Of a stretch of DNA of 64,000 nt, positions 1 through 64,000 are shown piece after piece. Source of the DNA: Boothiomyces macroporosus. Taxonomy: Eukaryota > Chytridiomycota > Chytridiomycetes > Rhizophydiales > Terramycetaceae. Every line of letters starts with the position of its first letter. Position 1 is the first letter of the stretch. Location of the stretch: NCBI GenBank assembly GCA_027604185.1, contig JADGKB010000064.1, positions 1 through 64,000 on the forward strand, written 5' to 3'. A program made the position numbers and the translations under genes. Below the pieces are notes generated by a model. That model saw only the letters and a list, made by a program, of their open reading frames with translations, did no database searches and was not told the DNA's origin.

Positions 1-71
1 CTCCCTCCACCGCGCCACAAACTGGCAATGAAACTAACAATGAGAAACACATCCTGAATGGGTTTTATTTA

Positions 72-2466
72 TTAAAATTTCATGGATGAATTTTTGGTTC
101 TTGAACAGGGTCCTTTACACAATTTGTTTTTGTTTTCATTGTAGTAATTTGGTAGAATTCCTTCATGCAGCTCCTGTAGAGAATCGATAAATTTTGTTTC
201 ATTTCCAGAGTGGCATGTATAGTAACATAAAACAATGGGTTTGATTGTTTTGTAATAGTGGTTTTCAGCCGCCTTTGTTAGTTTGTTCAAGATCAAACGC
301 CCGTTTCCCATGCGCGAAAGTGATTCAAAATCCTCAAGTACAAGTCGAAGTTTCATTGTGGCTACGATTAGTACAGTTTTTACGAGTTAGGTTGTCCTTC
401 GAGTTCATGATTGTAAGTCTGTTGGGAAAGTCCTGATCTCTCCCTGTGTATCTTATTTTTGAATCACCTTCACCAGCCTTCTTACGCAATCGACCAACAC
501 CACTTGATTGCGATACTTCAGGTTGATTTACTGGATTGCTAGTCTCGAGTACTACAGTTTGATTTAATGAATTGGTTATTTGAGGCGGTTGATTAGTAGA
601 TGGTACCAATTCTGTTTCCACGCTCTGTGTTTCGTGTGTTTGCTCTATTGAATTAGCAGTAGGGTACCTGTACGATCCTTATTGAAAGTTGACAAAATCC
701 CCTCACTTCTTGCCAAATTCAGCAATTCCTTTAAATCCTCAAGTGCTTCACTTTGTAGATGGTACTTTTCTCTAAATTTTTCTATAGCTTCGGCGCTGCT
801 GGACTTTGCCTTGAACTTTGTTGCTGCCTGTATCACAGTGAACAAGGAAAGATTTTTTGCGTTAGAACCAAGGCCACATTTCTCTTCCACAAAGTCCTTT
901 GCTACCTAAAATCAAGAGCAAATTACTGTATATAACTCGGTAGGATTTGAGTGCTCTACATAATTGAAATTACTTTGATTGCTGACGAAGCAGGGCTTCC
1001 ATTCTCCTACTAAAGTCTGTGGTTTGGTTGTGCTATAATTGGCCATTGCAAACTGAGTTCTTGCGTCTAGCTCATATTTCACTGCGCTATTAGTATCACT
1101 GTGTCTTGCTGATTGCATTATTCTGGAATAAGCAGCGTTCGAGTTATCCTTTGAACCCCAGATTGCAAACAGATACCCGGTTTTTCTTAAGCAGTGTGTT
1201 CCCCATTTTTTTTTAATCCTACTTTCTTTAATTTTTGTATGGACCACTTTTTTACATAATGAATCAATTTTGTTGTTGAATTTATCGTAAGTTAGAGACG
1301 TGGAGAATACTCCGTCTGGCGGTGGATTTTCGATTTCAGAAATATCGGGAAATAGCGGTCCATCTTTAATTTGCAGATAGTATACGTATACCAAAAGATG
1401 CCTGATTGGACACAGTAAAGTATTGTCGTTGTCTGCCCACAAAAGTAGATGAACAGGTGTTGTGTCGGTTTTACCTTTAACTTTAACCAGTAATCCTTCA
1501 AGCACACCATCCTGGAATATGGAACCTTCCAAATCAATACTGTCAATCGTCAAACCCTGTGTGTTATCTTTGTCACTCCTTATGGCTTCTTCACTTCTCA
1601 GGAACAGTTTAATCGACAGAATCATGAGCACATAAAATTGTAATCCTGGGAGATTGTCGAATAGTAATCTTTCCCTAATCCTCAGTACATACATTGGAGT
1701 TAAAGGAATTGCACCATTCACAGGATTCACACTTTGGACTTTCAATAAATGGTGCTTGTCATCTTTCCAGAACCTCCCTTACATAAGTAATAATTACCTA
1801 GAGATGGGTTTCCTTTTCTTCGCGGCCTTGGATCCCCAACATGTGCATTGCAGGACATGCCGCCCTTTTCATTCACCACTTTAAAACATTCCTCACATTC
1901 CCTGGTGTAGCGGCCATCCTCATCAAATTGTTGATGGATCTTTGTTATTACGGAGTTGAATCGCTTTACATTTGTCTGTGCCTTCCAACCACCTTGGCAG
2001 ATTACTGGACGATTTCCTACATCGACAACGATTTCTCCATAAAAATCTTTCAATACTTTACCCTTGTTGGTTTCATCCTTGAATTTCAAAATGAGGGCCA
2101 AGTCAGAATCACACATGGAGGGAGGATTAAGCGGTGGTTCATCCATCAACATTAAAAGATTTTCGTATCTACCTGTGTTCTTGAAGAAGTACTTCATCAG
2201 TTTAATAGCCCCTTCATCCATGTCTTTTGTGCTTTGTGCACTGCTTGTCTTTGGTACATACTTGGTTGATCGTGTTGGAAATACAAGACCATACTTTTCG
2301 ACTACCTTACCTACCCCAATTTTTGCTAGTTGCTCAATTTCTTTGTCTACAATATACAGCTCCTTTGGCGCTTTTTCTATTTTAAGAATTGCTTACTTTT
2401 TTTTACTACTGCTGCATGTTTTTTGGCATGGTTGACTGGAATTCCTACATTGCCTCTGTTTTTCAT
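72..2466 (-). mobile_element. Crypton-type tyrosine recombinase gene
   Basis: Six exons separated by five introns of 20-23 nt rejoin into one frame of about 762 residues; the ATG is at 2466. The central part is a tyrosine recombinase: an N-terminal SAM-like binding region (about residues 130-220), box I Arg in LFLRSEEAIR, a beta-strand Lys in VKGKTD, the HxxR motif as HCLRKTG, then ARHSD...VKYELDA giving the last His and the nucleophilic Tyr. All catalytic positions are present, so the enzyme may be active. No reverse transcriptase or DDE transposase is visible, which fits a Crypton. The C-terminal third is Pro/Ser/Gln-rich, then basic, and unrecognised. Element termini were not found and may lie left of the window. 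A domesticated recombinase is the alternative. Confidence 0.75.
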
Positions 2467-2610
2467 CTGCTTGCCTCTGGACAAAAAATCCCATTTTAAA
2501 AATTTATTATATATATATATAAAAAATAAACACAGTTACATGGTCCATCTCTTTTGTTGATTCCACGCGATTTCATTGGTGTAGAGAAAATTATTTAGAC
2601 AAAAAATATC

Positions 2611-3961
2611 ATGGCCGTCAACTTGGGGGCACAAGGAATAAGTATACCGGGATTATATCCAGGTAGAGGAAAACCAAGAAAGATTGGACAAGCGGAATCC
2701 TTCATAATGAGCGCACTAGCACCGTCAGGTACAATTTTTTAATTTCAGGTGCTGTGGTATTTACCAATCCGTTTGACACTGCAAAGTAATACTCGCTAAA
2801 GGTAGAGTGCGAATGCAATTACAAGGCCAGAGCCAAAGGAAATATGGAGCACAAGCACCGATATTGTACAAAAATAGTGCAGATGCTATCAGAAAGATTT
2901 ATGTAAATGAAGGCATCCGAGGATTACAAAAAGGGCTTACGCCAGCGATATTGAGAGAAGGAAGTAAAAACTTTTTCAGAATTGTAGCTGATTATTAACG
3001 CAAGGGAATGTATGACCCGATAATGAATATGATTCATGACCCGAAAGATGGAAGGGCGCCAGGCTGGAAGAGAGTTATTGCCGGGTCTTTATCTGGAATG
3101 ATGGGGGCTGTATCTTGCAATCCCTTTGAGCTAGTAAAGACTAGATTGCAGTCTGCAGCTGCTGGGAAATTGGCAGTAGGACATCAATACGGATATACTG
3201 GTGTAACATCTGCGCTGGTATCTATTTACAAGCAAGATGGGCTTTCTGGATTATATCGCGGCAGCTTTTTGAGTATGGGACGATCGTTTGTTGGGAGTGG
3301 AGCAAACTTGTCGTCGTTCTCACTCATGAAAGAATATTTGACGACAGAATTCCATTGGGAAGATGATATTTGGCTAGACATGGTTTGCGGATTAGGTTCG
3401 GGTGTTGTGTCCTGGTACTCTTCTCTAACTTAGCATATTTATGAATCCGATTGACGTAGTGCGAACGAGATATTACAACCAGCCCTATGTTAATGGAAAG
3501 GGAGAGTTATACTCTGGTGCTTTGGATGCCATCACTAAAATCACAACACATGAAGGATTAACAGCATTTTACAAAGGATTTTGGCCCCACTTTTTGCGAA
3601 TTGGTCCACACTTTTGTCGTAAGCTCTGATTGAATATAGTTACATTTGTATTCTTGGGATTACTGAGGAGAAGCACTACGGATGCATACAGCTATCTTGA
3701 CAAACGAGATTCATTCAAAGCGTTTGATATGGACAGTGACGGCTCTCTAAATATAAACGAAATTAAAAATGCCGTACAAACAATCTTTGCCCCAGTGCTC
3801 GACAAGAATTCGGATCAAGTAAAATTAGACTAATCCAGATACCTGTCATGGTGGAAAGAATACTTGCCAAATCTAAAGACAAGGATAGAGTATCTTTCCA
3901 GGAGTACGGAATGATGGAACAAGAGATAAAAGCGATATATAAAGAATTACAAAAAGTTTAA
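2611..3961 (+). CDS. Mitochondrial carrier (Oac1/SLC25A35-like) with C-terminal EF-hands
   Basis: Seven exons with six introns of 19-21 nt give about 409 residues. The three SLC25 repeats are clear: NPFDTAKVRMQLQ, NPFELVKTRLQ and NPIDVVRTRYYNQP each carry the Px[DE]xx[KR]x[RK] signature. The third repeat, with YNQP and a following GKGELYSG..D, is typical of the oxaloacetate/sulfate carrier Oac1 and SLC25A34/35, which sit in the inner mitochondrial membrane. Unusually, about 80 further residues follow the last repeat. They include a good EF-hand (FKAFDMDSDGSLNINEI) and a weaker C-terminal EF-hand-like segment (SKDKDRVSFQEY). Known calcium-regulated carriers have EF-hands at the N terminus. The stop lies 26 bp from the convergent 7TM gene. 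Confidence 0.85.
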
Positions 3962-3987
3962 CAGTAATATATTCAATTTCATCTATT

Positions 3988-4935
3988 CTATAATTTGATA
4001 CTTTCCCGAAGGGGTTTTGAAACAGTTGAGGGGTTTACCAAAGTGTTCATCGAGTGAGAGGTTCTAAATGAATCAGAGCGCTCTACTGATGGAATGCTAT
4101 TTCTGCTGGGGTTCTTTACAATGACAATGGTTTCTAATGTGGTGATCCACGGTTGAGAGAATTCAAATGGTATAAATTTAACGAATAGTTTAGAGTACCT
4201 TACTCCAAACTTTACAGTCAGAATCGCGCGCAATGCCACTACCAACATCCACGTTGCCGCATCAATACCATGGACAATGCCAAGAAGAGCCAGTATCTTT
4301 ACGCACACGTCAACCAAGGTTAACATCCAAATAAATCTTGAAAACCACACTAGTTTTTTATGGTTTGTCAAAAACAGCTTGTTTGACAGGCATAAATGCT
4401 CCTGGTAGGGTTGAATTTGCCGAGCCATGGTTAAACTTGTTAGTAAAAGTGGTATATCTGTGATAATGGCAAGCAAATGAGTTACCATCTGCGCTGCTAT
4501 TAGGACCACCGTTTCACCATACACTAGTTGAATTTGGTCAGGAGTCTCCAGAGTGATTTCATTTACAAGGTAAAAATAAACTGGGATCATTGTCAACAGC
4601 GGGAAAATGTAGACAATAGTTGCTGGTATATAGTACCAGTAATTTCTTTCCTTGTCAAACCACCTGTCAAAGCTGTTGTGATTAATTCCCACAATACTCC
4701 ATTGAATGGTTGCATAGTACAGAAATATTGCTAGCGACCGAAGGAAAAAATAATTCTGGAATATGCTGACTGGTAGGCTGATTGAGAATATTGTACATAA
4801 AAATAAAATTAGTGTCTGGCGGTGGAACTGGTCAAAGGGGTAGCAATGCAAGCCCTTTTGCGCTAATATTATCAGGGATATAATGAGCATTGCTGCGCAT
4901 GTTGCGGTTGAAATTCCTTGCTCTATTAGCAACAT
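3988..4935 (-). CDS. Seven-transmembrane protein of unknown function
   Basis: A single-exon gene of 315 residues starting at ATG 4935. Roughly seven hydrophobic segments are visible between residues 5 and 255, followed by a Ser/Thr-rich, probably cytoplasmic tail of about 60 residues (RNSIPSVERSDSFRTSHSM). The layout resembles a receptor, but no rhodopsin DRY, cAMP-receptor or glucose-receptor motif stands out. It is not obviously related to the receptor array at 24-37 kb. I do not recognise the family. It ends 26 bp from the convergent carrier gene. Confidence 0.6.
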   Translation of the reverse strand: MLLIEQGISTATCAAMLIISLIILAQKGLHCYPFDQFHRQTLILFLCTIFSISLPVSIFQNYFFLRSLAIFLYYATIQWSIVGINHNSFDRWFDKERNYWYYIPATIVYIFPLLTMIPVYFYLVNEITLETPDQIQLVYGETVVLIAAQMVTHLLAIITDIPLLLTSLTMARQIQPYQEHLCLSNKLFLTNHKKLVWFSRFIWMLTLVDVCVKILALLGIVHGIDAATWMLVVALRAILTVKFGVRYSKLFVKFIPFEFSQPWITTLETIVIVKNPSRNSIPSVERSDSFRTSHSMNTLVNPSTVSKPLRESIKL

Positions 4936-5383
4936 CTCTTTGAGTACAAAAAAAAACTAAAAAGGTTGATCCGATTTACAGAAATTCAGGGTCCCCTTTT
5001 ACCATTTCACTCATGAAACAGAAGCGGTTCAACATGGACTTTGAATCTTTTAAATTCATCAACAGGTTTAATTACATTAAGTCGTTCATGACTCACAAGT
5101 GGAAAAAATCAAAATTCCTCGTGGGTGCGGATAAACGGAAAATTCTCTTTTTCCGAGGATGTTCCGAAGCAAGAAAAGGTGTCTTTCTAGATCACTAGCA
5201 ATGAATGCACGCTACGGATACATTTTGAAGAATAGCAAGTTCCATAAATATTTCCGCCAATGGAATACGAGATCTTTGCCACCAAAAGGTGCTCACAGAC
5301 CAGGTGAAAAAACTTTGATCCCCGACTCCAAAAAGAAAAATTACCTCCTTCAAGTTTCAAAAAGTTCATTTAATTTTACAGAA
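4936..5383. other. Upstream region of GCL with in-frame extension
   Basis: There is no separate recognised gene here. From ATG 5013, removal of a 20-nt GT-AG segment (5179-5198) leaves 117 codons open and in frame with the glutamate-cysteine ligase ATG at 5384. Without splicing, ATG 5159 (MFRSKKRCLSRSLAMNARYG) also runs in frame into it. Both versions are rich in Lys/Arg and poor in acidic residues. This may be an alternative N-terminal extension or targeting sequence; family members normally start with MGLL. Confidence 0.35.
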
Positions 5384-7435
5384 ATGGGATTGCTATCGTT
5401 AGGAACGCCTCTAGATTGGCCTGAAGTAAAGCCGCACATCAGTCATGTAAAGAGCCATGGAATCAAGCAGTTTCTGAACATCTGGAACAGGGTAAAGACT
5501 CGTACCAAGGATTATTTATTATGGGGCGAAGAAGTATATCCATCCTGATGTAGGTCGAATACTGTGTCGTCAAATTTGATGATGAAAACAAGACCGCCAA
5601 GCTGTATCTAGATGCAGATGAGGTATTATTCAAGTTGATGGATTTGGAAAAACAATCGCTCTCGCAAGGGTAATTGAAGTTTGATTTAGATTGGTTTTTG
5701 AAAGTTCCTGGAAGCCAGAGTATGCCAGATATATGTTGGAAGGAACTCCAGGATTACCTTATGGAGCAACTTTGAATGATTTGCTGTTGGTAGAGGATAA
5801 TATGAAAAAGAGGTATTTCATTCACTAAACAAGGCGAGTACTTGCCTCTTCGTTCCTTGGAGAAGGAGTTGAAATTTTGTCGTTAACAAACTTTCCAATG
5901 TTGGGAGCTGGGAAATTCTGTGAACCATACTATAGACCAGCCATTGATAGCGGCCCCAGTCGATCGCTTTTTATTCCTGATGAAGCAATCACCAAGCACG
6001 CTCGTTTCCCTACCTTAACGGCAAACATTCGTCAGAGAAGGGGAGAAAAAGTTGCAATCAATCTTCCAATTTTCAAAGATTCCAATACTCCATCTCCATT
6101 TTTGGAGCCTCTTTCATTGAACGTGGTTGATCATTTAAAGGCGAGAGGGGAAAACATCCCTGCTTCATTGCCTGAATATGAAAAGGCTGCATTACCAGAT
6201 CATGTATACATGGACTGTATGTGCTTTGGAATGGGTTGTAGCTGTTTGCAAGTTACGATTCAGGCTTGTAACGTAGAAGCTGGAAGAAGACTTTACGATC
6301 ATTTAGCAGTAATGACTCCAATTCTGTTAGCTTTGTCTGCTTCTGCTCCAATTTTCAGGGGATATCTAACCGATGTAGACTGCAGATGGAATGTTATTGC
6401 AGGGGCTGTAGACGATAGAACCAGAGAGGAACGTGGGCTGGAATCATTACGCGATTCAAAATACAGAATGCCAAAATCAAGATATGAGTCTGTCTCATTA
6501 TACTTGTCTCCTGGACCTAATGTATCTGGCGGTTGTAGAGGAAATGATGATTTTGCTAAACCTCCACCCGGAACTCGACATTTCAAGGAGCAATACAACG
6601 ATTTGGAAACACCATATGATGAAGAAATTTATGAAAAACTCAGGGAAGGAGGTACATTTCGGTTAATAATCAGGGGTTGACAATTTGCTCGCAAAGCATT
6701 ACGCTCACTTATTTATAAGAGATCCATTGGTCGTGTTCAAGGAGTTGCTTGATGTTGATGATAATACTAGTTCTGACCACTTTGAAGTAATTTCATTTTA
6801 AATTAGAATATCCAATCTACAAATTGGCAAACAATGCGTTTTAAACCTCCTGCCCCAGGCTCAGACATTGGTTGGAGAGTCGAATTCAGATCAATGGATA
6901 TTCAATTAACTGACCATGAAAATGCTGCCTATTCTACCTTTATTGTACTACTAGCCAGAGCAATATTGCACTTTGATCTTAATTTCTATATACCTTTAAG
7001 CAAAGTTGATGAAAATATGATCACTGCTCAAAAGAGGAATGCAGCTCTTGATGGAACGTTCTGGTTTAGAAACCAAGTATTTGAAGGTACTCTTTTTCTA
7101 ATTTAGCGGAAGATGACATTTCCAAGGAGTATGGCCGCTATACGTTGGCTGAAATAATGGACGGCACTACATCCAAGGAAGGCGTATGCTCAATTATAGA
7201 TCGCTATCTTGACGAAGTAGACACACCTGGATCTACTAGGCAGATTTTAAAAGATCACGTTAATATCGTAAGAGAAAAGGCAATTGGTAAACGCAAGACT
7301 GGTGCTGCTTGGATCAGAGATTTTGTAACCAATCACCCAGCTTACAAACACGATTCCGTTGTTACACCAGAAATCAATTATGACTTGCTCAAGAAAATCA
7401 AGGAACTAGATTCCAATGAAATGCTTGTTGAATAA
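5384..7435 (+). CDS. GSH1: Glutamate-cysteine ligase catalytic subunit
   Basis: This enzyme makes gamma-glutamylcysteine from Glu, Cys and ATP, the first and limiting step of glutathione synthesis in the cytosol. Seven exons with introns at 5534-5553, 5670-5689, 5813-5833, 6652-6673, 6787-6806 and 7087-7106 give 642 residues, the usual length of the eukaryotic type. The start MGLLSLGTPLDWPEVK and the sequence YLLWGEEVEYCVVKF match the family N terminus and the acidic ATP/Mg site. TNFPMLGAG, the MDCMCFGMGCSCLQVT core and the RYESVSLYLS segment are also characteristic. A basic in-frame extension is possible upstream (from 5013 or 5159). Confidence 0.93.
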
Positions 7436-7492
7436 ACCGTGTTTTTTCTACATTAATTCAAACTATTTTTTTAAATTTTTTTCAGTGGTTGG

Positions 7493-7642
7493 ATGAAGAT
7501 TATTCGATACACACACTTGTTTAGCACCCGCATTGATCCATTTGTATTCCTAGGTATAGGAACCGCCGGCTATTTCATTTCTGAACAGCGGTATCCAAAG
7601 GACAAGAAGCTGCTCCACCTCCTAAAGCGACAGTTTTCATAA
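7493..7642 (+). CDS. Small NCE101-like single-span membrane protein
   Basis: A 49-residue intronless frame lying between GCL and the multi-EF-hand gene. It contains a short central hydrophobic span (RIDPFVFLGIGTAGYFISEQR) followed by a basic tail ending LLHLLKRQF. The arrangement RxDPxFxxxxGxxxYxxxExR followed by LLxRR near the C terminus resembles the fungal non-classical export protein 1 (NCE101) family, which is of similar size. A pyrimidine-rich ...TTTTTTTCAG lies just before the ATG and may be the end of a leader intron. The identification rests on pattern memory only. Confidence 0.5.
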   Translation: MKIIRYTHLFSTRIDPFVFLGIGTAGYFISEQRYPKDKKLLHLLKRQFS

Positions 7643-7746
7643 TATAACTTATTCTGTGTAGTATTATCAATTTTAAATCGTTGCGAATGTCAGAATAAGA
7701 CGTCAAACGAAGGTGACGTATCTCTCAAGTTTTTGATATTTTCAAT

Positions 7747-10700
7747 ATGAATTCAGCAGCTGATGGACTACCAGCATTGCCTACATCAAAGCTATCCAAA
7801 CCAGTAAGTGACACTTAATATTAGTCGGAAAGGGTCGACAATTTTGAACGAGAGTTGTTGCAAGTGGAGCGTAAATACAGCGCAAACATCTACGCTATGC
7901 GAATTAGATTGATAGAGTTATTTCAAGATTTTGATCCATTAAGAAGCGGATTGATGAGTAAAACCAGATTTGTCCGGTGTATTTCGGCTTCTTTGGATAG
8001 AGGGTATGGCCACCAGTTGACACCACGAGAGCTTGACATTATTCTACAAGCTTATAGCTCAGAAGACCAAAGAATGATTAGATGGAGAGACTTTGTCAAC
8101 AACATTGATAAAGGTGTATCAAATTTAATATAGTGTTTGGAGCTGGAGTGCCTGATAATATTGACAACTATGTTCGCGACTTGTCTGACCTGACAGTATT
8201 GCCATTCCGCAGACCTTTGAGTCCAAAATCAGAAGTGCAACTTAAAGAAATTATTCAAAAGCTGATTGCTTACAATAAGCATCACGGTGCGGACCCCAAA
8301 TCATGGTTTTGTGATTTTGACAAGAACAGCAAAGGTAAACTCTATTAACGGTAGGTTGGGTCAACTATAATCAATTCAGAAGGGGAATGCCTCAAAATTT
8401 GATTAGCAGTGCGGAAGAAGACTTGCTTTTAGCTAGATACGGCGATCCTCAAACTGGGACTGTCAATTACTTTAAACTCCATACTGACGTAACTCGCAAG
8501 CCTCCAAAGGTTGCTGCCACTGGATCTCATCTGGTAGCAAAGAATAAACCGGATGACTTTACTGACGAACACATCCCAATCGGAACAGAAGAGGTTTTCA
8601 ATACCACACACCACTCCAAATCTCATTTGGTTAGTGCCATTGAAGACCGGATTAAGCAATGTACAATTTGTTAATCATAGATGTATACAGAAACAGAATT
8701 AGATTGATTGAATTCTTTAGAGATTATGATAGACACAACTGCGGGTTAGTGACACAGACTCAAGTAAGAAGCGTTAATATTAGTTTGCTACAGGCATTCG
8801 ATTAGCAAGACTACCAATCGACACTAATGAGGTTGACGTGCTGTTAAAAAGTTATGGGACTCTTGACGGCAGAGCAAATTACAGGAAGCTTTGCGCATCG
8901 ATTGATACAGGTACATTGAATGGTAACAATAGTTTTTACCATCAACAATTTGGAGCAAAATCCTTTGCAAGAAGTGAAACCTCCTTCGAAGGATTGGTTA
9001 ATCCAAAGTTGCAACAGATTGGAGCCACATGAAGAGCAGCAATGTAATCAAATTATTGCTCGTCTACAGACTATAGTCAAAGAAAGAAGAATTTTGATTG
9101 CTCCTCTATTTAAAGATTTCGACCGTTTCTTGGGAAATTTAGGACGAGTTTCCCGGTCTCATTTTAGCCGTTTGCTTGTTATGATGGGTATGAACATTTC
9201 AGACGAGGATTTGCACATTTTGTTTAGAAAATACGAGGACCATGAAGAAGGAAGGATCAACTATCAAGAATTCATCAAACGGATTGACCCAGAAACTTAT
9301 CGAGCATACCATGTAAAGAATGAAGAGCTCGATACCTCCAATAGTGATACCGGTAGAATAAAGTCTGCAAGGAAACGTGAAATACAAGTGGATGATGTTA
9401 TTAAAATGCTGCAAGACCATGTTGTATCAAAAAGAATCCGAATTTCAGAGTTCTTTAGAGATTTTGACAAATTAAGATCATACTCTATCAGAAAAGAAGA
9501 ATTTGTCCGAGGTATTTCAAAAATCGGTTATGATTTGAATGAGACTGAGATGGACACCTTGTGCAACTTTTACAAGGACCCAAAAATCAACGGATATTGC
9601 TTGTGGAAAAGGTTTGCGGATGTTATTGATGAAGGTGTTTTATTCCTAATTTAGTATTTGTTGCTTCAAATTTGGAGTCGAACCCCAGCTACGTGCACAA
9701 CGAACAACCAACTCGCTCTCCTTTCCAGTCGACTGGAGTAAAGCTATCCGCTAGAGAAGAGGAAATTTGCGCCAAAGTGCTTGAAAATATTCGACACCAA
9801 ATGAAATTTAGAAAAGCAAATGTCAAACCATTTTTCCGCGATTGCGACAAAATTTGCAGTGGTATTGGCCATGTCACCAAATCCCAGTTTAGGCAATGTC
9901 TTACTTTTATGGAATGCAATGTAACTGAAGAGGAATTTGAAATTCTGTGCAAAAAGTGGATGAAAATAGGTGCCCACAGCGACTTGAATACTAAAGAATA
10001 CAACTATATCAATGACGTTGGTCAGAATATTTGTTACTTTTTGTTCTTGCAGGAAATTGAAAAGGGACTGGAAACTCAGGAAAAACAATTACAATCAGAA
10101 CCAAAATTGAAAAGAAATCCAAAAGTCAACAATCCTGTGGTATTCAGTCATACTGATTTTGAAAAACTAATGATGAAGATCAGGATGAAGGCAAAGACTG
10201 AGCGAATTAGAGTAATTGACTTTATGTTGGACTTTGATCACTTGAGGCATGGCAAAATATCGAGAAATGAGTTTAGAAGAGCAATCAAAGTTGTTTTTGG
10301 TGACGCTACTGAAGGAGATTTGAAGCTTCTAGAAGACCACTATTCGGACGGCAAAGGCAGCGTTTATTATGTCAAATTTTCTGATGACGTTGAGTCAGTA
10401 TTTACAAAGAAAGGGCTTGAAAAGGATCCAACAAGTCAACCAGAGGTGTTTGACATCTATTCAAACGGCTGGGAAACTGATACTGACGCAAATATCCTTG
10501 CTCCTGAAGATGAAGTTGTACTAAAGGCAGTCATGAAGCGGTTGCGCGATCGGGCTCTGCAGCGAAGAGTAGACGCTTTGGCGTATATGGAAGACTATGA
10601 TTTTGTTAAAGAAGGTATTCATTCGTAATGTTAGGAACAATCACTACTAGTCAGTTTAGATCGGTTTTGAATCAAATGAACCTTGGTGTTTCAGACAAGG

Positions 10701-10798
10701 AATTTGCAGTAATTACTCAATACTTTGCAACAAACCACTCATTGACCAGACTAAACTACAGACGATTGGCCAACTATGGGGATATGTTGTCAGCCTAA
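7747..10798 (+). CDS. Long multi-EF-hand protein, probably flagellar
   Basis: Nine exons with eight introns of 20-22 nt give about 962 residues. The protein consists of repeated units of about 100 residues, each with a DFD/DYD-type EF-hand-like helix-loop-helix: LIELFQDFDPLRSG, PKSWFCDFDKNSKG, LIEFFRDYDRHNCG, IAPLFKDFDRF, ISEFFRDFDKLRS, VKPFFRDCDKI, VIDFMLDFDHLRHG and ALAYMEDYDF. Between these lie KGLE/DKVF-type linkers. Several loops lack the full set of calcium ligands, so many units are probably structural. The organisation resembles EFCAB6-like and protist axonemal EF-hand proteins. An in-frame 36-nt GT..AG stretch near 10016-10051 could be a further optional intron. A flagellar location is inference. 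Confidence 0.8.
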
Positions 10799-10890
10799 AA
10801 CCTGGAAATATTTTATTATCGAAATATATTAGCTAGTTTTAAATAATTTTGCAATTCCTGACTTTCCATTTTTATCGCCCCAATCTCCAT

Positions 10891-11954
10891 TTATTGGGAT
10901 GTTTGAGTGTCTATCTTTTGAATAACTGGGTCTCCTTTTGCTTTAAGCAGGATTTCCAAGATTTCATTGTCATTGTGCGATGCTGCCCACTTTGGTGCTT
11001 CATCATTTTCAGCAGTATGATCAGCACCATATTCTAGTAATAGTTTAATCACCTCCACTCTTCTCATCTTGACTGCATTTCGTATTGCATAGTCGTTGCC
11101 AGCATGAACATTGGCTCCCATTTGTAATAAAAGTAATACCATTTGATAGTGTCCATGAACACTGCTCCACCTTAGCGCATGATCATCATTAGAGTGTATA
11201 TCTGCCCCATTGCGGACCAAAAGTTTCACAATTTCTATGTGATCATGTTCTGCAGCCCAATGTAATGCACAACCTCGACTGGCACCAATATTTGCACCTG
11301 CTTTTATAAGCATCTGCACGATTTCCAAGTGGCCATGTCTGCACGCCCAACGTAACGGATAGTCATCATCAGTATGAAAGTTCGTGTCAGTCCCAAGTAA
11401 TCGCTCTACACACTTGGTATGCCCATACTTGGCAGCCATACAGAGTGCTGCATCTCTATCATATCTAGGGTCGGCGTGGGCCTCCAATAGTATTTGAACC
11501 TACTGTCAAGAGATTTTACATTTTCATGGTGACCAAACATTGCTGATTGGATTAGAGCCCTGTTTTTCATATCCATTGGAAGCCCTATCTCTTTTTCGAA
11601 GGGTGCATTATGCACAATCCATTCCAGTAGTTTATGCATTCCATGGCTGGAAGCATATTCAGTGACAATTTCCAAATAGACTTTATCGTTGAATTTTAAC
11701 TGGAACAACATCAATGCAATTTCATTAGAAAACTGAGCATCTTGTACTAAATGCACCCACTGCTCAGCACCCACTTGCTTTGGACGTTTATCAAAAGGCG
11801 ACCAAATACTGTGTCGGAATAATAGTTGCTTTGCACACACAGCATCGTCGATTGAAATATTCAAGAATCTGCTGCATGTCCTAGACAAGTCATCGTTATC
11901 TGCATAAATGAATATAATTTGCTGAATTTCTACTGGCAGCAACTGAAGACTCAT
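10891..11954 (-). CDS. Ankyrin-repeat protein with F-box-like N terminus
   Basis: Two exons joined by one 20-nt intron at about 11502-11521 give 347 residues from ATG 11954. The first 20 residues (MSLQLLPVEIQQIIFIYADN) read like the LPxEI..I start of an F-box, followed by DLSRTCSRFLNIS. The C-terminal two-thirds is at least six ankyrin repeats (GHHENVQILLEAHADPRYD, GHTKCVERLL, GHLEIVQMLIKAGANIG, DHIEIVKLLVRNGADIH, GHYQMVLLLLQMGANVH, RRVEVIKLLLEYGADH). This suggests an SCF substrate adaptor or general scaffold. The start lies about 250 bp from the divergent Cdc24 gene. Confidence 0.8.
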
Positions 11955-12202
11955 AATTATTGAAGAATCAGCCAACTAGAATCGGGAATGGAGACAAATC
12001 TGAAACACAAGGCGAAATCGCGCAATCGCACCTGCCCAACCTCCAGCGAAATTGCTAAAAGCTGTGCGGATGAAATCCCCAACTCTGGCCAATGTGAATG
12101 GTGCAGCTATTGAGTCCATTTATGCTTTCTGTGCGGTCAAAGGTGAAAAAACGTGCGCCACATTTGCCACTCTATTTAAATCTGGCGCTTCACTTCCTGC
12201 CC

Positions 12203-15200
12203 ATGGAAAATATTTATATGAGTGATACAAATATAATTCCAGGCATACGTAAAGGTTCAACAATTTCAAACACCCTTTCAAAATTCACAAACAATGCACC
12301 AGAATTGCCACCAACCCCAAGAGCATCTGTTCCGCAGAATTCCCAAGATAAACCATTCACTTCACTGTACGAAAGAACGATGACATTGATTTCAAAATTA
12401 TATTCACTACCTGACTTTGAATATTATTTGTTTCCAGAAGGGATTGACGCATTGGTGGGCAATGGCGATTCAGTACCCATGATTGATCCAATTGCAATCA
12501 TATGGCGGTGCTTTCGATTAGGTGCCCCTCTCTGTCATCTCCTTAACCAGCTGCAACCCAAAAGCTTGTTGTCTGTACCCGACCTATCTGGATTGGTTAC
12601 GCAGAACGTTTGCAAAAAGTGCATTTTCCGCTTCTTGATTGGTGTGAAAGAAGAGTTGCATCTTGCAGACGATGAATGCTTCACAATCACTGAAATTTAC
12701 AAGGACGACACTAACGACTTGGTGAAGGTAGTAATTTTTTAATATCAGGTTCTTGGCGTGGTAGACAAAGTGGTTCAAGAAATAGAACGAAGAGGATTGT
12801 TCCCAAGGCCAAAGCCGTTCCCATTCGCAACAAAACTAGAAACCGAAGATGCAAAAGATAATCGCTCCAAATCCGTCGCTGAACTCTTGTCCACTGAACG
12901 GTCGTACATTGAGAGTCTTCAAGAATTAATGGTACATTTGATTTAATGATAGCAATATCAACAAGACCTACTGAGAAGCAACGTGGTAACAAAGGATATT
13001 CTACATAGCATTTTTTCCAATTTGGGAGAACTATTAGATTTCCAACGAAGATTTTTGTTTTCACTAGAAACCGCACTAGCTGCACCAGCACCAGATCAGC
13101 GAATTGGGGCCATTTTTATACAATATGAAACCGCCTTTGCTGTTTACCATGCGATGTGTGCAAACTATGCTAATGCAACCCAGGTGGCCATTCAAAATCA
13201 AGAAAGACTAGCTGGTGTAGGTACTATTGATCCAGGAAGAGGACTTCAAGGGTATTTGATTAAGCCTGTCCAAAGGATTTGCAGATATCCACTACTGTTG
13301 AAAGTAATCATTTTATTAATCCCAGGAATTGCGAAAATTAAGTACTCCTGAAAACTACAATTATTGTGATGAACTCGATGAAGCATTGGAAGTTATGAAG
13401 AGAGTTACAGATCGTGTAAATGAAGTACAAAGAATGGAAGACAACAAAGCACTAAAGACAAAGCTGTTGGAGTATGTGGAAGATTGGCAGGTATATTCAA
13501 ATTAATGAATAGAACCTAGATCCTAATGCACTAGGGGACTTGCTTCTGTACGACAAATTCAACATGGTTGTTCAAGATATTGAACAGCCACACCATATCT
13601 ATTTGTTTGAGAATATCATCCTCTGCTGCAAAGAAAATCCAACCAAGAAAGCCAAAACAGTCTATGACATAAAAGGACAAATTTATTCAACCGGAATTAC
13701 AGATGTTGCTGATATTTCAGACCCTGACACTCAACTATTTGAAATCAAAGTCTTCTGGACTGATAGAAGTGATATTGAAGAGTCTTTTGAATTGAAATGC
13801 CGCAACATTGAACAGGTTGCCCTTTGGAAAGATAGAATAACTTTGTGCATGACTGGAAACACAAAGAATATAATATCCAGACCCGGTTCAGTTAACGGAA
13901 ACGATGAAGGTCGCAACTCAAACAGTTCTAGAAGGAATGTGCAATCAGTAAATGCCAACTTCCTCTACGATGGCGGCCGAAGATTCTCCAACGACCTTGG
14001 TATAGAAAAGAACCGCATCAGTTTGCCAGCAAAAGTTGTTGCCAGAGCCGGAACAATTACTAAAAATGGCACTGAAATACAGCCTCGTCAATCTAGTATG
14101 TATAGCTCAAAATCTCGACAAGGGTCCGAGTCATCAAGAAGATCCACTGCATCCACAAACCAAAGACAGCCGCCAAGTGGCACATTACCAAAACCACCAA
14201 ACGCTAACGCACCTCCCAATATTCCTCTTCCTACTCCTACCCGAGTTGGACCGCCTTCTGGAGCTTTGCCAACACCGCCTATGTCAAATAATGCACCACC
14301 AACATTCAAACCTGCTGGAGGACCTCCCAATGCTGCTTTACCACAACCCCCTACTGGAGCTTTACCACAACCTCCTACTTCTGCATTACCGAAGCCGCCA
14401 AGTGCAGCCCTTCCGCAACCGCCAAATGCTGCCTTACCACAACCTCCAACTTCGGCTCTTCCAAAGCCTCCGTCTGCAGCTTTTCCGCAACCCCCATCTT
14501 CTGCTTTGCCTAAACCACCAGGTGCTGCTCTTCCTCAACCTCCAAGTGCTGCATTGCCAAAACCTCCCACCTCATCTTTGCCACAGCCTCCTACATCAAA
14601 ACCTCCTATTAGCAGTCTACCCCCACCTCCAACTAGTTCATTACCTCCCCCACCTACCGCCGCTTTACCTCCTCCACCTGCAAGCTCCTTGCCTGCACCA
14701 CCAACTAGTTCGCTGCCAGCTCCCCCAGCAAGTGCTCTCCCTCAACCCCCTTCTGCAGCTCTTCCAACACCACCAACTTCCAAACTTTCCTCATCTGGTC
14801 CACCTACTAGCGCTTTACCAAAGCCTCCTTCTAGTGGATTACCTGCCCCACTTTCAGGCCCTCCTAATTCGAGTCTGCCTACACCGCCAAGAACTAATGG
14901 TTTACCAGTCAGCTCGGCGCTTCGTCCTGCTCCTCCTCCATCTGGTCCGTTACCCCCACCGCCAACAGGATCGCTACCTTCCACACCAAGAAGTCCAACT
15001 CCAACTGGAATGTCACCTAGTGCCCGCGCAAAATCACCATCTGTAAATGCAAGAAATAGTCCATCATTGATCAAAATGAAAACACATTATGGAAACGAAA
15101 TATTTATACTGGCAGTTCCAGCTAAAGGATGCCACTTTGAAGAAATTCTAGACAAGATTGAAAGAAAAATAAGGATATGCGGTGCACCAATGCCAGAAGG

Positions 15201-15336
15201 CAGAAGAGTGAAACTTCGATATAAAGACGAAGAAGGCGATTTTATTACTATTAATTCAGATGACGATGTTGAAATGGCATTTGAGATGGCAAAAAAGACA
15301 TCAGAAAAAGGAACTGTAACGATAATGGTCCAATAA
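12203..15336 (+). CDS. CDC24: Cdc24-type guanine nucleotide exchange factor for Cdc42
   Basis: Five exons with introns at 12728-12748, 12932-12952, 13304-13325 and 13491-13512 give 1015 residues. Domains in order: Cdc24-type calponin-like domain (about 55-175, IDPIAIIWRCFRLGAPLC), DH/RhoGEF domain (about 205-395, SVAELLSTERSYIESL and GYLIKPVQRICRYPLLLK), PH domain (about 410-530, LGDLLLYDKFNMVV), a Pro-rich block (about 625-908) and a C-terminal PB1 domain (930-1015) with the acidic DEEGDFITINSDDDVEMAF motif. It activates Cdc42 at sites of polarised growth and binds a Bem1-type PB1 partner. About 30 units of [A/S]LPxPP between PH and PB1 are unusual. A shorter frame from ATG 12071 overlaps the start and is considered non-coding. 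Confidence 0.93.
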
Positions 15337-15354
15337 AACATAGTGAAAGTATTT

Positions 15355-18300
15355 TTATATCATCTTTTGAAATTCTTGTAGCCATTTCGATCTTGCTAGA
15401 CAGTTATTTAGGACTGCCCCGTAAAAGTCTGCTTCAACATAAAGCAGTTCATCAACCTCCACAATGTTCCAGCCCTCTATACAACTTTGCATCACAATTT
15501 TGAGGATTCTTTGCCAGTCGCATCCATTAAACATTCCATCAGGTATATTTCGCAACTTTTTAATTATCTTGATTTTGTAGTCGCACCTTGTCAGCAAGAT
15601 ACACCCAAGAACATATTCAAAGGGGCCATCAATCATATCCAAGATTTCTTTTTCAAATCCAAAGTAACCTTGTATGATTAACAGCTGGTATAATAGTTTG
15701 TGCTCTTTATGCAAGGGCAGCTGAACAAATTCCTTGATTATTTGCTTATCATTTGTTAGAATTCCATAGAAATACCTGTGAAACCCATTAATCGTATAGT
15801 CTCTTTGGTTCTTTATGGAAAAGTACAACAAAAGAATGTCAAATTCCAGCTCTGTCAATTTATCAACAAGTGCCGGAGCGTCTGTGAGTTTGATTAATTG
15901 GATAGCTTGAGAAACTGACATTGTGTTTTCAATCATTGAATTGATAATGCATTCTTTAGATTCCCCATATAGATCAAGTTTCCAAATGCTTTGCGCCAAG
16001 GATACCAAGCGCTCATTTTCATCATTGATGTTCAGTAAATCCATCAATATCAACTTGACATCGCTAGGCTGAGTCTTCATTATTTCTTTAATTAAATCAG
16101 AGTATTTTGATTGTATATTTTTCAATTTTTCAAATTGTCTGGTTTCAATTAGCATTTCAATAGCTTGCTGGTAAAGGCGTGAATCAATATCAACATCTGG
16201 AATATTGTCGTCTTGGATCATCTTTATAAATACCGAACTTTTGTCTAGTTTGTATAGATCGTTAAGCTCTTGGTGGTATTTCTCGTTTGATTCAATCAGC
16301 AAGTTATAATGTTCACCTAGTTCAGGCTTAACAGCAAAGCTATTGACTACCACATCCGGAAAAGTTTTGAAGAACAAATAATCAGAAATCTCCAGGTCAT
16401 TAATGCCTACAAGGTCCTGCACCAAGTATAATGCAGTATCTTTATCTAGTGTAATCCATGGAATGTTGTCAATGTACAATTTTACACATTCTAATAGAGA
16501 GTCTTCATCAATCCACTCGTTGAATAGCCAAATAAAGTCTTTGATGGATAAAAATCTGCAATAGTCGTTGAAAATATCAATGAACAGTTCAGGTTGTTTC
16601 TGTGCTTTTAAAACTTCATTCAACGGAGCTTCCAAATCTTTTTCTTTTAAATTTTCCAAAATATACATCCTGTCTGGATGTTTGTTTGTGAGTTTGTAGT
16701 AAGCCAAGAGCACATTGTTTGGTTCGTGAATATCAATGTCAGGAAAGTATTCCACCAAATCCATCATTCTTGAAAGCGGCTGCAAGTCAGAAATTGAAAT
16801 TAAATATAGCACTCTGGCCTTTACGATTTCCTCTATCTCTATTTGATATTCATTTGCGATTCGTAAAACTTGGGCAAATACCTTTTCATTAGTAGTCTTG
16901 CTGGCTTGAACAAGCTGCTTGTCCAAATTATCTTCAGTTAGCCCAAGAGACTGGAGCAGCTGCTTACTCTCAACAGATTTGATTTTAGATTGATACAGCA
17001 GAGACTGTTGTTTGTACTTGTTTTCTCCCTGAAATGGTCCAGGATTCAATGTGAATGGAGTTGATGAAGCAATATAGGCTTTTAAATTGAAAAAGTAACT
17101 GGCAAGATTGATATTTTCAGGGGTTTTTGGTAATTGTTCAAAAAATTCAACTTGATATTCAAATTCCTAATATTAGCTTTGATTACATTTGATTCAAGTA
17201 ATTGTGCAATTTTTAAATCAAGATTGATGTGTGGTTCAATGTAATCAGCATGAATGGGAGACCCAACCGAACAATAAAAGTCATGCATCTGGTTAGTTTC
17301 GACAGCAAACACCGATTGTTCGACAAGGTTAAATAATTGCATATCTTCTTGGTTACATGCAAGCAGTAATTTGGCTTGGGAATCTTGGAATTCATCATTA
17401 AGAACTAATTCAGACACCAAGCCTGACTGTGTATTTCTTAACAGTTGGTAGGCTGTCACAAAATCTTTCTTTTCTATGCTAACTTTGGCACAGAGTTCAA
17501 CAATGTTTGCATCCAAACCAAGTTTTCTGGCTATTTCAGATACATGACCAGTTTCATAATATAGGTCGTTCTCTGCAATTAGTATTTCCAAATAGTGTTT
17601 CTTATTCAAGCAAAGGTCTTTAGGTTTGACTTTTAAATGATGTATATGAATGAATTCGTGGCATATCTCTATTAGCTCCACAACATCTCTTGGAGGATTG
17701 CAATTCAAAATATCCTTGAAATAACCCTGGTACTTGTTTCCTGAGGTGTCCAGGTTGAACCATTCTTCAGTTATTTGTCTCTTGATTTCAGTTTTCGCCG
17801 CAGGTGATAATGGAATGATTTCTAACAAATTGAATTCTAGATTAACAATAATTACTTTTTTCTAGTAATGCTCTCTCGAATAGGACGGTATTCAGGTCAG
17901 TTGTGTCAATCTTTATAATTTCATTAGCTTTCAACAGTTCACTAATCACCTGTCTATCCAATGGAACACGTTTGAGAGCCGGCAAAACATACTGAGGTTG
18001 CAATCTATAGAAATTCAAATTCAATCCAAATGAATGAAAGAGCTCTAAAATATCAAGCTTTTTTCGCATCTCTTGCACTTTTGGATATTGTATATCTTGT
18101 AAATCATCATCAATATCCCATCCACCCCCCTCCCAATCATCATTATTCGTAGATTTGGGATCTTGATTCAATATGTCGTACCATTCGTTCAAATCCACAT
18201 CCAAATCATTACTGTTAAAGTAATCAATAACATAATCAAACATTTCTGTTCCAACAAAAAGCTGCAAATTTCCTTTTTCAATATTAATTTTAACAAACTC

Positions 18301-19722
18301 AATTTTTTCATTAGAGTCCAATATTTTTAACAGTTGAACATTTTCACAATTCTCTATTAATTCTTGATTTGGCATTTGCTGGATCTGTTCAATTGTGAAC
18401 GAAGACTGAACCATTGAAGATAGTCTAGTATCTTGCAAGTAATAATCAATCATATTGGCTGCATTCATGAATAATCCGGCATTCCTCAATTCTTGAATTC
18501 GAGATAAAATTGATGTAGTGTCAACTGTTTCTTCCACAAAATCAGACTCTTGTTGGAATATTTTAAAGTAATACTCTTTTTTTGATTTGGGGGTGAATAA
18601 AACGTTAATATGCAATGGAAAGTATTCCAAGATTGAATAATCACAGAAGGGAAGCAATTTGAAGATATTGTCATTGCAACTTGAAGCTAGGTTTTGTGTG
18701 TAGGATGCAAAATCCAAATATTTTTGATACTCTGTTTCAATATCTATAAAAGACTTGATGTAAATTTCTTCAAAGACAGATAATCTATCCAACAGGATTT
18801 GTAATTCCAGTTGATCATTCATTTCATTGTACAAGTCATCGTAATTTTCATTTAGTATTTGGTCAATTGTATCATCAAGTGAAAGTTGCTTCAATCCATA
18901 ATTCAGCAATTTCTTTATGCTTGAAATAGATTTTGCACTTGATTTAATTTCGCATTTGATGAATTCTGGTCCGCATTTTTCCAGCAATTGGAAGTCAATC
19001 AAATCTTTATCTTTTTTTACCAAGTATTGGTATTGGAATAACTTAGTAACGGCTTCGTTATCTGGTTGAAAGGAATAGTCCAAGTATTTACCCAAGTCAT
19101 TATCTTTAAGATAGTAAATCAGTTCCCTGGTATCTGTTTCAAACAAGACCTTGTCTTTGGTATAAATGAAATCGTCCTCAACCCTAATTTCCCCACTAAC
19201 CTTTTTTTCATCTATTTTTTTCAACTCTACTTTTTTTGCTTTTAAATCCTTCAATTCAATTTCTTTATGCAAACTTTTATCTGTATTTTGAATTTTAATA
19301 TTATCTTGGATTGAATAAAACGATAATCTAGAATTTTCCAATAGCAGCAAGCCATCCTTGTAGAAATAATATTCACCCTGGTCCAAAGAGTAAAGCAGTT
19401 GCAAATCAAGATTGAAAACATATGTTTGATCCAGCGAGACTAGTATCTTGTCCTTTGACAAATTCATATGGTGATAATCACTCTTCTGGAAGCATATCGA
19501 ATTGCTGGTTGGAATATTTTGCTTTTGGTACCTAACAAGCACTGGTGTGCTCTTCAGGAAATTCCTGATTCTATTCCCAACCACAAACACATAATCTGAG
19601 GATTCTACAAAGTTGGAAACCAGGATATCAAGAGAATATTTAGACCCTTGTAACTGAATTGTATTCTGGTGAAAAATAGCTTGTTTGAATTCATTTGCTT
19701 TTTCAATCTCCAAGATTACCAT
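15355..19722 (-). CDS. Large alpha-solenoid protein, possibly Sec39/NBAS-like
   Basis: Three exons joined by a 19-nt intron at about 17836-17854 and a 20-nt intron at about 17163-17182 give 1442 residues from ATG 19722. The N-terminal 200 residues look like beta-propeller blades (FVVGNRIRNFLKST, VSLDQTYVFNLDLQLL). The remainder is almost entirely helical, with an acidic Trp-rich patch (NDDWEGGGWDIDDD) near residue 540. Size, order and the acidic patch recall NBAS/Sec39, the Dsl1/NRZ tether for Golgi-to-ER vesicles. No diagnostic motif settles this, and other propeller-solenoid trafficking proteins remain possible. The stop is 18 bp from the convergent CDC24 stop. The gene is Asn/Asp/Lys-rich compared with its neighbours. 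Confidence 0.55.
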
Positions 19723-19847
19723 TTTAAAAAGCAAGCAATTAAAATCCAACTTTAAAAAAGTTGAAGCTTATTGACAAACTCAATTTAAACTTTATCGTCC
19801 TATCACATGGAAATAATTTCGAGAATTTAATTTTGAATTCAATTCCT

Positions 19848-19985
19848 ATTGGCGGAGCATTTCCTCTAGATCATCTGTTGAAAATCTCTTGAAGCAATCT
19901 AGCATCTAGCAATCATATGGCCAATGGCAAAATAGCAAATTTTATATCGTGGCCAATCAGCAACTAGTGCGCGCCGTCTCATTGG
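19848..19985. promoter_or_regulatory. Cluster of four CCAAT boxes
   Basis: Within 138 bp of the divergent intergenic region there are ATTGG at 19848-19852, CCAAT at 19921-19925, CCAAT at 19953-19957 and ATTGG at 19981-19985. CCAAT is the site of the HAP/NF-Y complex, which commonly controls carbon-source and mitochondrial genes in fungi. Use by malate synthase is inferred from position. Confidence 0.55.
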
Positions 19986-20172
19986 CTGGATAAAAAATAC
20001 ATATGACATTGTAGCAGATGATCAGTGAAACATGTGATTAAAAATTAATATTCCATCCATTCAACAGAAATGCAATTTGATTATTCGAATCTGCTGCTGC
20101 TAATCCAAAGTAGAATTTACAATCTTCTTTTTGTTGCAATTTAGCAGGGAATAATAGAATTAGACTTTTTTC

Positions 20173-20195
20173 CACGTGACCGAGGCATATATAAA
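20173..20195 (+). promoter_or_regulatory. E-box and TATA box of malate synthase
   Basis: A palindromic CACGTG (20173-20178) is followed by TATATAAA (20188-20195). The TATA box ends only 28 nt before the ATG at 20224, so the 5' leader must be very short. CACGTG is the core site of bHLH factors. Clear TATA boxes are rare in this window. Confidence 0.6.
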
Positions 20196-20223
20196 CTTGC
20201 GAAAATTCTTTTAGAATCAAAAA

Positions 20224-21873
20224 ATGTCATCAGTTGGTATTAAAGTTTTGGCTCCAGTTCCACCTCAACATCAAGACACACTCTCTGCTCCTGCATTGAA
20301 ATTCTTGGCTACTCTCAACCGCACATTCAACCAAAGAAGAAAGGATTTGCTAGCAGTCCGTGTAAAGCGACAAGAACGAATTGAAAAGGGTATTTTTAGT
20401 TAATATAGGCGAAGTGCCAGATTTCTTGCCTTCCACCAAATGGATTAGAGAAGATCCGACATGGAAAGCTGCTCCTCCTGCCCCTGGCTTAATCGATCGC
20501 AGAGTAGAAATCACTGGCCCAGTTGACCGTAAGATGGTTATCAATGCCTTGAACTCTGGTGCATCTACCTTTATGGCAGATTTTGAAGATTCAAACGCTC
20601 CGACTTGGGAAAACTGTCTCTCTGGACAAACTAATATGAAAGATGCTGTTCGCAGAACAATCACCTTTACTGCTCCAAATGGAAAATATTACAAACTAAA
20701 AGACAAGATCGCAACTTTGTTGGTTAGACCAAGAGGCTGGCATATGGAAGAAAAGCATGTATTGGTTGATGGTCAGCCAATGTCTGCTTCGTTGTTTGAC
20801 TTTGGTTTGTACTTTTTCCACAATGCAAAGGAAACCGTTGCTAGAGGATTCGGTCCATACTTTTACTTGCCAAAGATGGAAAGCCATTTGGAAGCCAGAT
20901 TGTGGAACGATGTATTTAACTTGTCCCAGGACATTCTAGGTGTTCCAAGAGGTACTATCCGCGCTACTGTATTGATTGAAACTATTCTTGCCAGTTTCGA
21001 AATGGATGAAATCATTTACGAACTTAGAGAGCACTCTTCTGGATTGAACTGTGGAAGATGGGATTACATCTTCTCCTTCATTAAAAAGTTTAAACACAAC
21101 CCTAAATTTGTCTTGCCAGATCGTGGTGATGTAGGTATGACCACTCCATTCATGGATGCTTATGTACGCCTTTTGATCCAAACTTGCCACAAGAGAGGTG
21201 TCCACGCTATGGGTGGTATGGCTGCTCAAATTCCGATCAAGGATAACCAAACTGCAAACCAAATTGCTATGGACAAAGTCCGAGCTGATAAATTGCGAGA
21301 AGTTCAAGCTGGACATGATGGTACCTGGGTTGCCCACCCAGACTTGGTTACTCTTGCCAAGGCAGTATTTGACAAGCACATGCCACAACCAAACCAATTG
21401 TTTGTACGCAGAGAAGATGTTAAAGTATCTGGTCAAGATTTGATATCCACTCAAGGCGTCAAAGGTAACATCACCGAAAAAGGTGTCCGTTTGAACATTA
21501 ATGTATCTCTCCAATACATGGAAGCATGGATTAGGGGCTCGGGTTGTGTACCAATCCACAACATGATGGAAGATGCTGCTACTGCAGAAATTTCAAGATC
21601 GCAAGTATGGCAATGGGCTAAACACAACTCTAAAACTGTCGAGGGTGTGACTGTTACTCCAGAATATGTATCTAGAATCTTGCAAGAAGAAACTGATGCA
21701 ATCATCAAGTCTCTCCCACCAAACCAAAAACACAGATTTGTAGAAGCAAAGAAATTGTTGGAAGGAACTTTGCTAGGCAGAGACTATGCTGAATTCTTGA
21801 CAGTAATTGGATTTTTTAACCTTAGACTTTGGCTTATGATTCTATTACCAACATCAAGGGCTCCAAGCTTTAA
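20224..21873 (+). CDS. Malate synthase, peroxisomal
   Basis: It condenses glyoxylate with acetyl-CoA to malate, the second step of the glyoxylate bypass. Three exons with introns at 20390-20408 (19 nt) and 21803-21825 (23 nt) give 535 residues, normal for the plant/fungal malate synthase A type. Family segments include [71 protein letters not shown] and [21 protein letters not shown]. Only the spliced third exon ends in SKL, a type 1 peroxisomal targeting signal; retaining the intron destroys it. It shares a 501-bp upstream region, rich in CCAAT boxes, with the solenoid gene. Confidence 0.96.
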
Positions 21874-22080
21874 ATACATTCAATTCTTATTACTATTTAT
21901 AGCTTTATCGACTATTGAATAAATTGCTGACGAATGCACCGAATATCAATAACGGTTCGAGTTACACTACATTGGCGCGACTCGATAGTTGAATCATGAA
22001 CCCTAATAGCTTGCCTAGAATATTTTCAAGTGCAATTCAAATTGAATTTCAAAAAAAAAGTTTTTCCATCATCAGCAAAA

Positions 22081-22311
22081 ATGACCCACTGGAAAAAAGC
22101 AGGATTATCGTACAACTCACTAATATAGATACCTTAAATACGCAAACATTGGCGCAAAGACTCTTAGATCCGTATTGACCAAGGAAGCCAAAATTCAAGC
22201 ATTGAAGAGAGAAGAAATCGCACTTCGTTCAGCAATCTGGAAAGATGGAAAGATGGGAGAAGCAGTAAATCCTTGTTTATTTAGGTACCACTCGGAATCC
22301 AAGAAAACTGA
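22081..22311 (+). CDS. ATP15: Mitochondrial ATP synthase F1 epsilon subunit
   Basis: Three tiny exons with introns at 22110-22128 and 22265-22284 give a 63-residue protein. MTHWKKAGLSYLKYANIGAK matches the family start (MSxWRxAGLSY), followed by LRSVLKxE-type basic helices and a short tail ending GEAVPLGIQEN. This subunit is part of the central stalk of F1Fo-ATP synthase in the mitochondrial inner membrane. Gene finders tuned to normal introns would miss it. The stop lies 24 bp from the convergent TOE1 stop. Confidence 0.85.
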
Positions 22312-22335
22312 TTTCAATAAAAAATTTAGGAGAGT

Positions 22336-23603
22336 TTATTTGGATTCCTTTTTCTTCAAATGTGCAGGAGAGCATTTGGCATACTTGCTTTTTTCAATTA
22401 CTAGAGGCATTTGTTTTCCAATTAGATACAGTCGGTTTTGAGATTTCAAGAGTAGATGATCTTCGCTTGCCAAGTAGTGGCCAAATATATATCCAGTCAT
22501 GTAAGCGTCGAATACAGCCGAGTGGGTCTGTTCAAACAATCCGCGGGCTATAAAAGTAAACTCTGAATTCGCAGGTTCAGCTTTTACTTTTTTTGACTTG
22601 TGCTTACCTTCTTGGTGGTCAAGAATCAAGTCAAGTGAATGGGATAGCTGACAATCTCTGCCTTCTTGGCAGACACCGTGATTCTGAGTTAATTCTAATT
22701 TACTGCAAATTGCTCGCAGAATGGCTTGCCAGTTGAATGGGATTTTTGAATCTTTGGTGCTAAACCTATATTATTTGGATTTACCCATCTCCCATAGCTT
22801 TAGACTTGTTTTTACTGTCTTGTGTTTGATGGAATCTTTAATTTCTACCTCCATCCACTTTTCGCCCTCCTTCTTTCGATCTTCCTGCTGGCGCTCACTA
22901 TGTTAACACTGCTTACTATTTCCTGAATAAAAGCGACAGAAAGGAAGCTTTCTCTCTGACAATGTAATCAGAGATGTACTTTGTGTCAAATAATTTACCT
23001 GTAAACATTTCACTGACGTCTGCAATGAATGTAGGCAGCGTTGGGGGCAATTCAGCATAGAACGACTGATACAAAAATACCAAGTCTAGCATCCCGTTAT
23101 GTAATACAACCGGACATTCCTGGTTTAATATATCCATAAACAAATCTACTTAGGAATAAAATACCTCTAAATATCGTGTTGCCTTGTTTGTCGTTTTGTT
23201 CAAGGACGACATCGTTCCCTGGATAATATGGAATTCCATTCCGGAACTGGTCATTGAAATCAAATCCATGCTCTACTAAAAATGACATGCTGGACGGAGA
23301 GATTTTGTGTGGAGAGGTACACAACATTACAAAATGGAAATTACTGACTTTGTACTTTGCACACTCCTGATCTTGAACTAATTCAAAAACAGATAGTCCA
23401 ACGGCGTTAACTGCATGTGTTTTAGCCAACTCCACTAATGCGGTATAGCGGTCTTCGATATTTTGGTCTTTGGTTTTCTTGTCGCCTAACCCCGTGAACT
23501 CTGTGTCTATGGAAATATATTCCGCATTCTTTATTGCAAGCTTAATTGTGAGAGATAGTGTCTGAATATTGTGTCTGTTTACAATGGTGTATTCTCCCTT
23601 CAT
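22336..23603 (-). CDS. TOE1: TOE1-like 3' exonuclease with CCCH zinc finger
   Basis: Five exons with four introns of 19-20 nt give 396 residues. It is a DEDD-type deadenylase of the CAF1/TOE1 group, which trims snRNA and poly(A) 3' ends. Seen: AEYISIDTEFTGLG (first D and E), HNGMLDLVFLYQSFYAELP (second D) and FDAYMTGYIFG (last D), then the TOE1-specific C terminus RLYLIGKQMPLVIEKSKY. The last intron cuts a CCCH zinc finger: joining the exons gives CEQFANHGVCQEGRDCQLSH, exactly C-x8-C-x5-C-x3-H. That is strong proof of splicing. Human TOE1 has the same exonuclease-zinc finger order. Confidence 0.9.
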
Positions 23604-24338
23604 TTTTCAAGATCAAAAACAAAAAATATGGCTCTTGAAATTCATCATTTATGAAATTCAGGATTAAATAATAATGAAATAATTCAGTCCATAGAGTCAT
23701 GTAAGCGTTTGTTATAGCGAGGGGTGGGTAGCTTGGTCCGAGCCATTAATTATAGAAACAACAACCATTTTGGTTCTACTCACCAAGAGTCATTCTGAGT
23801 CAGGTTGGTGTATGGTATTACCAGTTAGGGCTATTCATGAATTAAATACGCGTCAAACCAGAGAGAATTGCAAATCCTGCAGATCTCAATCTTGTCGAAT
23901 TACTATCAAAGAAGTCGTAAAATTTGAACACATCCCAAGTGTTTTGCTTTGTTAAATCCTCAATATTAGTTGTACAGTAGCCATTTTTAAAAGAAATTAC
24001 CAGATACCGTATTTTAGATGGGCAAAGAGCCGAGTCACACTAAATTTGAGCAAGCAGCACATTCTACTGAAACAAAGACAGCAATCCGTTTGGGCTTTAT
24101 GGTATTCTATAGTATAATTTAATATTGAACCATCACTTAAATTCCTCCAATATCTGACCATATTTACCGATATGGCACTTGAAGAGAGGTGTCACTGGAT
24201 CTTATAGTATGTAAAATACGGTATTTGATTTATACCAAACTGTGCTTCACCAGTCACACCTGACTGACCATTTGCATAAATTATCGTTGGTGACGTTCAC
24301 GAAAAATAATTAAAACCTCATACCGCGTCCAATTTTGT
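23604..24338. other. Long non-coding spacer before receptor array
   Basis: 735 bp with no convincing coding frame and no tRNA-like or snRNA-like structure that I can recognise. It contains one ACGCGT hexamer near 23850 and otherwise AT-rich sequence. It probably holds the promoters of TOE1 and of the first receptor gene. Confidence 0.4.
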
Positions 24339-25205
24339 ATGGCTGAAAATTGGATTATAGAAACGCTTTCAAAGGTCAGTTGTGGACTTGGAATACTAGG
24401 CACACTATTGACTCTTCCATTCTTTGTAACTGGGCAAATTAGCTTGAAGACTCCGATTGGAAAAATAACCTTCATCATTTGGCTTAAAGACTTTCAAGAC
24501 GCTTTTGTAAGGCTAATTGGCAACACTTGGATATTTCCAATACAAACTAATTACTTGTGCTGTACTATCCAAAGCATTTTAGGGACCTTTGCTGCTAATG
24601 TCGACGTATGGGCAAACGCAGTGGTAGGTTTCTGGGCATTCTACCTGTTTTATGTTGGAGGAAGCAAGGAACTTGTAATGCAATATCAAGAAATATTGAT
24701 AGTTGCCATTTATTTGGTTTCCACGCTCATGGCTATCTTTCCTCTTTTTTCAGGAAAATCTGATCTTTTTGGAGGTATATACTGGTGCTGGCTGAATACT
24801 CGGTATACTGGATACCAGTTTTACACACTTTACTTGTGGGTATGGCTTATAACAGCATTCAATACCGTTGCAGCATCGTTTACGTGGTACAACTTGCAAA
24901 GTCACCAAATAGGTTCCAGAATAACAGTTCGATTATTTTCCTATCTCCTTGTTTACATAATCGCATGGACTCCGACATCAGCCTATAGAGTATCACAATA
25001 CATGTACGGTGAAGCACCCTTCATATTAACTTTACTGCACTTTTCTGTATTTCCTTCACGCGGATTGCTTCATTATCTATGCCTAATTATTGGGTTTCAG
25101 ATAAAGTATGATGTTGTGGAATCATCACATCCAGCAGGATGTATAGAGAGCAATTCTGCGGAAAAATCGTGTGTGTCATTTAATTCAGATGGAGAGTTGA
25201 AGTGA
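24339..25205 (+). CDS. cAMP-receptor-like 7TM receptor, array member 1
   Basis: Intronless, 288 residues. Seven hydrophobic spans are visible. A Cys at the start of TM3 (LCCTIQS) and one in the second extracellular loop (YWCWLN) can form the usual disulfide. TM6 reads VRLFSYLLVYIIAWTP and TM7 begins PSRGLLHYL. The RLFxYLxxxxxWxPxxxYRxS pattern recalls Dictyostelium cAMP receptors (class E) and related fungal G-protein-coupled receptors. The ligand is unknown. It is about 55-60% similar by eye to the other array members and is the most separated copy, with AKR7 and CCDC34-like genes following it. Confidence 0.75.
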   Translation: MAENWIIETLSKVSCGLGILGTLLTLPFFVTGQISLKTPIGKITFIIWLKDFQDAFVRLIGNTWIFPIQTNYLCCTIQSILGTFAANVDVWANAVVGFWAFYLFYVGGSKELVMQYQEILIVAIYLVSTLMAIFPLFSGKSDLFGGIYWCWLNTRYTGYQFYTLYLWVWLITAFNTVAASFTWYNLQSHQIGSRITVRLFSYLLVYIIAWTPTSAYRVSQYMYGEAPFILTLLHFSVFPSRGLLHYLCLIIGFQIKYDVVESSHPAGCIESNSAEKSCVSFNSDGELK

Positions 25206-25385
25206 GATACCATGAAATTTATATTAGAGTAATAAAAGAAGGCTATTTAACTAGAAAGAGCTTGGAATAGCGGCTGATCACTATTAATGCGAGATTTTGA
25301 TTTGTAAATAGTTGTCATTATTCAATAAAAATAAACGCTGTACCCTCAATCATATACAAATATACCACAGAATGACACAATTTAT

Positions 25386-26399
25386 TTAATGAAAGTAGTT
25401 TGTTGCATGGCCCTTCACACGTAACCAAGCTTGATCCAAAGCATCAACAACTTCTTGTGGAAGTGGGCCCTTCTCCAAATCCTTCATGTTTTCTTGCATC
25501 TGTTTCAAACTACTGGCACCAATTAGAATAGCATCGCCGTACTCTTTTTTTAGCATAGAATGATGGGTCATCCATCTACAAGCAACTTCAATCATAGTTA
25601 ATCCATGCTTGTCCGCTACTGGTTTAACAATGTCTAAAGCGGAAAAGTATGCGTCGTTCCAATAACGTACCCGATACATTTTGCCTTGCCATTTGTTTGG
25701 ATCAAATCTTGACCCTGCCTCTACTTCTCCTTCTCGCTTGAACTTGCCAGAAAAGAATCCACCAGCAAGTGGATTGAAAGCATAGAAAGAAAGTCCGTAC
25801 TTGCGAAGACATGGGAATAATTCAGGCTCGACTTGACGGTGAATTGCATTGTAGATTCCCTGGTAAGCAGTTGGCATGATGAACCCTCTTCTTTTACAAA
25901 TTTCGCAGATTTGAGCTACTTCCCAGGCCATGTAGTTGCTTAGTCCGAATCTTTTGAAATAGCCTTCTTTGTGCAGCTTATCCACCTCTTCCATCGTTAC
26001 TTCATAATCAGTCGTGCGATCTGGTGCATGCAAGTACCACATGTCAATTTGTTTAGAGTCCAAGGCTTTCAAAGAGATCAACAGGTGTTTTCGCAAATCT
26101 TGAGGTGAATGGGAAATTGGTTCACCCATATTCTTTCCAGCAGTTGGATACAACTTTGTATCCATTACTAGCCCTCTTTCATACCATTTCAATTTTCCAA
26201 GGTACTCTTCCGAAGTGCCTCCTCCGTAAAATCGTGCTGTATCAATTTCGCAATGGCCATGAGCTTGAAAACAGTCTAGAATAGCCCGGCAATCATCAAG
26301 GGAAGTGGTTCGAGCTTGTTCCTGGCCTTCAGCTCCAAATGTCATGGCACCGAATACAATTTTCACATTTGATTTAGCGGTTGGAGGAATCAAAGTCAT
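25386..26399 (-). CDS. AKR7-type aldo/keto reductase (aflatoxin aldehyde reductase-like)
   Basis: Intronless, 337 residues. It is an NADPH-dependent aldehyde reductase; the AKR7 family detoxifies dialdehydes and succinic semialdehyde. Seen: VFGAMTFGAEG start, EIDTARFYGGGTSEEYLG (Asp and Tyr of the catalytic tetrad), VMDTKLYP (Lys), MWYLHAPDR (His), RFGLSNYMAWEV, and the C-terminal cofactor stretch DAILIGASSLKQM. Length matches the family. The ATG is 32 bp from the ATG of the divergent CCDC34-like gene. Confidence 0.92.
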   Translation of the reverse strand: MTLIPPTAKSNVKIVFGAMTFGAEGQEQARTTSLDDCRAILDCFQAHGHCEIDTARFYGGGTSEEYLGKLKWYERGLVMDTKLYPTAGKNMGEPISHSPQDLRKHLLISLKALDSKQIDMWYLHAPDRTTDYEVTMEEVDKLHKEGYFKRFGLSNYMAWEVAQICEICKRRGFIMPTAYQGIYNAIHRQVEPELFPCLRKYGLSFYAFNPLAGGFFSGKFKREGEVEAGSRFDPNKWQGKMYRVRYWNDAYFSALDIVKPVADKHGLTMIEVACRWMTHHSMLKKEYGDAILIGASSLKQMQENMKDLEKGPLPQEVVDALDQAWLRVKGHATNYFH

Positions 26400-26431
26400 T
26401 TAGTGGAAAAATTAATTTGCCTTTACGCGAA

Positions 26432-27319
26432 ATGGAGCTCTCGCCTAAAATGAAACATCACTTTAATACCGACTTTTCCCCCAATTTAATCCATAATCGC
26501 ATACATCCAGGAACACCTAGCGTCCAATCTGTGCAATTATATTCACCAGAGATCCTAAAAGACGCGATTGAATCGCTAGGAAGACTAGAGATAGATAAAG
26601 AACACGAGTCTTTTGTAAACTGGCTTTCAAGCAAACAGCACTTGAAAGAAAAGATCAAGAAAAGACCGAATTTACTGACTGTTGAAAGACTACAAGATTT
26701 CACAGAGGAAGAATTGGACCTTTTAATTAAACAGCTACAAAAAAATCGAAATACATTTGAAAAATGGTTAAAGACAAAGAACCAAATAAAAAGAAAGCAA
26801 GAGGAAATGGCAAAAAGGGCCAAAGAGCGACAGATTGAAAAAGCTAAATTGGAACAGGAACGGATGGAGAAGAAGAAGGAATTGACCAACGAAAAGGTCA
26901 AGGAGTGGTGTCTGTCAAAGCAATTAGATCAAATGATTGAGAAACAAAAACAGGAAAAGGAAAAACTCAAACAAGAATTTGTAAAGCAAGCTAAAACTAA
27001 ATTGAATCAAGAGGCGTTCAATGGCTGGATTCAATCCAAAAAACATTCTGCACCTTCGCACCAGCCTCCAAAGAACATTAAGCCGTGGGTAAATGAACCG
27101 CTGAAACCGCGAAAATCTAGTGAAAGTGTCCTTTCGCCCCCAAATCTGTACAGCGATTACAGTATGTACATGCAGAACTGTCCAGAATACTTTAAGAAAT
27201 ACGGATTATTGGTAGCTAGTGGTGGAAATAGTTCGTCTCCTCCCTCTGAAGAGGCAAAACCGGTAAAGAAAAGAAAAATGAAACCTGCCAAACCGTTATT
27301 TGTGGTTCGAAAGTCTTAG
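26432..27319 (+). CDS. CCDC34-like coiled-coil protein
   Basis: Intronless, 295 residues. A Lys/Glu-rich coiled coil (about residues 80-215) contains repeated FxxWLxxK units (FVNWLSSKQHLKEK, FEKWLKTKNQIKRKQ, FNGWIQSKKHS), the pattern of the CCDC34 domain. CCDC34 is associated with cilia and sperm flagella in animals. The C terminus is very basic (KKRKMKPAKPLFVVRKS). The ATG at 26432 fits the 32-bp gap to the divergent reductase. A flagellar role is inferred from the family. Confidence 0.6.
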   Translation: MELSPKMKHHFNTDFSPNLIHNRIHPGTPSVQSVQLYSPEILKDAIESLGRLEIDKEHESFVNWLSSKQHLKEKIKKRPNLLTVERLQDFTEEELDLLIKQLQKNRNTFEKWLKTKNQIKRKQEEMAKRAKERQIEKAKLEQERMEKKKELTNEKVKEWCLSKQLDQMIEKQKQEKEKLKQEFVKQAKTKLNQEAFNGWIQSKKHSAPSHQPPKNIKPWVNEPLKPRKSSESVLSPPNLYSDYSMYMQNCPEYFKKYGLLVASGGNSSSPPSEEAKPVKKRKMKPAKPLFVVRKS

Positions 27320-27851
27320 AGCAAAGTATATCATAGTTATTGTATTAATAGATTAGTTTAAAGTTATTTATTGTATCTTAATGATTGTTCCTCCAAAACC
27401 ACCAGAGATAAACCTAGGTTGTTGAATTGAAGATCCGAAAGATCTTGAATAATTGGACTGTTTTTCTCCTTATAAGGTTAGTTATCGCGTCTTCAATTAT
27501 TGTTTCCCATTGTTTAAGAATTGTTGTGGAATATGTAGGATGGAAATATTGCTTTCATCGTGAGCTTTGTCTATTGCAGAATTTACGAAAGGCCCATTGA
27601 AATTGATCTAATTCTATTTGGGGTCGGATAGCCAATAGCCCGATTCTAAACTTACACAGTTGGTATCATTATTTTTCTTGCAGTATAATGGATCGGATGT
27701 TTGAATGGTAAAAATTCATGAGTATAACGCCAAAAAAAATACTGGTACACTTTGTCTCGTTTTACGAATTAATTGTTTGTGTTTTAGTCATGTTACTTTG
27801 CATGAATTCCTATTACGTTTACTTCAAGTACCGCGAACGCGTTTGACTTTC
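27320..27851. other. Receptor 2 upstream region, duplicated
   Basis: 532 bp without a gene. Parts are similar to the 28755-29268 spacer: a CArG box with a nearby CGCGTCTT, the stretch GTGGAATA, ATTGCTTT, and a TTTGCATGAAT stretch before the coding region. The in-frame stretch 27705-27851 is open, but receptor homology starts at ATG 27852. Confidence 0.5.
27468..27477. promoter_or_regulatory. CArG box upstream of receptor 2
   Basis: CCTTATAAGG, a perfect CC(A/T)6GG palindrome, 375 bp before ATG 27852. CArG is the core site of SRF/Mcm1-type MADS factors. The same box with the same CTCCTTATAAGGT context, followed by TCGCGTCTT, occurs before receptor 3. Confidence 0.5.
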
Positions 27852-28754
27852 ATGTCGTTTACTGATTCACAAAACCAAACAATCCAAATAATATCAAAAT
27901 TTAGTTGTAGCTTAGGTCTTTTTGGAACTATCGTCACCATCCCTTACTTTGCAAGCACAAAAATTCGATTATCTACTCCCCTTGGAAAAATAACATTTAT
28001 AATTTGGCTTACTGATTTCCACGACACATTTTTTCGATTAATTGGAAATACGTCAGTCTTTTCGACTCAAGACAATCTATTTTGTACAATTCAGGGTGTT
28101 CAAAGTTCATTTTCCAGCATGGTTGATGTTTCCACCAACGCCTCCATTGGGTTTTGGGCATTCTATCTCTTTTATATTGGAGGAAACAGGGAAGTGATTA
28201 TCCAACATCAAACTCTAGTTATATGCGTGATTTATGGACTCGCAACTACAATGGCGATCATTCCATTACTGTCGGGTAAGACTGACCTTTACGGAGGAGT
28301 TTTTTGGTGCTGGATTACTGCAGACTATCCTGGATTTCAGTTATATACGTCCTTTATGTGGATATGGATAGTTTGCGCATTCAACATTGTCGCGTTTGCC
28401 CTAACTTGGTATAACATACAAAAAAGAAAGATAGCATCAGTAATTATAGTCCGGCTGTTTTCCTATCTGCTTGTTTTCCTGGTAGTGTGGACTCCACCCT
28501 CCGTCTATAGGATATCCATGTATTTGTACGATTCGGCGTCATTTGAACTAACAATATTACAATTCACGACACTACCCTTACGAGGAATCCTTCATTTTCT
28601 AGCTCTGTGGATATGCTTCCAAATAAAATATGATGGCCAGAGTGAGCCTTCTATTCCAGAAGGACTATCAGCAGATGCATCTTTAAGCCGTTCTAGCAAG
28701 TCATTCAAAGAAATTAAAGATAATTTTGCACAAATTCACTTACAATCTCAATAG
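27852..28754 (+). CDS. cAMP-receptor-like 7TM receptor, array member 2
   Basis: Intronless, 300 residues from ATG 27852 (MSFTDSQNQTIQIISK), the start shared with member 3. Seven spans are visible, with TM3 Cys in FCTIQGVQSS, loop Cys in FWCWITADY, TM6 VRLFSYLLVFLVVWTPPSVYRIS and TM7 LPLRGILHFLALWICFQIKYD. A Ser/Lys-rich tail follows (SADASLSRSSKSFKEIK), suitable for kinase regulation. Member 3 is its closest relative: two blocks are nearly identical at DNA level, including synonymous sites. Confidence 0.75.
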   Translation: MSFTDSQNQTIQIISKFSCSLGLFGTIVTIPYFASTKIRLSTPLGKITFIIWLTDFHDTFFRLIGNTSVFSTQDNLFCTIQGVQSSFSSMVDVSTNASIGFWAFYLFYIGGNREVIIQHQTLVICVIYGLATTMAIIPLLSGKTDLYGGVFWCWITADYPGFQLYTSFMWIWIVCAFNIVAFALTWYNIQKRKIASVIIVRLFSYLLVFLVVWTPPSVYRISMYLYDSASFELTILQFTTLPLRGILHFLALWICFQIKYDGQSEPSIPEGLSADASLSRSSKSFKEIKDNFAQIHLQSQ

Positions 28755-29268
28755 CCCAAAATAACATATTTCGTAATATACGATTACATCTTAATGTCTG
28801 TTATGCTTCGATAATCAGAAAGAATTGGTCTTGACTTTATTCTTGGTAGAGATAGTGTTCAAGATTCGAACGCTATTTAGCCATCACATCAATAGTGGAC
28901 TTTACATCTCCTTATAAGGTGAAATGTCGCGTCTTTTTTTATTTATAGGTTGCTGTGGAATAACGATGTTCCAAATTTTTGTATGTTGGGATTGCTTTGA
29001 TAAGAATCCATAGATGCTCAAATCGCTTTTGATTTAATACTTTTTTAATGTGGTAGCCTGGTACGGAATTAATATTGGCTATATTCTTTTCCATTTCAGA
29101 GTAATATTCAAAGAACTTTGGAATTGTAGAAATTCAAAAAACAGAGTCAAAATGATGTTGGTTCACGTTGACTCATTTTGAGAATTTAATGTTTGCGGTT
29201 CAGTTATGTCATTTTGCATGAATATCCACCACTTTTTGCATAAAAAGTCGCGCTAGTGTCTCACGTTC
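28755..29268. other. Receptor 3 upstream region, duplicated
   Basis: 514 bp without a gene. It shares the CArG element and the TTTTGCATGAAT stretch with the region before receptor 2, so the duplication included promoter DNA. Confidence 0.5.
28910..28919. promoter_or_regulatory. CArG box upstream of receptor 3
   Basis: CCTTATAAGG, 350 bp before ATG 29269, at nearly the same distance and in the same local context as the box at 27468-27477. It has been kept although the surrounding spacer has diverged, which suggests selection. Confidence 0.5.
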
Positions 29269-30153
29269 ATGTCATTTACTGATTCACAAAACCAAATAAT
29301 TCAAATTATTTCCAAAACGAGCTGCGGTCTAGGGCTGTTTGGAGCAATTGCCACTATTGCATACTTTGTAACTCAAAAGATTCGATTATCTACACCCTTA
29401 GGAAAAATTTCATTCATAATTTGGCTTACTGATTTGCATGACAGTTTTTTTAGATTAATAGGAAATACCCCAACGTTTCCCACACAGAACCAGGTATTTT
29501 GTACGGTCCAAGGCTTTCAAAGTTCTTTTTCCAGCATGGTTGATGTTTCCACCAACGCGTTCATTGGGTTTTGGGCATTCTATCTCTTTTATATTGGAGG
29601 AAACAGGGATGTGATTATCCAACATCAAACTCTAGTTATATGCGTGATTTATGGACTCGCAACTACAATGGCGATCATTCCACTGTCTTCCGGAAAAACT
29701 GACCTTTATGGAGGAGTTTTTTGGTGCTGGATTACTGCAGATTACCTTGCCTATCAACTTGGTACATTGTTAATTTGGGTATGGATAGTTTGCGCATTCA
29801 ACATTGTGGCTTTTGCCCTAACTTGGTATAACATACAAAAAAGAAAGATAGCATCAGTAATTATAGTCCGACTGTTTTCCTATCTGCTTGTTTTCCTTAT
29901 GGTATGGATACCGTCTTCTGCCTACAGAATATCCACGTATCTGTATCACTCTGCCCCATACGAACTCACTATACTACAATACACAATGCTTCCACTTCGA
30001 GGATTCCTTCATTTTCTAGCACTGTGGATAGGCTTCCAAATAAATTATGATCGCCAGGGTGAGTCTTCTATTCCAGAAGGGCTATCAGCAGATGCATCGC
30101 TGGTCCGTTCTTGCAAATCATTTGATGAAATCAACAATGAAAGTGGGGCATAA
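29269..30153 (+). CDS. cAMP-receptor-like 7TM receptor, array member 3
   Basis: Intronless, 294 residues (MSFTDSQNQIIQIISK). It has the same topology and Cys pair as member 2 (FCTVQGFQSS and FWCWITADY), TM6 VRLFSYLLVFLMVWIPSSAYRIS and TM7 LPLRGFLHFLALWIGFQINYD. The tail SADASLVRSCKSFDEIN parallels that of member 2. It is a recent tandem duplicate with a conversion-like block at 29531-29682. Confidence 0.75.
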   Translation: MSFTDSQNQIIQIISKTSCGLGLFGAIATIAYFVTQKIRLSTPLGKISFIIWLTDLHDSFFRLIGNTPTFPTQNQVFCTVQGFQSSFSSMVDVSTNAFIGFWAFYLFYIGGNRDVIIQHQTLVICVIYGLATTMAIIPLSSGKTDLYGGVFWCWITADYLAYQLGTLLIWVWIVCAFNIVAFALTWYNIQKRKIASVIIVRLFSYLLVFLMVWIPSSAYRISTYLYHSAPYELTILQYTMLPLRGFLHFLALWIGFQINYDRQGESSIPEGLSADASLVRSCKSFDEINNESGA

Positions 30154-30235
30154 AACTACTCACCCACTTAACTGTCAATAATGTCAATTTCGTAATATAT
30201 GAATCTAGATAATATAGATAATCACCATATACGCG

Positions 30236-30634
30236 TATTCATTTGCAATGGCAATAGTCGCACTCTTCAACTACTCACCAGACATTTATGGTGTGGTATT
30301 TTGGTGCTGGATTAGTACCAAATACGCCGTTTATCAATTCTACACGTTCTTTGTGGGACTGTGGATAGTAACGGCGTTCAATATGATATCATTGATAGTT
30401 ACTGCATATCATATCCACAAAAAAAGAGTAGGATCCATAGTTATTGTTTGCTTGTGTTCTTATCTGATTGTATTCCTGGTAGTATGGACACCTACGACAT
30501 TATATAGACCATCACTGTTTTTGTTTCAATCCGCACCATTCTATCTGGCCGTGCTTGAATATAGTATGATACCACTTCGAGGTATGCTTCACTATATTAT
30601 CTTGGTGATTGGATTGCGTTTTAGCTATTAGTCC
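30236..30634 (+). pseudogene. 5'-truncated 7TM receptor fragment, array member 4
   Basis: Receptor homology begins abruptly at about 30236 (YSFAMAIVALFN, equal to YGLATTMAIIPL in member 2) and covers about TM4/5 to TM7 (VFWCWISTKYAVYQFYTF, VCLCSYLIVFLVVWTPTTLYR, IPLRGMLHYIILVIG). The N-terminal half (TM1 to TM3) and the cytoplasmic tail are missing. The remaining frame is open for 127 codons from an internal ATG at 30248. The upstream 80 bp hold no receptor sequence. It is most likely a decayed copy; a short expressed protein is less likely. Confidence 0.75.
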
Positions 30635-31092
30635 TAACGAATCCCGTTGATCATTAACGCGTCGACAAACCTAAGTTGAGTTTTCAAATTCTTTTGCAAG
30701 TAAAGTTTTTAGAATAAACCATGATCATGTCTTAAATTGAGTTCAGAAACCTGGTTGATGTATGACTAGTGTTATTCCAATACTGTTTCCAAGCAACATA
30801 CTATTTCCTCAGTGTAAACCGAAAGTTCTGTATTAGTTTCCGGTCAGGTATGATTTCCGCAGATCAAAGTATGGATATTTGTATAGGGGGTGATTACCAC
30901 TTGGAATAATTTCCCGTTATAGCTATTGCATCACAGTTTACTACAAATCGGAATTTGTGGCAAGAAAAACGTGAAATACATTATGGCATATTAACTCAAC
31001 TTGAATTTAATATAGATGCGAAATTAAGAAATGACGCAGCTCACGAAAAAGTGTGACCCTCATTAATTTTGTGATTTCCCATACGCGTACTA
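30635..31092. other. Spacer between receptor fragment and receptor 5
   Basis: About 460 bp, AT-rich, with no coding frame or RNA gene that I can support. ACGCGT occurs at 30657-30662 and again 5 bp before ATG 31093. Confidence 0.4.
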
Positions 31093-32049
31093 ATGGTGAA
31101 TACAGAAGATGGATATGCCTTTCTACAAACAATTTCAAAGATTAGCTGCGCACTTGGCTTTTTTGGCGTAATATTGACAATTCAATACTTGGTACAAGGC
31201 CGAATTAAGTTGGAGACTCCCCTTGGAAAGCTTACTCTGATATTATGGATCACGGACTTTCATGACACATTAGTAAAGTTACTAGGAAATACGCCTGCAA
31301 TGCCCACGCAGACCAACCAAGTGCTTTGTTACTTTCAAGGTATCGAAGGCACTTTTGCCAGCAATGTGGATGTTACAACCAACTTTGTCGTAGGAATTTG
31401 GTCATTCTACATATTCTACGTTGGCGGAAAGAGCAGGGCATTTATAAACAACCAGCCTCTAATGGTTATTTGTATCTACGCGTTTTCATTCTTGATGGCA
31501 ATTATACCTCTAATGGTTGATAAGCCAGACCTTTACACAGGGGTAATATGGTGTTGGATAAGTACAGCCTATCCGGGCTACCAATTCTATACTTTGTTTC
31601 TGTGGATGTGGATAGTCATTCCATTCAACATTATCTCGCTCGGTTTTACGTGGTATTATATCCAAAAAAGACGTATGGGCAATAGAATAGTAATCCGGTT
31701 GTTTACATATCTCATTGCCTTTTTGATGGTTTGGCTTCCTGTAATCTGCTATAGGATTTCATTCCGGCTGTTTAACTCTGCCCCATTCGAACTGACTGTT
31801 CTAGAATACATCATGATTCCACTCAGAGGTCTGCTCCATTATTTTTGCCTCGTAATCAGCTTGAATGTAAAAGTGGAAACCAACGTGGATGAACAGCCAA
31901 TACCACAAGGTCTCTCTTTAGTATCTGGTTCAAGATCTCACAGAAATATATTGTCATCCATGTCACTTGGCTCTAGATTATCTCCCAGTTTTGCATCTCT
32001 TCATCCATCTGTAAAAGATGAAAAAGAATCTCAAATAGGGGCAGTATAA
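31093..32049 (+). CDS. cAMP-receptor-like 7TM receptor, array member 5
   Basis: Intronless, 318 residues, the longest member owing to a Ser-rich tail (SLVSGSRSHRNILSSMSLGS). TM3 Cys is in VLCYFQGIEGTF, loop Cys in IWCWISTAYPGYQFYTLF, TM6 is IRLFTYLIAFLMVWLPVICYRIS and TM7 IPLRGLLHYFCLVIS. The first 100 residues resemble members 6 and 7 more than 2 and 3 (GKLTLILWITDFHDT). Confidence 0.75.
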   Translation: MVNTEDGYAFLQTISKISCALGFFGVILTIQYLVQGRIKLETPLGKLTLILWITDFHDTLVKLLGNTPAMPTQTNQVLCYFQGIEGTFASNVDVTTNFVVGIWSFYIFYVGGKSRAFINNQPLMVICIYAFSFLMAIIPLMVDKPDLYTGVIWCWISTAYPGYQFYTLFLWMWIVIPFNIISLGFTWYYIQKRRMGNRIVIRLFTYLIAFLMVWLPVICYRISFRLFNSAPFELTVLEYIMIPLRGLLHYFCLVISLNVKVETNVDEQPIPQGLSLVSGSRSHRNILSSMSLGSRLSPSFASLHPSVKDEKESQIGAV

Positions 32050-32460
32050 CACCTTTGGGCCAACCAGTATTTTACTAAATGTTTTCAGTGCATTTCCGTT
32101 TCCTATTTGCACGTATTTTCTAATCCCAATAGCAATATTTTAAACACGGTCAAGTTTTCATTTTTTCATTCGTTTCACGGTTAATGAGAACCTGCTTTTG
32201 GTTATATTTAAATTTACGGGATTTAGAGTTTCGCTTCACACTTCCACCATTTATTGTTGAGTCAAGGTAGTGGGATTGCACTGCACGTTACTGAAATCGA
32301 TTTTCAATCCCTCATCTCAGAGTACTCCCAGTCTATTACAAGACGATTCTTGCAGTTCATTATGCATTATAAACAGTGCGCGTAGAGTTACATTGACTCT
32401 GATTATTCCAATTATTCTTGAATGCAAATCGGTTCCAGGTTGATTTGGCGATGGTGAGTG
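32050..32460. other. Spacer upstream of PRO2
   Basis: 411 bp without a supported gene. It probably contains the receptor 5 terminator and the PRO2 promoter. No clear TATA or CCAAT arrangement and no tRNA fold were seen. Confidence 0.4.
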
Positions 32461-33857
32461 ATGAATATTTTCATGGCTGAAGAATTGGCATCTGCAACAA
32501 AAACGGCCTCGCATGTACTGCAGGCTTGCTCAAATGACGATAAAAATGTCGCATTAAGGTCTATACACAACCAGCTTAAAGAAAATAAGGATTTTATCAT
32601 TCAACAAAACAAACTGGACCTGGAGTTTGCAAATCAAAAAGTAAAAAGCGGAGAATTATCGCAATCCTTGTTCAGCCGCTTGGATATCGAAAAGAAATAC
32701 GATTCACTATTGCAAGGCGTGCTGGATATCGAGCAGTTACCTGACCCAACTGGACAAATACAGCTTGCCAAGCAACTGGATAATGGACTAGAGTTGTACA
32801 GGGTCTCATGCCCAGTTGGGGTTCTACTGATTATTTTTGAAGCTAGGCCAGAAGTAATTGTACAAATATCTTGTTTGGCGATTAAATCTGGGAACGCAGT
32901 TATCCTAAAAGGAGGAAAGGAAGCCAATAATTCAAATATTTGCCTCATGCAGATGATTCAAAAGGCTCTACGTGAGAGTAATGTTATTCCTGCAGATGCG
33001 GTTCAATTAGTCACTTCCAGAGATGATATTGCGACACTGTTAAAATTAGATAGATATGTAGACCTTGTGATTCCTCGCGGTTCAAATGATTTGGTTCGAT
33101 ATGTCCAAGAAAACACCAGGTTAGTGCTAATTAATTCAGAATCCCTGTTTTAGGTCATGCAGACGGAATTTGCTCTACATATGTCGATCAAAGTGCTGAT
33201 TTGTCAAAAGCAGTGAAATTGGCAGTAGACGGAAAGGTATATTGGAGCTTATATTAGACAAACTATCCTGCAGCATGTAATTCGACGGAAACGCTATTGA
33301 TTCACACTTCTATTTTAAGCACTCATCTTCCAGCGATTGCAAAGGGGCTTTTGGAAAAGAATGTGCTGATCAGAGCTGACCAAAGCGCTTTTGAAGTATT
33401 AAACAAATCACATGCAAACTTAATTGGGAGTAGAATTGTCCACTCAGTCGCGCAAGACTACAAAACAGAGTTTCTTGATTTGGAAATTGCTGTAAAGACC
33501 GTCAACTCTGTAGACGAAGCTATTCAACATATTAACACGCATGGTTCAAAACACACAGATTGCATCGTTACTGAATCTAAAGCAAATGCCCAAAAGTTTA
33601 TGAAGTTGGTAGATGCTGCAGGAACATACTGGAACGCATCAACTAGATTTGCTGATGGTTTCCGATATGGATTTGGCGCAGAAATAGGTGTTTCAACAAA
33701 CAAGACTCACGCAAGAGGTCCTGTTGGATTGGAAGGGCTGATGATTTACAAGTACCAGTTGTTTGGTAATGGCCACTGTGTCGGAGAATACTCTGATGGT
33801 ACTAGACAGTACAATAGGGCTGATTTAAAACCTGAAAATTATTATAAACTTCAATAA
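32461..33857 (+). CDS. PRO2: Gamma-glutamyl phosphate reductase
   Basis: It reduces L-glutamyl-5-phosphate to glutamate semialdehyde with NADPH, the second step of proline synthesis. Three exons with introns of 20 and 21 nt give 451 residues (447 if the ATG at 32473 is used). Family segments: [75 protein letters not shown] with the catalytic Cys, and [24 protein letters not shown]. The gene lies inside the receptor array and is co-directional with it; no functional link is evident. Confidence 0.95.
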
Positions 33858-33908
33858 AGATTGCAAGGGCTGATGAAGAGGTGATTTTCCACTTTGACAA
33901 ATTTCTAA

Positions 33909-35056
33909 ATGACAAAGGAAATTCGAGTATGCATAATAGGTGCAGGGGCTTCGGGATTGATTGCCGCGCACAAGTTATTACAATCAAAGATCCAATTCGA
34001 TCTCTATGAACAGAAATCTCACTTGGGTGGGGTATGGCACTACGACAACAAACCGCTTTCAAATGAAGCTCAAATTAAATCATACAATGGCTCCGCAGAA
34101 TATATTCCTGTTTACCACAACGAAGCGAATATTCCCAGTGCATTATATCCATCGCTACACACAAACTTGCCCGCAGAGTTAATGGGAATTAGGGATTATC
34201 CTTTTGAATCTGTCAAACAATTTCCTACGCATTCCATGGTATACGAGTATTTGGAAAGCTTTGCAAAAAGTAAAGGTGTATACCCGCATATCAAATTCAG
34301 CCATCAAGTGGAGAATATTACGGGTAACAAAGTTACAGTGAACGGACATGTAACGGAATATGATTATATAATGATTTGTAATGGACATTATGCTGTGCCA
34401 AAGATACCAAACATTAGGGGATTGCAAGATTTCAAAGGCAGAATCATACACTCGCAGGAATATAGAAATCCAATTGATAAATCAGTGCTAGTGGTTGGAG
34501 GATCTTTTTCTGGGAAGGATATTGCAAGGGAGCATCCAGGTTGCTACTGGTCCGTCAAAGAACCCAAAGACGGACAATTGTCAGTGGTAGAATATTTCAC
34601 TCCAGATGGATTTGTAACCAAAGAAGGCGAGTTTAAAGTTGAAAAGGTAATTTTCGCAACAGGATACAGATATTCAGTTCCATTTTGCGATTTCCTTGAT
34701 ATTCAAGATGGTAGTTTGAATTGACACAAGGCATTAATGATCTGTACTTGCACCTGCTATACAAACCAAACAAAGCGATAATGTTATTAGGGCTTCCGAT
34801 GAGCGTTGTGCCCTTTCATTTAGTAGAATACCAAGCAGAGCTCTGTGTGGCAATAATGCAAGGGCTGCAAGTTGATGTGAATGGTTTTGACTTGGATCCG
34901 CTGGAAGGTAAACCTAAACACTGGTTTGGTGCAGATCGAGAATTTATTTATTGCGATTACTTGGCTAGTCTTTATGGAGGCCCAAAAGTCCCTGAATGGA
35001 GAAAAGAATTACGAACTCATGCTGCTGCTTTACGCACAAAGCAGCTGGGCTATTGA
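33909..35056 (+). CDS. Flavin-containing monooxygenase-like protein
   Basis: Two exons with one 20-nt intron (at about 34712-34731) give 375 residues. The N terminus has the FAD site GAGASGL followed by an acidic strand end (DLYEQKSHLGGVWHYD). VVGGSFSGKDIAREH is the NADPH-binding GxGxSGxDI-type motif, and FATGYRYSVPF is the typical C-terminal FMO motif. The FMO identity motif is imperfect. At 375 residues it is shorter than usual (about 430-530); the region after DIARE is compressed, so a deletion may have removed part of the NADPH domain. Substrate unknown. Confidence 0.82.
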
Positions 35057-35156
35057 AATAAAACACTATATGTGGACCTATTATAATCTCGTGTCCTCCT
35101 ATAACCATCGCTGCATAAAAATGTAGAATTACGTTATTCGAAATCACGTAAAAAGG

Positions 35157-36020
35157 ATGCAATTAACGGACCCGCAATTTAGTTTAGTATCGCAAGTCTC
35201 CAAGATTTGCTGTGTGGTTGGTCTAGTGGGTACAGTCCTTACTCTCCCATTCTTCATAAAAGGGAAGGTTAACATCTCTACTCCAATAGGAAAGCTTACT
35301 CTCATACTATGGATCACAGACTTTCATGATGCGTTTTTCAAACTGATCACTAATACAAGTCTGCTACCGATACACAACAACCAGACACTGTGTTACCTCC
35401 AAGGAATAGAAATTTCATTTGCAAATAATCTAGATGTAATAGCAAACGGCATACTAGGGTTTTGGTCGTTTTACATGTTTATCATAGGAGGTAGGAGTCA
35501 TTTCCTGCTCGACCATCAGTGCTGTTTGGTGGTTGGAATATATAGCATCGCGACAATACTCGCCTTAATTCCACTTTTATCTGGCAAAGATAACTTGTAT
35601 TCAGGGTTAGTCTGGTGCTGGATTGATTCGAAATACCCAAACTTTCAGTTCTACACTTGTATTTTATGGTTGTGGATTATAGTATCTTTCAACACACTTT
35701 CATTTGCACTTACGTTGTATTGCATAAAGAAATGCCAAGCAGGATCACAGATTGTATTGCGGCTCTTTTTGTATCTAATTGTATTTCTACTGGTTTGGAT
35801 TCCATCAATTTTAAATCAAATTCTAGTTTTCATGTACGGCTCATCACCCCTAATATTGACCATACTTATCCACTCAATGACCCCGCTACGAGGAATGTTA
35901 CACTTTGTCAGTCTAGTAATTGTGGTGAATACTACTTCAACCAACTCACAGCAGGAAAGCAACTACCATTTAAAGTCTGTGCTATCATTTGATGAGTCAG
36001 ACTTGCTGTCTATATCGTAA
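35157..36020 (+). CDS. cAMP-receptor-like 7TM receptor, array member 6
   Basis: Intronless, 287 residues. TM3 Cys is in TLCYLQGIEISF, loop Cys in VWCWIDSKYPNFQFYTCI, TM6 LRLFLYLIVFLLVWIPSIL and TM7 TPLRGMLHFVSLVI. The segment after TM6 has lost the YRIS motif seen in the other copies (it reads LNQILVFMY), so coupling may differ. The tail is short and Asn/Ser-rich. It starts 100 bp after the FMO stop. Confidence 0.75.
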   Translation: MQLTDPQFSLVSQVSKICCVVGLVGTVLTLPFFIKGKVNISTPIGKLTLILWITDFHDAFFKLITNTSLLPIHNNQTLCYLQGIEISFANNLDVIANGILGFWSFYMFIIGGRSHFLLDHQCCLVVGIYSIATILALIPLLSGKDNLYSGLVWCWIDSKYPNFQFYTCILWLWIIVSFNTLSFALTLYCIKKCQAGSQIVLRLFLYLIVFLLVWIPSILNQILVFMYGSSPLILTILIHSMTPLRGMLHFVSLVIVVNTTSTNSQQESNYHLKSVLSFDESDLLSIS

Positions 36021-36255
36021 AATAATTAAATTGGCGTGGTCTCTTGATTGTTTGCATGTACACGTTCAAAGAGCACAGGCGGGTGAATATTCCGAACGCG
36101 TCCGAGGTATTATTTCAATACAAATTAGAATTAGAATGATAATATAATTTCTTTGAAAGTTATCCAGAGAGCTTTTATTGTCCGAATCAGGATTTCCAAG
36201 TGTCCCATCGGTTTGCCGGAATGGAAAAATATTTCTACGCGAACAAAATCTTACC

Positions 36256-37152
36256 ATGTCATTGACTGACTATCAAGGCGAGTTTGTGGTAGTTGCTTCT
36301 AGAGTAGCTAGTGGGATAGGGTTTTTTGGGGCAGTGATAACGTTACCAATGTTTATCAATGGACAACTACGTATTTCAACACCACTTGGGAAACTCACGT
36401 TTATCATTTGGCTGGCAGACTTTCAAGACTCGTTTTTCAGGTTGATATCAAACACCCCAGCATTGCCTATTCAAACAAATGAAGCAGTATGCTATTTGCA
36501 AGCGACCATAACTTCCATTGCGACGAATTGCAGCGTTACGGGAAATGCAGTAGTAGCATTCTGGGCTTTTTATCTGTTTTACATTGGCGGTAGAAATGAA
36601 ATTCTAATCAAAAACCAGACCCTAATGATAGTAGCCATATACACCTTTTCAATTGTTATGGCTTTATTTCCCATGTTTGTAGCAGAGCATATATACACAG
36701 GAACAATTTGGTGCGCTTTGAAGGCGAAATATACCGTATACCAGTTCTATACTTCGCTCTTGTGGATATGGATCGTTACAATATTCAATGTGATAAGTCT
36801 GGGATTTACTTGGTATCACATCCAAAAAAGAAGGCTAGGCTCCTTGATCATTGTCAGATTGTTTTCCTACCTGATAGTCCATGTAGTTGTGTGGACTCCA
36901 GTAGTCTGTTTCCGAATAGCTCTATACTTTTCTCCAACAGCTCCATTTTTTTTGACGTTTCTGTACTATACTGGTATCCCTGTTAAGGGAATGTTACACT
37001 ATATCTGCTTAGTGATAGGGCAGCAAATAAAGTACAGCAACTCGACAACAGATATGATGATACCATCTGGATTACCCTTGACTGAAGACGCAGCCCAGGC
37101 CTGCAATTCTTTCCAAGCAGAGACAAAAGACATCGAAGTTGGCGAAATTTAA
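36256..37152 (+). CDS. cAMP-receptor-like 7TM receptor, array member 7
   Basis: Intronless, 298 residues from ATG 36256 (MSLTDYQGEFVVVASRVAS), aligned with the starts of members 2 and 3. TM3 Cys is in VCYLQATITS, loop Cys in IWCALKAKYTVYQFYTSL (WCA instead of WCW), TM6 VRLFSYLIVHVVVWTPVVCFRIA and TM7 IPVKGMLHYICLVIG. The last intact copy of the array. An in-frame extension to 36178 has no receptor homology. Confidence 0.75.
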   Translation: MSLTDYQGEFVVVASRVASGIGFFGAVITLPMFINGQLRISTPLGKLTFIIWLADFQDSFFRLISNTPALPIQTNEAVCYLQATITSIATNCSVTGNAVVAFWAFYLFYIGGRNEILIKNQTLMIVAIYTFSIVMALFPMFVAEHIYTGTIWCALKAKYTVYQFYTSLLWIWIVTIFNVISLGFTWYHIQKRRLGSLIIVRLFSYLIVHVVVWTPVVCFRIALYFSPTAPFFLTFLYYTGIPVKGMLHYICLVIGQQIKYSNSTTDMMIPSGLPLTEDAAQACNSFQAETKDIEVGEI

Positions 37153-37486
37153 ATAAAGATAGATTATGCAAAAGTAGCATGTGGTATCCCGAGATAGTTA
37201 CCACATAAGGGACGTCTCCTAGACAGGTAATTGGATGTACAACTGCTTCACTGTAATGCTTATGTATTCAGATTAGACAATATTTCCAAGAGGGTAACTG
37301 ACCGAATGGCCAGTTTGGTATGAGGGGATAGATTCCTATCAACGAACCCAAAGGCGTAACCGCTCCTCACACAATTCCTCATTTATCTTTTCCGTATATT
37401 TTTCCATTCTCTGTGCGCTTGATGGCTGAACACTTTGTGGCCATTATCCACATTTGGGACGCTTCTTTTTCAACCACAAAAAAATT
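37153..37486. other. Spacer between receptor array and FAD oxidoreductase
   Basis: 334 bp without a gene. A 6-bp inverted repeat, GTGGTA to TACCAC with a 12-nt loop, lies at about 37181-37204, some 30 bp after the receptor 7 stop; it may be a weak hairpin in the 3' end. Nothing else was seen. Confidence 0.35.
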
Positions 37487-39095
37487 ATGAAGCAAGTAGC
37501 AGTTGTTGGGTCAGGACTTGCAGGATTATCCGTTGCGCATTTGCTATCGAAAAGCAAGAACCATCGAGTCACGATTTTTGAGAGCTCCTCAACCTGTGGA
37601 TTGGATGTTGCTTCAGTTTCAGTAGAGGACAAGGAAAACAATGAAGTCAGGATTGATGTCCCAATGCGAAGCATCAACAAAGCGTACTACCCTACTCTAT
37701 TTAAATTATTCAAACACATTGGTGTGCAAGAAAGACAAGGTGGATATGAAACTGCTTGGTCTGAATGGAAGGGAAATTCATCAAAAGGTACTCTTGGCTA
37801 ATGGTAGAGAATCCAAATACCACTTACTTTAACGCATTCCGGCCTAGAACTGAGAATTGGAGGTGTTACTATGCTTTGATTGACCCGTTCTGCAAGCCAT
37901 TGACGACCCTTTATTTTACATTTGAATTTATCCGATTGTTTTTACACACTGTATACTATTCATACACCAATGGCTTTCATTTGATTCATGGTACATTTGG
38001 AGAGTACTTGGAGAAGCACCACTTTGGAGGGGACTTTGTGACCAAATTCTTGTTGCCGTTCCTTACTGGTATGGGCACCTGCTCTTCTGATGCAATGCTC
38101 GAATATCCAGCCAGAGTCATCATGCATATGACTTCGTTGTTTGGAACTGAATTTTTCCAAACCAAAGGTGGAGTTAGAACGGTTTGCGAGAAATTGCTGT
38201 CCAATGTTTCAAATGTTAATTACAATTGCGCTGTGGTTGGTGTATGGCATTTGAAGGATGAAAACAAGGTAATTCTGCAAGACAGCATGGGGAGATTCCA
38301 CACATTTGATCATGTCATTTTCTCTACTCAAGCTAAAATTGCAAAGAATATCCTGACTGCAAACCCTCCAACCGAACTGCAAAACAGAGTTTCAACCCCA
38401 GACGCTACTCTCTTGACGTCATTGGAAACTTTTCCTTATGAACCAGTTAAAGTTATTGTTCACACTGAAGAGTCCATTATGCCTCAAGATAGAAAATTAT
38501 GGAGAGGTATCAACATTACCTGTGATGGTAAGGAGGCGATGGCAACACTTTGGATTAACTATACCCAAGATTTGCCAAAAGGTACCAAAGACTTTTTTGA
38601 ATCCTCAAGCATTTTCGTCAAACCAGAACCAATCATTCCTAAAGAAAAGATTCTTGGCCAATACACTTTCCCTCGTTCTTTTGTAACTGAAGAAAGTTGT
38701 GCTGGCTTGGATGAATTGGAAAGATTGCAAGGAAAGAACCAAATCTCATTTGTCGGCAGTTGGGCTTGGCCGGTAATTGTGATTAATCTTAGGGAATGCC
38801 GCTTCTCGAAGGATGTGTAGCCAGTGCTGTTCGATGCTCTGAACGTTTAGGATTGGAACGTCCCTGGGTTCCTGAAGGTTATGAAGCCTTGCCATGGTCT
38901 CCTGCAGACGATACCTTGGAAACTGGTATTGTTGAACGGTTTTTGAGAAATGAATTAGTGGCAAACAAGGATCAAAAATTGTCTCTATTCTCAAAGTTGT
39001 ATAACCAAATCATGATCTATTATATTGGGTTATTCATGTGGTCAACTACCACTCTCATTGGTTTGACGGTATTCAACAAAAAGAAGCTAAATTAA
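37487..39095 (+). CDS. FAD-dependent amine oxidase/desaturase-like oxidoreductase
   Basis: Three exons with two 20-nt introns give 522 residues. The FAD dinucleotide fold is at the start (VAVVGSGLAGLSVAHLL, then VTIFESSSTCG). The end, GSWAWPGMPLLEGCVASA, is the C-terminal FAD contact of the amine oxidase/phytoene desaturase superfamily and forms only after removal of the second intron. A hydrophobic segment near the C terminus (MIYYIGLFMWSTTTLIGLTVF) suggests membrane anchoring. It resembles the conserved fungal and plant FAD/NAD(P)-binding proteins of unknown substrate. The stop is 21 bp from the convergent CAP stop. Confidence 0.85.
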
Positions 39096-39116
39096 TAGAT
39101 CAATAAAAGGCGATTT

Positions 39117-40656
39117 TTATTCCTTGTGCTTTACTGCTTCAGACTCCAATTCACCATTCTTGATGACAGTCTTAAATTGTTCAGACACTGGCTTTTCAGT
39201 AAATTCTCCATTTTCAGTTGGAATCAAAATGTTCATTTCAGAAGATTTGGCACTCAAGATTTCAATATCAAGACATTCCTTGGACAAGTACAATTGGAAT
39301 CCATCAGTCTTATCTACAACTGCAGTTGGGCACTTGCCAGTAATCTGAATTTGGAGACGTTGGCAGTTAACAGCATCCAGAGTAGCGACAATGTTTTCAG
39401 CCAATAGTCCAACTTTTTTGCAGTTGTCTAAGTATAAAAGGAAAGTTACCAAGTGAAATAGCGTTAACTTTACCCATGACTTTGATTGTACTGTTTTGAC
39501 AATTGTAGATATAAACAGTGTGTTTGATTTCAGTTTGGTCAATCACAATATCATTGTTACCGTTGTAGTTTTCAACAACCCACTTGCTACCTTCAAGAGC
39601 CAACTTTGGTGGTCCTTTTGGAGCGCTATTTCCTTTAGGAGCGGAAGAAACTAAATAAAGCACCATTTACCTGGCTTTTCAACAGCTTTTACGACACTTC
39701 CAGCCCTTAGTTCAGGGTTCTTGTGTGTCATTTCTGACTTGTCCACTTTACGAAGACCAGAAGTGCCCTTGCTCAATTCGCCCAACAAATCTGCAGGGTT
39801 AGGAGCGGCAGGTTTTGAAGGAGTAGAGAAGGATTCCAATTGTGCAGCAGTTGGAGCAGGTGGTGGAGGTGGAGCTCCTCCAGCAGGCGCAGGTGCCGCA
39901 GCTCCGCCAACATCTAGAATTAGGGCTATCATTACTTGCAGACTTTGCGTCCCCTCCTTTTGGATTCCATGCAAGACCAGTGGTGTGCCATTGTTTAACA
40001 TATGCCTGCAACTCAGCAAGAATTGCCAAATAACTGTTGACCCATTCTACATGAGTAGGTTCCCTTGCTTTAGAGCCATATTACTTGTCCTTGTTATCTT
40101 TGATTACACGGTTGGCATAGAACTGGGCTGCATCTTTCATTTCTCCAATATATGGGGCAGGGGTGGGGGCAACTACTACCCATCCAAGAGCTGGAATACC
40201 ATCTGCGATGGCTGAAAGATGGTAAAATAATGGTGAAGGTCTGTTCTTGTCCTTGATTTCTGTAACTGCCATAATAGCCTTCTGCAAAGGTGAAATAATT
40301 TCTTGAAGTGTTTTATCATCTGGTTTTTTGGATACTGCTGCAATTGCAACTGCACGTTAGTATAATGTACCAATCTTTCTAGCTGCTTCAAATGCGCGTG
40401 AAACTTCATGAACCTGAAATTAATCATCCTATACTTGTTTATCAACTAATTCGCCGATTGATTTTGATTGCGTAATAAAGGATTGTAAAGAGCCAGAGAT
40501 AATTGCATCCAAAGCACTGACGGAAGGAGAGGAGGCAGCAGGGGCAGCAGCATTCCCAGCCGCTGGAGCTCCAGCTTTTTCTCCATTTGCAATAACGTCC
40601 AATCTTGCGGCTGTGGCTTCGAGTCTTTCAATTAAGCTTGCAAGTCTTGACTCCAT
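39117..40656 (-). CDS. SRV2: Adenylyl cyclase-associated protein (CAP/Srv2)
   Basis: Seven exons with six introns of 20-22 nt give 470 residues. Order of domains: N-terminal oligomerising coiled coil ([20 protein letters not shown]), an Ala-rich linker, helical folded domain ([50 protein letters not shown]), Pro-rich stretch ([14 protein letters not shown]), WH2-like region ([20 protein letters not shown]) and the C-terminal CARP beta-helix ([36 protein letters not shown]). It recycles cofilin-bound ADP-actin and links actin to Ras/cAMP signalling in fungi. This is notable next to an array of cAMP-receptor-like proteins. Confidence 0.95.
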
Positions 40657-41003
40657 TTCAGATTTGAAGGAAAATTTCGGCGCCTACTTTCAAAAGCCAA
40701 CTCGATCCTGATTCTCAAATCTACACTAGATTACAGGAACCCAGCTTTGAAAACTACCACCAGTCATTCTAAATAACCTAGGTCCATTGGAAAACGATCA
40801 TTGAAATAGCATGTTAAAGTTTGTAGAGTACCGTGTTGAAACCATGGAAATTAATGTAACTCGCATTCGATTAAATGCAATATAGTTATAGAATCATTCT
40901 TCTGTTTTTGCAATTATTTGGTTAATCACTAACGCGTAAAACAATGCACACAATCCCCATTGTTAATTTAAACAATAACGAGAGGACTTTAATAACAAAC
41001 GCT
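40657..41003. other. Spacer between CAP and DnaJ-like gene
   Basis: 347 bp without a gene. It contains ACCACCAGTCA (about 40756-40766), which recurs upstream of the DnaJ-like gene near 42518, one ACGCGT near 40932, and a short inverted repeat ATTGTT..AACAAT near 40960. Confidence 0.35.
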
Positions 41004-42485
41004 TTATTCTGGAGAAACTGCACCTTGGAATTTCTGAAATACATCACTAAGACCAGTAGTTTCGGACTGGGAATACTTTTTGAAAATCTGTGCTACAATT
41101 AATAGCCCTTCAGCTCGCTTGACTCTATCTTCAATTGGAATAGAAGAATCTTTGAATATTTTGATACATACGGATCTTAATGTTGATTCTACGTCTAGTA
41201 CGGTAAAACTCCAAAGAGTTTCTACCATACTGCCCAAACTTTCTTTGCTGATTTGCTGTTGCTCTCCTTCTTTTTGTTTTAGCTTGCTTTCTTCTTTTTT
41301 TACATTTTGGTACATTTTCACTGCATTTGATACTACTTTTACTTTGTTGGACATGACGTGTGCTGATTGAGAAAGGTTGTTCAATCCAAGCCCGGCAGTA
41401 ACACTAGACTTGAATCCTAAATAGATTTGTGATTGCTCTTCGTACACGTATCCCTAATTTAAGGCAAATATTACCAGGACACCAATCAAAGTACCACCAA
41501 ATGCGGTCGCTCCCAATTCTTTAGCTTCCGCTTCCACATGAGTCTTGAAAGCAACGTGATCTTCACTTTTATCTTCAATGTACTTGTCCAACAATTTAGC
41601 AAGATTAACTGCACACTGAACTTCTCTTTTCTTTTGCTTTAGTTTCATTTGGTGTTCAATTCTTTGCATTTGATCTAGTTGCGGATTTTCAAAAGATGCC
41701 AGCTTTTCTTGCATTGAAGCCAATTGCAATTCACCAACATAGGATTCAAAGTTTTGGCTTCCAAATATAACTTCGTACAATTGAGCGCTGTCAAACAAGT
41801 TCTTTTCATCAACAGTCCCGTTTTGATCATATGCAGCCCTAAGCTGCGGGTTTGATAGCACTTGGTAAGCATTTCCTAGTTGTTGAAACTTTTCATGGGC
41901 AGTTGGGTCATCCAAGTTTTTGTCAGGGTGTAAAGCAATCGCTTTGGTTCTGTAGGCTTTCTTGATTTCCCCACCAGTTGCGGTTGGAGCGACACCCAAG
42001 ATATCATACAACTCTGTGTTTTTAACTACTCGTTCTTGGGTTTTTCCCATTTTCGCTTCTTCCTGCTTTATTTCTTCAACTTCTTTTGGGAGGTCATACA
42101 TGTACCAAACTCTCTTTTCCTCATCCCAGATTTTCTCTGACATCTTTGAATGTATAGCTATAGGAGTGTTTACAATCCCTCTTCCAATTTGAACAATACC
42201 AGTACCAGCACCAGCCAATGTTAATCCAACCGCAGAAACCACACCCATTCCCAATCCTTTTGCGAACCCTAATGCGCCTTCTTCTTGTGCTCCGAGAACA
42301 GGAAGAGCAACCAAACTAGCAACTCCACCAGCAACACCCTTACCAATGGATTTTAGTCCAGAAGACAATCCAGCTACTGCATCCTTTGGATTCCTGGTTG
42401 AAAATATTTGTCCTAGCTGTACATTCTCATCTTCTTTGGCCGCACTGGCTAATAATTTTGCAGGTTGTTGATTGTGATTCTCCAT
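41004..42485 (-). CDS. DnaJ-like protein with DnaJ-X domain
   Basis: Two exons joined by one 21-nt intron give 486 residues from ATG 42485. The N-terminal 130 residues are Gly-rich and hydrophobic (GLKSIGKGVAGGVASLVALP, GAGTGIVQIGRGIVNTP). A J domain follows, from about residue 165 (LYDILGVAPTATGGEIKKAY, HPD in ALHPDKN, FQQLGNAYQVLSNPQLRAAYD). The rest resembles the DnaJ-X domain of fungal Caj1/Djp1 relatives (FDSAQLYEVIFGSQNFESYVGELQ). A co-chaperone of Hsp70, possibly membrane-associated; Djp1 acts in peroxisomal and mitochondrial import. The final 145 residues carry a coiled coil. Confidence 0.85.
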
Positions 42486-42707
42486 TGGCGGAACAATTTG
42501 CAAACTCCGAAATCACCACCAGTCACAGATCAACAAGTATTCGTGCCGGAAATCTAAGGAAGACGATCCAAGTCATTGCGAATCAGTGAAACGAATAGGC
42601 GGATAAATTATTTGATACAAGTTTCTCAGTAAATTATTTTAATATATTGCCGTATTGAGCTCTTTACTGTAATCTACAACTATCTAATTTCACTTTGGAG
42701 TGTGGGG

Positions 42708-43356
42708 ATGAAAACGAAGCCTCAAGCGAAAGTTGGCGAAAAAAAGAAAATGAAGGAAATAAAGTCGCTACAAGAGCTGTGTGTGCAGGTACTAAGGAGA
42801 AATGTTTCAGGTTTGGTTCTATTTAATAATTAGCATTGGCAAACTTGGAGGAAATACCAGAGCGATATTTGGTCCCAATACTACAGAGCTGTACTCCCAA
42901 ACAAGTACAATTTCCTAATATTAGTTGTACAACTTGGAAACAATGAATCCTTGGGTAATGGATACGACCGACATTATTTGGAAATCACTGCTGAAAAGGG
43001 AATACCCAATGGCGCAAATACAAGAGTCAATTTCCTGGAGAGAGACGTTTGCAAACCACAGACAGGCACAAAAAGAAAAGCAAGAGCGGATAGCCAAACG
43101 ATTGCAAGAGCTGAAAAAAGAATCGCAAGAATCCAAAGATTCTCGGAAATGTAAAGTGCTGGAGAAACCTCCAAAAGGGGTTCGAGGGTTATTTAAATCT
43201 GGGTATGGAACCAGCAAAACGACGGGTAAAGAGCGTACTGGGGTGCTGGCAAAGATACGTAAACAAATGCAAAAGGAAATTGTCTATCATAGAGTCAGTG
43301 ATCTGCCCGACAGGAAGAAAGTTACGAATTTTACTGTAAGCAAAAAGATTCATTGA
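42708..43356 (+). CDS. Elongin A-like transcription factor
   Basis: Three exons with introns at 42811-42833 (23 nt) and 42905-42924 (20 nt) give 201 residues. The start holds a BC-box (SLQELCVQVLRRNV) for binding Elongin C, followed by IPERYLVPILQSCTPKQLYNLETMNPWVMDTTDIIWKSL, the conserved F-box-like part of Elongin A, and SWRETFANHRQAQKEKQERI. The tail is basic (VLAKIRKQMQKEIVYHRV). It promotes Pol II elongation or serves as a ubiquitin-ligase adaptor for stalled Pol II. The compact size matches fungal Ela1-type proteins. Confidence 0.85.
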
Positions 43357-43649
43357 TATATACGCTAATTAAAGACTGGTAGGCTCCCATCGAATAAAGA
43401 AATCCGATATACTCGCTTGTAAATTTGTATCAGAATGAGGTTTACGAGACCAGTGACGGGAATCTATTGCGATTGTGTTGGTAATTTGCTATTGCGCGTG
43501 TTTGATGGGAACCATTCGCCTTTACAATCCAGATAATCAAAGGCCAGTCTTGCGTATAACTACTCTTTAACCCGCGCTCAGCAAGCATTCAACATAGCAT
43601 AGATGATCCCATAATTAGACATGTGACCTTTAATTTTTCCAATCTCAAA

Positions 43650-44062
43650 ATGACCCTTCAACATGTAGCAACCGATCAAGCTCCAAAAGCCATTGGCCCG
43701 TATTCCCAAGCAATAATCGCCAACGGCTTTGTATTCACTGCAGGACAAGTCGCATTCATCCCAGAAACCATGGAGCTAGTCAAAGGAGACGTGCAAGTCC
43801 AAACAAAGCAAGCCCTAACCAACCTTAAGGCAGTGCTAGCTAAAGCCGGAACTTCATTCGACCATATTGTAAAAACTACAGTGTTTTTAAAGGCAAGTTT
43901 TTGTTAATGCAGGATATGAATGATTTTGCTAAAATGAATGAAACTTACTCTGAGATGATGGGTGCTGCTAGACCAGCTAGGTCTGCTGTTGAAGTAGCTA
44001 GGTTACCTAGAGATGCACTTGTTGAAATTGAATGCGTTGCTCTCATTCCATCCAAATTGTAA
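43650..44062 (+). CDS. RidA/YjgF/Mmf1 enamine deaminase
   Basis: Two exons of a 130-residue protein. It hydrolyses reactive enamines/imines made by PLP enzymes. Signature: [57 protein letters not shown] and [27 protein letters not shown], with the conserved Arg and Glu. Joining VFLK to DMNDF needs an intron with a GC donor (43893-43912); no GT donor keeps the frame. No obvious mitochondrial presequence from this ATG. The stop is 20 bp from the convergent coiled-coil gene. Confidence 0.93.
43893..43912 (+). other. 20-nt GC-AG intron in RidA gene
   Basis: The intron begins GCAAGT and ends TTAATGCAG. The spliced protein matches the family exactly across the junction, whereas a nearby GT would give a stop. 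Confidence 0.85.
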
Positions 44063-44082
44063 GGATAATAAAAAAGAGTTTA

Positions 44083-46593
44083 TTAGTCGGAATCGTCGAC
44101 AAAGCTTTGAATTTCATTGATGGACTTGTACTTTCTTTGTTTCTGTCTTTGCTTGATTCGTTCGATATCTGCCTCCAGTTTCATTGTCTTTTATTAAAAA
44201 GATTTACCTCTGTCATTTGAACTGGTGGTGAGAGGTCATTGGTATTGACTGGTTGGTGCTTGAGAGTGTATTTCTTACGGTGGGATTTGTCCAAGAGAGC
44301 CTTGTCCAGCTCTCTGCACAGTTTCTTTCTTTCTTCAATCATTTCAGCTTCTTTTGCTACCAGCACTCCCAGCTGTCTTTCAGTTTCTTCATTTTGTTTT
44401 TCAAGGTAGAGGTATTTATCATGCAACTGGCCAAATTGTCTTTTTTCAATGGTAACTTGATCAATCAAGTCTCTTCTTTGAGCGTTATTCTTTTGAATGA
44501 TTGATTCAAGCTCATTGATTCTTGCTCCGCTTTGTGCTAGCTGGTGGTTTATCTTTGAAATCGTTTGTTCATAGTGTTCCCTGATGTTATTGGCTTCTTC
44601 TTTCCTACAATTAAATGCAATTACCACTTGTCGCTCATACATCTTTGAGTGCTGATTAGCCTTTGCATATCTCGACACGTTTTAGCGTGTTCATTGGAAA
44701 CGTTATCTAGCCTACTACTTTGCTCTGACAGCTGCAGTTCGTATTTACTCTTTATATTCTTGATTTGAGTTTCATAGTTTGCTGTGGAAGAAGACAGATT
44801 ATCTACCAACTGTTTCTTTTCATGTTCTAAAGCAGACACTTTTTGCAGCAAAGTGATTCTTTCATTCTTGTTTTCTTCAACTTCGCGTTCTACCCTTTTC
44901 AGTCTTCTATAAGTATCTTCTTGTCGCTCAGCATTTTGGTGCCGCTCTTGTTCGTATTGCTGCTGATCACGAAGCATTTTTTGATGAACACTATATAAGT
45001 CGAATGTAACCTTTCCAATCTTTGAACTGCTTCATTTCTGTCTCGCTCTGAAGCTCTGAGTTTTGAGTGCATCTCATCAATTGCCATCGTTAATCGGTCT
45101 GATTCGGCTGGAATATGACGAGTAAGTTTTTCCAGCTCACTTTCAGCAGCACTAACATTAATTTATTTCTTACCGTTTTTCTCTAATTGCTCGTTCAACT
45201 TGAGATTGGAGATTAGTACATAGCTCTTCCAATTTATTAGCTTCCAAAGCAGCCCGTTTTCTTTCTGCTTGAAACTGAGATTTGAGCCTTTGAATCTCTA
45301 AATCATTCTTTTCTTCAAAGGTTTTTGGCAACTCCAAACACTTTTGAGTTAGCGATTGAACTTCAAGTGCGAGACTCTGTTCGCGCTTTATTGCACTATC
45401 TCTCTCAAATAATGCTTCCTCTAGTTCATGTATTTCTCTTTGTCTATTGTCTATATTTTCTATTTCTTTACTTTCCGCCAAAGTAATCTTTCTCTCCAAG
45501 TTTTTAATAATGGATGTCTGCGTTTCAGCTTGCTCTTCCAGATCCTTATTTTTTTGTACAAGGGATTTATTCATTCTTTCAATTTCTATGTTGGCAATAA
45601 TTACCTTCAAATGCTTCGTTCTTTCTTTGAATCTCTTCTAGCAATTCTTTTTCTCGAGTGTTTGCTATAGCAGTTTCTTTGAGTAATTCCTGATATCTAT
45701 CAGTCAAGTCTGCCACTAAAGCTTGGAGCTCTTGATTTTTTAGAATTTGGTTTTCCAATTCACGCTGTTTCTTTTTGTTTATAGAGTGTAGCTGGTCTAG
45801 ATCAGCTTCTTTAGTAGCAAGTTCAAGAGTGCCAGCTTTGATTTTCCTTTCAAGCTGCTTCTTTTCATCATGGGCAGTTTCAATGTCGTGTTTAAACTGC
45901 ACAATTTGATCTTTGGTTTCTTCCAAGTTTTCAGTTGCGGATTTGTCTGTAATTAGAAAGATGTACATTGACGCCCAAGGTTGGTCAAGTTGTGTTTCAA
46001 GTGGGTGATTTCATCGTGTTGATTGTCGTTTTCTTCAAGCAACTTGTCATTTTCTTTAATCAAGACTGCAATTTGCTCGTTCGCTTCATCCACTTCAGGC
46101 TCATACGCCTTACTTGTATAGTTCCTATTGAGTAATCCAGCTTCCCCTGAAATATAAGGTTTGGTAGGCACGGTAGTTCCAAGCTGAACTGGAGTCTTGA
46201 TGAAATCATACTGACGCTGTTCCAAATTTGAATTCGCAGGGATGCTATCCAATGAACCAAATTCAGCCATCGCCATTTTGTTTAACATCTCGCTTTCGTT
46301 GATTTGAGCATCGACTTTTTTAAACAACTCATCTTCGCTATCCATTTTCGGTGGCTTGATGGAATCCTTTTCGAAATCCTGCACTCTAAATTTATCTGCT
46401 ATCGACTGCTCTCCTTTTCGATTTTTACGCTTGAACGTGTCTATGTAAACCAACGCTAACCTTTTATCGAAATGTTCCTCATTAATGGAACGCTGTTTCT
46501 GCCAGTCGGTTCCAAGTCTGTTGATTTGTTTAAATCTCCCATTGGGTTTAGAGTAGGAATATCGAAACTGTCTATCCGCTGCAAGTGCTCCAT
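44083..46593 (-). CDS. Coiled-coil basal-body/centriole protein, possibly SCLT1-like
   Basis: Eight exons with seven introns of 19-22 nt give 789 residues. The ATG at 46593 is used because removal of a first intron starting GTTAGC links it in frame. The N-terminal 150 residues are low-complexity; the rest is nearly continuous coiled coil (QLERKIKAGTLELATKEADL, ELEEALFERDSAIKREQSL). The spliced segment LISTQRCMSDKWKEEANNIR resembles the sodium channel and clathrin linker 1 (SCLT1) C-terminal region, a distal-appendage protein. The C terminus KLEADIERIKQRQKQRKYKS is basic. Other ciliary coiled-coil families remain possible. Confidence 0.6.
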
Positions 46594-46839
46594 GTCGCGT
46601 AAAACTTTTCAAACATCGCCAGCATTCAAAACCTCATATAAATGTGCCATTATAAAGCCTTAGATGACTAGTAGCACGCATGCGGTTACTTTGGAGCACC
46701 AACAAAAGTCCTATGATAATACATGATATTCCATTTGAATGGAAGATAGAACAATATTCCTATATATTTATGTTGTTAGTTTCTATCAGTTGAATGGCGA
46801 GCTCTGATTCTCAAGATCACACTTTCACAATCTGCAAAA

Positions 46840-48163
46840 ATGGAAGTTGACTGGCCAGACCGATGGCAAAATGTACACCACTATTTAAAGAGAGCTGCGC
46901 CATTTTCAGTAGAAGGATTTCAACCAGGTTCAGAAGTAATCGAATACCTCCACGAATGTTCAATTTGCATCATCGGTGCTGGAGGACTTGGATGCGAATT
47001 AATAAAGAATCTGGCAATGACGGGATTCAAAGATATTCATATTATCGATATGGACACAATTGATGTATCGAATCTCAATAGACAGTTCTTGTTTCGCCAA
47101 AAAGACGTTGGCAGGAGTAAAGCCGAAGTTGCTGCTGAATTCATCATGAGCAGAGTCCCTGGATGTAAAGTAACACCGTATTTTGGAAAGATTCAAGATA
47201 AAGATGAAGAATACTATTCGCAATTCACTTTGATTATATGCGGGTTGGATTCTGTAGAAGCTAGAAGATGGATGAATGCAATGATTATCGGAATGTATGA
47301 TGAAGAAGACCCTTCTACTCTAAAGCCGCTGATTGATGGCGGCACTGAAGGATTCAAAGGGCAATCAAGAGTTATATTACCAAGAATGACTGCATGCTAT
47401 GAATGCTCATTAGAAATGCAGACTAAACCAAAGACATTCCCCATGTGTAATTTTACTTGAACGTTAGGTACCATTGCGAATACTCCTAGATTGCCTGAGC
47501 ATTGTATTCAATTTGCATCTCAAGTTCAATGGCCAGAGGAATTTAAAGATAAAAAGTTGGATGGTAGCTTATGTTAATTGCAGGTGATGACCCAGAGCAT
47601 ATTCAGTGGTGTTTACGTAAAGCAAAGGAAAGGGCAGATCAATACGGGATTCGTGGGATTACATACTCTTTGACCCAAGGGGTAGTAAAGAATATCATTC
47701 CTGCAATCGCATCCACTAATGCAATAATCGCTGCTTCTTGTGCCAATGAAGCTTACAAATTGGTTACGGGATGCGCAGGATCAATGCAAAACTATATGAT
47801 GTATGTCGGCGATGCTGGGATTTACACTTATACTTTTGCCTTGGAACGCAAAGAAGAATGTCCAGTTTGCGGCTCTGCATTGTTGCAATTTGAAATGGAT
47901 AAAAACAGTTTGCTTCAAGACTTGATAGACTTGCTATTAGAAAAGAATGAAGTGTAAGTAATATTAATTATAGACAGTTAAAGCGGCCGTCATTGCGTAC
48001 ATCTAGCAAGTCACTTTACATGCAAGCACCACCGCAGCTGGAACAAATGACTCGCAAGAATTTGGAAATGAAGCTTCAAGACTTGTTTACATCCAATGAA
48101 GAGATTAATGTAACCGACATGAATCTGCCAATTTCTCTCCGCTTACATGTCAAATTAAAATAA
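46840..48163 (+). CDS. UBA3: NEDD8-activating enzyme E1 catalytic subunit
   Basis: Four exons with introns of 20-21 nt give 420 residues. It adenylates NEDD8/Rub1 and forms the thioester with a heterodimeric partner, feeding cullin neddylation. Seen: ATP site [53 protein letters not shown], zinc Cys pairs (TACYECSLE and CPVCG), and the catalytic Cys in [14 protein letters not shown]. The C-terminal ubiquitin-fold domain starts [20 protein letters not shown]. The third intron donor could be GTGTAA or GTAAGT; only the latter keeps the frame. Confidence 0.95.
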
Positions 48164-48190
48164 ATTGAATTTCTCGAATTTTCTTTCCAA

Positions 48191-48514
48191 ATGCAACTTG
48201 AAACACAAAGGCAAGGAAGCCAGACAATAACAGCAACAACAACACAAACAGGAACAATCACTGTACAAGCACAGGAACCAGAGACTCAACGCAGGACAGT
48301 GACGTTTGATTCCACAGCAATTGATAACGAGAACTTAAACAAGAAATCCTCCAAGAGTAAGTTTTTATCTAATTCAGTTTGTTGTATTTACAGGAAACCT
48401 TATAATCCAGATGATCCAAGCAGTGATGAAGAAAGTGGGGATGAGAAGGGAAATAGTTATGATATCCAGCCAAAGTACAAAAAGAAGCACTCGCACGCAC
48501 ACTGTAGTCACTAA
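48191..48514 (+). CDS. YPI1: Type 1 phosphatase inhibitor, Ypi1/PPP1R11-like
   Basis: Two exons with one 21-nt intron give a 100-residue protein. The core RRTVTFDSTAIDNENLNKKSSKICCIYRKPYNPDDPSSDE matches the family: RVxF-type docking (RTVTF), the invariant KKSSKxCCIY, then an acidic tail. ICCIY forms only after splicing. The N terminus is Thr/Gln-rich and the C terminus His-rich (KKKHSHAHCSH). It regulates PP1 in the nucleus. It starts 27 bp after the UBA3 stop. Confidence 0.9.
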   Translation: MQLETQRQGSQTITATTTQTGTITVQAQEPETQRRTVTFDSTAIDNENLNKKSSKSKFLSNSVCCIYRKPYNPDDPSSDEESGDEKGNSYDIQPKYKKKHSHAHCSH

Positions 48515-48595
48515 TATAATTATTTTTTGTATTTTGATCTACTGTAATAACTTACAAAGTGACTTTGCTGATTTGAATTTGAAAATCTCTTCTCG

Positions 48596-49435
48596 ATGGA
48601 AGCTGAAATTATAGAAATCCATCCCAGTCTGTTCAAGAAAAGAAAAAGAAATGAATTAGTAGTGGAAAAACCAGAGAGTGAATTAGAAGTGGAAATGCCA
48701 GAGAATAAATTGGCAGTAGAAATACCTTCTTCACCAGAGTATTGGAACACTATGGATAATGAAATAATAGTAATTCAGAGCTCTGACGATGAAAATGAAT
48801 CCAATTGCTTGATCTGTTTTGAAGACTTGCCAGGCTACAGTTGCCCCAAACACAGTTTATGCAAAGGGTGCTTTTCCCAGTACATTTCCACAGAACTGGA
48901 TAAACCACTGGCTGTATTAGCCAATTCAAAAGGGAAAATCAAGTGCCCCAAACCCGATTGCAACAGCTACTACTCATCAAAACAAATTACTGGTGGTGGA
49001 ATGATTGACAAGTATATTCAAATTGTTTATAAATTGGGGGAGATGGAAGGCGTAAACTCTGCTCCTGCTTTACAAATTGACAGTTTACGGACAAGGTTGG
49101 AGGAGGCCCTTAATTTGACGTGTCCGTGGTGCAGAGCAGTGTTTGTCGACTACGACGGCTGTGATGCTGTTATATGCTCAAAGTGTAACAAGTTCTTTTG
49201 TGGGTTATGCCTCGTTGGTTGTGCAAATAATTCCCAAGCTCACCAACACGCGGCGGCTTGCTCTGGGAACGGTAGTTATCATTCACACCAAAATACTAAA
49301 AAGCAAAAGCATCTGTTGCACAAGCAAACAAAGATAAACCGGCTATTGGAATGCTTGACTGGGGAGGAAAAGAATTGGGTAAAAAGGAATTTCATGAAAA
49401 CTTTTAAAAAAGAAAAAATTAAAGTCTTACTGTAA
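48596..49435 (+). CDS. RING/IBR-type E3 ligase-like protein with SUMO-interaction motifs
   Basis: Intronless, 279 residues. A first zinc-binding region (CLICFEDLPG, HSLCKGCFSQY, KCPKPDC) is followed by an IBR/RING2-like region (CPWCRAVFVDYDGCDAVIC, then CNKFFCGLCLVGC, ending H..HAAAC). This is the C6HC-like arrangement of RBR ligases, in reduced form. Two hydrophobic patches upstream, EIIEI near residue 4 and EIIVIQSSDDENES near residue 56, fit SUMO-interaction motifs, the second with an acidic/Ser flank. The C terminus is basic. A SUMO-targeted role is inference. Confidence 0.65.
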   Translation: MEAEIIEIHPSLFKKRKRNELVVEKPESELEVEMPENKLAVEIPSSPEYWNTMDNEIIVIQSSDDENESNCLICFEDLPGYSCPKHSLCKGCFSQYISTELDKPLAVLANSKGKIKCPKPDCNSYYSSKQITGGGMIDKYIQIVYKLGEMEGVNSAPALQIDSLRTRLEEALNLTCPWCRAVFVDYDGCDAVICSKCNKFFCGLCLVGCANNSQAHQHAAACSGNGSYHSHQNTKKQKHLLHKQTKINRLLECLTGEEKNWVKRNFMKTFKKEKIKVLL

Positions 49436-49532
49436 ATAAAACCATAATCGATTACGTAATCCATTAACTAGATCATGAATTACAAGATCAAGATTTTTCC
49501 TTGTTTTTTTCTCGCTTCTGATCTAAATCACA

Positions 49533-51295
49533 ATGGCACTCAAAATTCCAAAGTCTGGTTTAACAACCATGTTGAAAGATGGCTACAAAGTAATCGTGAC
49601 TAACATCAGCATAGCCAAGGGTTAGAAGAAGCAGTTTATAGAAATATCGCTGCTACTAAAGAATTGACTGAAATTACTAGAACTTCTTTGGGACCTAATG
49701 GTACTCGATCTGTAATCTAGGACGCAACAAGATGGTGATCAATCATTTGGAAAAACTTTTCGTCACTTCAGATGCTGCAACTATCATGAGAGAATTGGAA
49801 GTTGTCCATCCTGCTGCTAAATTATTAGTAATGGCTTCCCAACAGCAAGAAGCAGAAGTAACTGTTTTTAATGTAGATGGGTGATTCTACCAATTTTGTA
49901 GTTGTATTTGCTGGACAGTTATTGCAAGAGGCGGAATATTTACTTCGCATGGGTCTTCATGCCGCTGAAGTTATTGAAGGATATCGATTTGCTTTGAAAA
50001 AAGCATTAGCTTTAGCCGCAGGTAATAGATCTATTAAAATATAGATTTAACCATTGATACAATTACTGATCTACACGATCCTGCCCAATTGAGAAAGGTT
50101 GTCGTTTCTTCTATTGCAGCCAAACAAGTATTTTGATTTAATATTAGTATGGGTATGAAGATTTATTGTCTGATTTGGTTATCAAGGCTGCTACTGAAGT
50201 TATGCCAAAGAACACAAAGAATTTCAATGTTGATGCTATCCGTGTTGTTAAGATTCTAGGTGCTTCTATTTATGATTCTCAAGTAGTAAAGGGAATGGTG
50301 TTTGCTCGTAGCCCAGATAGCACCCTTCAAAAAGCCACTAAAGCCAAGGTTGCTATTTTCATGTCCGGAATCGATGTTGCATTGACTGAAACTAAAGGAA
50401 CTGTATTGATTAAAAACGCAAATGAAATGTTGGACTTTTCAAAGGGTGAAGAAAAGAACTTGGAAGCAGCAATTAAACAATTAGCAGATGCTGGAGTTAA
50501 AGTTGTCGTTTCTGGATCTGGTATTGGTGAACTAGCACTTCACTTTTTGAACAGATACAATATGGTTGTTGTTAAAGTTTTATCGAAATTCGATATCCGC
50601 CGTTTGTGTCGTGTTACTGGGGCAACTGCATTGACCAGATTTGGTGTTCCAATGCCTGAAGAAATGGGTTACTGTGATGTAGTAGAAGCGGTTGAAATTG
50701 GCAGTGACAGATGTACTGTTTTTAGACAAGATTCTGAAACTACAAAAACTGCTACCATCGTTCTGCGTGGAGGTACTCAAAACAGCATTGATGATTTGGA
50801 ACGTGCTGTTGATGATGGTGTCAATGTAATCAAAGCTGTTTCAAAAGACAACCGTCTTTTAGCTGGTGCTGGTGCTTTTGAAATCGAACTTGCTCGTTTA
50901 CTCCACAATGTGGCTGAATCTACTCCTGGTTTGAACCAATATGCAATTCAGAAATTTGCAGATGCCCTTGAAGTAATTCCAAGAACTTTGGCAGAAAACG
51001 CTGGCTTGGATGTATTTTTTATTAATTTTAGAGCACTGAAGTGATTTCCAAGCTTTATGCTTCTCACCAATCTGGAGACAAGGAAACCGGAATAAATATC
51101 GAGAGCGAAAACAATGGAATTTTGAACACCAAGGAAAAACAAATCTTTGATATATTTTCCGTAAAGGAATTTGCAATCAAGCAAGCAACTAATACTGCCC
51201 TTACTATCCTATCAGTTGATCAAATTATAATGAGCAAAGCTGCCGGTGGCCCTAAAGTGCCAAAACAACAAGGTAACTGGGATGAAGATGATTAA
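49533..51295 (+). CDS. CCT8: T-complex chaperonin subunit theta
   Basis: Seven exons with six introns of 19-23 nt give 546 residues, normal for CCT subunits. It is part of the cytosolic TRiC ring that folds actin and tubulin. Seen: ITRTSLGPNGRNKMVINH (ATP site), MGDSTNFVVVFAGQLLQEAE (a GDxT motif), the apical domain KAKVAIFMSGIDVALTETKG, VVVSGSGIGELALHFLNRY, TIVLRGGTQNSIDDLERAVDDG and the C-terminal VDQIIMSKAAGGPK. These last features are typical of the theta subunit. Five introns crowd the first 650 bp. Confidence 0.95.
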
Positions 51296-51362
51296 TAATA
51301 AAATTGTTATTCTTTTTAAACTTTAAGGTTTAAAAGTGTAAAAACCAGAAAAAATTGTTTGC

Positions 51363-52145
51363 ATGAAAATGGAAAAACGCTTGCAACTAGAATTCCAAAC
51401 TAACCAATTAATTTCCTTTCACGTTTCAGCAGACTTGAAAGTAACCCTAGTATTCCCCCACATTGTCTATGATAATATCGACTTTTACCTGTTCAAATCC
51501 AGCTGTCAAACCGAAATCATCTTGCCGTACAATTTGGATATCGCAATTCAGCTAGGCTACAAAATCAAAGAAATCTTAAAGTAATTCTTACTAACTAGAT
51601 TTGTAGTTACTGTCTATTCAGATACTGAAATCCCGCATACAATCGATTACGAAATCAAGCGTGATTATTTGGATTTACGGTACTTGATTAAATCAGGTAA
51701 CTTATTCTTACAAGGTTTTAAAATACTGTTTTATGTAAAGAATGATGATTACAATTATATTGTTTATTTGCAATTAGAAACAGAAGTTAAATTATTGGTT
51801 GTTGGTGAACGGGAGCTGGGGCTTGTGCTTGGAATGTATGATCATTCGCTAGAGGAATTTCAGATTATGGATAGAGAATGCACTCCTAGTGACTGTCCAA
51901 GTTTAACTAGCGAAGATTGTACACCATCAAAGCCTGGAAAAAACCAAGAATTCACTCTTGTGAAAAGTTTTAATACTTTGTTTGACGAGTATATGATGCA
52001 AGGAGCTGAGATAGTTTGCAAGACCAAGGTAAGTTGAAAATGATAGACTAAACGAGATAACGTGTACTCTGTTAGGGTTTTGCTGGATACAAAAATGAAA
52101 TTCTTTCCTCAGGTTAAAGCAGAAACTATAAAGAAATATGAATAA
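51363..52145 (+). CDS. Unrecognised protein with 18-nt introns
   Basis: Two introns are required by the reading frame: 51581-51598 and 52029-52046, each 18 nt. A third 18-nt candidate (51697-51714) is in frame and may be retained. The product is 242-248 residues, mostly beta-strand-like (KVTLVFPHIVYDNIDFYLF, GFKILFYVKNDDYNYIVYLQ, EVKLLVVGERELGLVLGMYD), with an acidic, Cys/Ser/Pro-rich linker (DRECTPSDCPSLTSEDCTPS) and a basic end. I do not recognise a family. The stop is 2 bp from the convergent NOC3 stop. Confidence 0.6.
52029..52046 (+). other. 18-nt intron in orphan gene
   Basis: GTAAGT...GATAG, 18 nt. Read-through meets TGA two codons later; splicing opens 32 further codons to the stop at 52145. 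A longer alternative (28 nt) leads to an early stop. The same gene has an 18-nt intron at 51581-51598, also required to avoid a stop. Confidence 0.7.
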
Positions 52146-52147
52146 AA

Positions 52148-54235
52148 TTAAATATCGCTGATTTTATCTTGACATTGCATAAAGAAATCGGTTTCGTACT
52201 GGCTTGGACCGTCAATCCTCAGAAACTTTCTTTTTGGCAAGAGTACTTTTGGGACCACTCTAAATCCTTCACTTGGGAAGCAGCTATATTCTCTTAATGC
52301 TTTGTTGCCCTTGATTGGATCTCCTTTCAGGATCTTTTTTGTGAATTCTCTGACTGTTGGATGGTAATGTCTTGATAGTTCAGTCATCTCCCATAAACTA
52401 GTGGCAAATGGATTGCACATATTTGGGTCATCCAAGAATGGTTGGTATATACCTGTGGATACCTTTCCTTCTTCATCAATAAGACACTCCAATCTAGGAA
52501 ATCGCTATTGTTAATTTTAATTACAGTCAGGGCGTTCTTGATGGTATTTAAGCAAGCAAGAGCAGAATTTACTGGAGATGTAGCTGCCAATGTGCCTAAT
52601 CGTTTGATAAAACTGCACACTCTTTCGATTGGCACCTATATTAAATATTCTTACTTCTCTATTCTTTTTCAGCATGGATTCAATACCACGTAAAAGCAAC
52701 TCTACTTCATTACGGTCTAGTACTTCAATTTGGCCAGGTAGATTGAACAATCTGCTAATTTGTGTATAAAGCGAAGTATAGAAATCTCTTAAATCCACTT
52801 TAAGTGCACCGCCAAGAGTATCTAGCAAATCAAACGCAGCGATAATGCAGTGCAGTGCCGTCTTTGAGGAATGTACTTCTTTGCCCTCCAAATAATCCTT
52901 GTACTGAGAATTACTAATTCCCTTCAGCAAATTTAGCAAATCTTGAAAGAAATCAACATTGATCAGATGTGTGTATTTGGATAAACCTTCCAAAACTGCA
53001 GGAACAAGCACTGAAGTTGGTTTGTTCTTTAAAATTCGGAAATAAGTCAAGAATACATATTTCAAGGTTTCAGATTGGCGAGATTGCAACTCTTGTCTGT
53101 CATACACAGCCTCTGCTTCTTTCACTTGTTCTTGCACTTCTTTAAAATGCTTTTCGATCTTCTTCATCTTTTTGCTAAGATGGACAGTTTCCTTTTTTCT
53201 TTTTTTAGTATCTGTATCTGTGCCAGTTACCAAGTTGAAGTTTAGAGAAAGAAAGGTTTCTAGCACGATTGGTTTGACAGAATTCGAATTGATGTAATCT
53301 GATAGTAATTTGACTAGCTCCAACGAAGCTTCACCACTGGCATCGTTCTTGAACACATCGATAAAAGCATTTGTAATCAACTCGGTTTCATTCTTTAATT
53401 GTTTCACCAACGCAGTCATGATGTTCAATCTAAAATTGAAATGAGTTTGAGTGGTCAATAGTTGGCACAAGGAAAGTATACAAGAATGCTGTAGTTCAGG
53501 AGTCTTTAAAGATTTTTCCAACAATTTCAAATATTCCTGGTAATTTGACAGCAATCCTTCTTCAAACTGACGCAATTCTTTCACCTGCTTTGACACTTTG
53601 ACATTTTCTTCTTCCGTGGTTTTTCGAATTCTATAGCCAGGAATAATATCTTTGAATACCATGAGCATGGTTAATATAGCCAAATTGGTTGATTTGTGAT
53701 CTGTCGTGTACTTGAAGAGATTCTTCAACAATCCATGATTCTTTTCAGGGTTTTCTAGAATGGCAGTTGCAATGTCAGCCAATTCTTCCTTTACCGTTGC
53801 CAACGACTTTTGACTGGATTTTGACGGCTTCTTTTTCTGCTCACTTGGAGCTGGTTTCTTTTCCACTTTTTCCTTTTGTTTTTCCTTTTTAGCTGCCTTT
53901 TCTACGGTAGCGTATTGAGATACTTGTTCAGGCACAGGAGTTTCCTCTTCAGATTCCTCAGCTTCAGATTCAGACTCTGGCTCTTCTTGGACTTTAACAA
54001 TTCGCCCATTTACTTTAATAGGAAGCTTCGTGTCTTCTTTTAATTCCTTTCTTGGCCTTCGTTCGTATTCTTCAAACTCTGCATCTTCCAAGAACGAAGC
54101 TCCCTTTCCAAATTCCGAAAACAATTCCAAATCTTGATCTTCCAGGTTAATATCCTCCTCCTCTTCTTCAACCACAGGCTTTACGGGTTGCTTGCCTGGC
54201 TTTAATCCTCGCTTCCAGCTATTCTTTTTTCCCAT
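52148..54235 (-). CDS. NOC3: Nucleolar complex protein 3
   Basis: Three exons with introns of 19 and 20 nt give 682 residues from ATG 54235. It has a basic/acidic N terminus, then the NOC3 region (ATAILENPEKNHGLLKNLFK, PGYRIRKTTEEENVKVSKQVKELRQFEEGLL) and the C-terminal CBF/Noc domain, which is completed only by splicing (LIDEEGKVSTGIYQPFLDDP, TSLWEMTELSRHYHPTVREF). It takes part in 60S ribosome maturation and, in yeast, replication licensing. The ATG is 17 bp from the ELP5 ATG. Confidence 0.93.
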
Positions 54236-54252
54236 AAAAAACAAAAAAAAAT

Positions 54253-54961
54253 ATGCTGCAAAAACCACTCTTGACTCAAATACTAACGAAAAGGGAAAAA
54301 TTCTCCTCTTTGATTATTTATGACACTGTAGAGTATCCCGCTCATATGGTACTAGGATCACTTGTCGATTCGTCCACATTATTGATCAAGACTGAGGGAT
54401 TCCCATTTCAGTTACAAACGATTGAGATGGATATCGCCGTAATTCGGGAAAGGAAACCAAAAACAATCTTGGTTGACTCAATCAATAATATCCTGTATTT
54501 CCATGGAATAGATTTCCTCGCTGACCTGTTTTCCCTTGGTAAGCACAACTAATGTAGACATTCAAGTAATAGCTGTGTATCATTCGGACTTGGATTTGCC
54601 TTACAACTCCAGGATCAATTACCTGGCTGTTTTAGATTCAATGGTACAGCTCAAGATAAGCCTATCCAAGCAAATAACAGTGTCGCTGAGGAAAAAGACT
54701 AGAACTATTGTGGAGACTGATGATTATACTTTTGATGGCGAGATTAAACTGGTCCCAAAAGAAACTGAAAAGAAAAAGGAAAAGAAAGTCGATGTGGAAG
54801 GAATCGCCAGTTTCAATCTTTCATTGACCGACAAGGAAAGAGAAAAGAAGGACGGGTTGGTGATGCCTTACATTGAAGCCCAGCAGGGTGTCATTAACTA
54901 TTACCACGAGCAAGAGGATGACTTTGACAGCGAAGACCCGGATGAAGATTTGGATATTTAA
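54253..54961 (+). CDS. ELP5: Elongator complex subunit 5
   Basis: Two exons with one 19-nt intron give 229 residues. RecA-like fold without a clear Walker A; the C terminus FNLSLTDKEREKKDGLVMPY...DDFDSEDPDEDLDI is diagnostic of Elp5/Iki1. It forms the Elp4-Elp5-Elp6 ring needed for tRNA wobble uridine modification. The ATG is only 17 bp from the divergent NOC3 ATG, an A-rich gap. The stop is 30 bp from the convergent transporter gene. Confidence 0.88.
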
Positions 54962-54991
54962 TATAATCCGTGCTATATCTTTATTGTACAT

Positions 54992-56142
54992 TCATTCAGC
55001 TTGGTCTATTACATCCTGCAAATACATTTCAAAATCCTCTTCGTCTAATTCTTCATATGAATCTATCCTGCTTTGTGTAGATAGTATTTTGATATAATTG
55101 AATGCTGGGGTTAATTCATGGTACCTCCTATTCCAATTAAACTCAATATCAGCCCGAAAATCATATTGGGCGTGAATTTATCTTTGAATATCAAAGCGGA
55201 AACAACCAGAGTCAATATTTCCTAAATTCAGAACAAGCATACTTTGAATATTCCAGCAATTGATAATGTAACTACTGATGTTGTTGAAATTAACGCGAAT
55301 TCGAAATTGACCATTGTAAATGCTATACATCCTCCAAATGATACCACCAGCAATAACCAAATCGAACCAGAGAAGTTAGCGAAATGCGGGTTAGCCAAGA
55401 GGGCAGAAAATCCTTCCAGAGTAACAAAACTGAAAAATAATGATACTGCAATAATTGGAGCAATGAATAAATTAGTTGCGAGTGGATTGTTCATTCCCAT
55501 CTTTTCATTTTCCAGCAATACCTGGGTAATTGCCCATCTGAATCCTGACAAAACTGTGGCAATTTGGATTTGCGCATATCCAAAAGCATCAAATTTTGTT
55601 TCATTCGCAACCATAATTCCAACACCCGCACAAATGATTATTACTGCTATTGTGATTCTCCATGACGGTTTCTCTAATCCAAACAGGAATGCAAATAATA
55701 ATACAAAGACAGGAGCTGATATTAGCTAAACATACCTGCTGACTTCACCATCGTATAAAATGATAGTGAGATAAACTAGGTAAATAGTAAAGTACTTTGA
55801 GTGAAGAGTTGCTCAGTCCAATGTCCAATCCTGTCGATATCCCACACGGAACCACTTTGAGCAAATAATCCCTAGGAGCCGGATACCGCTTGGGTTTGTA
55901 TGCCGGCAGAATCTGAAGCACTAAATAAGAGAGACTTCCTTGCATGATCATATGAACCATAGAGGTAAATAAGGGAAACTGAAAGTTGTCATAAGTCTTT
56001 GAAAATAGCCATTTGTTGTAGACATTAAGAGAAATGGAAGTAGAATACCACCCTGCAATACTCTAATTAATAATAATTACAGGAATAGAACTTTGAACAA
56101 GTGGCTCCGTTTGTGTGGAGTAGAAACCAACGAGGATATCAT
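54992..56142 (-). CDS. SLC35C2-like nucleotide-sugar/triose-phosphate translocator family protein
   Basis: Six exons with five introns of 20-21 nt give 349 residues from ATG 56142; an in-frame ATG at 56196 would add 18. About ten hydrophobic spans are visible. LIAGWYSTSISLNVYNKWLF at the start and FISLSFYTMVKSAAPVFVLLFAFLF with PSWRITIAV are typical of the SLC35C2 group of the TPT/nucleotide-sugar superfamily (Golgi/ER). SGFRWAITQVLLENEK and the later NP..T...AP segment support it. The tail is acidic (SYEELDEEDFEMYLQ). The start is 83 bp from the divergent aldo/keto reductase. Confidence 0.88.
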
Positions 56143-56225
56143 GAAAAAAGAAGAAAAAAGTACAATGGGATAGTGCCAGTGAAAACCAGGTTGCATGACA
56201 GTATGTTTTAATTTTCCTTTTCCAA

Positions 56226-57302
56226 ATGTCACGGATGGTGAAGCAGATGCGATCGTTGTCTACCAAGCGACAACTAGGCTTAAACGGCCCATATGTTAGC
56301 GCATTAGGCTTGGGAGTAATGGGAATGTCTGATTTCTATAATCCGAGTGCCCAGAATAGAGATGCGGAGCATATAAAGTTGCTGCATGAAGCAATAGATA
56401 TGGGGTGCACGTTTTGGGATACTGGTAATAGATACTTATTATAGCGGATGTTTATGGACCATATACAAACGAAATACTTATTAGTAAAGTCTTGAAGGAG
56501 CGCAGAAATGAGGTGTTTGTTGGGACAAAGTTTGGATTTGTAAGAAATCCCGATGGATCGTTTGATGGCATTTGTGGTAAGCCTGAATATGTTTTCAAAG
56601 CGTGCGATGCTAGTTTAAAGAGACTGGGAGTTGAAACCATTGATTTGTGTACCTGATTAGTAATCTAGATTATCAGCACAGACCTGATCCTAATGTTCCT
56701 ATTACTGAAACTGTTCAAGCAATGTCAGAGTTGGTTAAGCAAGGAAAGGTTCGGTATTTGGGGCTTTCAGAGTGTTCTGCAGAGCAAATTCGCCTTGCTC
56801 ACAAAGTGCATCCAATATCTGCTTACCAAGCTGAATTCAGTCCTTGGCACACAAAACTAGAATCTGATGGAAGATTAGAAGCTTGTAGGGAACTGGGAAT
56901 TGCAATTGTTCCGTATTCTCCTCTTGGACGCGGATTTCTAACTGGAACCATCAAATCATTCGACGATCTTGACCCAAATGACTGGTAAACGATTCTGATT
57001 ATAGGAGAAGAAAGAATCCTCGATTTCAAAAGGGTGCGTTTGAAAAGAACTTTGAGTTGGTAAAAGCTTTCACACGAATGGCCCAAGCTAAAGGAATCCC
57101 AACTTCGCAATTATGCTTGGCGTGGGTGCTATCCCAAGGCAGTGATTTTATCCCTATTCCAGGGACAAAACGTTCCAAATACTTGAAAGAAAATTGGGGG
57201 AGTTTGCAAGTAGAATTGTCAGATAAGGAAAAGAAGGAATTGCGAAAGATCATCAATGAAATTCCGATTGAAGGAGGGCAATTAAATATCTTGAAGAAAT
57301 AA
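56226..57302 (+). CDS. Aldo/keto reductase (YakC/AKR13-like)
   Basis: Four exons with three 20-nt introns give 338 residues. Seen: [33 protein letters not shown] (Asp, Tyr), VFVGTKFGF (Lys), [14 protein letters not shown] (His), [24 protein letters not shown], and the C-terminal [18 protein letters not shown] cofactor segment. This group reduces aldehydes and ketones such as pyridoxal, or acts in auxin-like resistance; the substrate is not predictable. Two of the catalytic motifs (WDTADVYG, DLYYQH) are created by splicing. Confidence 0.92.
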
Positions 57303-57342
57303 AAGGTTTAAGTGAAATCGGGTCTTTAAAATTTCCACCGAA

Positions 57343-58112
57343 ATGGAAGAACTGAAAATAGCAGTTGGAGGAATACCAGTCTCGCTGTATTCAATTCCGC
57401 AAAAACCTGAAGGAAAGAAACCGCTTGGAATATTCTTCTTGCATGGGAGAACTTGGACCAGTGACTCAACCATAAAGAGATGGTACGATTACCTTACTTC
57501 TGTTCTGGAAGCATTCCCGGAAAAGGTGTATTTGATTGCATTTGATCAGCGCAACCATGGGGAAAGGATGGTTAATGAAATACATAACAAGGGAAAGGAT
57601 GAAAACCCAAATCATGCACTTGATATGTTTGCAATTCAGTATGGAACTGCAAAAGACGTTTCATACTTGATTGACTGCCTCCCACTGTTTGTGGATATCC
57701 AAAGATGGTGGGTATTTGGATTTAGCTTGGGAGGTTTGTCAAGTTAACTTTAGGACATGCAACCCTCCTCTCTTTGGTCGTTGAAGATAGATTGGAGTTG
57801 GGAATCAGTATCGTTGGATGCGGAGACTATGCCACATTGATGAAAATGAGAGATTTGCCAGTCTCTCCAGCTTTGGAACGGCTGTTGAATGAACGAGACC
57901 CAATTAACAATATTGGTAAGCTTAAAGGGAGAAATCTGTTGTGCTTGAATGGTGGTGCAGATGACTTGGTCCAAGCAGCTGCCAATAATGAATTTGCGAA
58001 ACATTTGCAAAGCGGCTCATTTAGATATGTTGTTGATCCAGATGCAAAGCATGAACTCAGTGAGTTGATGAAGACTCTTATCAAAGACTATTTCCAATCC
58101 CACTACCAATAA
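57343..58112 (+). CDS. Alpha/beta hydrolase
   Basis: Two exons with one 20-nt intron starting GTTTGT give 249 residues. Oxyanion region LGIFFLHGRTWTSD, a DQRNHGER strand, nucleophile elbow VFGFSLGGHATLLSL (GxSxGG, completed by splicing), acid in LNGGADDLVQAA and the catalytic His in DPDAKHELSELM. Length and motifs fit a small esterase/peptidase-type hydrolase. No signal peptide. It starts 40 bp after the aldo/keto reductase gene. Substrate unknown. Confidence 0.88.
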
Positions 58113-58333
58113 ACCTCTGTTAATCTTAACCTAGGATTGTACCAATTGCTCTTTTTGGATATAGGTACCGAGTAAGAATTGATTGTTATCCTATCCTACT
58201 ATCCGTGCAGTTTGGAAAGTGAGACTGACTTGGCCAAAAGAGAAACTATAAATGAAATTAGAATCGTTTAGTTTGAATGATGCAACATTATTCAGCATTT
58301 CTATTTCTTTCTTTTTTACCAGAACGCGTAATC

Positions 58334-59491
58334 ATGTCTTACGAAGGAAATTCGCGATTGAGTTCAGCAAATACAGCAAAAAAACATCCAGCACTTCCAG
58401 GAAAGTTTCCTCAATTAGAAGTAGTGTCTGTTGAAGCGAGATCAATCCATTTAAGATGGTTTATATCCCCATTGTACGAAGAGTTTCTATTCCAAATTAC
58501 TAAAGAGGAACTGGATATTCTAGATTTTGAAACAGTCTATGAAGGCGAAGGTCCAGAATGCGAAATAGGAGGACTAAAACCTCAAACAAAATATCAGTTC
58601 AAGCTACGCTATCAAAGTCCTGCTGATAGGAATATAGGTATATGGGGTTCAGATTACTCTGAAATAAATGTCACTACTCCAGGTTACTTGTTTTTGATGT
58701 AGACGAGAGTGCAGTTGTAAAAGCATCAAACAACTTCATGAGAGCAGTGACTGACAATGAACCAGGAAAAGTAAAGAAAATCCTGGAGGAATTCGGTAAA
58801 CAGATTTCGCTGGAGGCAAGGGACAAAAACGGACGCACATTGCTGATGGTACAGATTGATTGACCAAGATTGCTGCTCAAAATGATTCAGTTGATATTAT
58901 AAAACAACTGTTAAGTGGTGGAGCGGATCCTCACGCATCAACACTTGTTGGAAAGACTGCATTATCATTTGCTATTGCGTACGGAAACAAGGCTGCTTTT
59001 GAAACACTTTTATCATTTGATAAAACCCTATTAGATTGTACAGATTCAACTGGATCCACCCTGTTGATGTGGGCAGCTGAATCTGCACCACAAGCAGCAA
59101 GAAAAGGATCCGCTTCAGATATCATAAAGATTTTACTGTCATACAATGTGGATGTAAATAAGGAAGATTCACGAGGATACACTGCTTTGGATCGTTTGTG
59201 TATGACTTCTGGATCGGCTGAAGCAGCTGTTACACTAATTAAAGCTGGCGCTAGGATTATTCAACACTGCGATAAAAAGCACCCTCTAACATCACTAATG
59301 ACAGCCGCAATGAATGGACATACTGAACTGTGTAAAGAGCTGATTGAAACATTTGGTGTTGATAGATCTGTCAAGTCTGAGGTAACAATTCCCTAACTTT
59401 GAACAGCATCACCGCTCTAGGATATGCTGAAACGGCAGACCATCGAAAAACAATTGCATATTTGAGTGCGCTTGACAAAAAGACTTTTTAA
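58334..59491 (+). CDS. FANK1-like protein: fibronectin III domain plus ankyrin repeats
   Basis: An N-terminal fibronectin type III domain (about residues 33-120: VVSVEARSIHLRWFISPLYE, GGLKPQTKYQFKLRYQSP) is followed by about five ankyrin repeats (DKNGRTLLMIAAQND, VGKTALSFAIAYGNKAAFETLL, RGYTALDRLCMTSGSAEAAVTLIKAGA, HPLTSLMTAAMNGHTELCKEL). This is the order of FANK1, a protein of sperm and ciliated cells. Two 20-nt introns are clear. The last intron (from 59382) is odd: the only AG acceptor, at 59406, puts the final exon out of frame and gives a stop at 59430. The ankyrin-like ending (ITALGYAETADHRKTIAYLS) runs to 59491 in another frame. ACGCGT lies just upstream of the ATG. Confidence 0.8.
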
Positions 59492-59547
59492 TATATTATC
59501 TCTATGAAACACTTTGAGGCAACCGAGTGTTTTGTTTCACTTTTTGA

Positions 59548-60950
59548 ATGAACCAAGAGGATTCAAATACTACTATCAATACTGGGATTCCCTATAATAT
59601 GATTTATGATCATGGGTTTCTCAATGGGCAGTTTTCCGATTTGACAGTTCGGGCATTCGACGAAACGTTCTGTTTGCACAGGATTATTCTAATTACAAAC
59701 CAGTATTTCAAGGATATGCTGCTTGGAGACTGGAAAGAGTTTAGCGATAACCAGCTAGAGTTGTACTTTGATGATCAGTTTATCAATTTGGATACGTTCT
59801 CTGTTATATTGGAAAGGTTGGGTTAACTAACAAATTAGAATATATGGAAACTTACATACATTGATTTCAGAGTCAAACGTACTTTCTCTGCTATCTACGG
59901 CTTTCTTTTTCCAAGATGATTTGCTGGTTCAGGAATGCTGTCAATTCATACTAAAGAATATCAACAAAGACAATTTTATCAAATACTTGGAGTTTGCAGA
60001 CAGTCGATGTTTTGGTACTTGCTCTGATGATATTGTAAATGCTTGTCTGGTCTTTCTTTGCCGAACTGGAACAACTCACTTTTATGAGTCAATTTGGCAA
60101 GAAATGGATTTTGGCTATGTTAAACTAGTACTGTCATTAGATTGCTTTTACTCTATGGGTGAATATGATCGATTCACTTTTATTCAAAGGATTCTCGAAT
60201 GTCGGGTGGATCTAGACTCGCTCACTTGCTCAGATACAAATAGCGAGGAAAGCGACGAAGCTACATTGAATTATATGAATGGCTCTTTGGAATCTTGTAT
60301 TTTATTTATGAATATGGACTTTGAAGAACTGCTTTTGGTTGAGGAATCAGGAAAAGTCCCATTGACAACAGTGGAAAGACAAGCATACAGAAACCGCAAA
60401 TTCAAAAACCTGATTTCAAAGCTATCTCTGGATGATGTTAATCTTGCCATTCAAGCCAGTATTTATACTTGACATAGGGACCGAAATACCTGTCAAAGAT
60501 ACGTTGCATATCGATACTCAGAAACCAGTCAAAATAATCGAAATACAGTATTCAAACGATTACCTCTCTTGTCCTCACTTTAGATTCTCTTTTGAGTTTG
60601 ACGTAAAACTAATCCAGAATGGCGGGAAATATGTGTCTACACCGACATACTACTTTGGTTCGTCGTGGCAAAACACTGTTCAACTAAAGAGCTCTAAGCT
60701 GTGCATTTATCTGCAAAGAGTTGCTTCTTCACCGTGGTGCGGAGACGATGATAGCTCGCTCATTGACTGTAGAAAAGCAATTCGAGCGTGGTTCCAACTA
60801 TTTTGCTTTGTTGGAACAAAGTGTTTCCAGTTGGAGAGCAAGCCTGACGAATTCCAAGTCAACCAGTCTTGGGGCTGGACTAGCCTGCAGCTTGGCAACG
60901 AGCTAACAGGCGAAAAGCTGCGATTGGTAACAGTAGTTGGGTTTACATAA
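59548..60950 (+). CDS. BTB/POZ-domain protein
   Basis: Three exons with introns of 22 and 19 nt give 453 residues. The N-terminal BTB fold (about residues 25-125) reads FSDLTVRAFDETFCLHRIIL, ITNQYFKDMLLGDWKEF and a BACK-like continuation (LLSTAFFFQDDLLVQECCQF). This type, LHRIIL...YF..ML.G.W.E, is widespread in fungi. The C-terminal 160 residues are beta-rich (YLSCPHFRFSFEFDVKLIQN, SKLCIYLQRVASSPWC) and may form a partner-binding sandwich. A cullin-3 adaptor role is possible but unproven. Confidence 0.8.
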
Positions 60951-61004
60951 TAAAAATCACAAGGTTAGGTTTCAAGTTGGAAATATTTTTCCACTTTTCA
61001 TTTG

Positions 61005-61439
61005 ATGGCCAACCGATACAAAGGCTACTGGTCACTCATTCACAGTGTCAAACCATCGACAGTGTTTGAAACACCTTTACATACAATGAAGGAAGCCAAA
61101 GCATCAGTGAGGCCAATGGAATCGTTTTTTCTCAAAGAGACACCTTCCAAACCGTTCGATTTAAAGGATATCACTTCGCTTGCCCAACTTTCTTTGAAGG
61201 AGGCACTGTTAAAGAAACCCAGCCCTCCGACAGAGATGGACTGTTGTATGTCTGGCTGCGCTACTTGTGTGTGGGATGTGTACCAGGATGAATTTGATGA
61301 ATACACAAATATGAAAAGGAGTATCACTGAAAAAAAGAAGGAGTTTGGAGTGGTATTAGATTTTATTCCGGACGAGAGTGTTGAAATGGATCCATCTATA
61401 AAAGCGTTTAGGGATTTGGAGCGGTCAAAGAAAAGCTAG
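61005..61439 (+). CDS. Oxidoreductase-like domain protein (OXLD1-like)
   Basis: Intronless, 144 residues. The core PSPPTEMDCCMSGCATCVWD followed by VYQDEFDEY is the oxidoreductase-like domain (P..P..CC.SGC..CVWD.Y), found in small, probably mitochondrial proteins such as human OXLD1. The N-terminal part is basic, without a strict presequence. Its TAG (61437-61439) overlaps the TAG of the opposite SH3 gene inside a CTAG. Confidence 0.82.
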   Translation: MANRYKGYWSLIHSVKPSTVFETPLHTMKEAKASVRPMESFFLKETPSKPFDLKDITSLAQLSLKEALLKKPSPPTEMDCCMSGCATCVWDVYQDEFDEYTNMKRSITEKKKEFGVVLDFIPDESVEMDPSIKAFRDLERSKKS

Positions 61440-62135
61440 TTCAATTCCTCAATACAGGTGACCGGCAATATTCCAATCTGACCCGCCGTCTCATTTTTAC
61501 CCTAATATTAATATAATAAATTGCCTTTGCCCATCCATCGCTAAATAACAAATCCAGAGTGACAATGTCACCCACATTCATTTCAATTTCATCTGGAGCA
61601 GTGGGAGCATAGTCCATCACCACAATATATCTCCTCTCTAGTACTTCGCTAGGCCGATTCTTTCTATGTACAACAAAGCTCTTCTTTTTTCTTTTTACTA
61701 TTAAATAAATAATGATAATCAACAGAATAATGAAAATCAGAACTGAAAATACTATTGCCAGTATGATTCCAGTGCTCATTGCCGAACTGTTTGAATAATC
61801 CGATATTGGCGTAGGCACGCCAGTTTCTGTACTATTTCTCCCAATAACCGTTGAACTTGCACCGGGTGAACTAGTTGTCGTCGTAGATACAGGCGCCGTT
61901 TTAAAACAATTTGAAGCGTATGAAGGGTCGTCAAAGCAAGAGGATAAACATGTATTCTGAATTGTCCAAGAGCCTTTGTAAAGATCAATTTACCATACTG
62001 ACATACCAGAAAATATTTGGAACTGCAAGCAGATTGGTCCCCGGCATCCGCATTGCAACTCGCTCCGAGCTGAGCAGTTTGGTTGACTGCCATTGCTGAC
62101 AGATATTTTAGACTAATGAGAATCAAGGATCTCAT
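61436..62135 (-). CDS. Membrane protein with extracellular Cys-rich domain and cytoplasmic SH3, copy 1
   Basis: Three exons give 218 residues: signal peptide (MRSLILISLKYLSAMAVNQ), a Cys-rich ectodomain (GASCNADAGDQSACSSKYF, CLSSCFDDPSYASNCF), a Ser/Thr-rich stalk, one transmembrane span (GIILAIVFSVLIFIILLIII), a basic stop (KRKKK) and a C-terminal SH3 domain (YIVVMDYAPTAPDEIEMNVG, FSDGWAKGKNETAGQIGILP). The SH3 is completed only by removing a 23-nt GC-AG intron at 61502-61524; this creates DGWAKGKNETAGQIG. The design is common in early-diverging fungi; it may link the wall or surface to actin. Tandem with copy 2. Confidence 0.82.
61502..61524 (-). other. 23-nt GC-AG intron in SH3 gene
   Basis: The donor is GCAATT and the acceptor TTAATATTAG. 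Removing it restores a textbook SH3 ending (WAKGxNxxxxxxGILPVTCIEEL), while read-through gives an unrelated basic tail. Confidence 0.8.
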
Positions 62136-62279
62136 TTGAAAAAGGTTAAAAACGGTACCAGCCCCGCAAACAGCCCTCAGATTCCCAGCCTCAAGATTTG
62201 CAAAGTGAAACAGTACCACTATACACAAACTGCAACTCAGGCTCTATTTGGTGATCACTAATACTATTCTATTTATTTC

Positions 62280-62942
62280 CTAAACTACAGATTCCACACA
62301 TGCTACTGGCAGCACTCCTCTCTGCTTCCTTGTCAGATTATGTCCCTAAATTAAATGGAATTACTTTTGCGTATCCATCCGAAAATAATTGCTCAAGGAC
62401 AATCTCATCCCCAATATTCAGCTGGATCTCGTCATCTTGCACCGGTATATAATTTGCTATAACGACATATTTCTTTTGCAGGACATCGCTTATTTGGCTG
62501 TTGCGGACTACATTGAATGTCTTTTGCTTTCTCAAGCAAAGTTTGTAAACTATCAAGACTAGACTGCACACCACAAATATCCCGCCAATTAATATCCATA
62601 ACCACCAATGCTGAAAAAAGTTGGAATTATCTCCAGAAGACGCATCTGATGAACTTGCTGGTGTATCAGAGTTACCAGTTGGGATAGTTGTTGATGTAGT
62701 AGAAGTAGTTGTTAAAGTTTGGTTCACACAGTACATGGAAAATGTAGGGTCTTTAATACATGGCCCAGAACATTGGTTTTGCTTCATCCAGTGTCCTACA
62801 ATTAGTTGAATGTACCAGTTGCGGGGTTGCACTGTAAAAAAGCTGTGTCTAAACAAGCATACTTGTCGCCCGCAGTGCTGTTGCAAGAGCCGCCTATTTG
62901 AATTGATTGAGCTGCTATAAAATTTAGTAGCACCAAAAGCAT
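62280..62942 (-). CDS. Membrane protein with extracellular Cys-rich domain and cytoplasmic SH3, copy 2
   Basis: Three exons with introns of 20 and 19 nt give 207 residues from ATG 62942. Signal peptide (MLLVLLNFIAAQSIQ), ectodomain GGSCNSTAGDKYACLDTAFLQC followed by CSGPCIKDPTFSMYCVNQ, a Thr/Ser stalk, a transmembrane span (WWLWILIGGIFVVCSLVLIVY) and SH3 (YVVIANYIPVQDDEIQLNIG, FSDGYAKGHNLTRKQRGVLP). It has the same plan and Cys spacing as copy 1 but low overall identity, so it is an older tandem duplication. An in-frame extension to 63074 lacks a signal peptide. Confidence 0.8.
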
Positions 62943-63108
62943 GTTTGTCAAATGATAACTTTTTTGAACGGTATAGTGTGGCTGCTGTTCGCATCTTTGG
63001 TGTATCCAATGAAAGAAATCCGATGCATGGATAGCTGAAGATGAAAAGTATAAGCTCCTTTTGAGAAGGTGCATTTATTACATGTTAATTTAATGAGAGA
63101 TCGTGATG

Positions 63109-64000
63109 TTAGTGAATCCTTGGACGGCGTTTGCTTACTCTTTTCGAGCGGTATAAGTGGATGGAGATTTGAAATATCTTGATATTAATAATCCAATCGA
63201 TGAAGCAAACATTACAGGTGTAACAGAAGAGAAATCTTGAACCAATTCTAACGTTAAACCCAATGCAGCCAGTGGGGCTTGCAAGGACACAGCTATAGCT
63301 GATGCTGCTCCCAAGAAAGCACAGGTTTGTACACTGATAGCAGGAAGGAAATAAGCACAAGCTTTTCCCAAGATCCCTCCAACGATTGCACCACATGTAA
63401 AAGTTGGGGTGAATAAACCACCAGGAGTTCCACTCGTTAAACAGAGGAATATTACAAACGGTTTGAGGAAAAACATAGCTGCCAAGAAATCCCAAGAGAC
63501 AGTTTCGGAAAATAGCATTTGGGACAAATTAGATCCGTTTCCAGCTAATTCAGGATATGGTATACACAAACCTCCTAAAATTGTTAGTGCAACCATAGGA
63601 TATAAAGCAATTTGCCAGCTGGCTTTCGGTTTTAATGGGTCCAAGAGCTGAACAGCACGAACATAACCAGTAAATAAAAAGCCATTAGTAATCCCAATTA
63701 AAATTGCAGGTATAATAATATATGGCATTTGAGTTGTCAGAGAAACAGAGTAAGGAACCACCAGATCAAGAAACGTACCAGTAAAGGCAGCTAAACAGCA
63801 CCCAATGATTACAACAATAGAATTCTGTCTGGATAGACTTCCCAACCATATTTCCAATGTCAGCAATGCCCCTCCCAAAGGAACTTGGTAGACAGCCGCA
63901 AAACTACAGCCTGCTCCAATTGCGACAAGTAGGGGTCGGTGATTATCAGATAGAAATTGAAACTTTTGGGAAAAGAATTTGTGCATTTCACTAGCAACTG
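63109..64000 (-). CDS. CLC chloride channel/transporter, 5' end beyond window
   Basis: The C-terminal part of a CLC protein. The frame is open to the right edge, so the N terminus lies outside. Seen: GAGCSFAAVYQVPLGGALLTLE, which carries the gating Glu region, GNGSNLSQMLF, and TSGTPGGLFTPTFTCGAIVG, which holds the GxFxP anion-site motif. Many hydrophobic spans. No CBS domains follow, unlike most eukaryotic CLCs. The unspliced stop is at 63135. A 20-nt GT-AG segment at 63119-63138 would move the end to 63109 (ARKEIH); this cannot be settled here. Confidence 0.88.

Follow-up and report, generated by a model that had tools for sequence, protein, structure and literature searches.

Introns of 18–21 nt are carried by the nucleomorph of Bigelowiella natans. 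Micro-introns have already been described from ciliates (PMC9505925) as well as from mikrocytids and nucleomorphs (PMC10245619), and the excerpts consulted of these papers give 15–16 nt for Stentor coeruleus, 16–17 nt for the parasitic mikrocytids (224 predicted introns in M. mackini) and 18–21 nt for nucleomorphs, which are relict endosymbiont nuclei. Among fungi a mean of 63 bp in Cryptococcus neoformans is termed 'relatively short' in the consulted part of a study of 644 fungal genomes (PMC8476143), which supports the sequence-only reading of the DNA analyzed here in regarding introns of about 20 nt as unusual among fungi. Nucleomorphs and ciliates were the parallels it named. Introns below 30 bp were left out of a survey of more than 3000 eukaryotic genomes, as its consulted section states (PMC10639083), and species like Boothiomyces macroporosus would therefore be missed. 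In the literature searched we found no description of chytrid micro-introns.

We sampled 264 kb of the 15.2-Mb B. macroporosus genome, comprising 20 contigs (C1–C20) and the contig of the window, i.e. the whole stretch of 64,000 nt presented above. The trained gene finder called 395 introns at a density of 1.8 per kb coding, of which 378 have a length of 18–24 nt with a mode of 20, and introns of this size are present on all 21 contigs, in agreement with the earlier claim of a genome-wide occurrence. Nearly the length range of the nucleomorph introns is found here in a fungal genome, and the short length, narrow range and conserved sequence also resemble the mikrocytid introns as far as these are described in the excerpts of PMC10245619. 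The introns are near the smallest known anywhere.

The window contains 43 gene models, 34 of which house 98 model introns. With 95 introns of 18–23 nt, 52 of them exactly 20 nt, the model agrees with the initial count of about 94 introns of 18–25 nt in about 31 genes with a mode of 20, and the short-intron observation is confirmed at the level of sequence. The three longer calls were judged doubtful by eye: the 44-nt call (43869-43912) conceals a 20-nt GC-AG intron restoring 13 residues, the 33-nt call (40338-40370) has an in-frame 21-nt alternative and the 104-nt call (63035-63138) seems to join two separate genes. The list below holds the 95 introns and two corrected calls. Its estimated false rate from a shuffle control is about 7% overall and higher at 21 nt, and at least one micro-intron model, of 28 aa at 4763-4866, looks spurious. 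Gene names lacking a family or structure match were assigned by eye, and lines without a stated basis rest on the trained gene finder; homolog counts refer to the 120 homologs listed.

362..383, minus, 22-nt intron, gene 72-2466
645..667, minus, 23-nt intron, gene 72-2466
906..926, minus, 21-nt intron, gene 72-2466
1778..1797, minus, 20-nt intron, gene 72-2466
2377..2396, minus, 20-nt intron, gene 72-2466
2729..2748, plus, 20-nt intron, mitochondrial carrier
2786..2805, plus, 20-nt intron, mitochondrial carrier
2984..3004, plus, 21-nt intron, mitochondrial carrier
3415..3433, plus, 19-nt intron, mitochondrial carrier
3619..3639, plus, 21-nt intron, mitochondrial carrier
3819..3838, plus, 20-nt intron, mitochondrial carrier
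4793..4812, plus, 20-nt call, 28-aa model, probably false
5534..5553, plus, 20-nt intron, glutamate-cysteine ligase (GCL), ungapped 117/120
5670..5689, plus, 20-nt intron, GCL, variable loop, ungapped 50/120, identical to P0241
5813..5833, plus, 21-nt intron, GCL, ungapped 119/120
6652..6673, plus, 22-nt intron, GCL, ungapped 120/120
6787..6806, plus, 20-nt intron, GCL, ungapped 118/120, 94% identity at junction
7087..7106, plus, 20-nt intron, GCL, variable loop, ungapped 13/120, identical to P0241
7804..7824, plus, 21-nt intron, EF-hand repeat gene, gene finder and family match
8114..8133, plus, 20-nt intron, EF-hand repeat gene
8335..8354, plus, 20-nt intron, EF-hand repeat gene
8661..8680, plus, 20-nt intron, EF-hand repeat gene
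8764..8783, plus, 20-nt intron, EF-hand repeat gene
8911..8932, plus, 22-nt intron, EF-hand repeat gene
9635..9654, plus, 20-nt intron, EF-hand repeat gene
10615..10634, plus, 20-nt intron, EF-hand repeat gene
11500..11519, minus, 20-nt intron, ankyrin-repeat-like gene
12731..12748, plus, 18-nt intron, RhoGEF/PB1-like gene
12932..12952, plus, 21-nt intron, RhoGEF/PB1-like gene
13304..13325, plus, 22-nt intron, RhoGEF/PB1-like gene
13491..13512, plus, 22-nt intron, RhoGEF/PB1-like gene
17167..17186, minus, 20-nt intron, gene 15355-19722
17837..17855, minus, 19-nt intron, gene 15355-19722
20390..20408, plus, 19-nt intron, malate synthase, within MS_N match
21803..21825, plus, 23-nt intron, malate synthase, SKL end rebuilt, within MS_C match
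22110..22128, plus, 19-nt intron, mitochondrial ATP synthase epsilon, within ATP-synt_Eps match
22265..22284, plus, 20-nt intron, mitochondrial ATP synthase epsilon
22587..22607, minus, 21-nt intron, CAF1-family nuclease, gene finder and family match
22684..22703, minus, 20-nt intron, CAF1-family nuclease, CCCH finger rebuilt
22766..22784, minus, 19-nt intron, CAF1-family nuclease
22898..22916, minus, 19-nt intron, CAF1-family nuclease
23146..23164, minus, 19-nt intron, CAF1-family nuclease
25169..25188, plus, 20-nt intron, membrane protein gene, weak
31543..31562, plus, 20-nt call, membrane protein gene, poor branch motif, weak
33120..33139, plus, 20-nt intron, gene 32473-33857
33237..33257, plus, 21-nt intron, gene 32473-33857
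34711..34730, plus, 20-nt intron, gene 33909-35056
37788..37807, plus, 20-nt intron, gene 37487-39095
38773..38792, plus, 20-nt intron, gene 37487-39095
39428..39449, minus, 22-nt intron, cyclase-associated protein, within CAP_C match
39651..39670, minus, 20-nt intron, cyclase-associated protein
39914..39935, minus, 22-nt intron, cyclase-associated protein
40064..40084, minus, 21-nt intron, cyclase-associated protein, within CAP_N match
40350..40370, minus, candidate 21-nt alternative to the 33-nt call, in frame, TACTAAC branch site
40414..40434, minus, 21-nt intron, cyclase-associated protein, within CAP_N match
41454..41474, minus, 21-nt intron, DnaJ-like gene
42811..42833, plus, 23-nt intron, gene 42708-43356
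42905..42924, plus, 20-nt intron, gene 42708-43356
43893..43912, plus, 20-nt GC-AG micro-intron, RidA-like gene, replaces the 44-nt call, by eye
44188..44207, minus, 20-nt intron, coiled-coil gene
44605..44624, minus, 20-nt intron, coiled-coil gene
44991..45010, minus, 20-nt intron, coiled-coil gene
45152..45173, minus, 22-nt intron, coiled-coil gene
45586..45604, minus, 19-nt intron, coiled-coil gene
45947..45966, minus, 20-nt intron, coiled-coil gene
46441..46460, minus, 20-nt intron, coiled-coil gene
47447..47467, plus, 21-nt intron, NEDD8 E1 (UBA3), ungapped vs human UBA3, by eye
47564..47583, plus, 20-nt intron, UBA3, ungapped vs human UBA3, by eye
47954..47973, plus, 20-nt intron, UBA3, ungapped vs human UBA3, by eye
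48357..48377, plus, 21-nt intron, gene 48191-48514
49590..49609, plus, 20-nt intron, CCT-theta, ungapped 112/120
49701..49720, plus, 20-nt intron, CCT-theta, ungapped 117/120
49858..49876, plus, 19-nt intron, CCT-theta, ungapped 120/120
50022..50044, plus, 23-nt intron, CCT-theta, ungapped 113/120, only 27% identity nearby
50128..50147, plus, 20-nt intron, CCT-theta, ungapped 120/120
51012..51031, plus, 20-nt intron, CCT-theta, ungapped 119/120
51581..51598, plus, 18-nt intron, gene 51363-52145
52029..52046, plus, 18-nt intron, gene 51363-52145
52505..52524, minus, 20-nt intron, gene 52148-54235
52636..52654, minus, 19-nt intron, gene 52148-54235
54539..54557, plus, 19-nt intron, gene 54253-54961
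55105..55124, minus, 20-nt intron, TPT-family transporter
55222..55242, minus, 21-nt intron, TPT-family transporter, within TPT match
55716..55735, minus, 20-nt intron, TPT-family transporter, within TPT match
55776..55795, minus, 20-nt intron, TPT-family transporter, within TPT match
56061..56080, minus, 20-nt intron, TPT-family transporter
56425..56444, plus, 20-nt intron, aldo-keto reductase, WDTADVYG rebuilt, matches TFFDTSDIYG of 3uyi
56649..56668, plus, 20-nt intron, aldo-keto reductase, ungapped vs 3uyi, by eye
56985..57004, plus, 20-nt intron, aldo-keto reductase, ungapped vs 3uyi, by eye
57734..57753, plus, 20-nt intron, hydrolase-like gene, GFSLGG in spliced protein
58683..58702, plus, 20-nt intron, gene 58277-59396
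58849..58868, plus, 20-nt intron, gene 58277-59396
60459..60477, plus, 19-nt intron, gene 60104-60950
61974..61993, minus, 20-nt intron, gene 61441-62093
62346..62364, minus, 19-nt intron, gene model 62280-63986
62796..62815, minus, 20-nt intron, gene model 62280-63986
62912..62933, minus, 22-nt intron, gene model 62280-63986

The spliced reading fits known proteins. All six junctions of CCT-theta are ungapped in 112–120 of the 120 homologs listed and four of the six GCL junctions in 117–120 of those listed, while GCL junctions 2 and 6, located in variable loops, reach only 50 and 13 of 120 against 0.81 for random codons; compared to yeast GCL, three of the six lie at or near gaps. The spliced GCL model is identical to the deposited B. 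macroporosus protein over 642/642 residues with all six junctions spanned, and the deposited GCL of Boothiomyces sp. JEL0866 agrees at 93%, these deposited models being predictions themselves. By the full match the DNA belongs to B. macroporosus or to a strain nearly identical with it. By eye, the three junctions each of UBA3 and the aldo-keto reductase are ungapped against solved structures, and the spliced mitochondrial carrier matches Mito_carr with 203.9 bits. As proposed before, splicing restores WDT/ADVYG and GFSLG/G (slash at the junction), the SKL end of malate synthase and the CCCH finger. Retention of the 378 introns would shift the frame in 285 cases and introduce a stop in 63, and the 30 silent ones are the least certain.

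Judging from their signals, the micro-introns look like U2-type introns. A clear branch motif is present in 315 of 379 introns of 17–25 nt (64 are without one), with the branch A at nt 14–16 in 271 and a tail after it of 5–6 nt, AG included, in 252 of the 315. The consulted part of the Stentor work likewise describes tiny GU-AG introns of uniform size, in which the branch site keeps a constant place and is followed by a tail of 5 nt, there with the A at nt 10–11 (PMC9505925). The initial reading had recognized spliceosome-type signals correctly but placed the branch motif 3–6 nt before the AG, and its statement that donor and branch point leave hardly any space between them was too strong, as 13–15 nt precede the branch A. 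By these positions space is tighter downstream, where the 3' splice site follows the branch point by 5–6 nt. For this distance the excerpts of PMC10711555 give a natural minimum of 10 nt in budding yeast, and Debaryomyces hansenii, likewise a fungus with a short distance, has 7–8 nt, whereas in B. macroporosus the whole intron is only about 20 nt long; Prp18, cited there as a proposed ruler, is nevertheless kept.

We consider it very probable that these are genuine U2-type spliceosomal introns, almost all of 19–22 nt, processed by mostly standard machinery, with the eroded Isy1 N-terminus as the only candidate for an accommodation among the components covered. From the sequence we infer excision from RNA, lariat formation and the order of recognition: U1 would pair with a GTAATT-like donor of relaxed sequence, a TTAAT or CTAAY branch site with the A at nt 14–16 would be selected by SF1 and U2, branching would give a lariat loop of 14–16 nt and the exons would be joined at the AG ending 5–6 nt past the branch A. 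Intron identity would then be set by these spacings and not by a long pyrimidine tract, and the length would thereby be locked near 20 nt. This limit is not absolute, as a 46-nt intron in the Isy1 gene also looks real. The combination of tiny introns and machinery that looks mostly ordinary in the parts covered offers a good natural test of the minimum intron size for a normal spliceosome.

The least credible explanation is an artefact, whether from errors in the assembly or from over-fitting of the gene finder. The gene finder does err, as the 28-aa gene and the wrong long introns show, but the peak was already present in the first pass, which had a flat length prior, knew only GT..AG and preceded the training. 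In this comparison, done on 144 kb and then on 264 kb, GT-AG gave 144 calls of 19–22 nt in the 264 kb against 6–15 for six decoy end pairs (18–25 nt: 156 against 22–34), whereas outside 18–25 nt it was no better than the decoys (134 against 185–235), so that flat-pass calls there are mostly noise. Synonymous-shuffled intronless genes yielded 29.0 false introns per run against 395 calls in the actual sequence, about 14 of them at 21 nt (84 called) and 7 at 19, 20 and 22 nt together (274 called), and a motif scan of the window found 25 hits of 20 nt where a Markov sequence predicts 1.15. The agreement of homologs with the junctions also speaks against an artefact. Removal by DNA elimination, translational bypassing or RNA editing appears hardly more credible. 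The ends are GT-AG, with one GC-AG case, the branch motif fits canonical U2, the motif at 19–22 nt is strongly biased to the sense strand within gene spans (262 against 30 antisense) and splicing-factor genes themselves carry introns of the same type.

Whether the preferred reading needs any adaptation at all is evenly balanced, as an ordinary fungal spliceosome might tolerate 20-nt introns that drift or deletion bias has brought to a geometric floor, with the Isy1 divergence unrelated. The recognition sequences of U1 (ATACTTACCTGG) and U2 (GTGTAGTA) and the ACAGAGA box of U6 are canonical, SF1, U2AF65, Prp18 and Yju2 are present and look conserved, as are Slu7 (426 bits to human) and the Cwc25 plug MGGGDLNLKKSWHP, and the 46-nt intron fits as well. 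In the consulted part of the Stentor study U1 and U2 motifs are canonical too, while Slu7 and Prp18 are reported as undetected, the Cwc25 glycine plug as absent and the Isy1 N-terminus as not conserved (PMC9505925); B. macroporosus has Slu7, Prp18 and the plug. The donor +5 G, on the other hand, occurs in only 71/379 introns despite the canonical U1, and the components covered, with Prp8 only in part, are a minority of the spliceosome. The single clear oddity among them is the Isy1 N-terminus, which appears eroded in Boothiomyces, similar to what is reported for Stentor and with the true start uncertain, altered or intermediate in Globomyces and near-canonical in Homolaphlyctis. In yeast this N-terminus engages the branch helix. 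The earlier conclusion that the spliceosome must be adapted thus finds weak support, and the initial interpretation as a whole is partly supported. It could also be possible, with a chance slightly short of even, that the introns go back a long way in Rhizophydiales, or more widely in chytrids, as a trait already silently handled by annotation pipelines, only the description being new. The deposited Boothiomyces GCL proteins, the intermediate Globomyces Isy1 and the length cutoff in the consulted section of PMC10639083 fit this, but intron lengths are not visible in deposited proteins. An unadapted spliceosome and an old trait are each compatible with the explanation we prefer.

We applied a purpose-written codon-level gene finder, in which intron length was left free, to 264 kb consisting of the window, which lies on contig C64, and 20 stretches of 10 kb from contigs C1–C20, corresponding to 1.7% of the source assembly (15.2 Mb, 216 contigs). 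In a flat first pass, using long-ORF codon usage and end dinucleotides only, GT..AG ends gave 290 introns of 12–120 nt, with 156 of them being 18–25 nt and 144 being 19–22 nt long, whereas six decoy end pairs gave 217–257 in all but only 22–34 of 18–25 nt and 6–15 of 19–22 nt. A first run on the window and 8 of the 20 loci had given 77 for GT..AG against 12–19 for the decoys. The excess over the decoys at about 20 nt shows the length peak to be real, and the same comparison indicates that first-pass calls at other lengths are mostly noise. The trained model called 184 genes with 395 introns, of which 378 are 18–24 nt long (18 nt, 8; 19 nt, 74; 20 nt, 168; 21 nt, 84; 22 nt, 32; 23 nt, 11; 24 nt, 1) and 17 have other lengths, and micro-introns are present on all 21 sampled contigs. 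Thus, the sequence-only reading was right in claiming micro-introns with a mode of 20 nt, as the peak is already there in the flat pass and absent with decoys, and in this 1.7% sample the mode lies below the roughly 25 nt that delimit micro-intron genomes. By linear extrapolation the assembly appears to hold some 20,000 such introns.

To measure false calls we stripped the same genes of their introns and shuffled their synonymous codons. Over five runs the gene finder then called 29.0 false introns on average, half of which were 21 nt long, so that about 7% of the calls may be false overall, with 2–3% for the 19-, 20- and 22-nt classes and about 17% for the 21-nt class. Within gene spans the motif at lengths of 19–22 nt was counted 262 times in sense and 30 times in antisense, whereas lengths of 23–39 nt were near-even (142 versus 129), a test that is only partly independent as the spans were supplied by the trained gene finder. 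In the window the 20-nt motif was observed 25 times against 1.15 expected from a Markov control. If retained in the mRNA, 285 of 378 introns would shift the frame, 63 would add a stop and 30 would be silent. Genuinely long introns were considered for three calls in the window and, judged by eye, were rejected: the first call conceals a GC-AG intron of 20 nt, for the second an alternative of 21 nt exists, and the third seemingly bridges two genes. The first of these lies at:

43869-43912, RidA-like gene (named by eye), holding a 20-nt GC-AG micro-intron

Hence the class is not strictly GT-AG.

The anatomy was analyzed for 379 introns of 17–25 nt, which have an AT content of 71%. Donors start with GTA in 341 of them (A at +3), with GTAAGT in 22, and the U1 snRNA (68.8 bits, slightly short of its 69.5-bit cut-off) has a canonical 5' end, yet only 71 of 379 carry G at +5. 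A branch motif, chiefly TTAAT, CTAAT, TTAAC or CTAAC, was found close to the AG in 315 introns, and both U2 copies carry GTGTAGTA. In 271 of these 315 the branch A occupies nt 14–16, and the tail from the branch A to the 3' splice site, AG included, is 5 or 6 nt in 252, so that two near-fixed spacings define the intron length, matching the fixed branch position and short fixed tail expected of a micro-intron genome. Together with the GT-AG excess and the one GC-AG case, the branch motif and its match to U2 argue for U2-type spliceosomal introns that are probably excised from RNA. With the same counting, this distance is 10 nt at its natural minimum in budding yeast and mostly 7–8 nt in Debaryomyces hansenii (PMC10711555), both longer than the tails found here. 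The ciliate Stentor coeruleus, with its branch A described at nt 10–11, has a 5-nt tail (PMC9505925), but here the branch A lies further downstream. Lengths, motifs, spacings and the presence of the factors can be read directly from the DNA. In our view the most likely mode would be intron definition with a spacing rule, in which excision at the RNA level would proceed through a lariat loop of 14–16 nt and exon ligation would take place at an AG 5–6 nt from the branch A.

In homologous proteins we examined whether the junctions are ungapped, with five residues on each side free of gaps. For the six introns of CCT-theta this was the case in 112, 117, 120, 113, 120 and 119 of the best 120 of 6628 homologs, and for the six introns of glutamate-cysteine ligase (GCL) in 117, 50, 119, 120, 118 and 13 of the best 120 of 1889, where the junctions scoring 50 and 13 fall in variable loops and the mean for random codons is 0.81. 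In the best solved-structure alignments, inspected by eye, all three junctions of UBA3 and all three of an aldo-keto reductase are ungapped within five residues, and against yeast GCL three of six junctions are clean and three are at or near alignment gaps. The deposited B. macroporosus GCL (P0241) is identical to the spliced model over 642 of 642 residues and carries all six micro-intron junctions, showing that existing annotation already copes with such introns. Two CCT-theta relatives (P0004 and P0005; 82% and 80%) are encoded on contigs that barely exceed the coding sequence in length (1736 and 1702 nt), which suggests that their sources are assembled transcripts. A scan of viral contigs yielded no DNA of relatives. 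For CCT-theta the identity to a Terramyces sp. JEL0728 cluster reaches 96% and for Isy1 that to Boothiomyces sp. JEL0838 reaches 98%, and judged by its proteins the organism is a chytrid (Rhizophydiales, Terramycetaceae).

We also compiled the splicing machinery of the assembly. There are two U2 snRNA genes (loci L021 and L022; 142.2 and 135.4 bits), which differ chiefly in their 3' half, and U6 snRNA was found as well; the window itself gave zero Rfam matches at gathering score. Among the proteins, SF1, Cwc25 and Isy1 genes were found along with the Prp8 PROCN domain (774.8 bits), U2AF65 (230.7 bits exon-wise against a cut-off of 310.3; spliced, E 1.3e-61 to human U2AF65), Slu7 (154.6 bits; 426 bits when aligned to human SLU7), Prp18 (173.6 bits) and Yju2 (223.4 bits). 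Yju2 starts with MAERKVLNKYIPP, which we take to be near the human Yju2 start. Prp18 keeps its conserved domain, with a stretch reading VGIHERKEQEKL here versus VGIHARSAHSKI in yeast. Seven of these eight proteins, the exception being Yju2, have 18–24-nt introns in their own gene models. Equal-score repeat matches (Cwc25, kinases, RRM genes) occurred on contigs C49/C100 and on C10, C20 and C65, with two identical Cwc25 models, which suggests that the assembly contains duplications or haplotypes that were left unmerged.

A reduced spliceosome as in Stentor would lack detectable Slu7 and Prp18 and the glycine plug of Cwc25, but here both proteins are detected and the plug (MGGGDLNLKKSWHP) is conserved, ruling out such a loss of the plug. 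Slu7 and Prp18 have been reported to be dispensable in yeast at a short branch-to-3'-splice-site distance (PMC10711555), and a loss of either, expected if this distance makes both dispensable, is likewise ruled out by their presence; their retention may be useful for fidelity, for other roles or for introns of greater length such as the 46-nt one in Isy1. The third feature, a non-conserved Isy1 N-terminus, is shared with Stentor as far as the modelled gene start goes. The introns of nucleomorphs belong to a reduced endosymbiont nucleus, whereas here they are found in a 15.2-Mb assembly with chytrid proteins.

Most full-length Isy1 homologs start with MARNEEKAQSMLYRFRE or near it and carry the N-terminal motif MARNEEKAQSMLYRFR or a near form. 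Among the best 120 of 265 matches, 79 have the start form MxRxxEK[AS] and 111 have hxR[FWY] or NKF in the first 45 residues, and by eye many of the remaining ones start at a later residue and might come from truncated models. Boothiomyces sp. JEL0838 Isy1 starts with MAPKTLAQKQEANILKKYDGVDRTRNK, and our model is the same in this part apart from four additional residues at the first junction; the N-terminus is MANNQKEKQKSVVHRFRE in Globomyces sp. JEL0801 and near canonical in Homolaphlyctis. A hidden upstream first exon was rejected, as no canonical one turned up in a motif search of the Isy1 locus L031, including the 1.2 kb that precede the modelled start. The 5' end (L031:1225-1310) allows two readings: a 4-nt exon set between introns of 17 and 20 nt, possibly a tandem or nested micro-intron, or a single 48-nt intron as implied by the deposited protein P0121. 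Further downstream (L031:1761-1806) lies a 46-nt intron with the donor GTAAGT, ungapped within five residues in 11 of 11 aligned homologs at a weakly conserved spot; it fits the homologs, so that longer introns probably persist.

In the C complex of yeast the branch helix interacts with three N-termini, those of Cwc25, Yju2 and Isy1 (PMC8022279), and for the non-conserved Isy1 N-terminus of Stentor the avoidance of a steric clash is conjectured (PMC9505925). The parallel in two lineages is suggestive, albeit for one gene with a tentative start. The claim of the sequence-only reading that the spliceosome must be adapted has little support among the parts examined, where U1/U2 recognition, Slu7, Prp18 and the Cwc25 plug are retained and only this N-terminus stands out, and we consider an adaptation to micro-introns less probable than its opposite. 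Unlikely is the joint reading that in Boothiomyces the active-site clamp of the spliceosome was re-cut for tiny lariats, with the Isy1 N-terminus (MARNEEKAQSMLYRFR-like elsewhere) being dismantled along with intron shrinkage as in Stentor and thus a convergent determinant of minimum size, and with Prp18 being kept without enforcing the 10-nt floor of yeast.

Tiny introns are already known from ciliates, mikrocytids and nucleomorphs; added here is a chytrid fungus in which the splicing of introns of about 20 nt appears to be the rule, and in the literature searched, mostly by title, none were described in chytrids. Within 644 fungal genomes the Cryptococcus introns, with a mean of 63 bp, were termed relatively short, and the remark in the same study that fungi stay short of extremes concerns long introns (PMC8476143). 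A survey of more than 3000 eukaryotic genomes left out introns shorter than 30 bp (PMC10639083), which would make such species invisible to it, and aligners with a larger minimum intron would presumably mis-map their RNA. The chytrid is a distant relative of yeast and its spliceosome is largely standard among the parts checked. If this is true, small introns would be decoupled from the loss of step-two factors, with Isy1 as a testable candidate and Prp18, kept at a 5–6-nt tail, as a paradox.

Other loci in the window include a gene at 72-2466 (-) with five micro-introns and no Pfam match, and a motif in it which we take to resemble a tyrosine recombinase, possibly of a Crypton-type element. 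Between 24339 and 37152 (+) five look-alike multi-pass membrane protein models (24339, 28119, 29536, 31093 and 36256) have few introns and are related by eye; the one tested gave no Pfam match. At 2611-3961 (+) a mitochondrial carrier has behind it a C-terminal part with weak similarity to an EF-hand (25.2 bits, under the Pfam cut-off).
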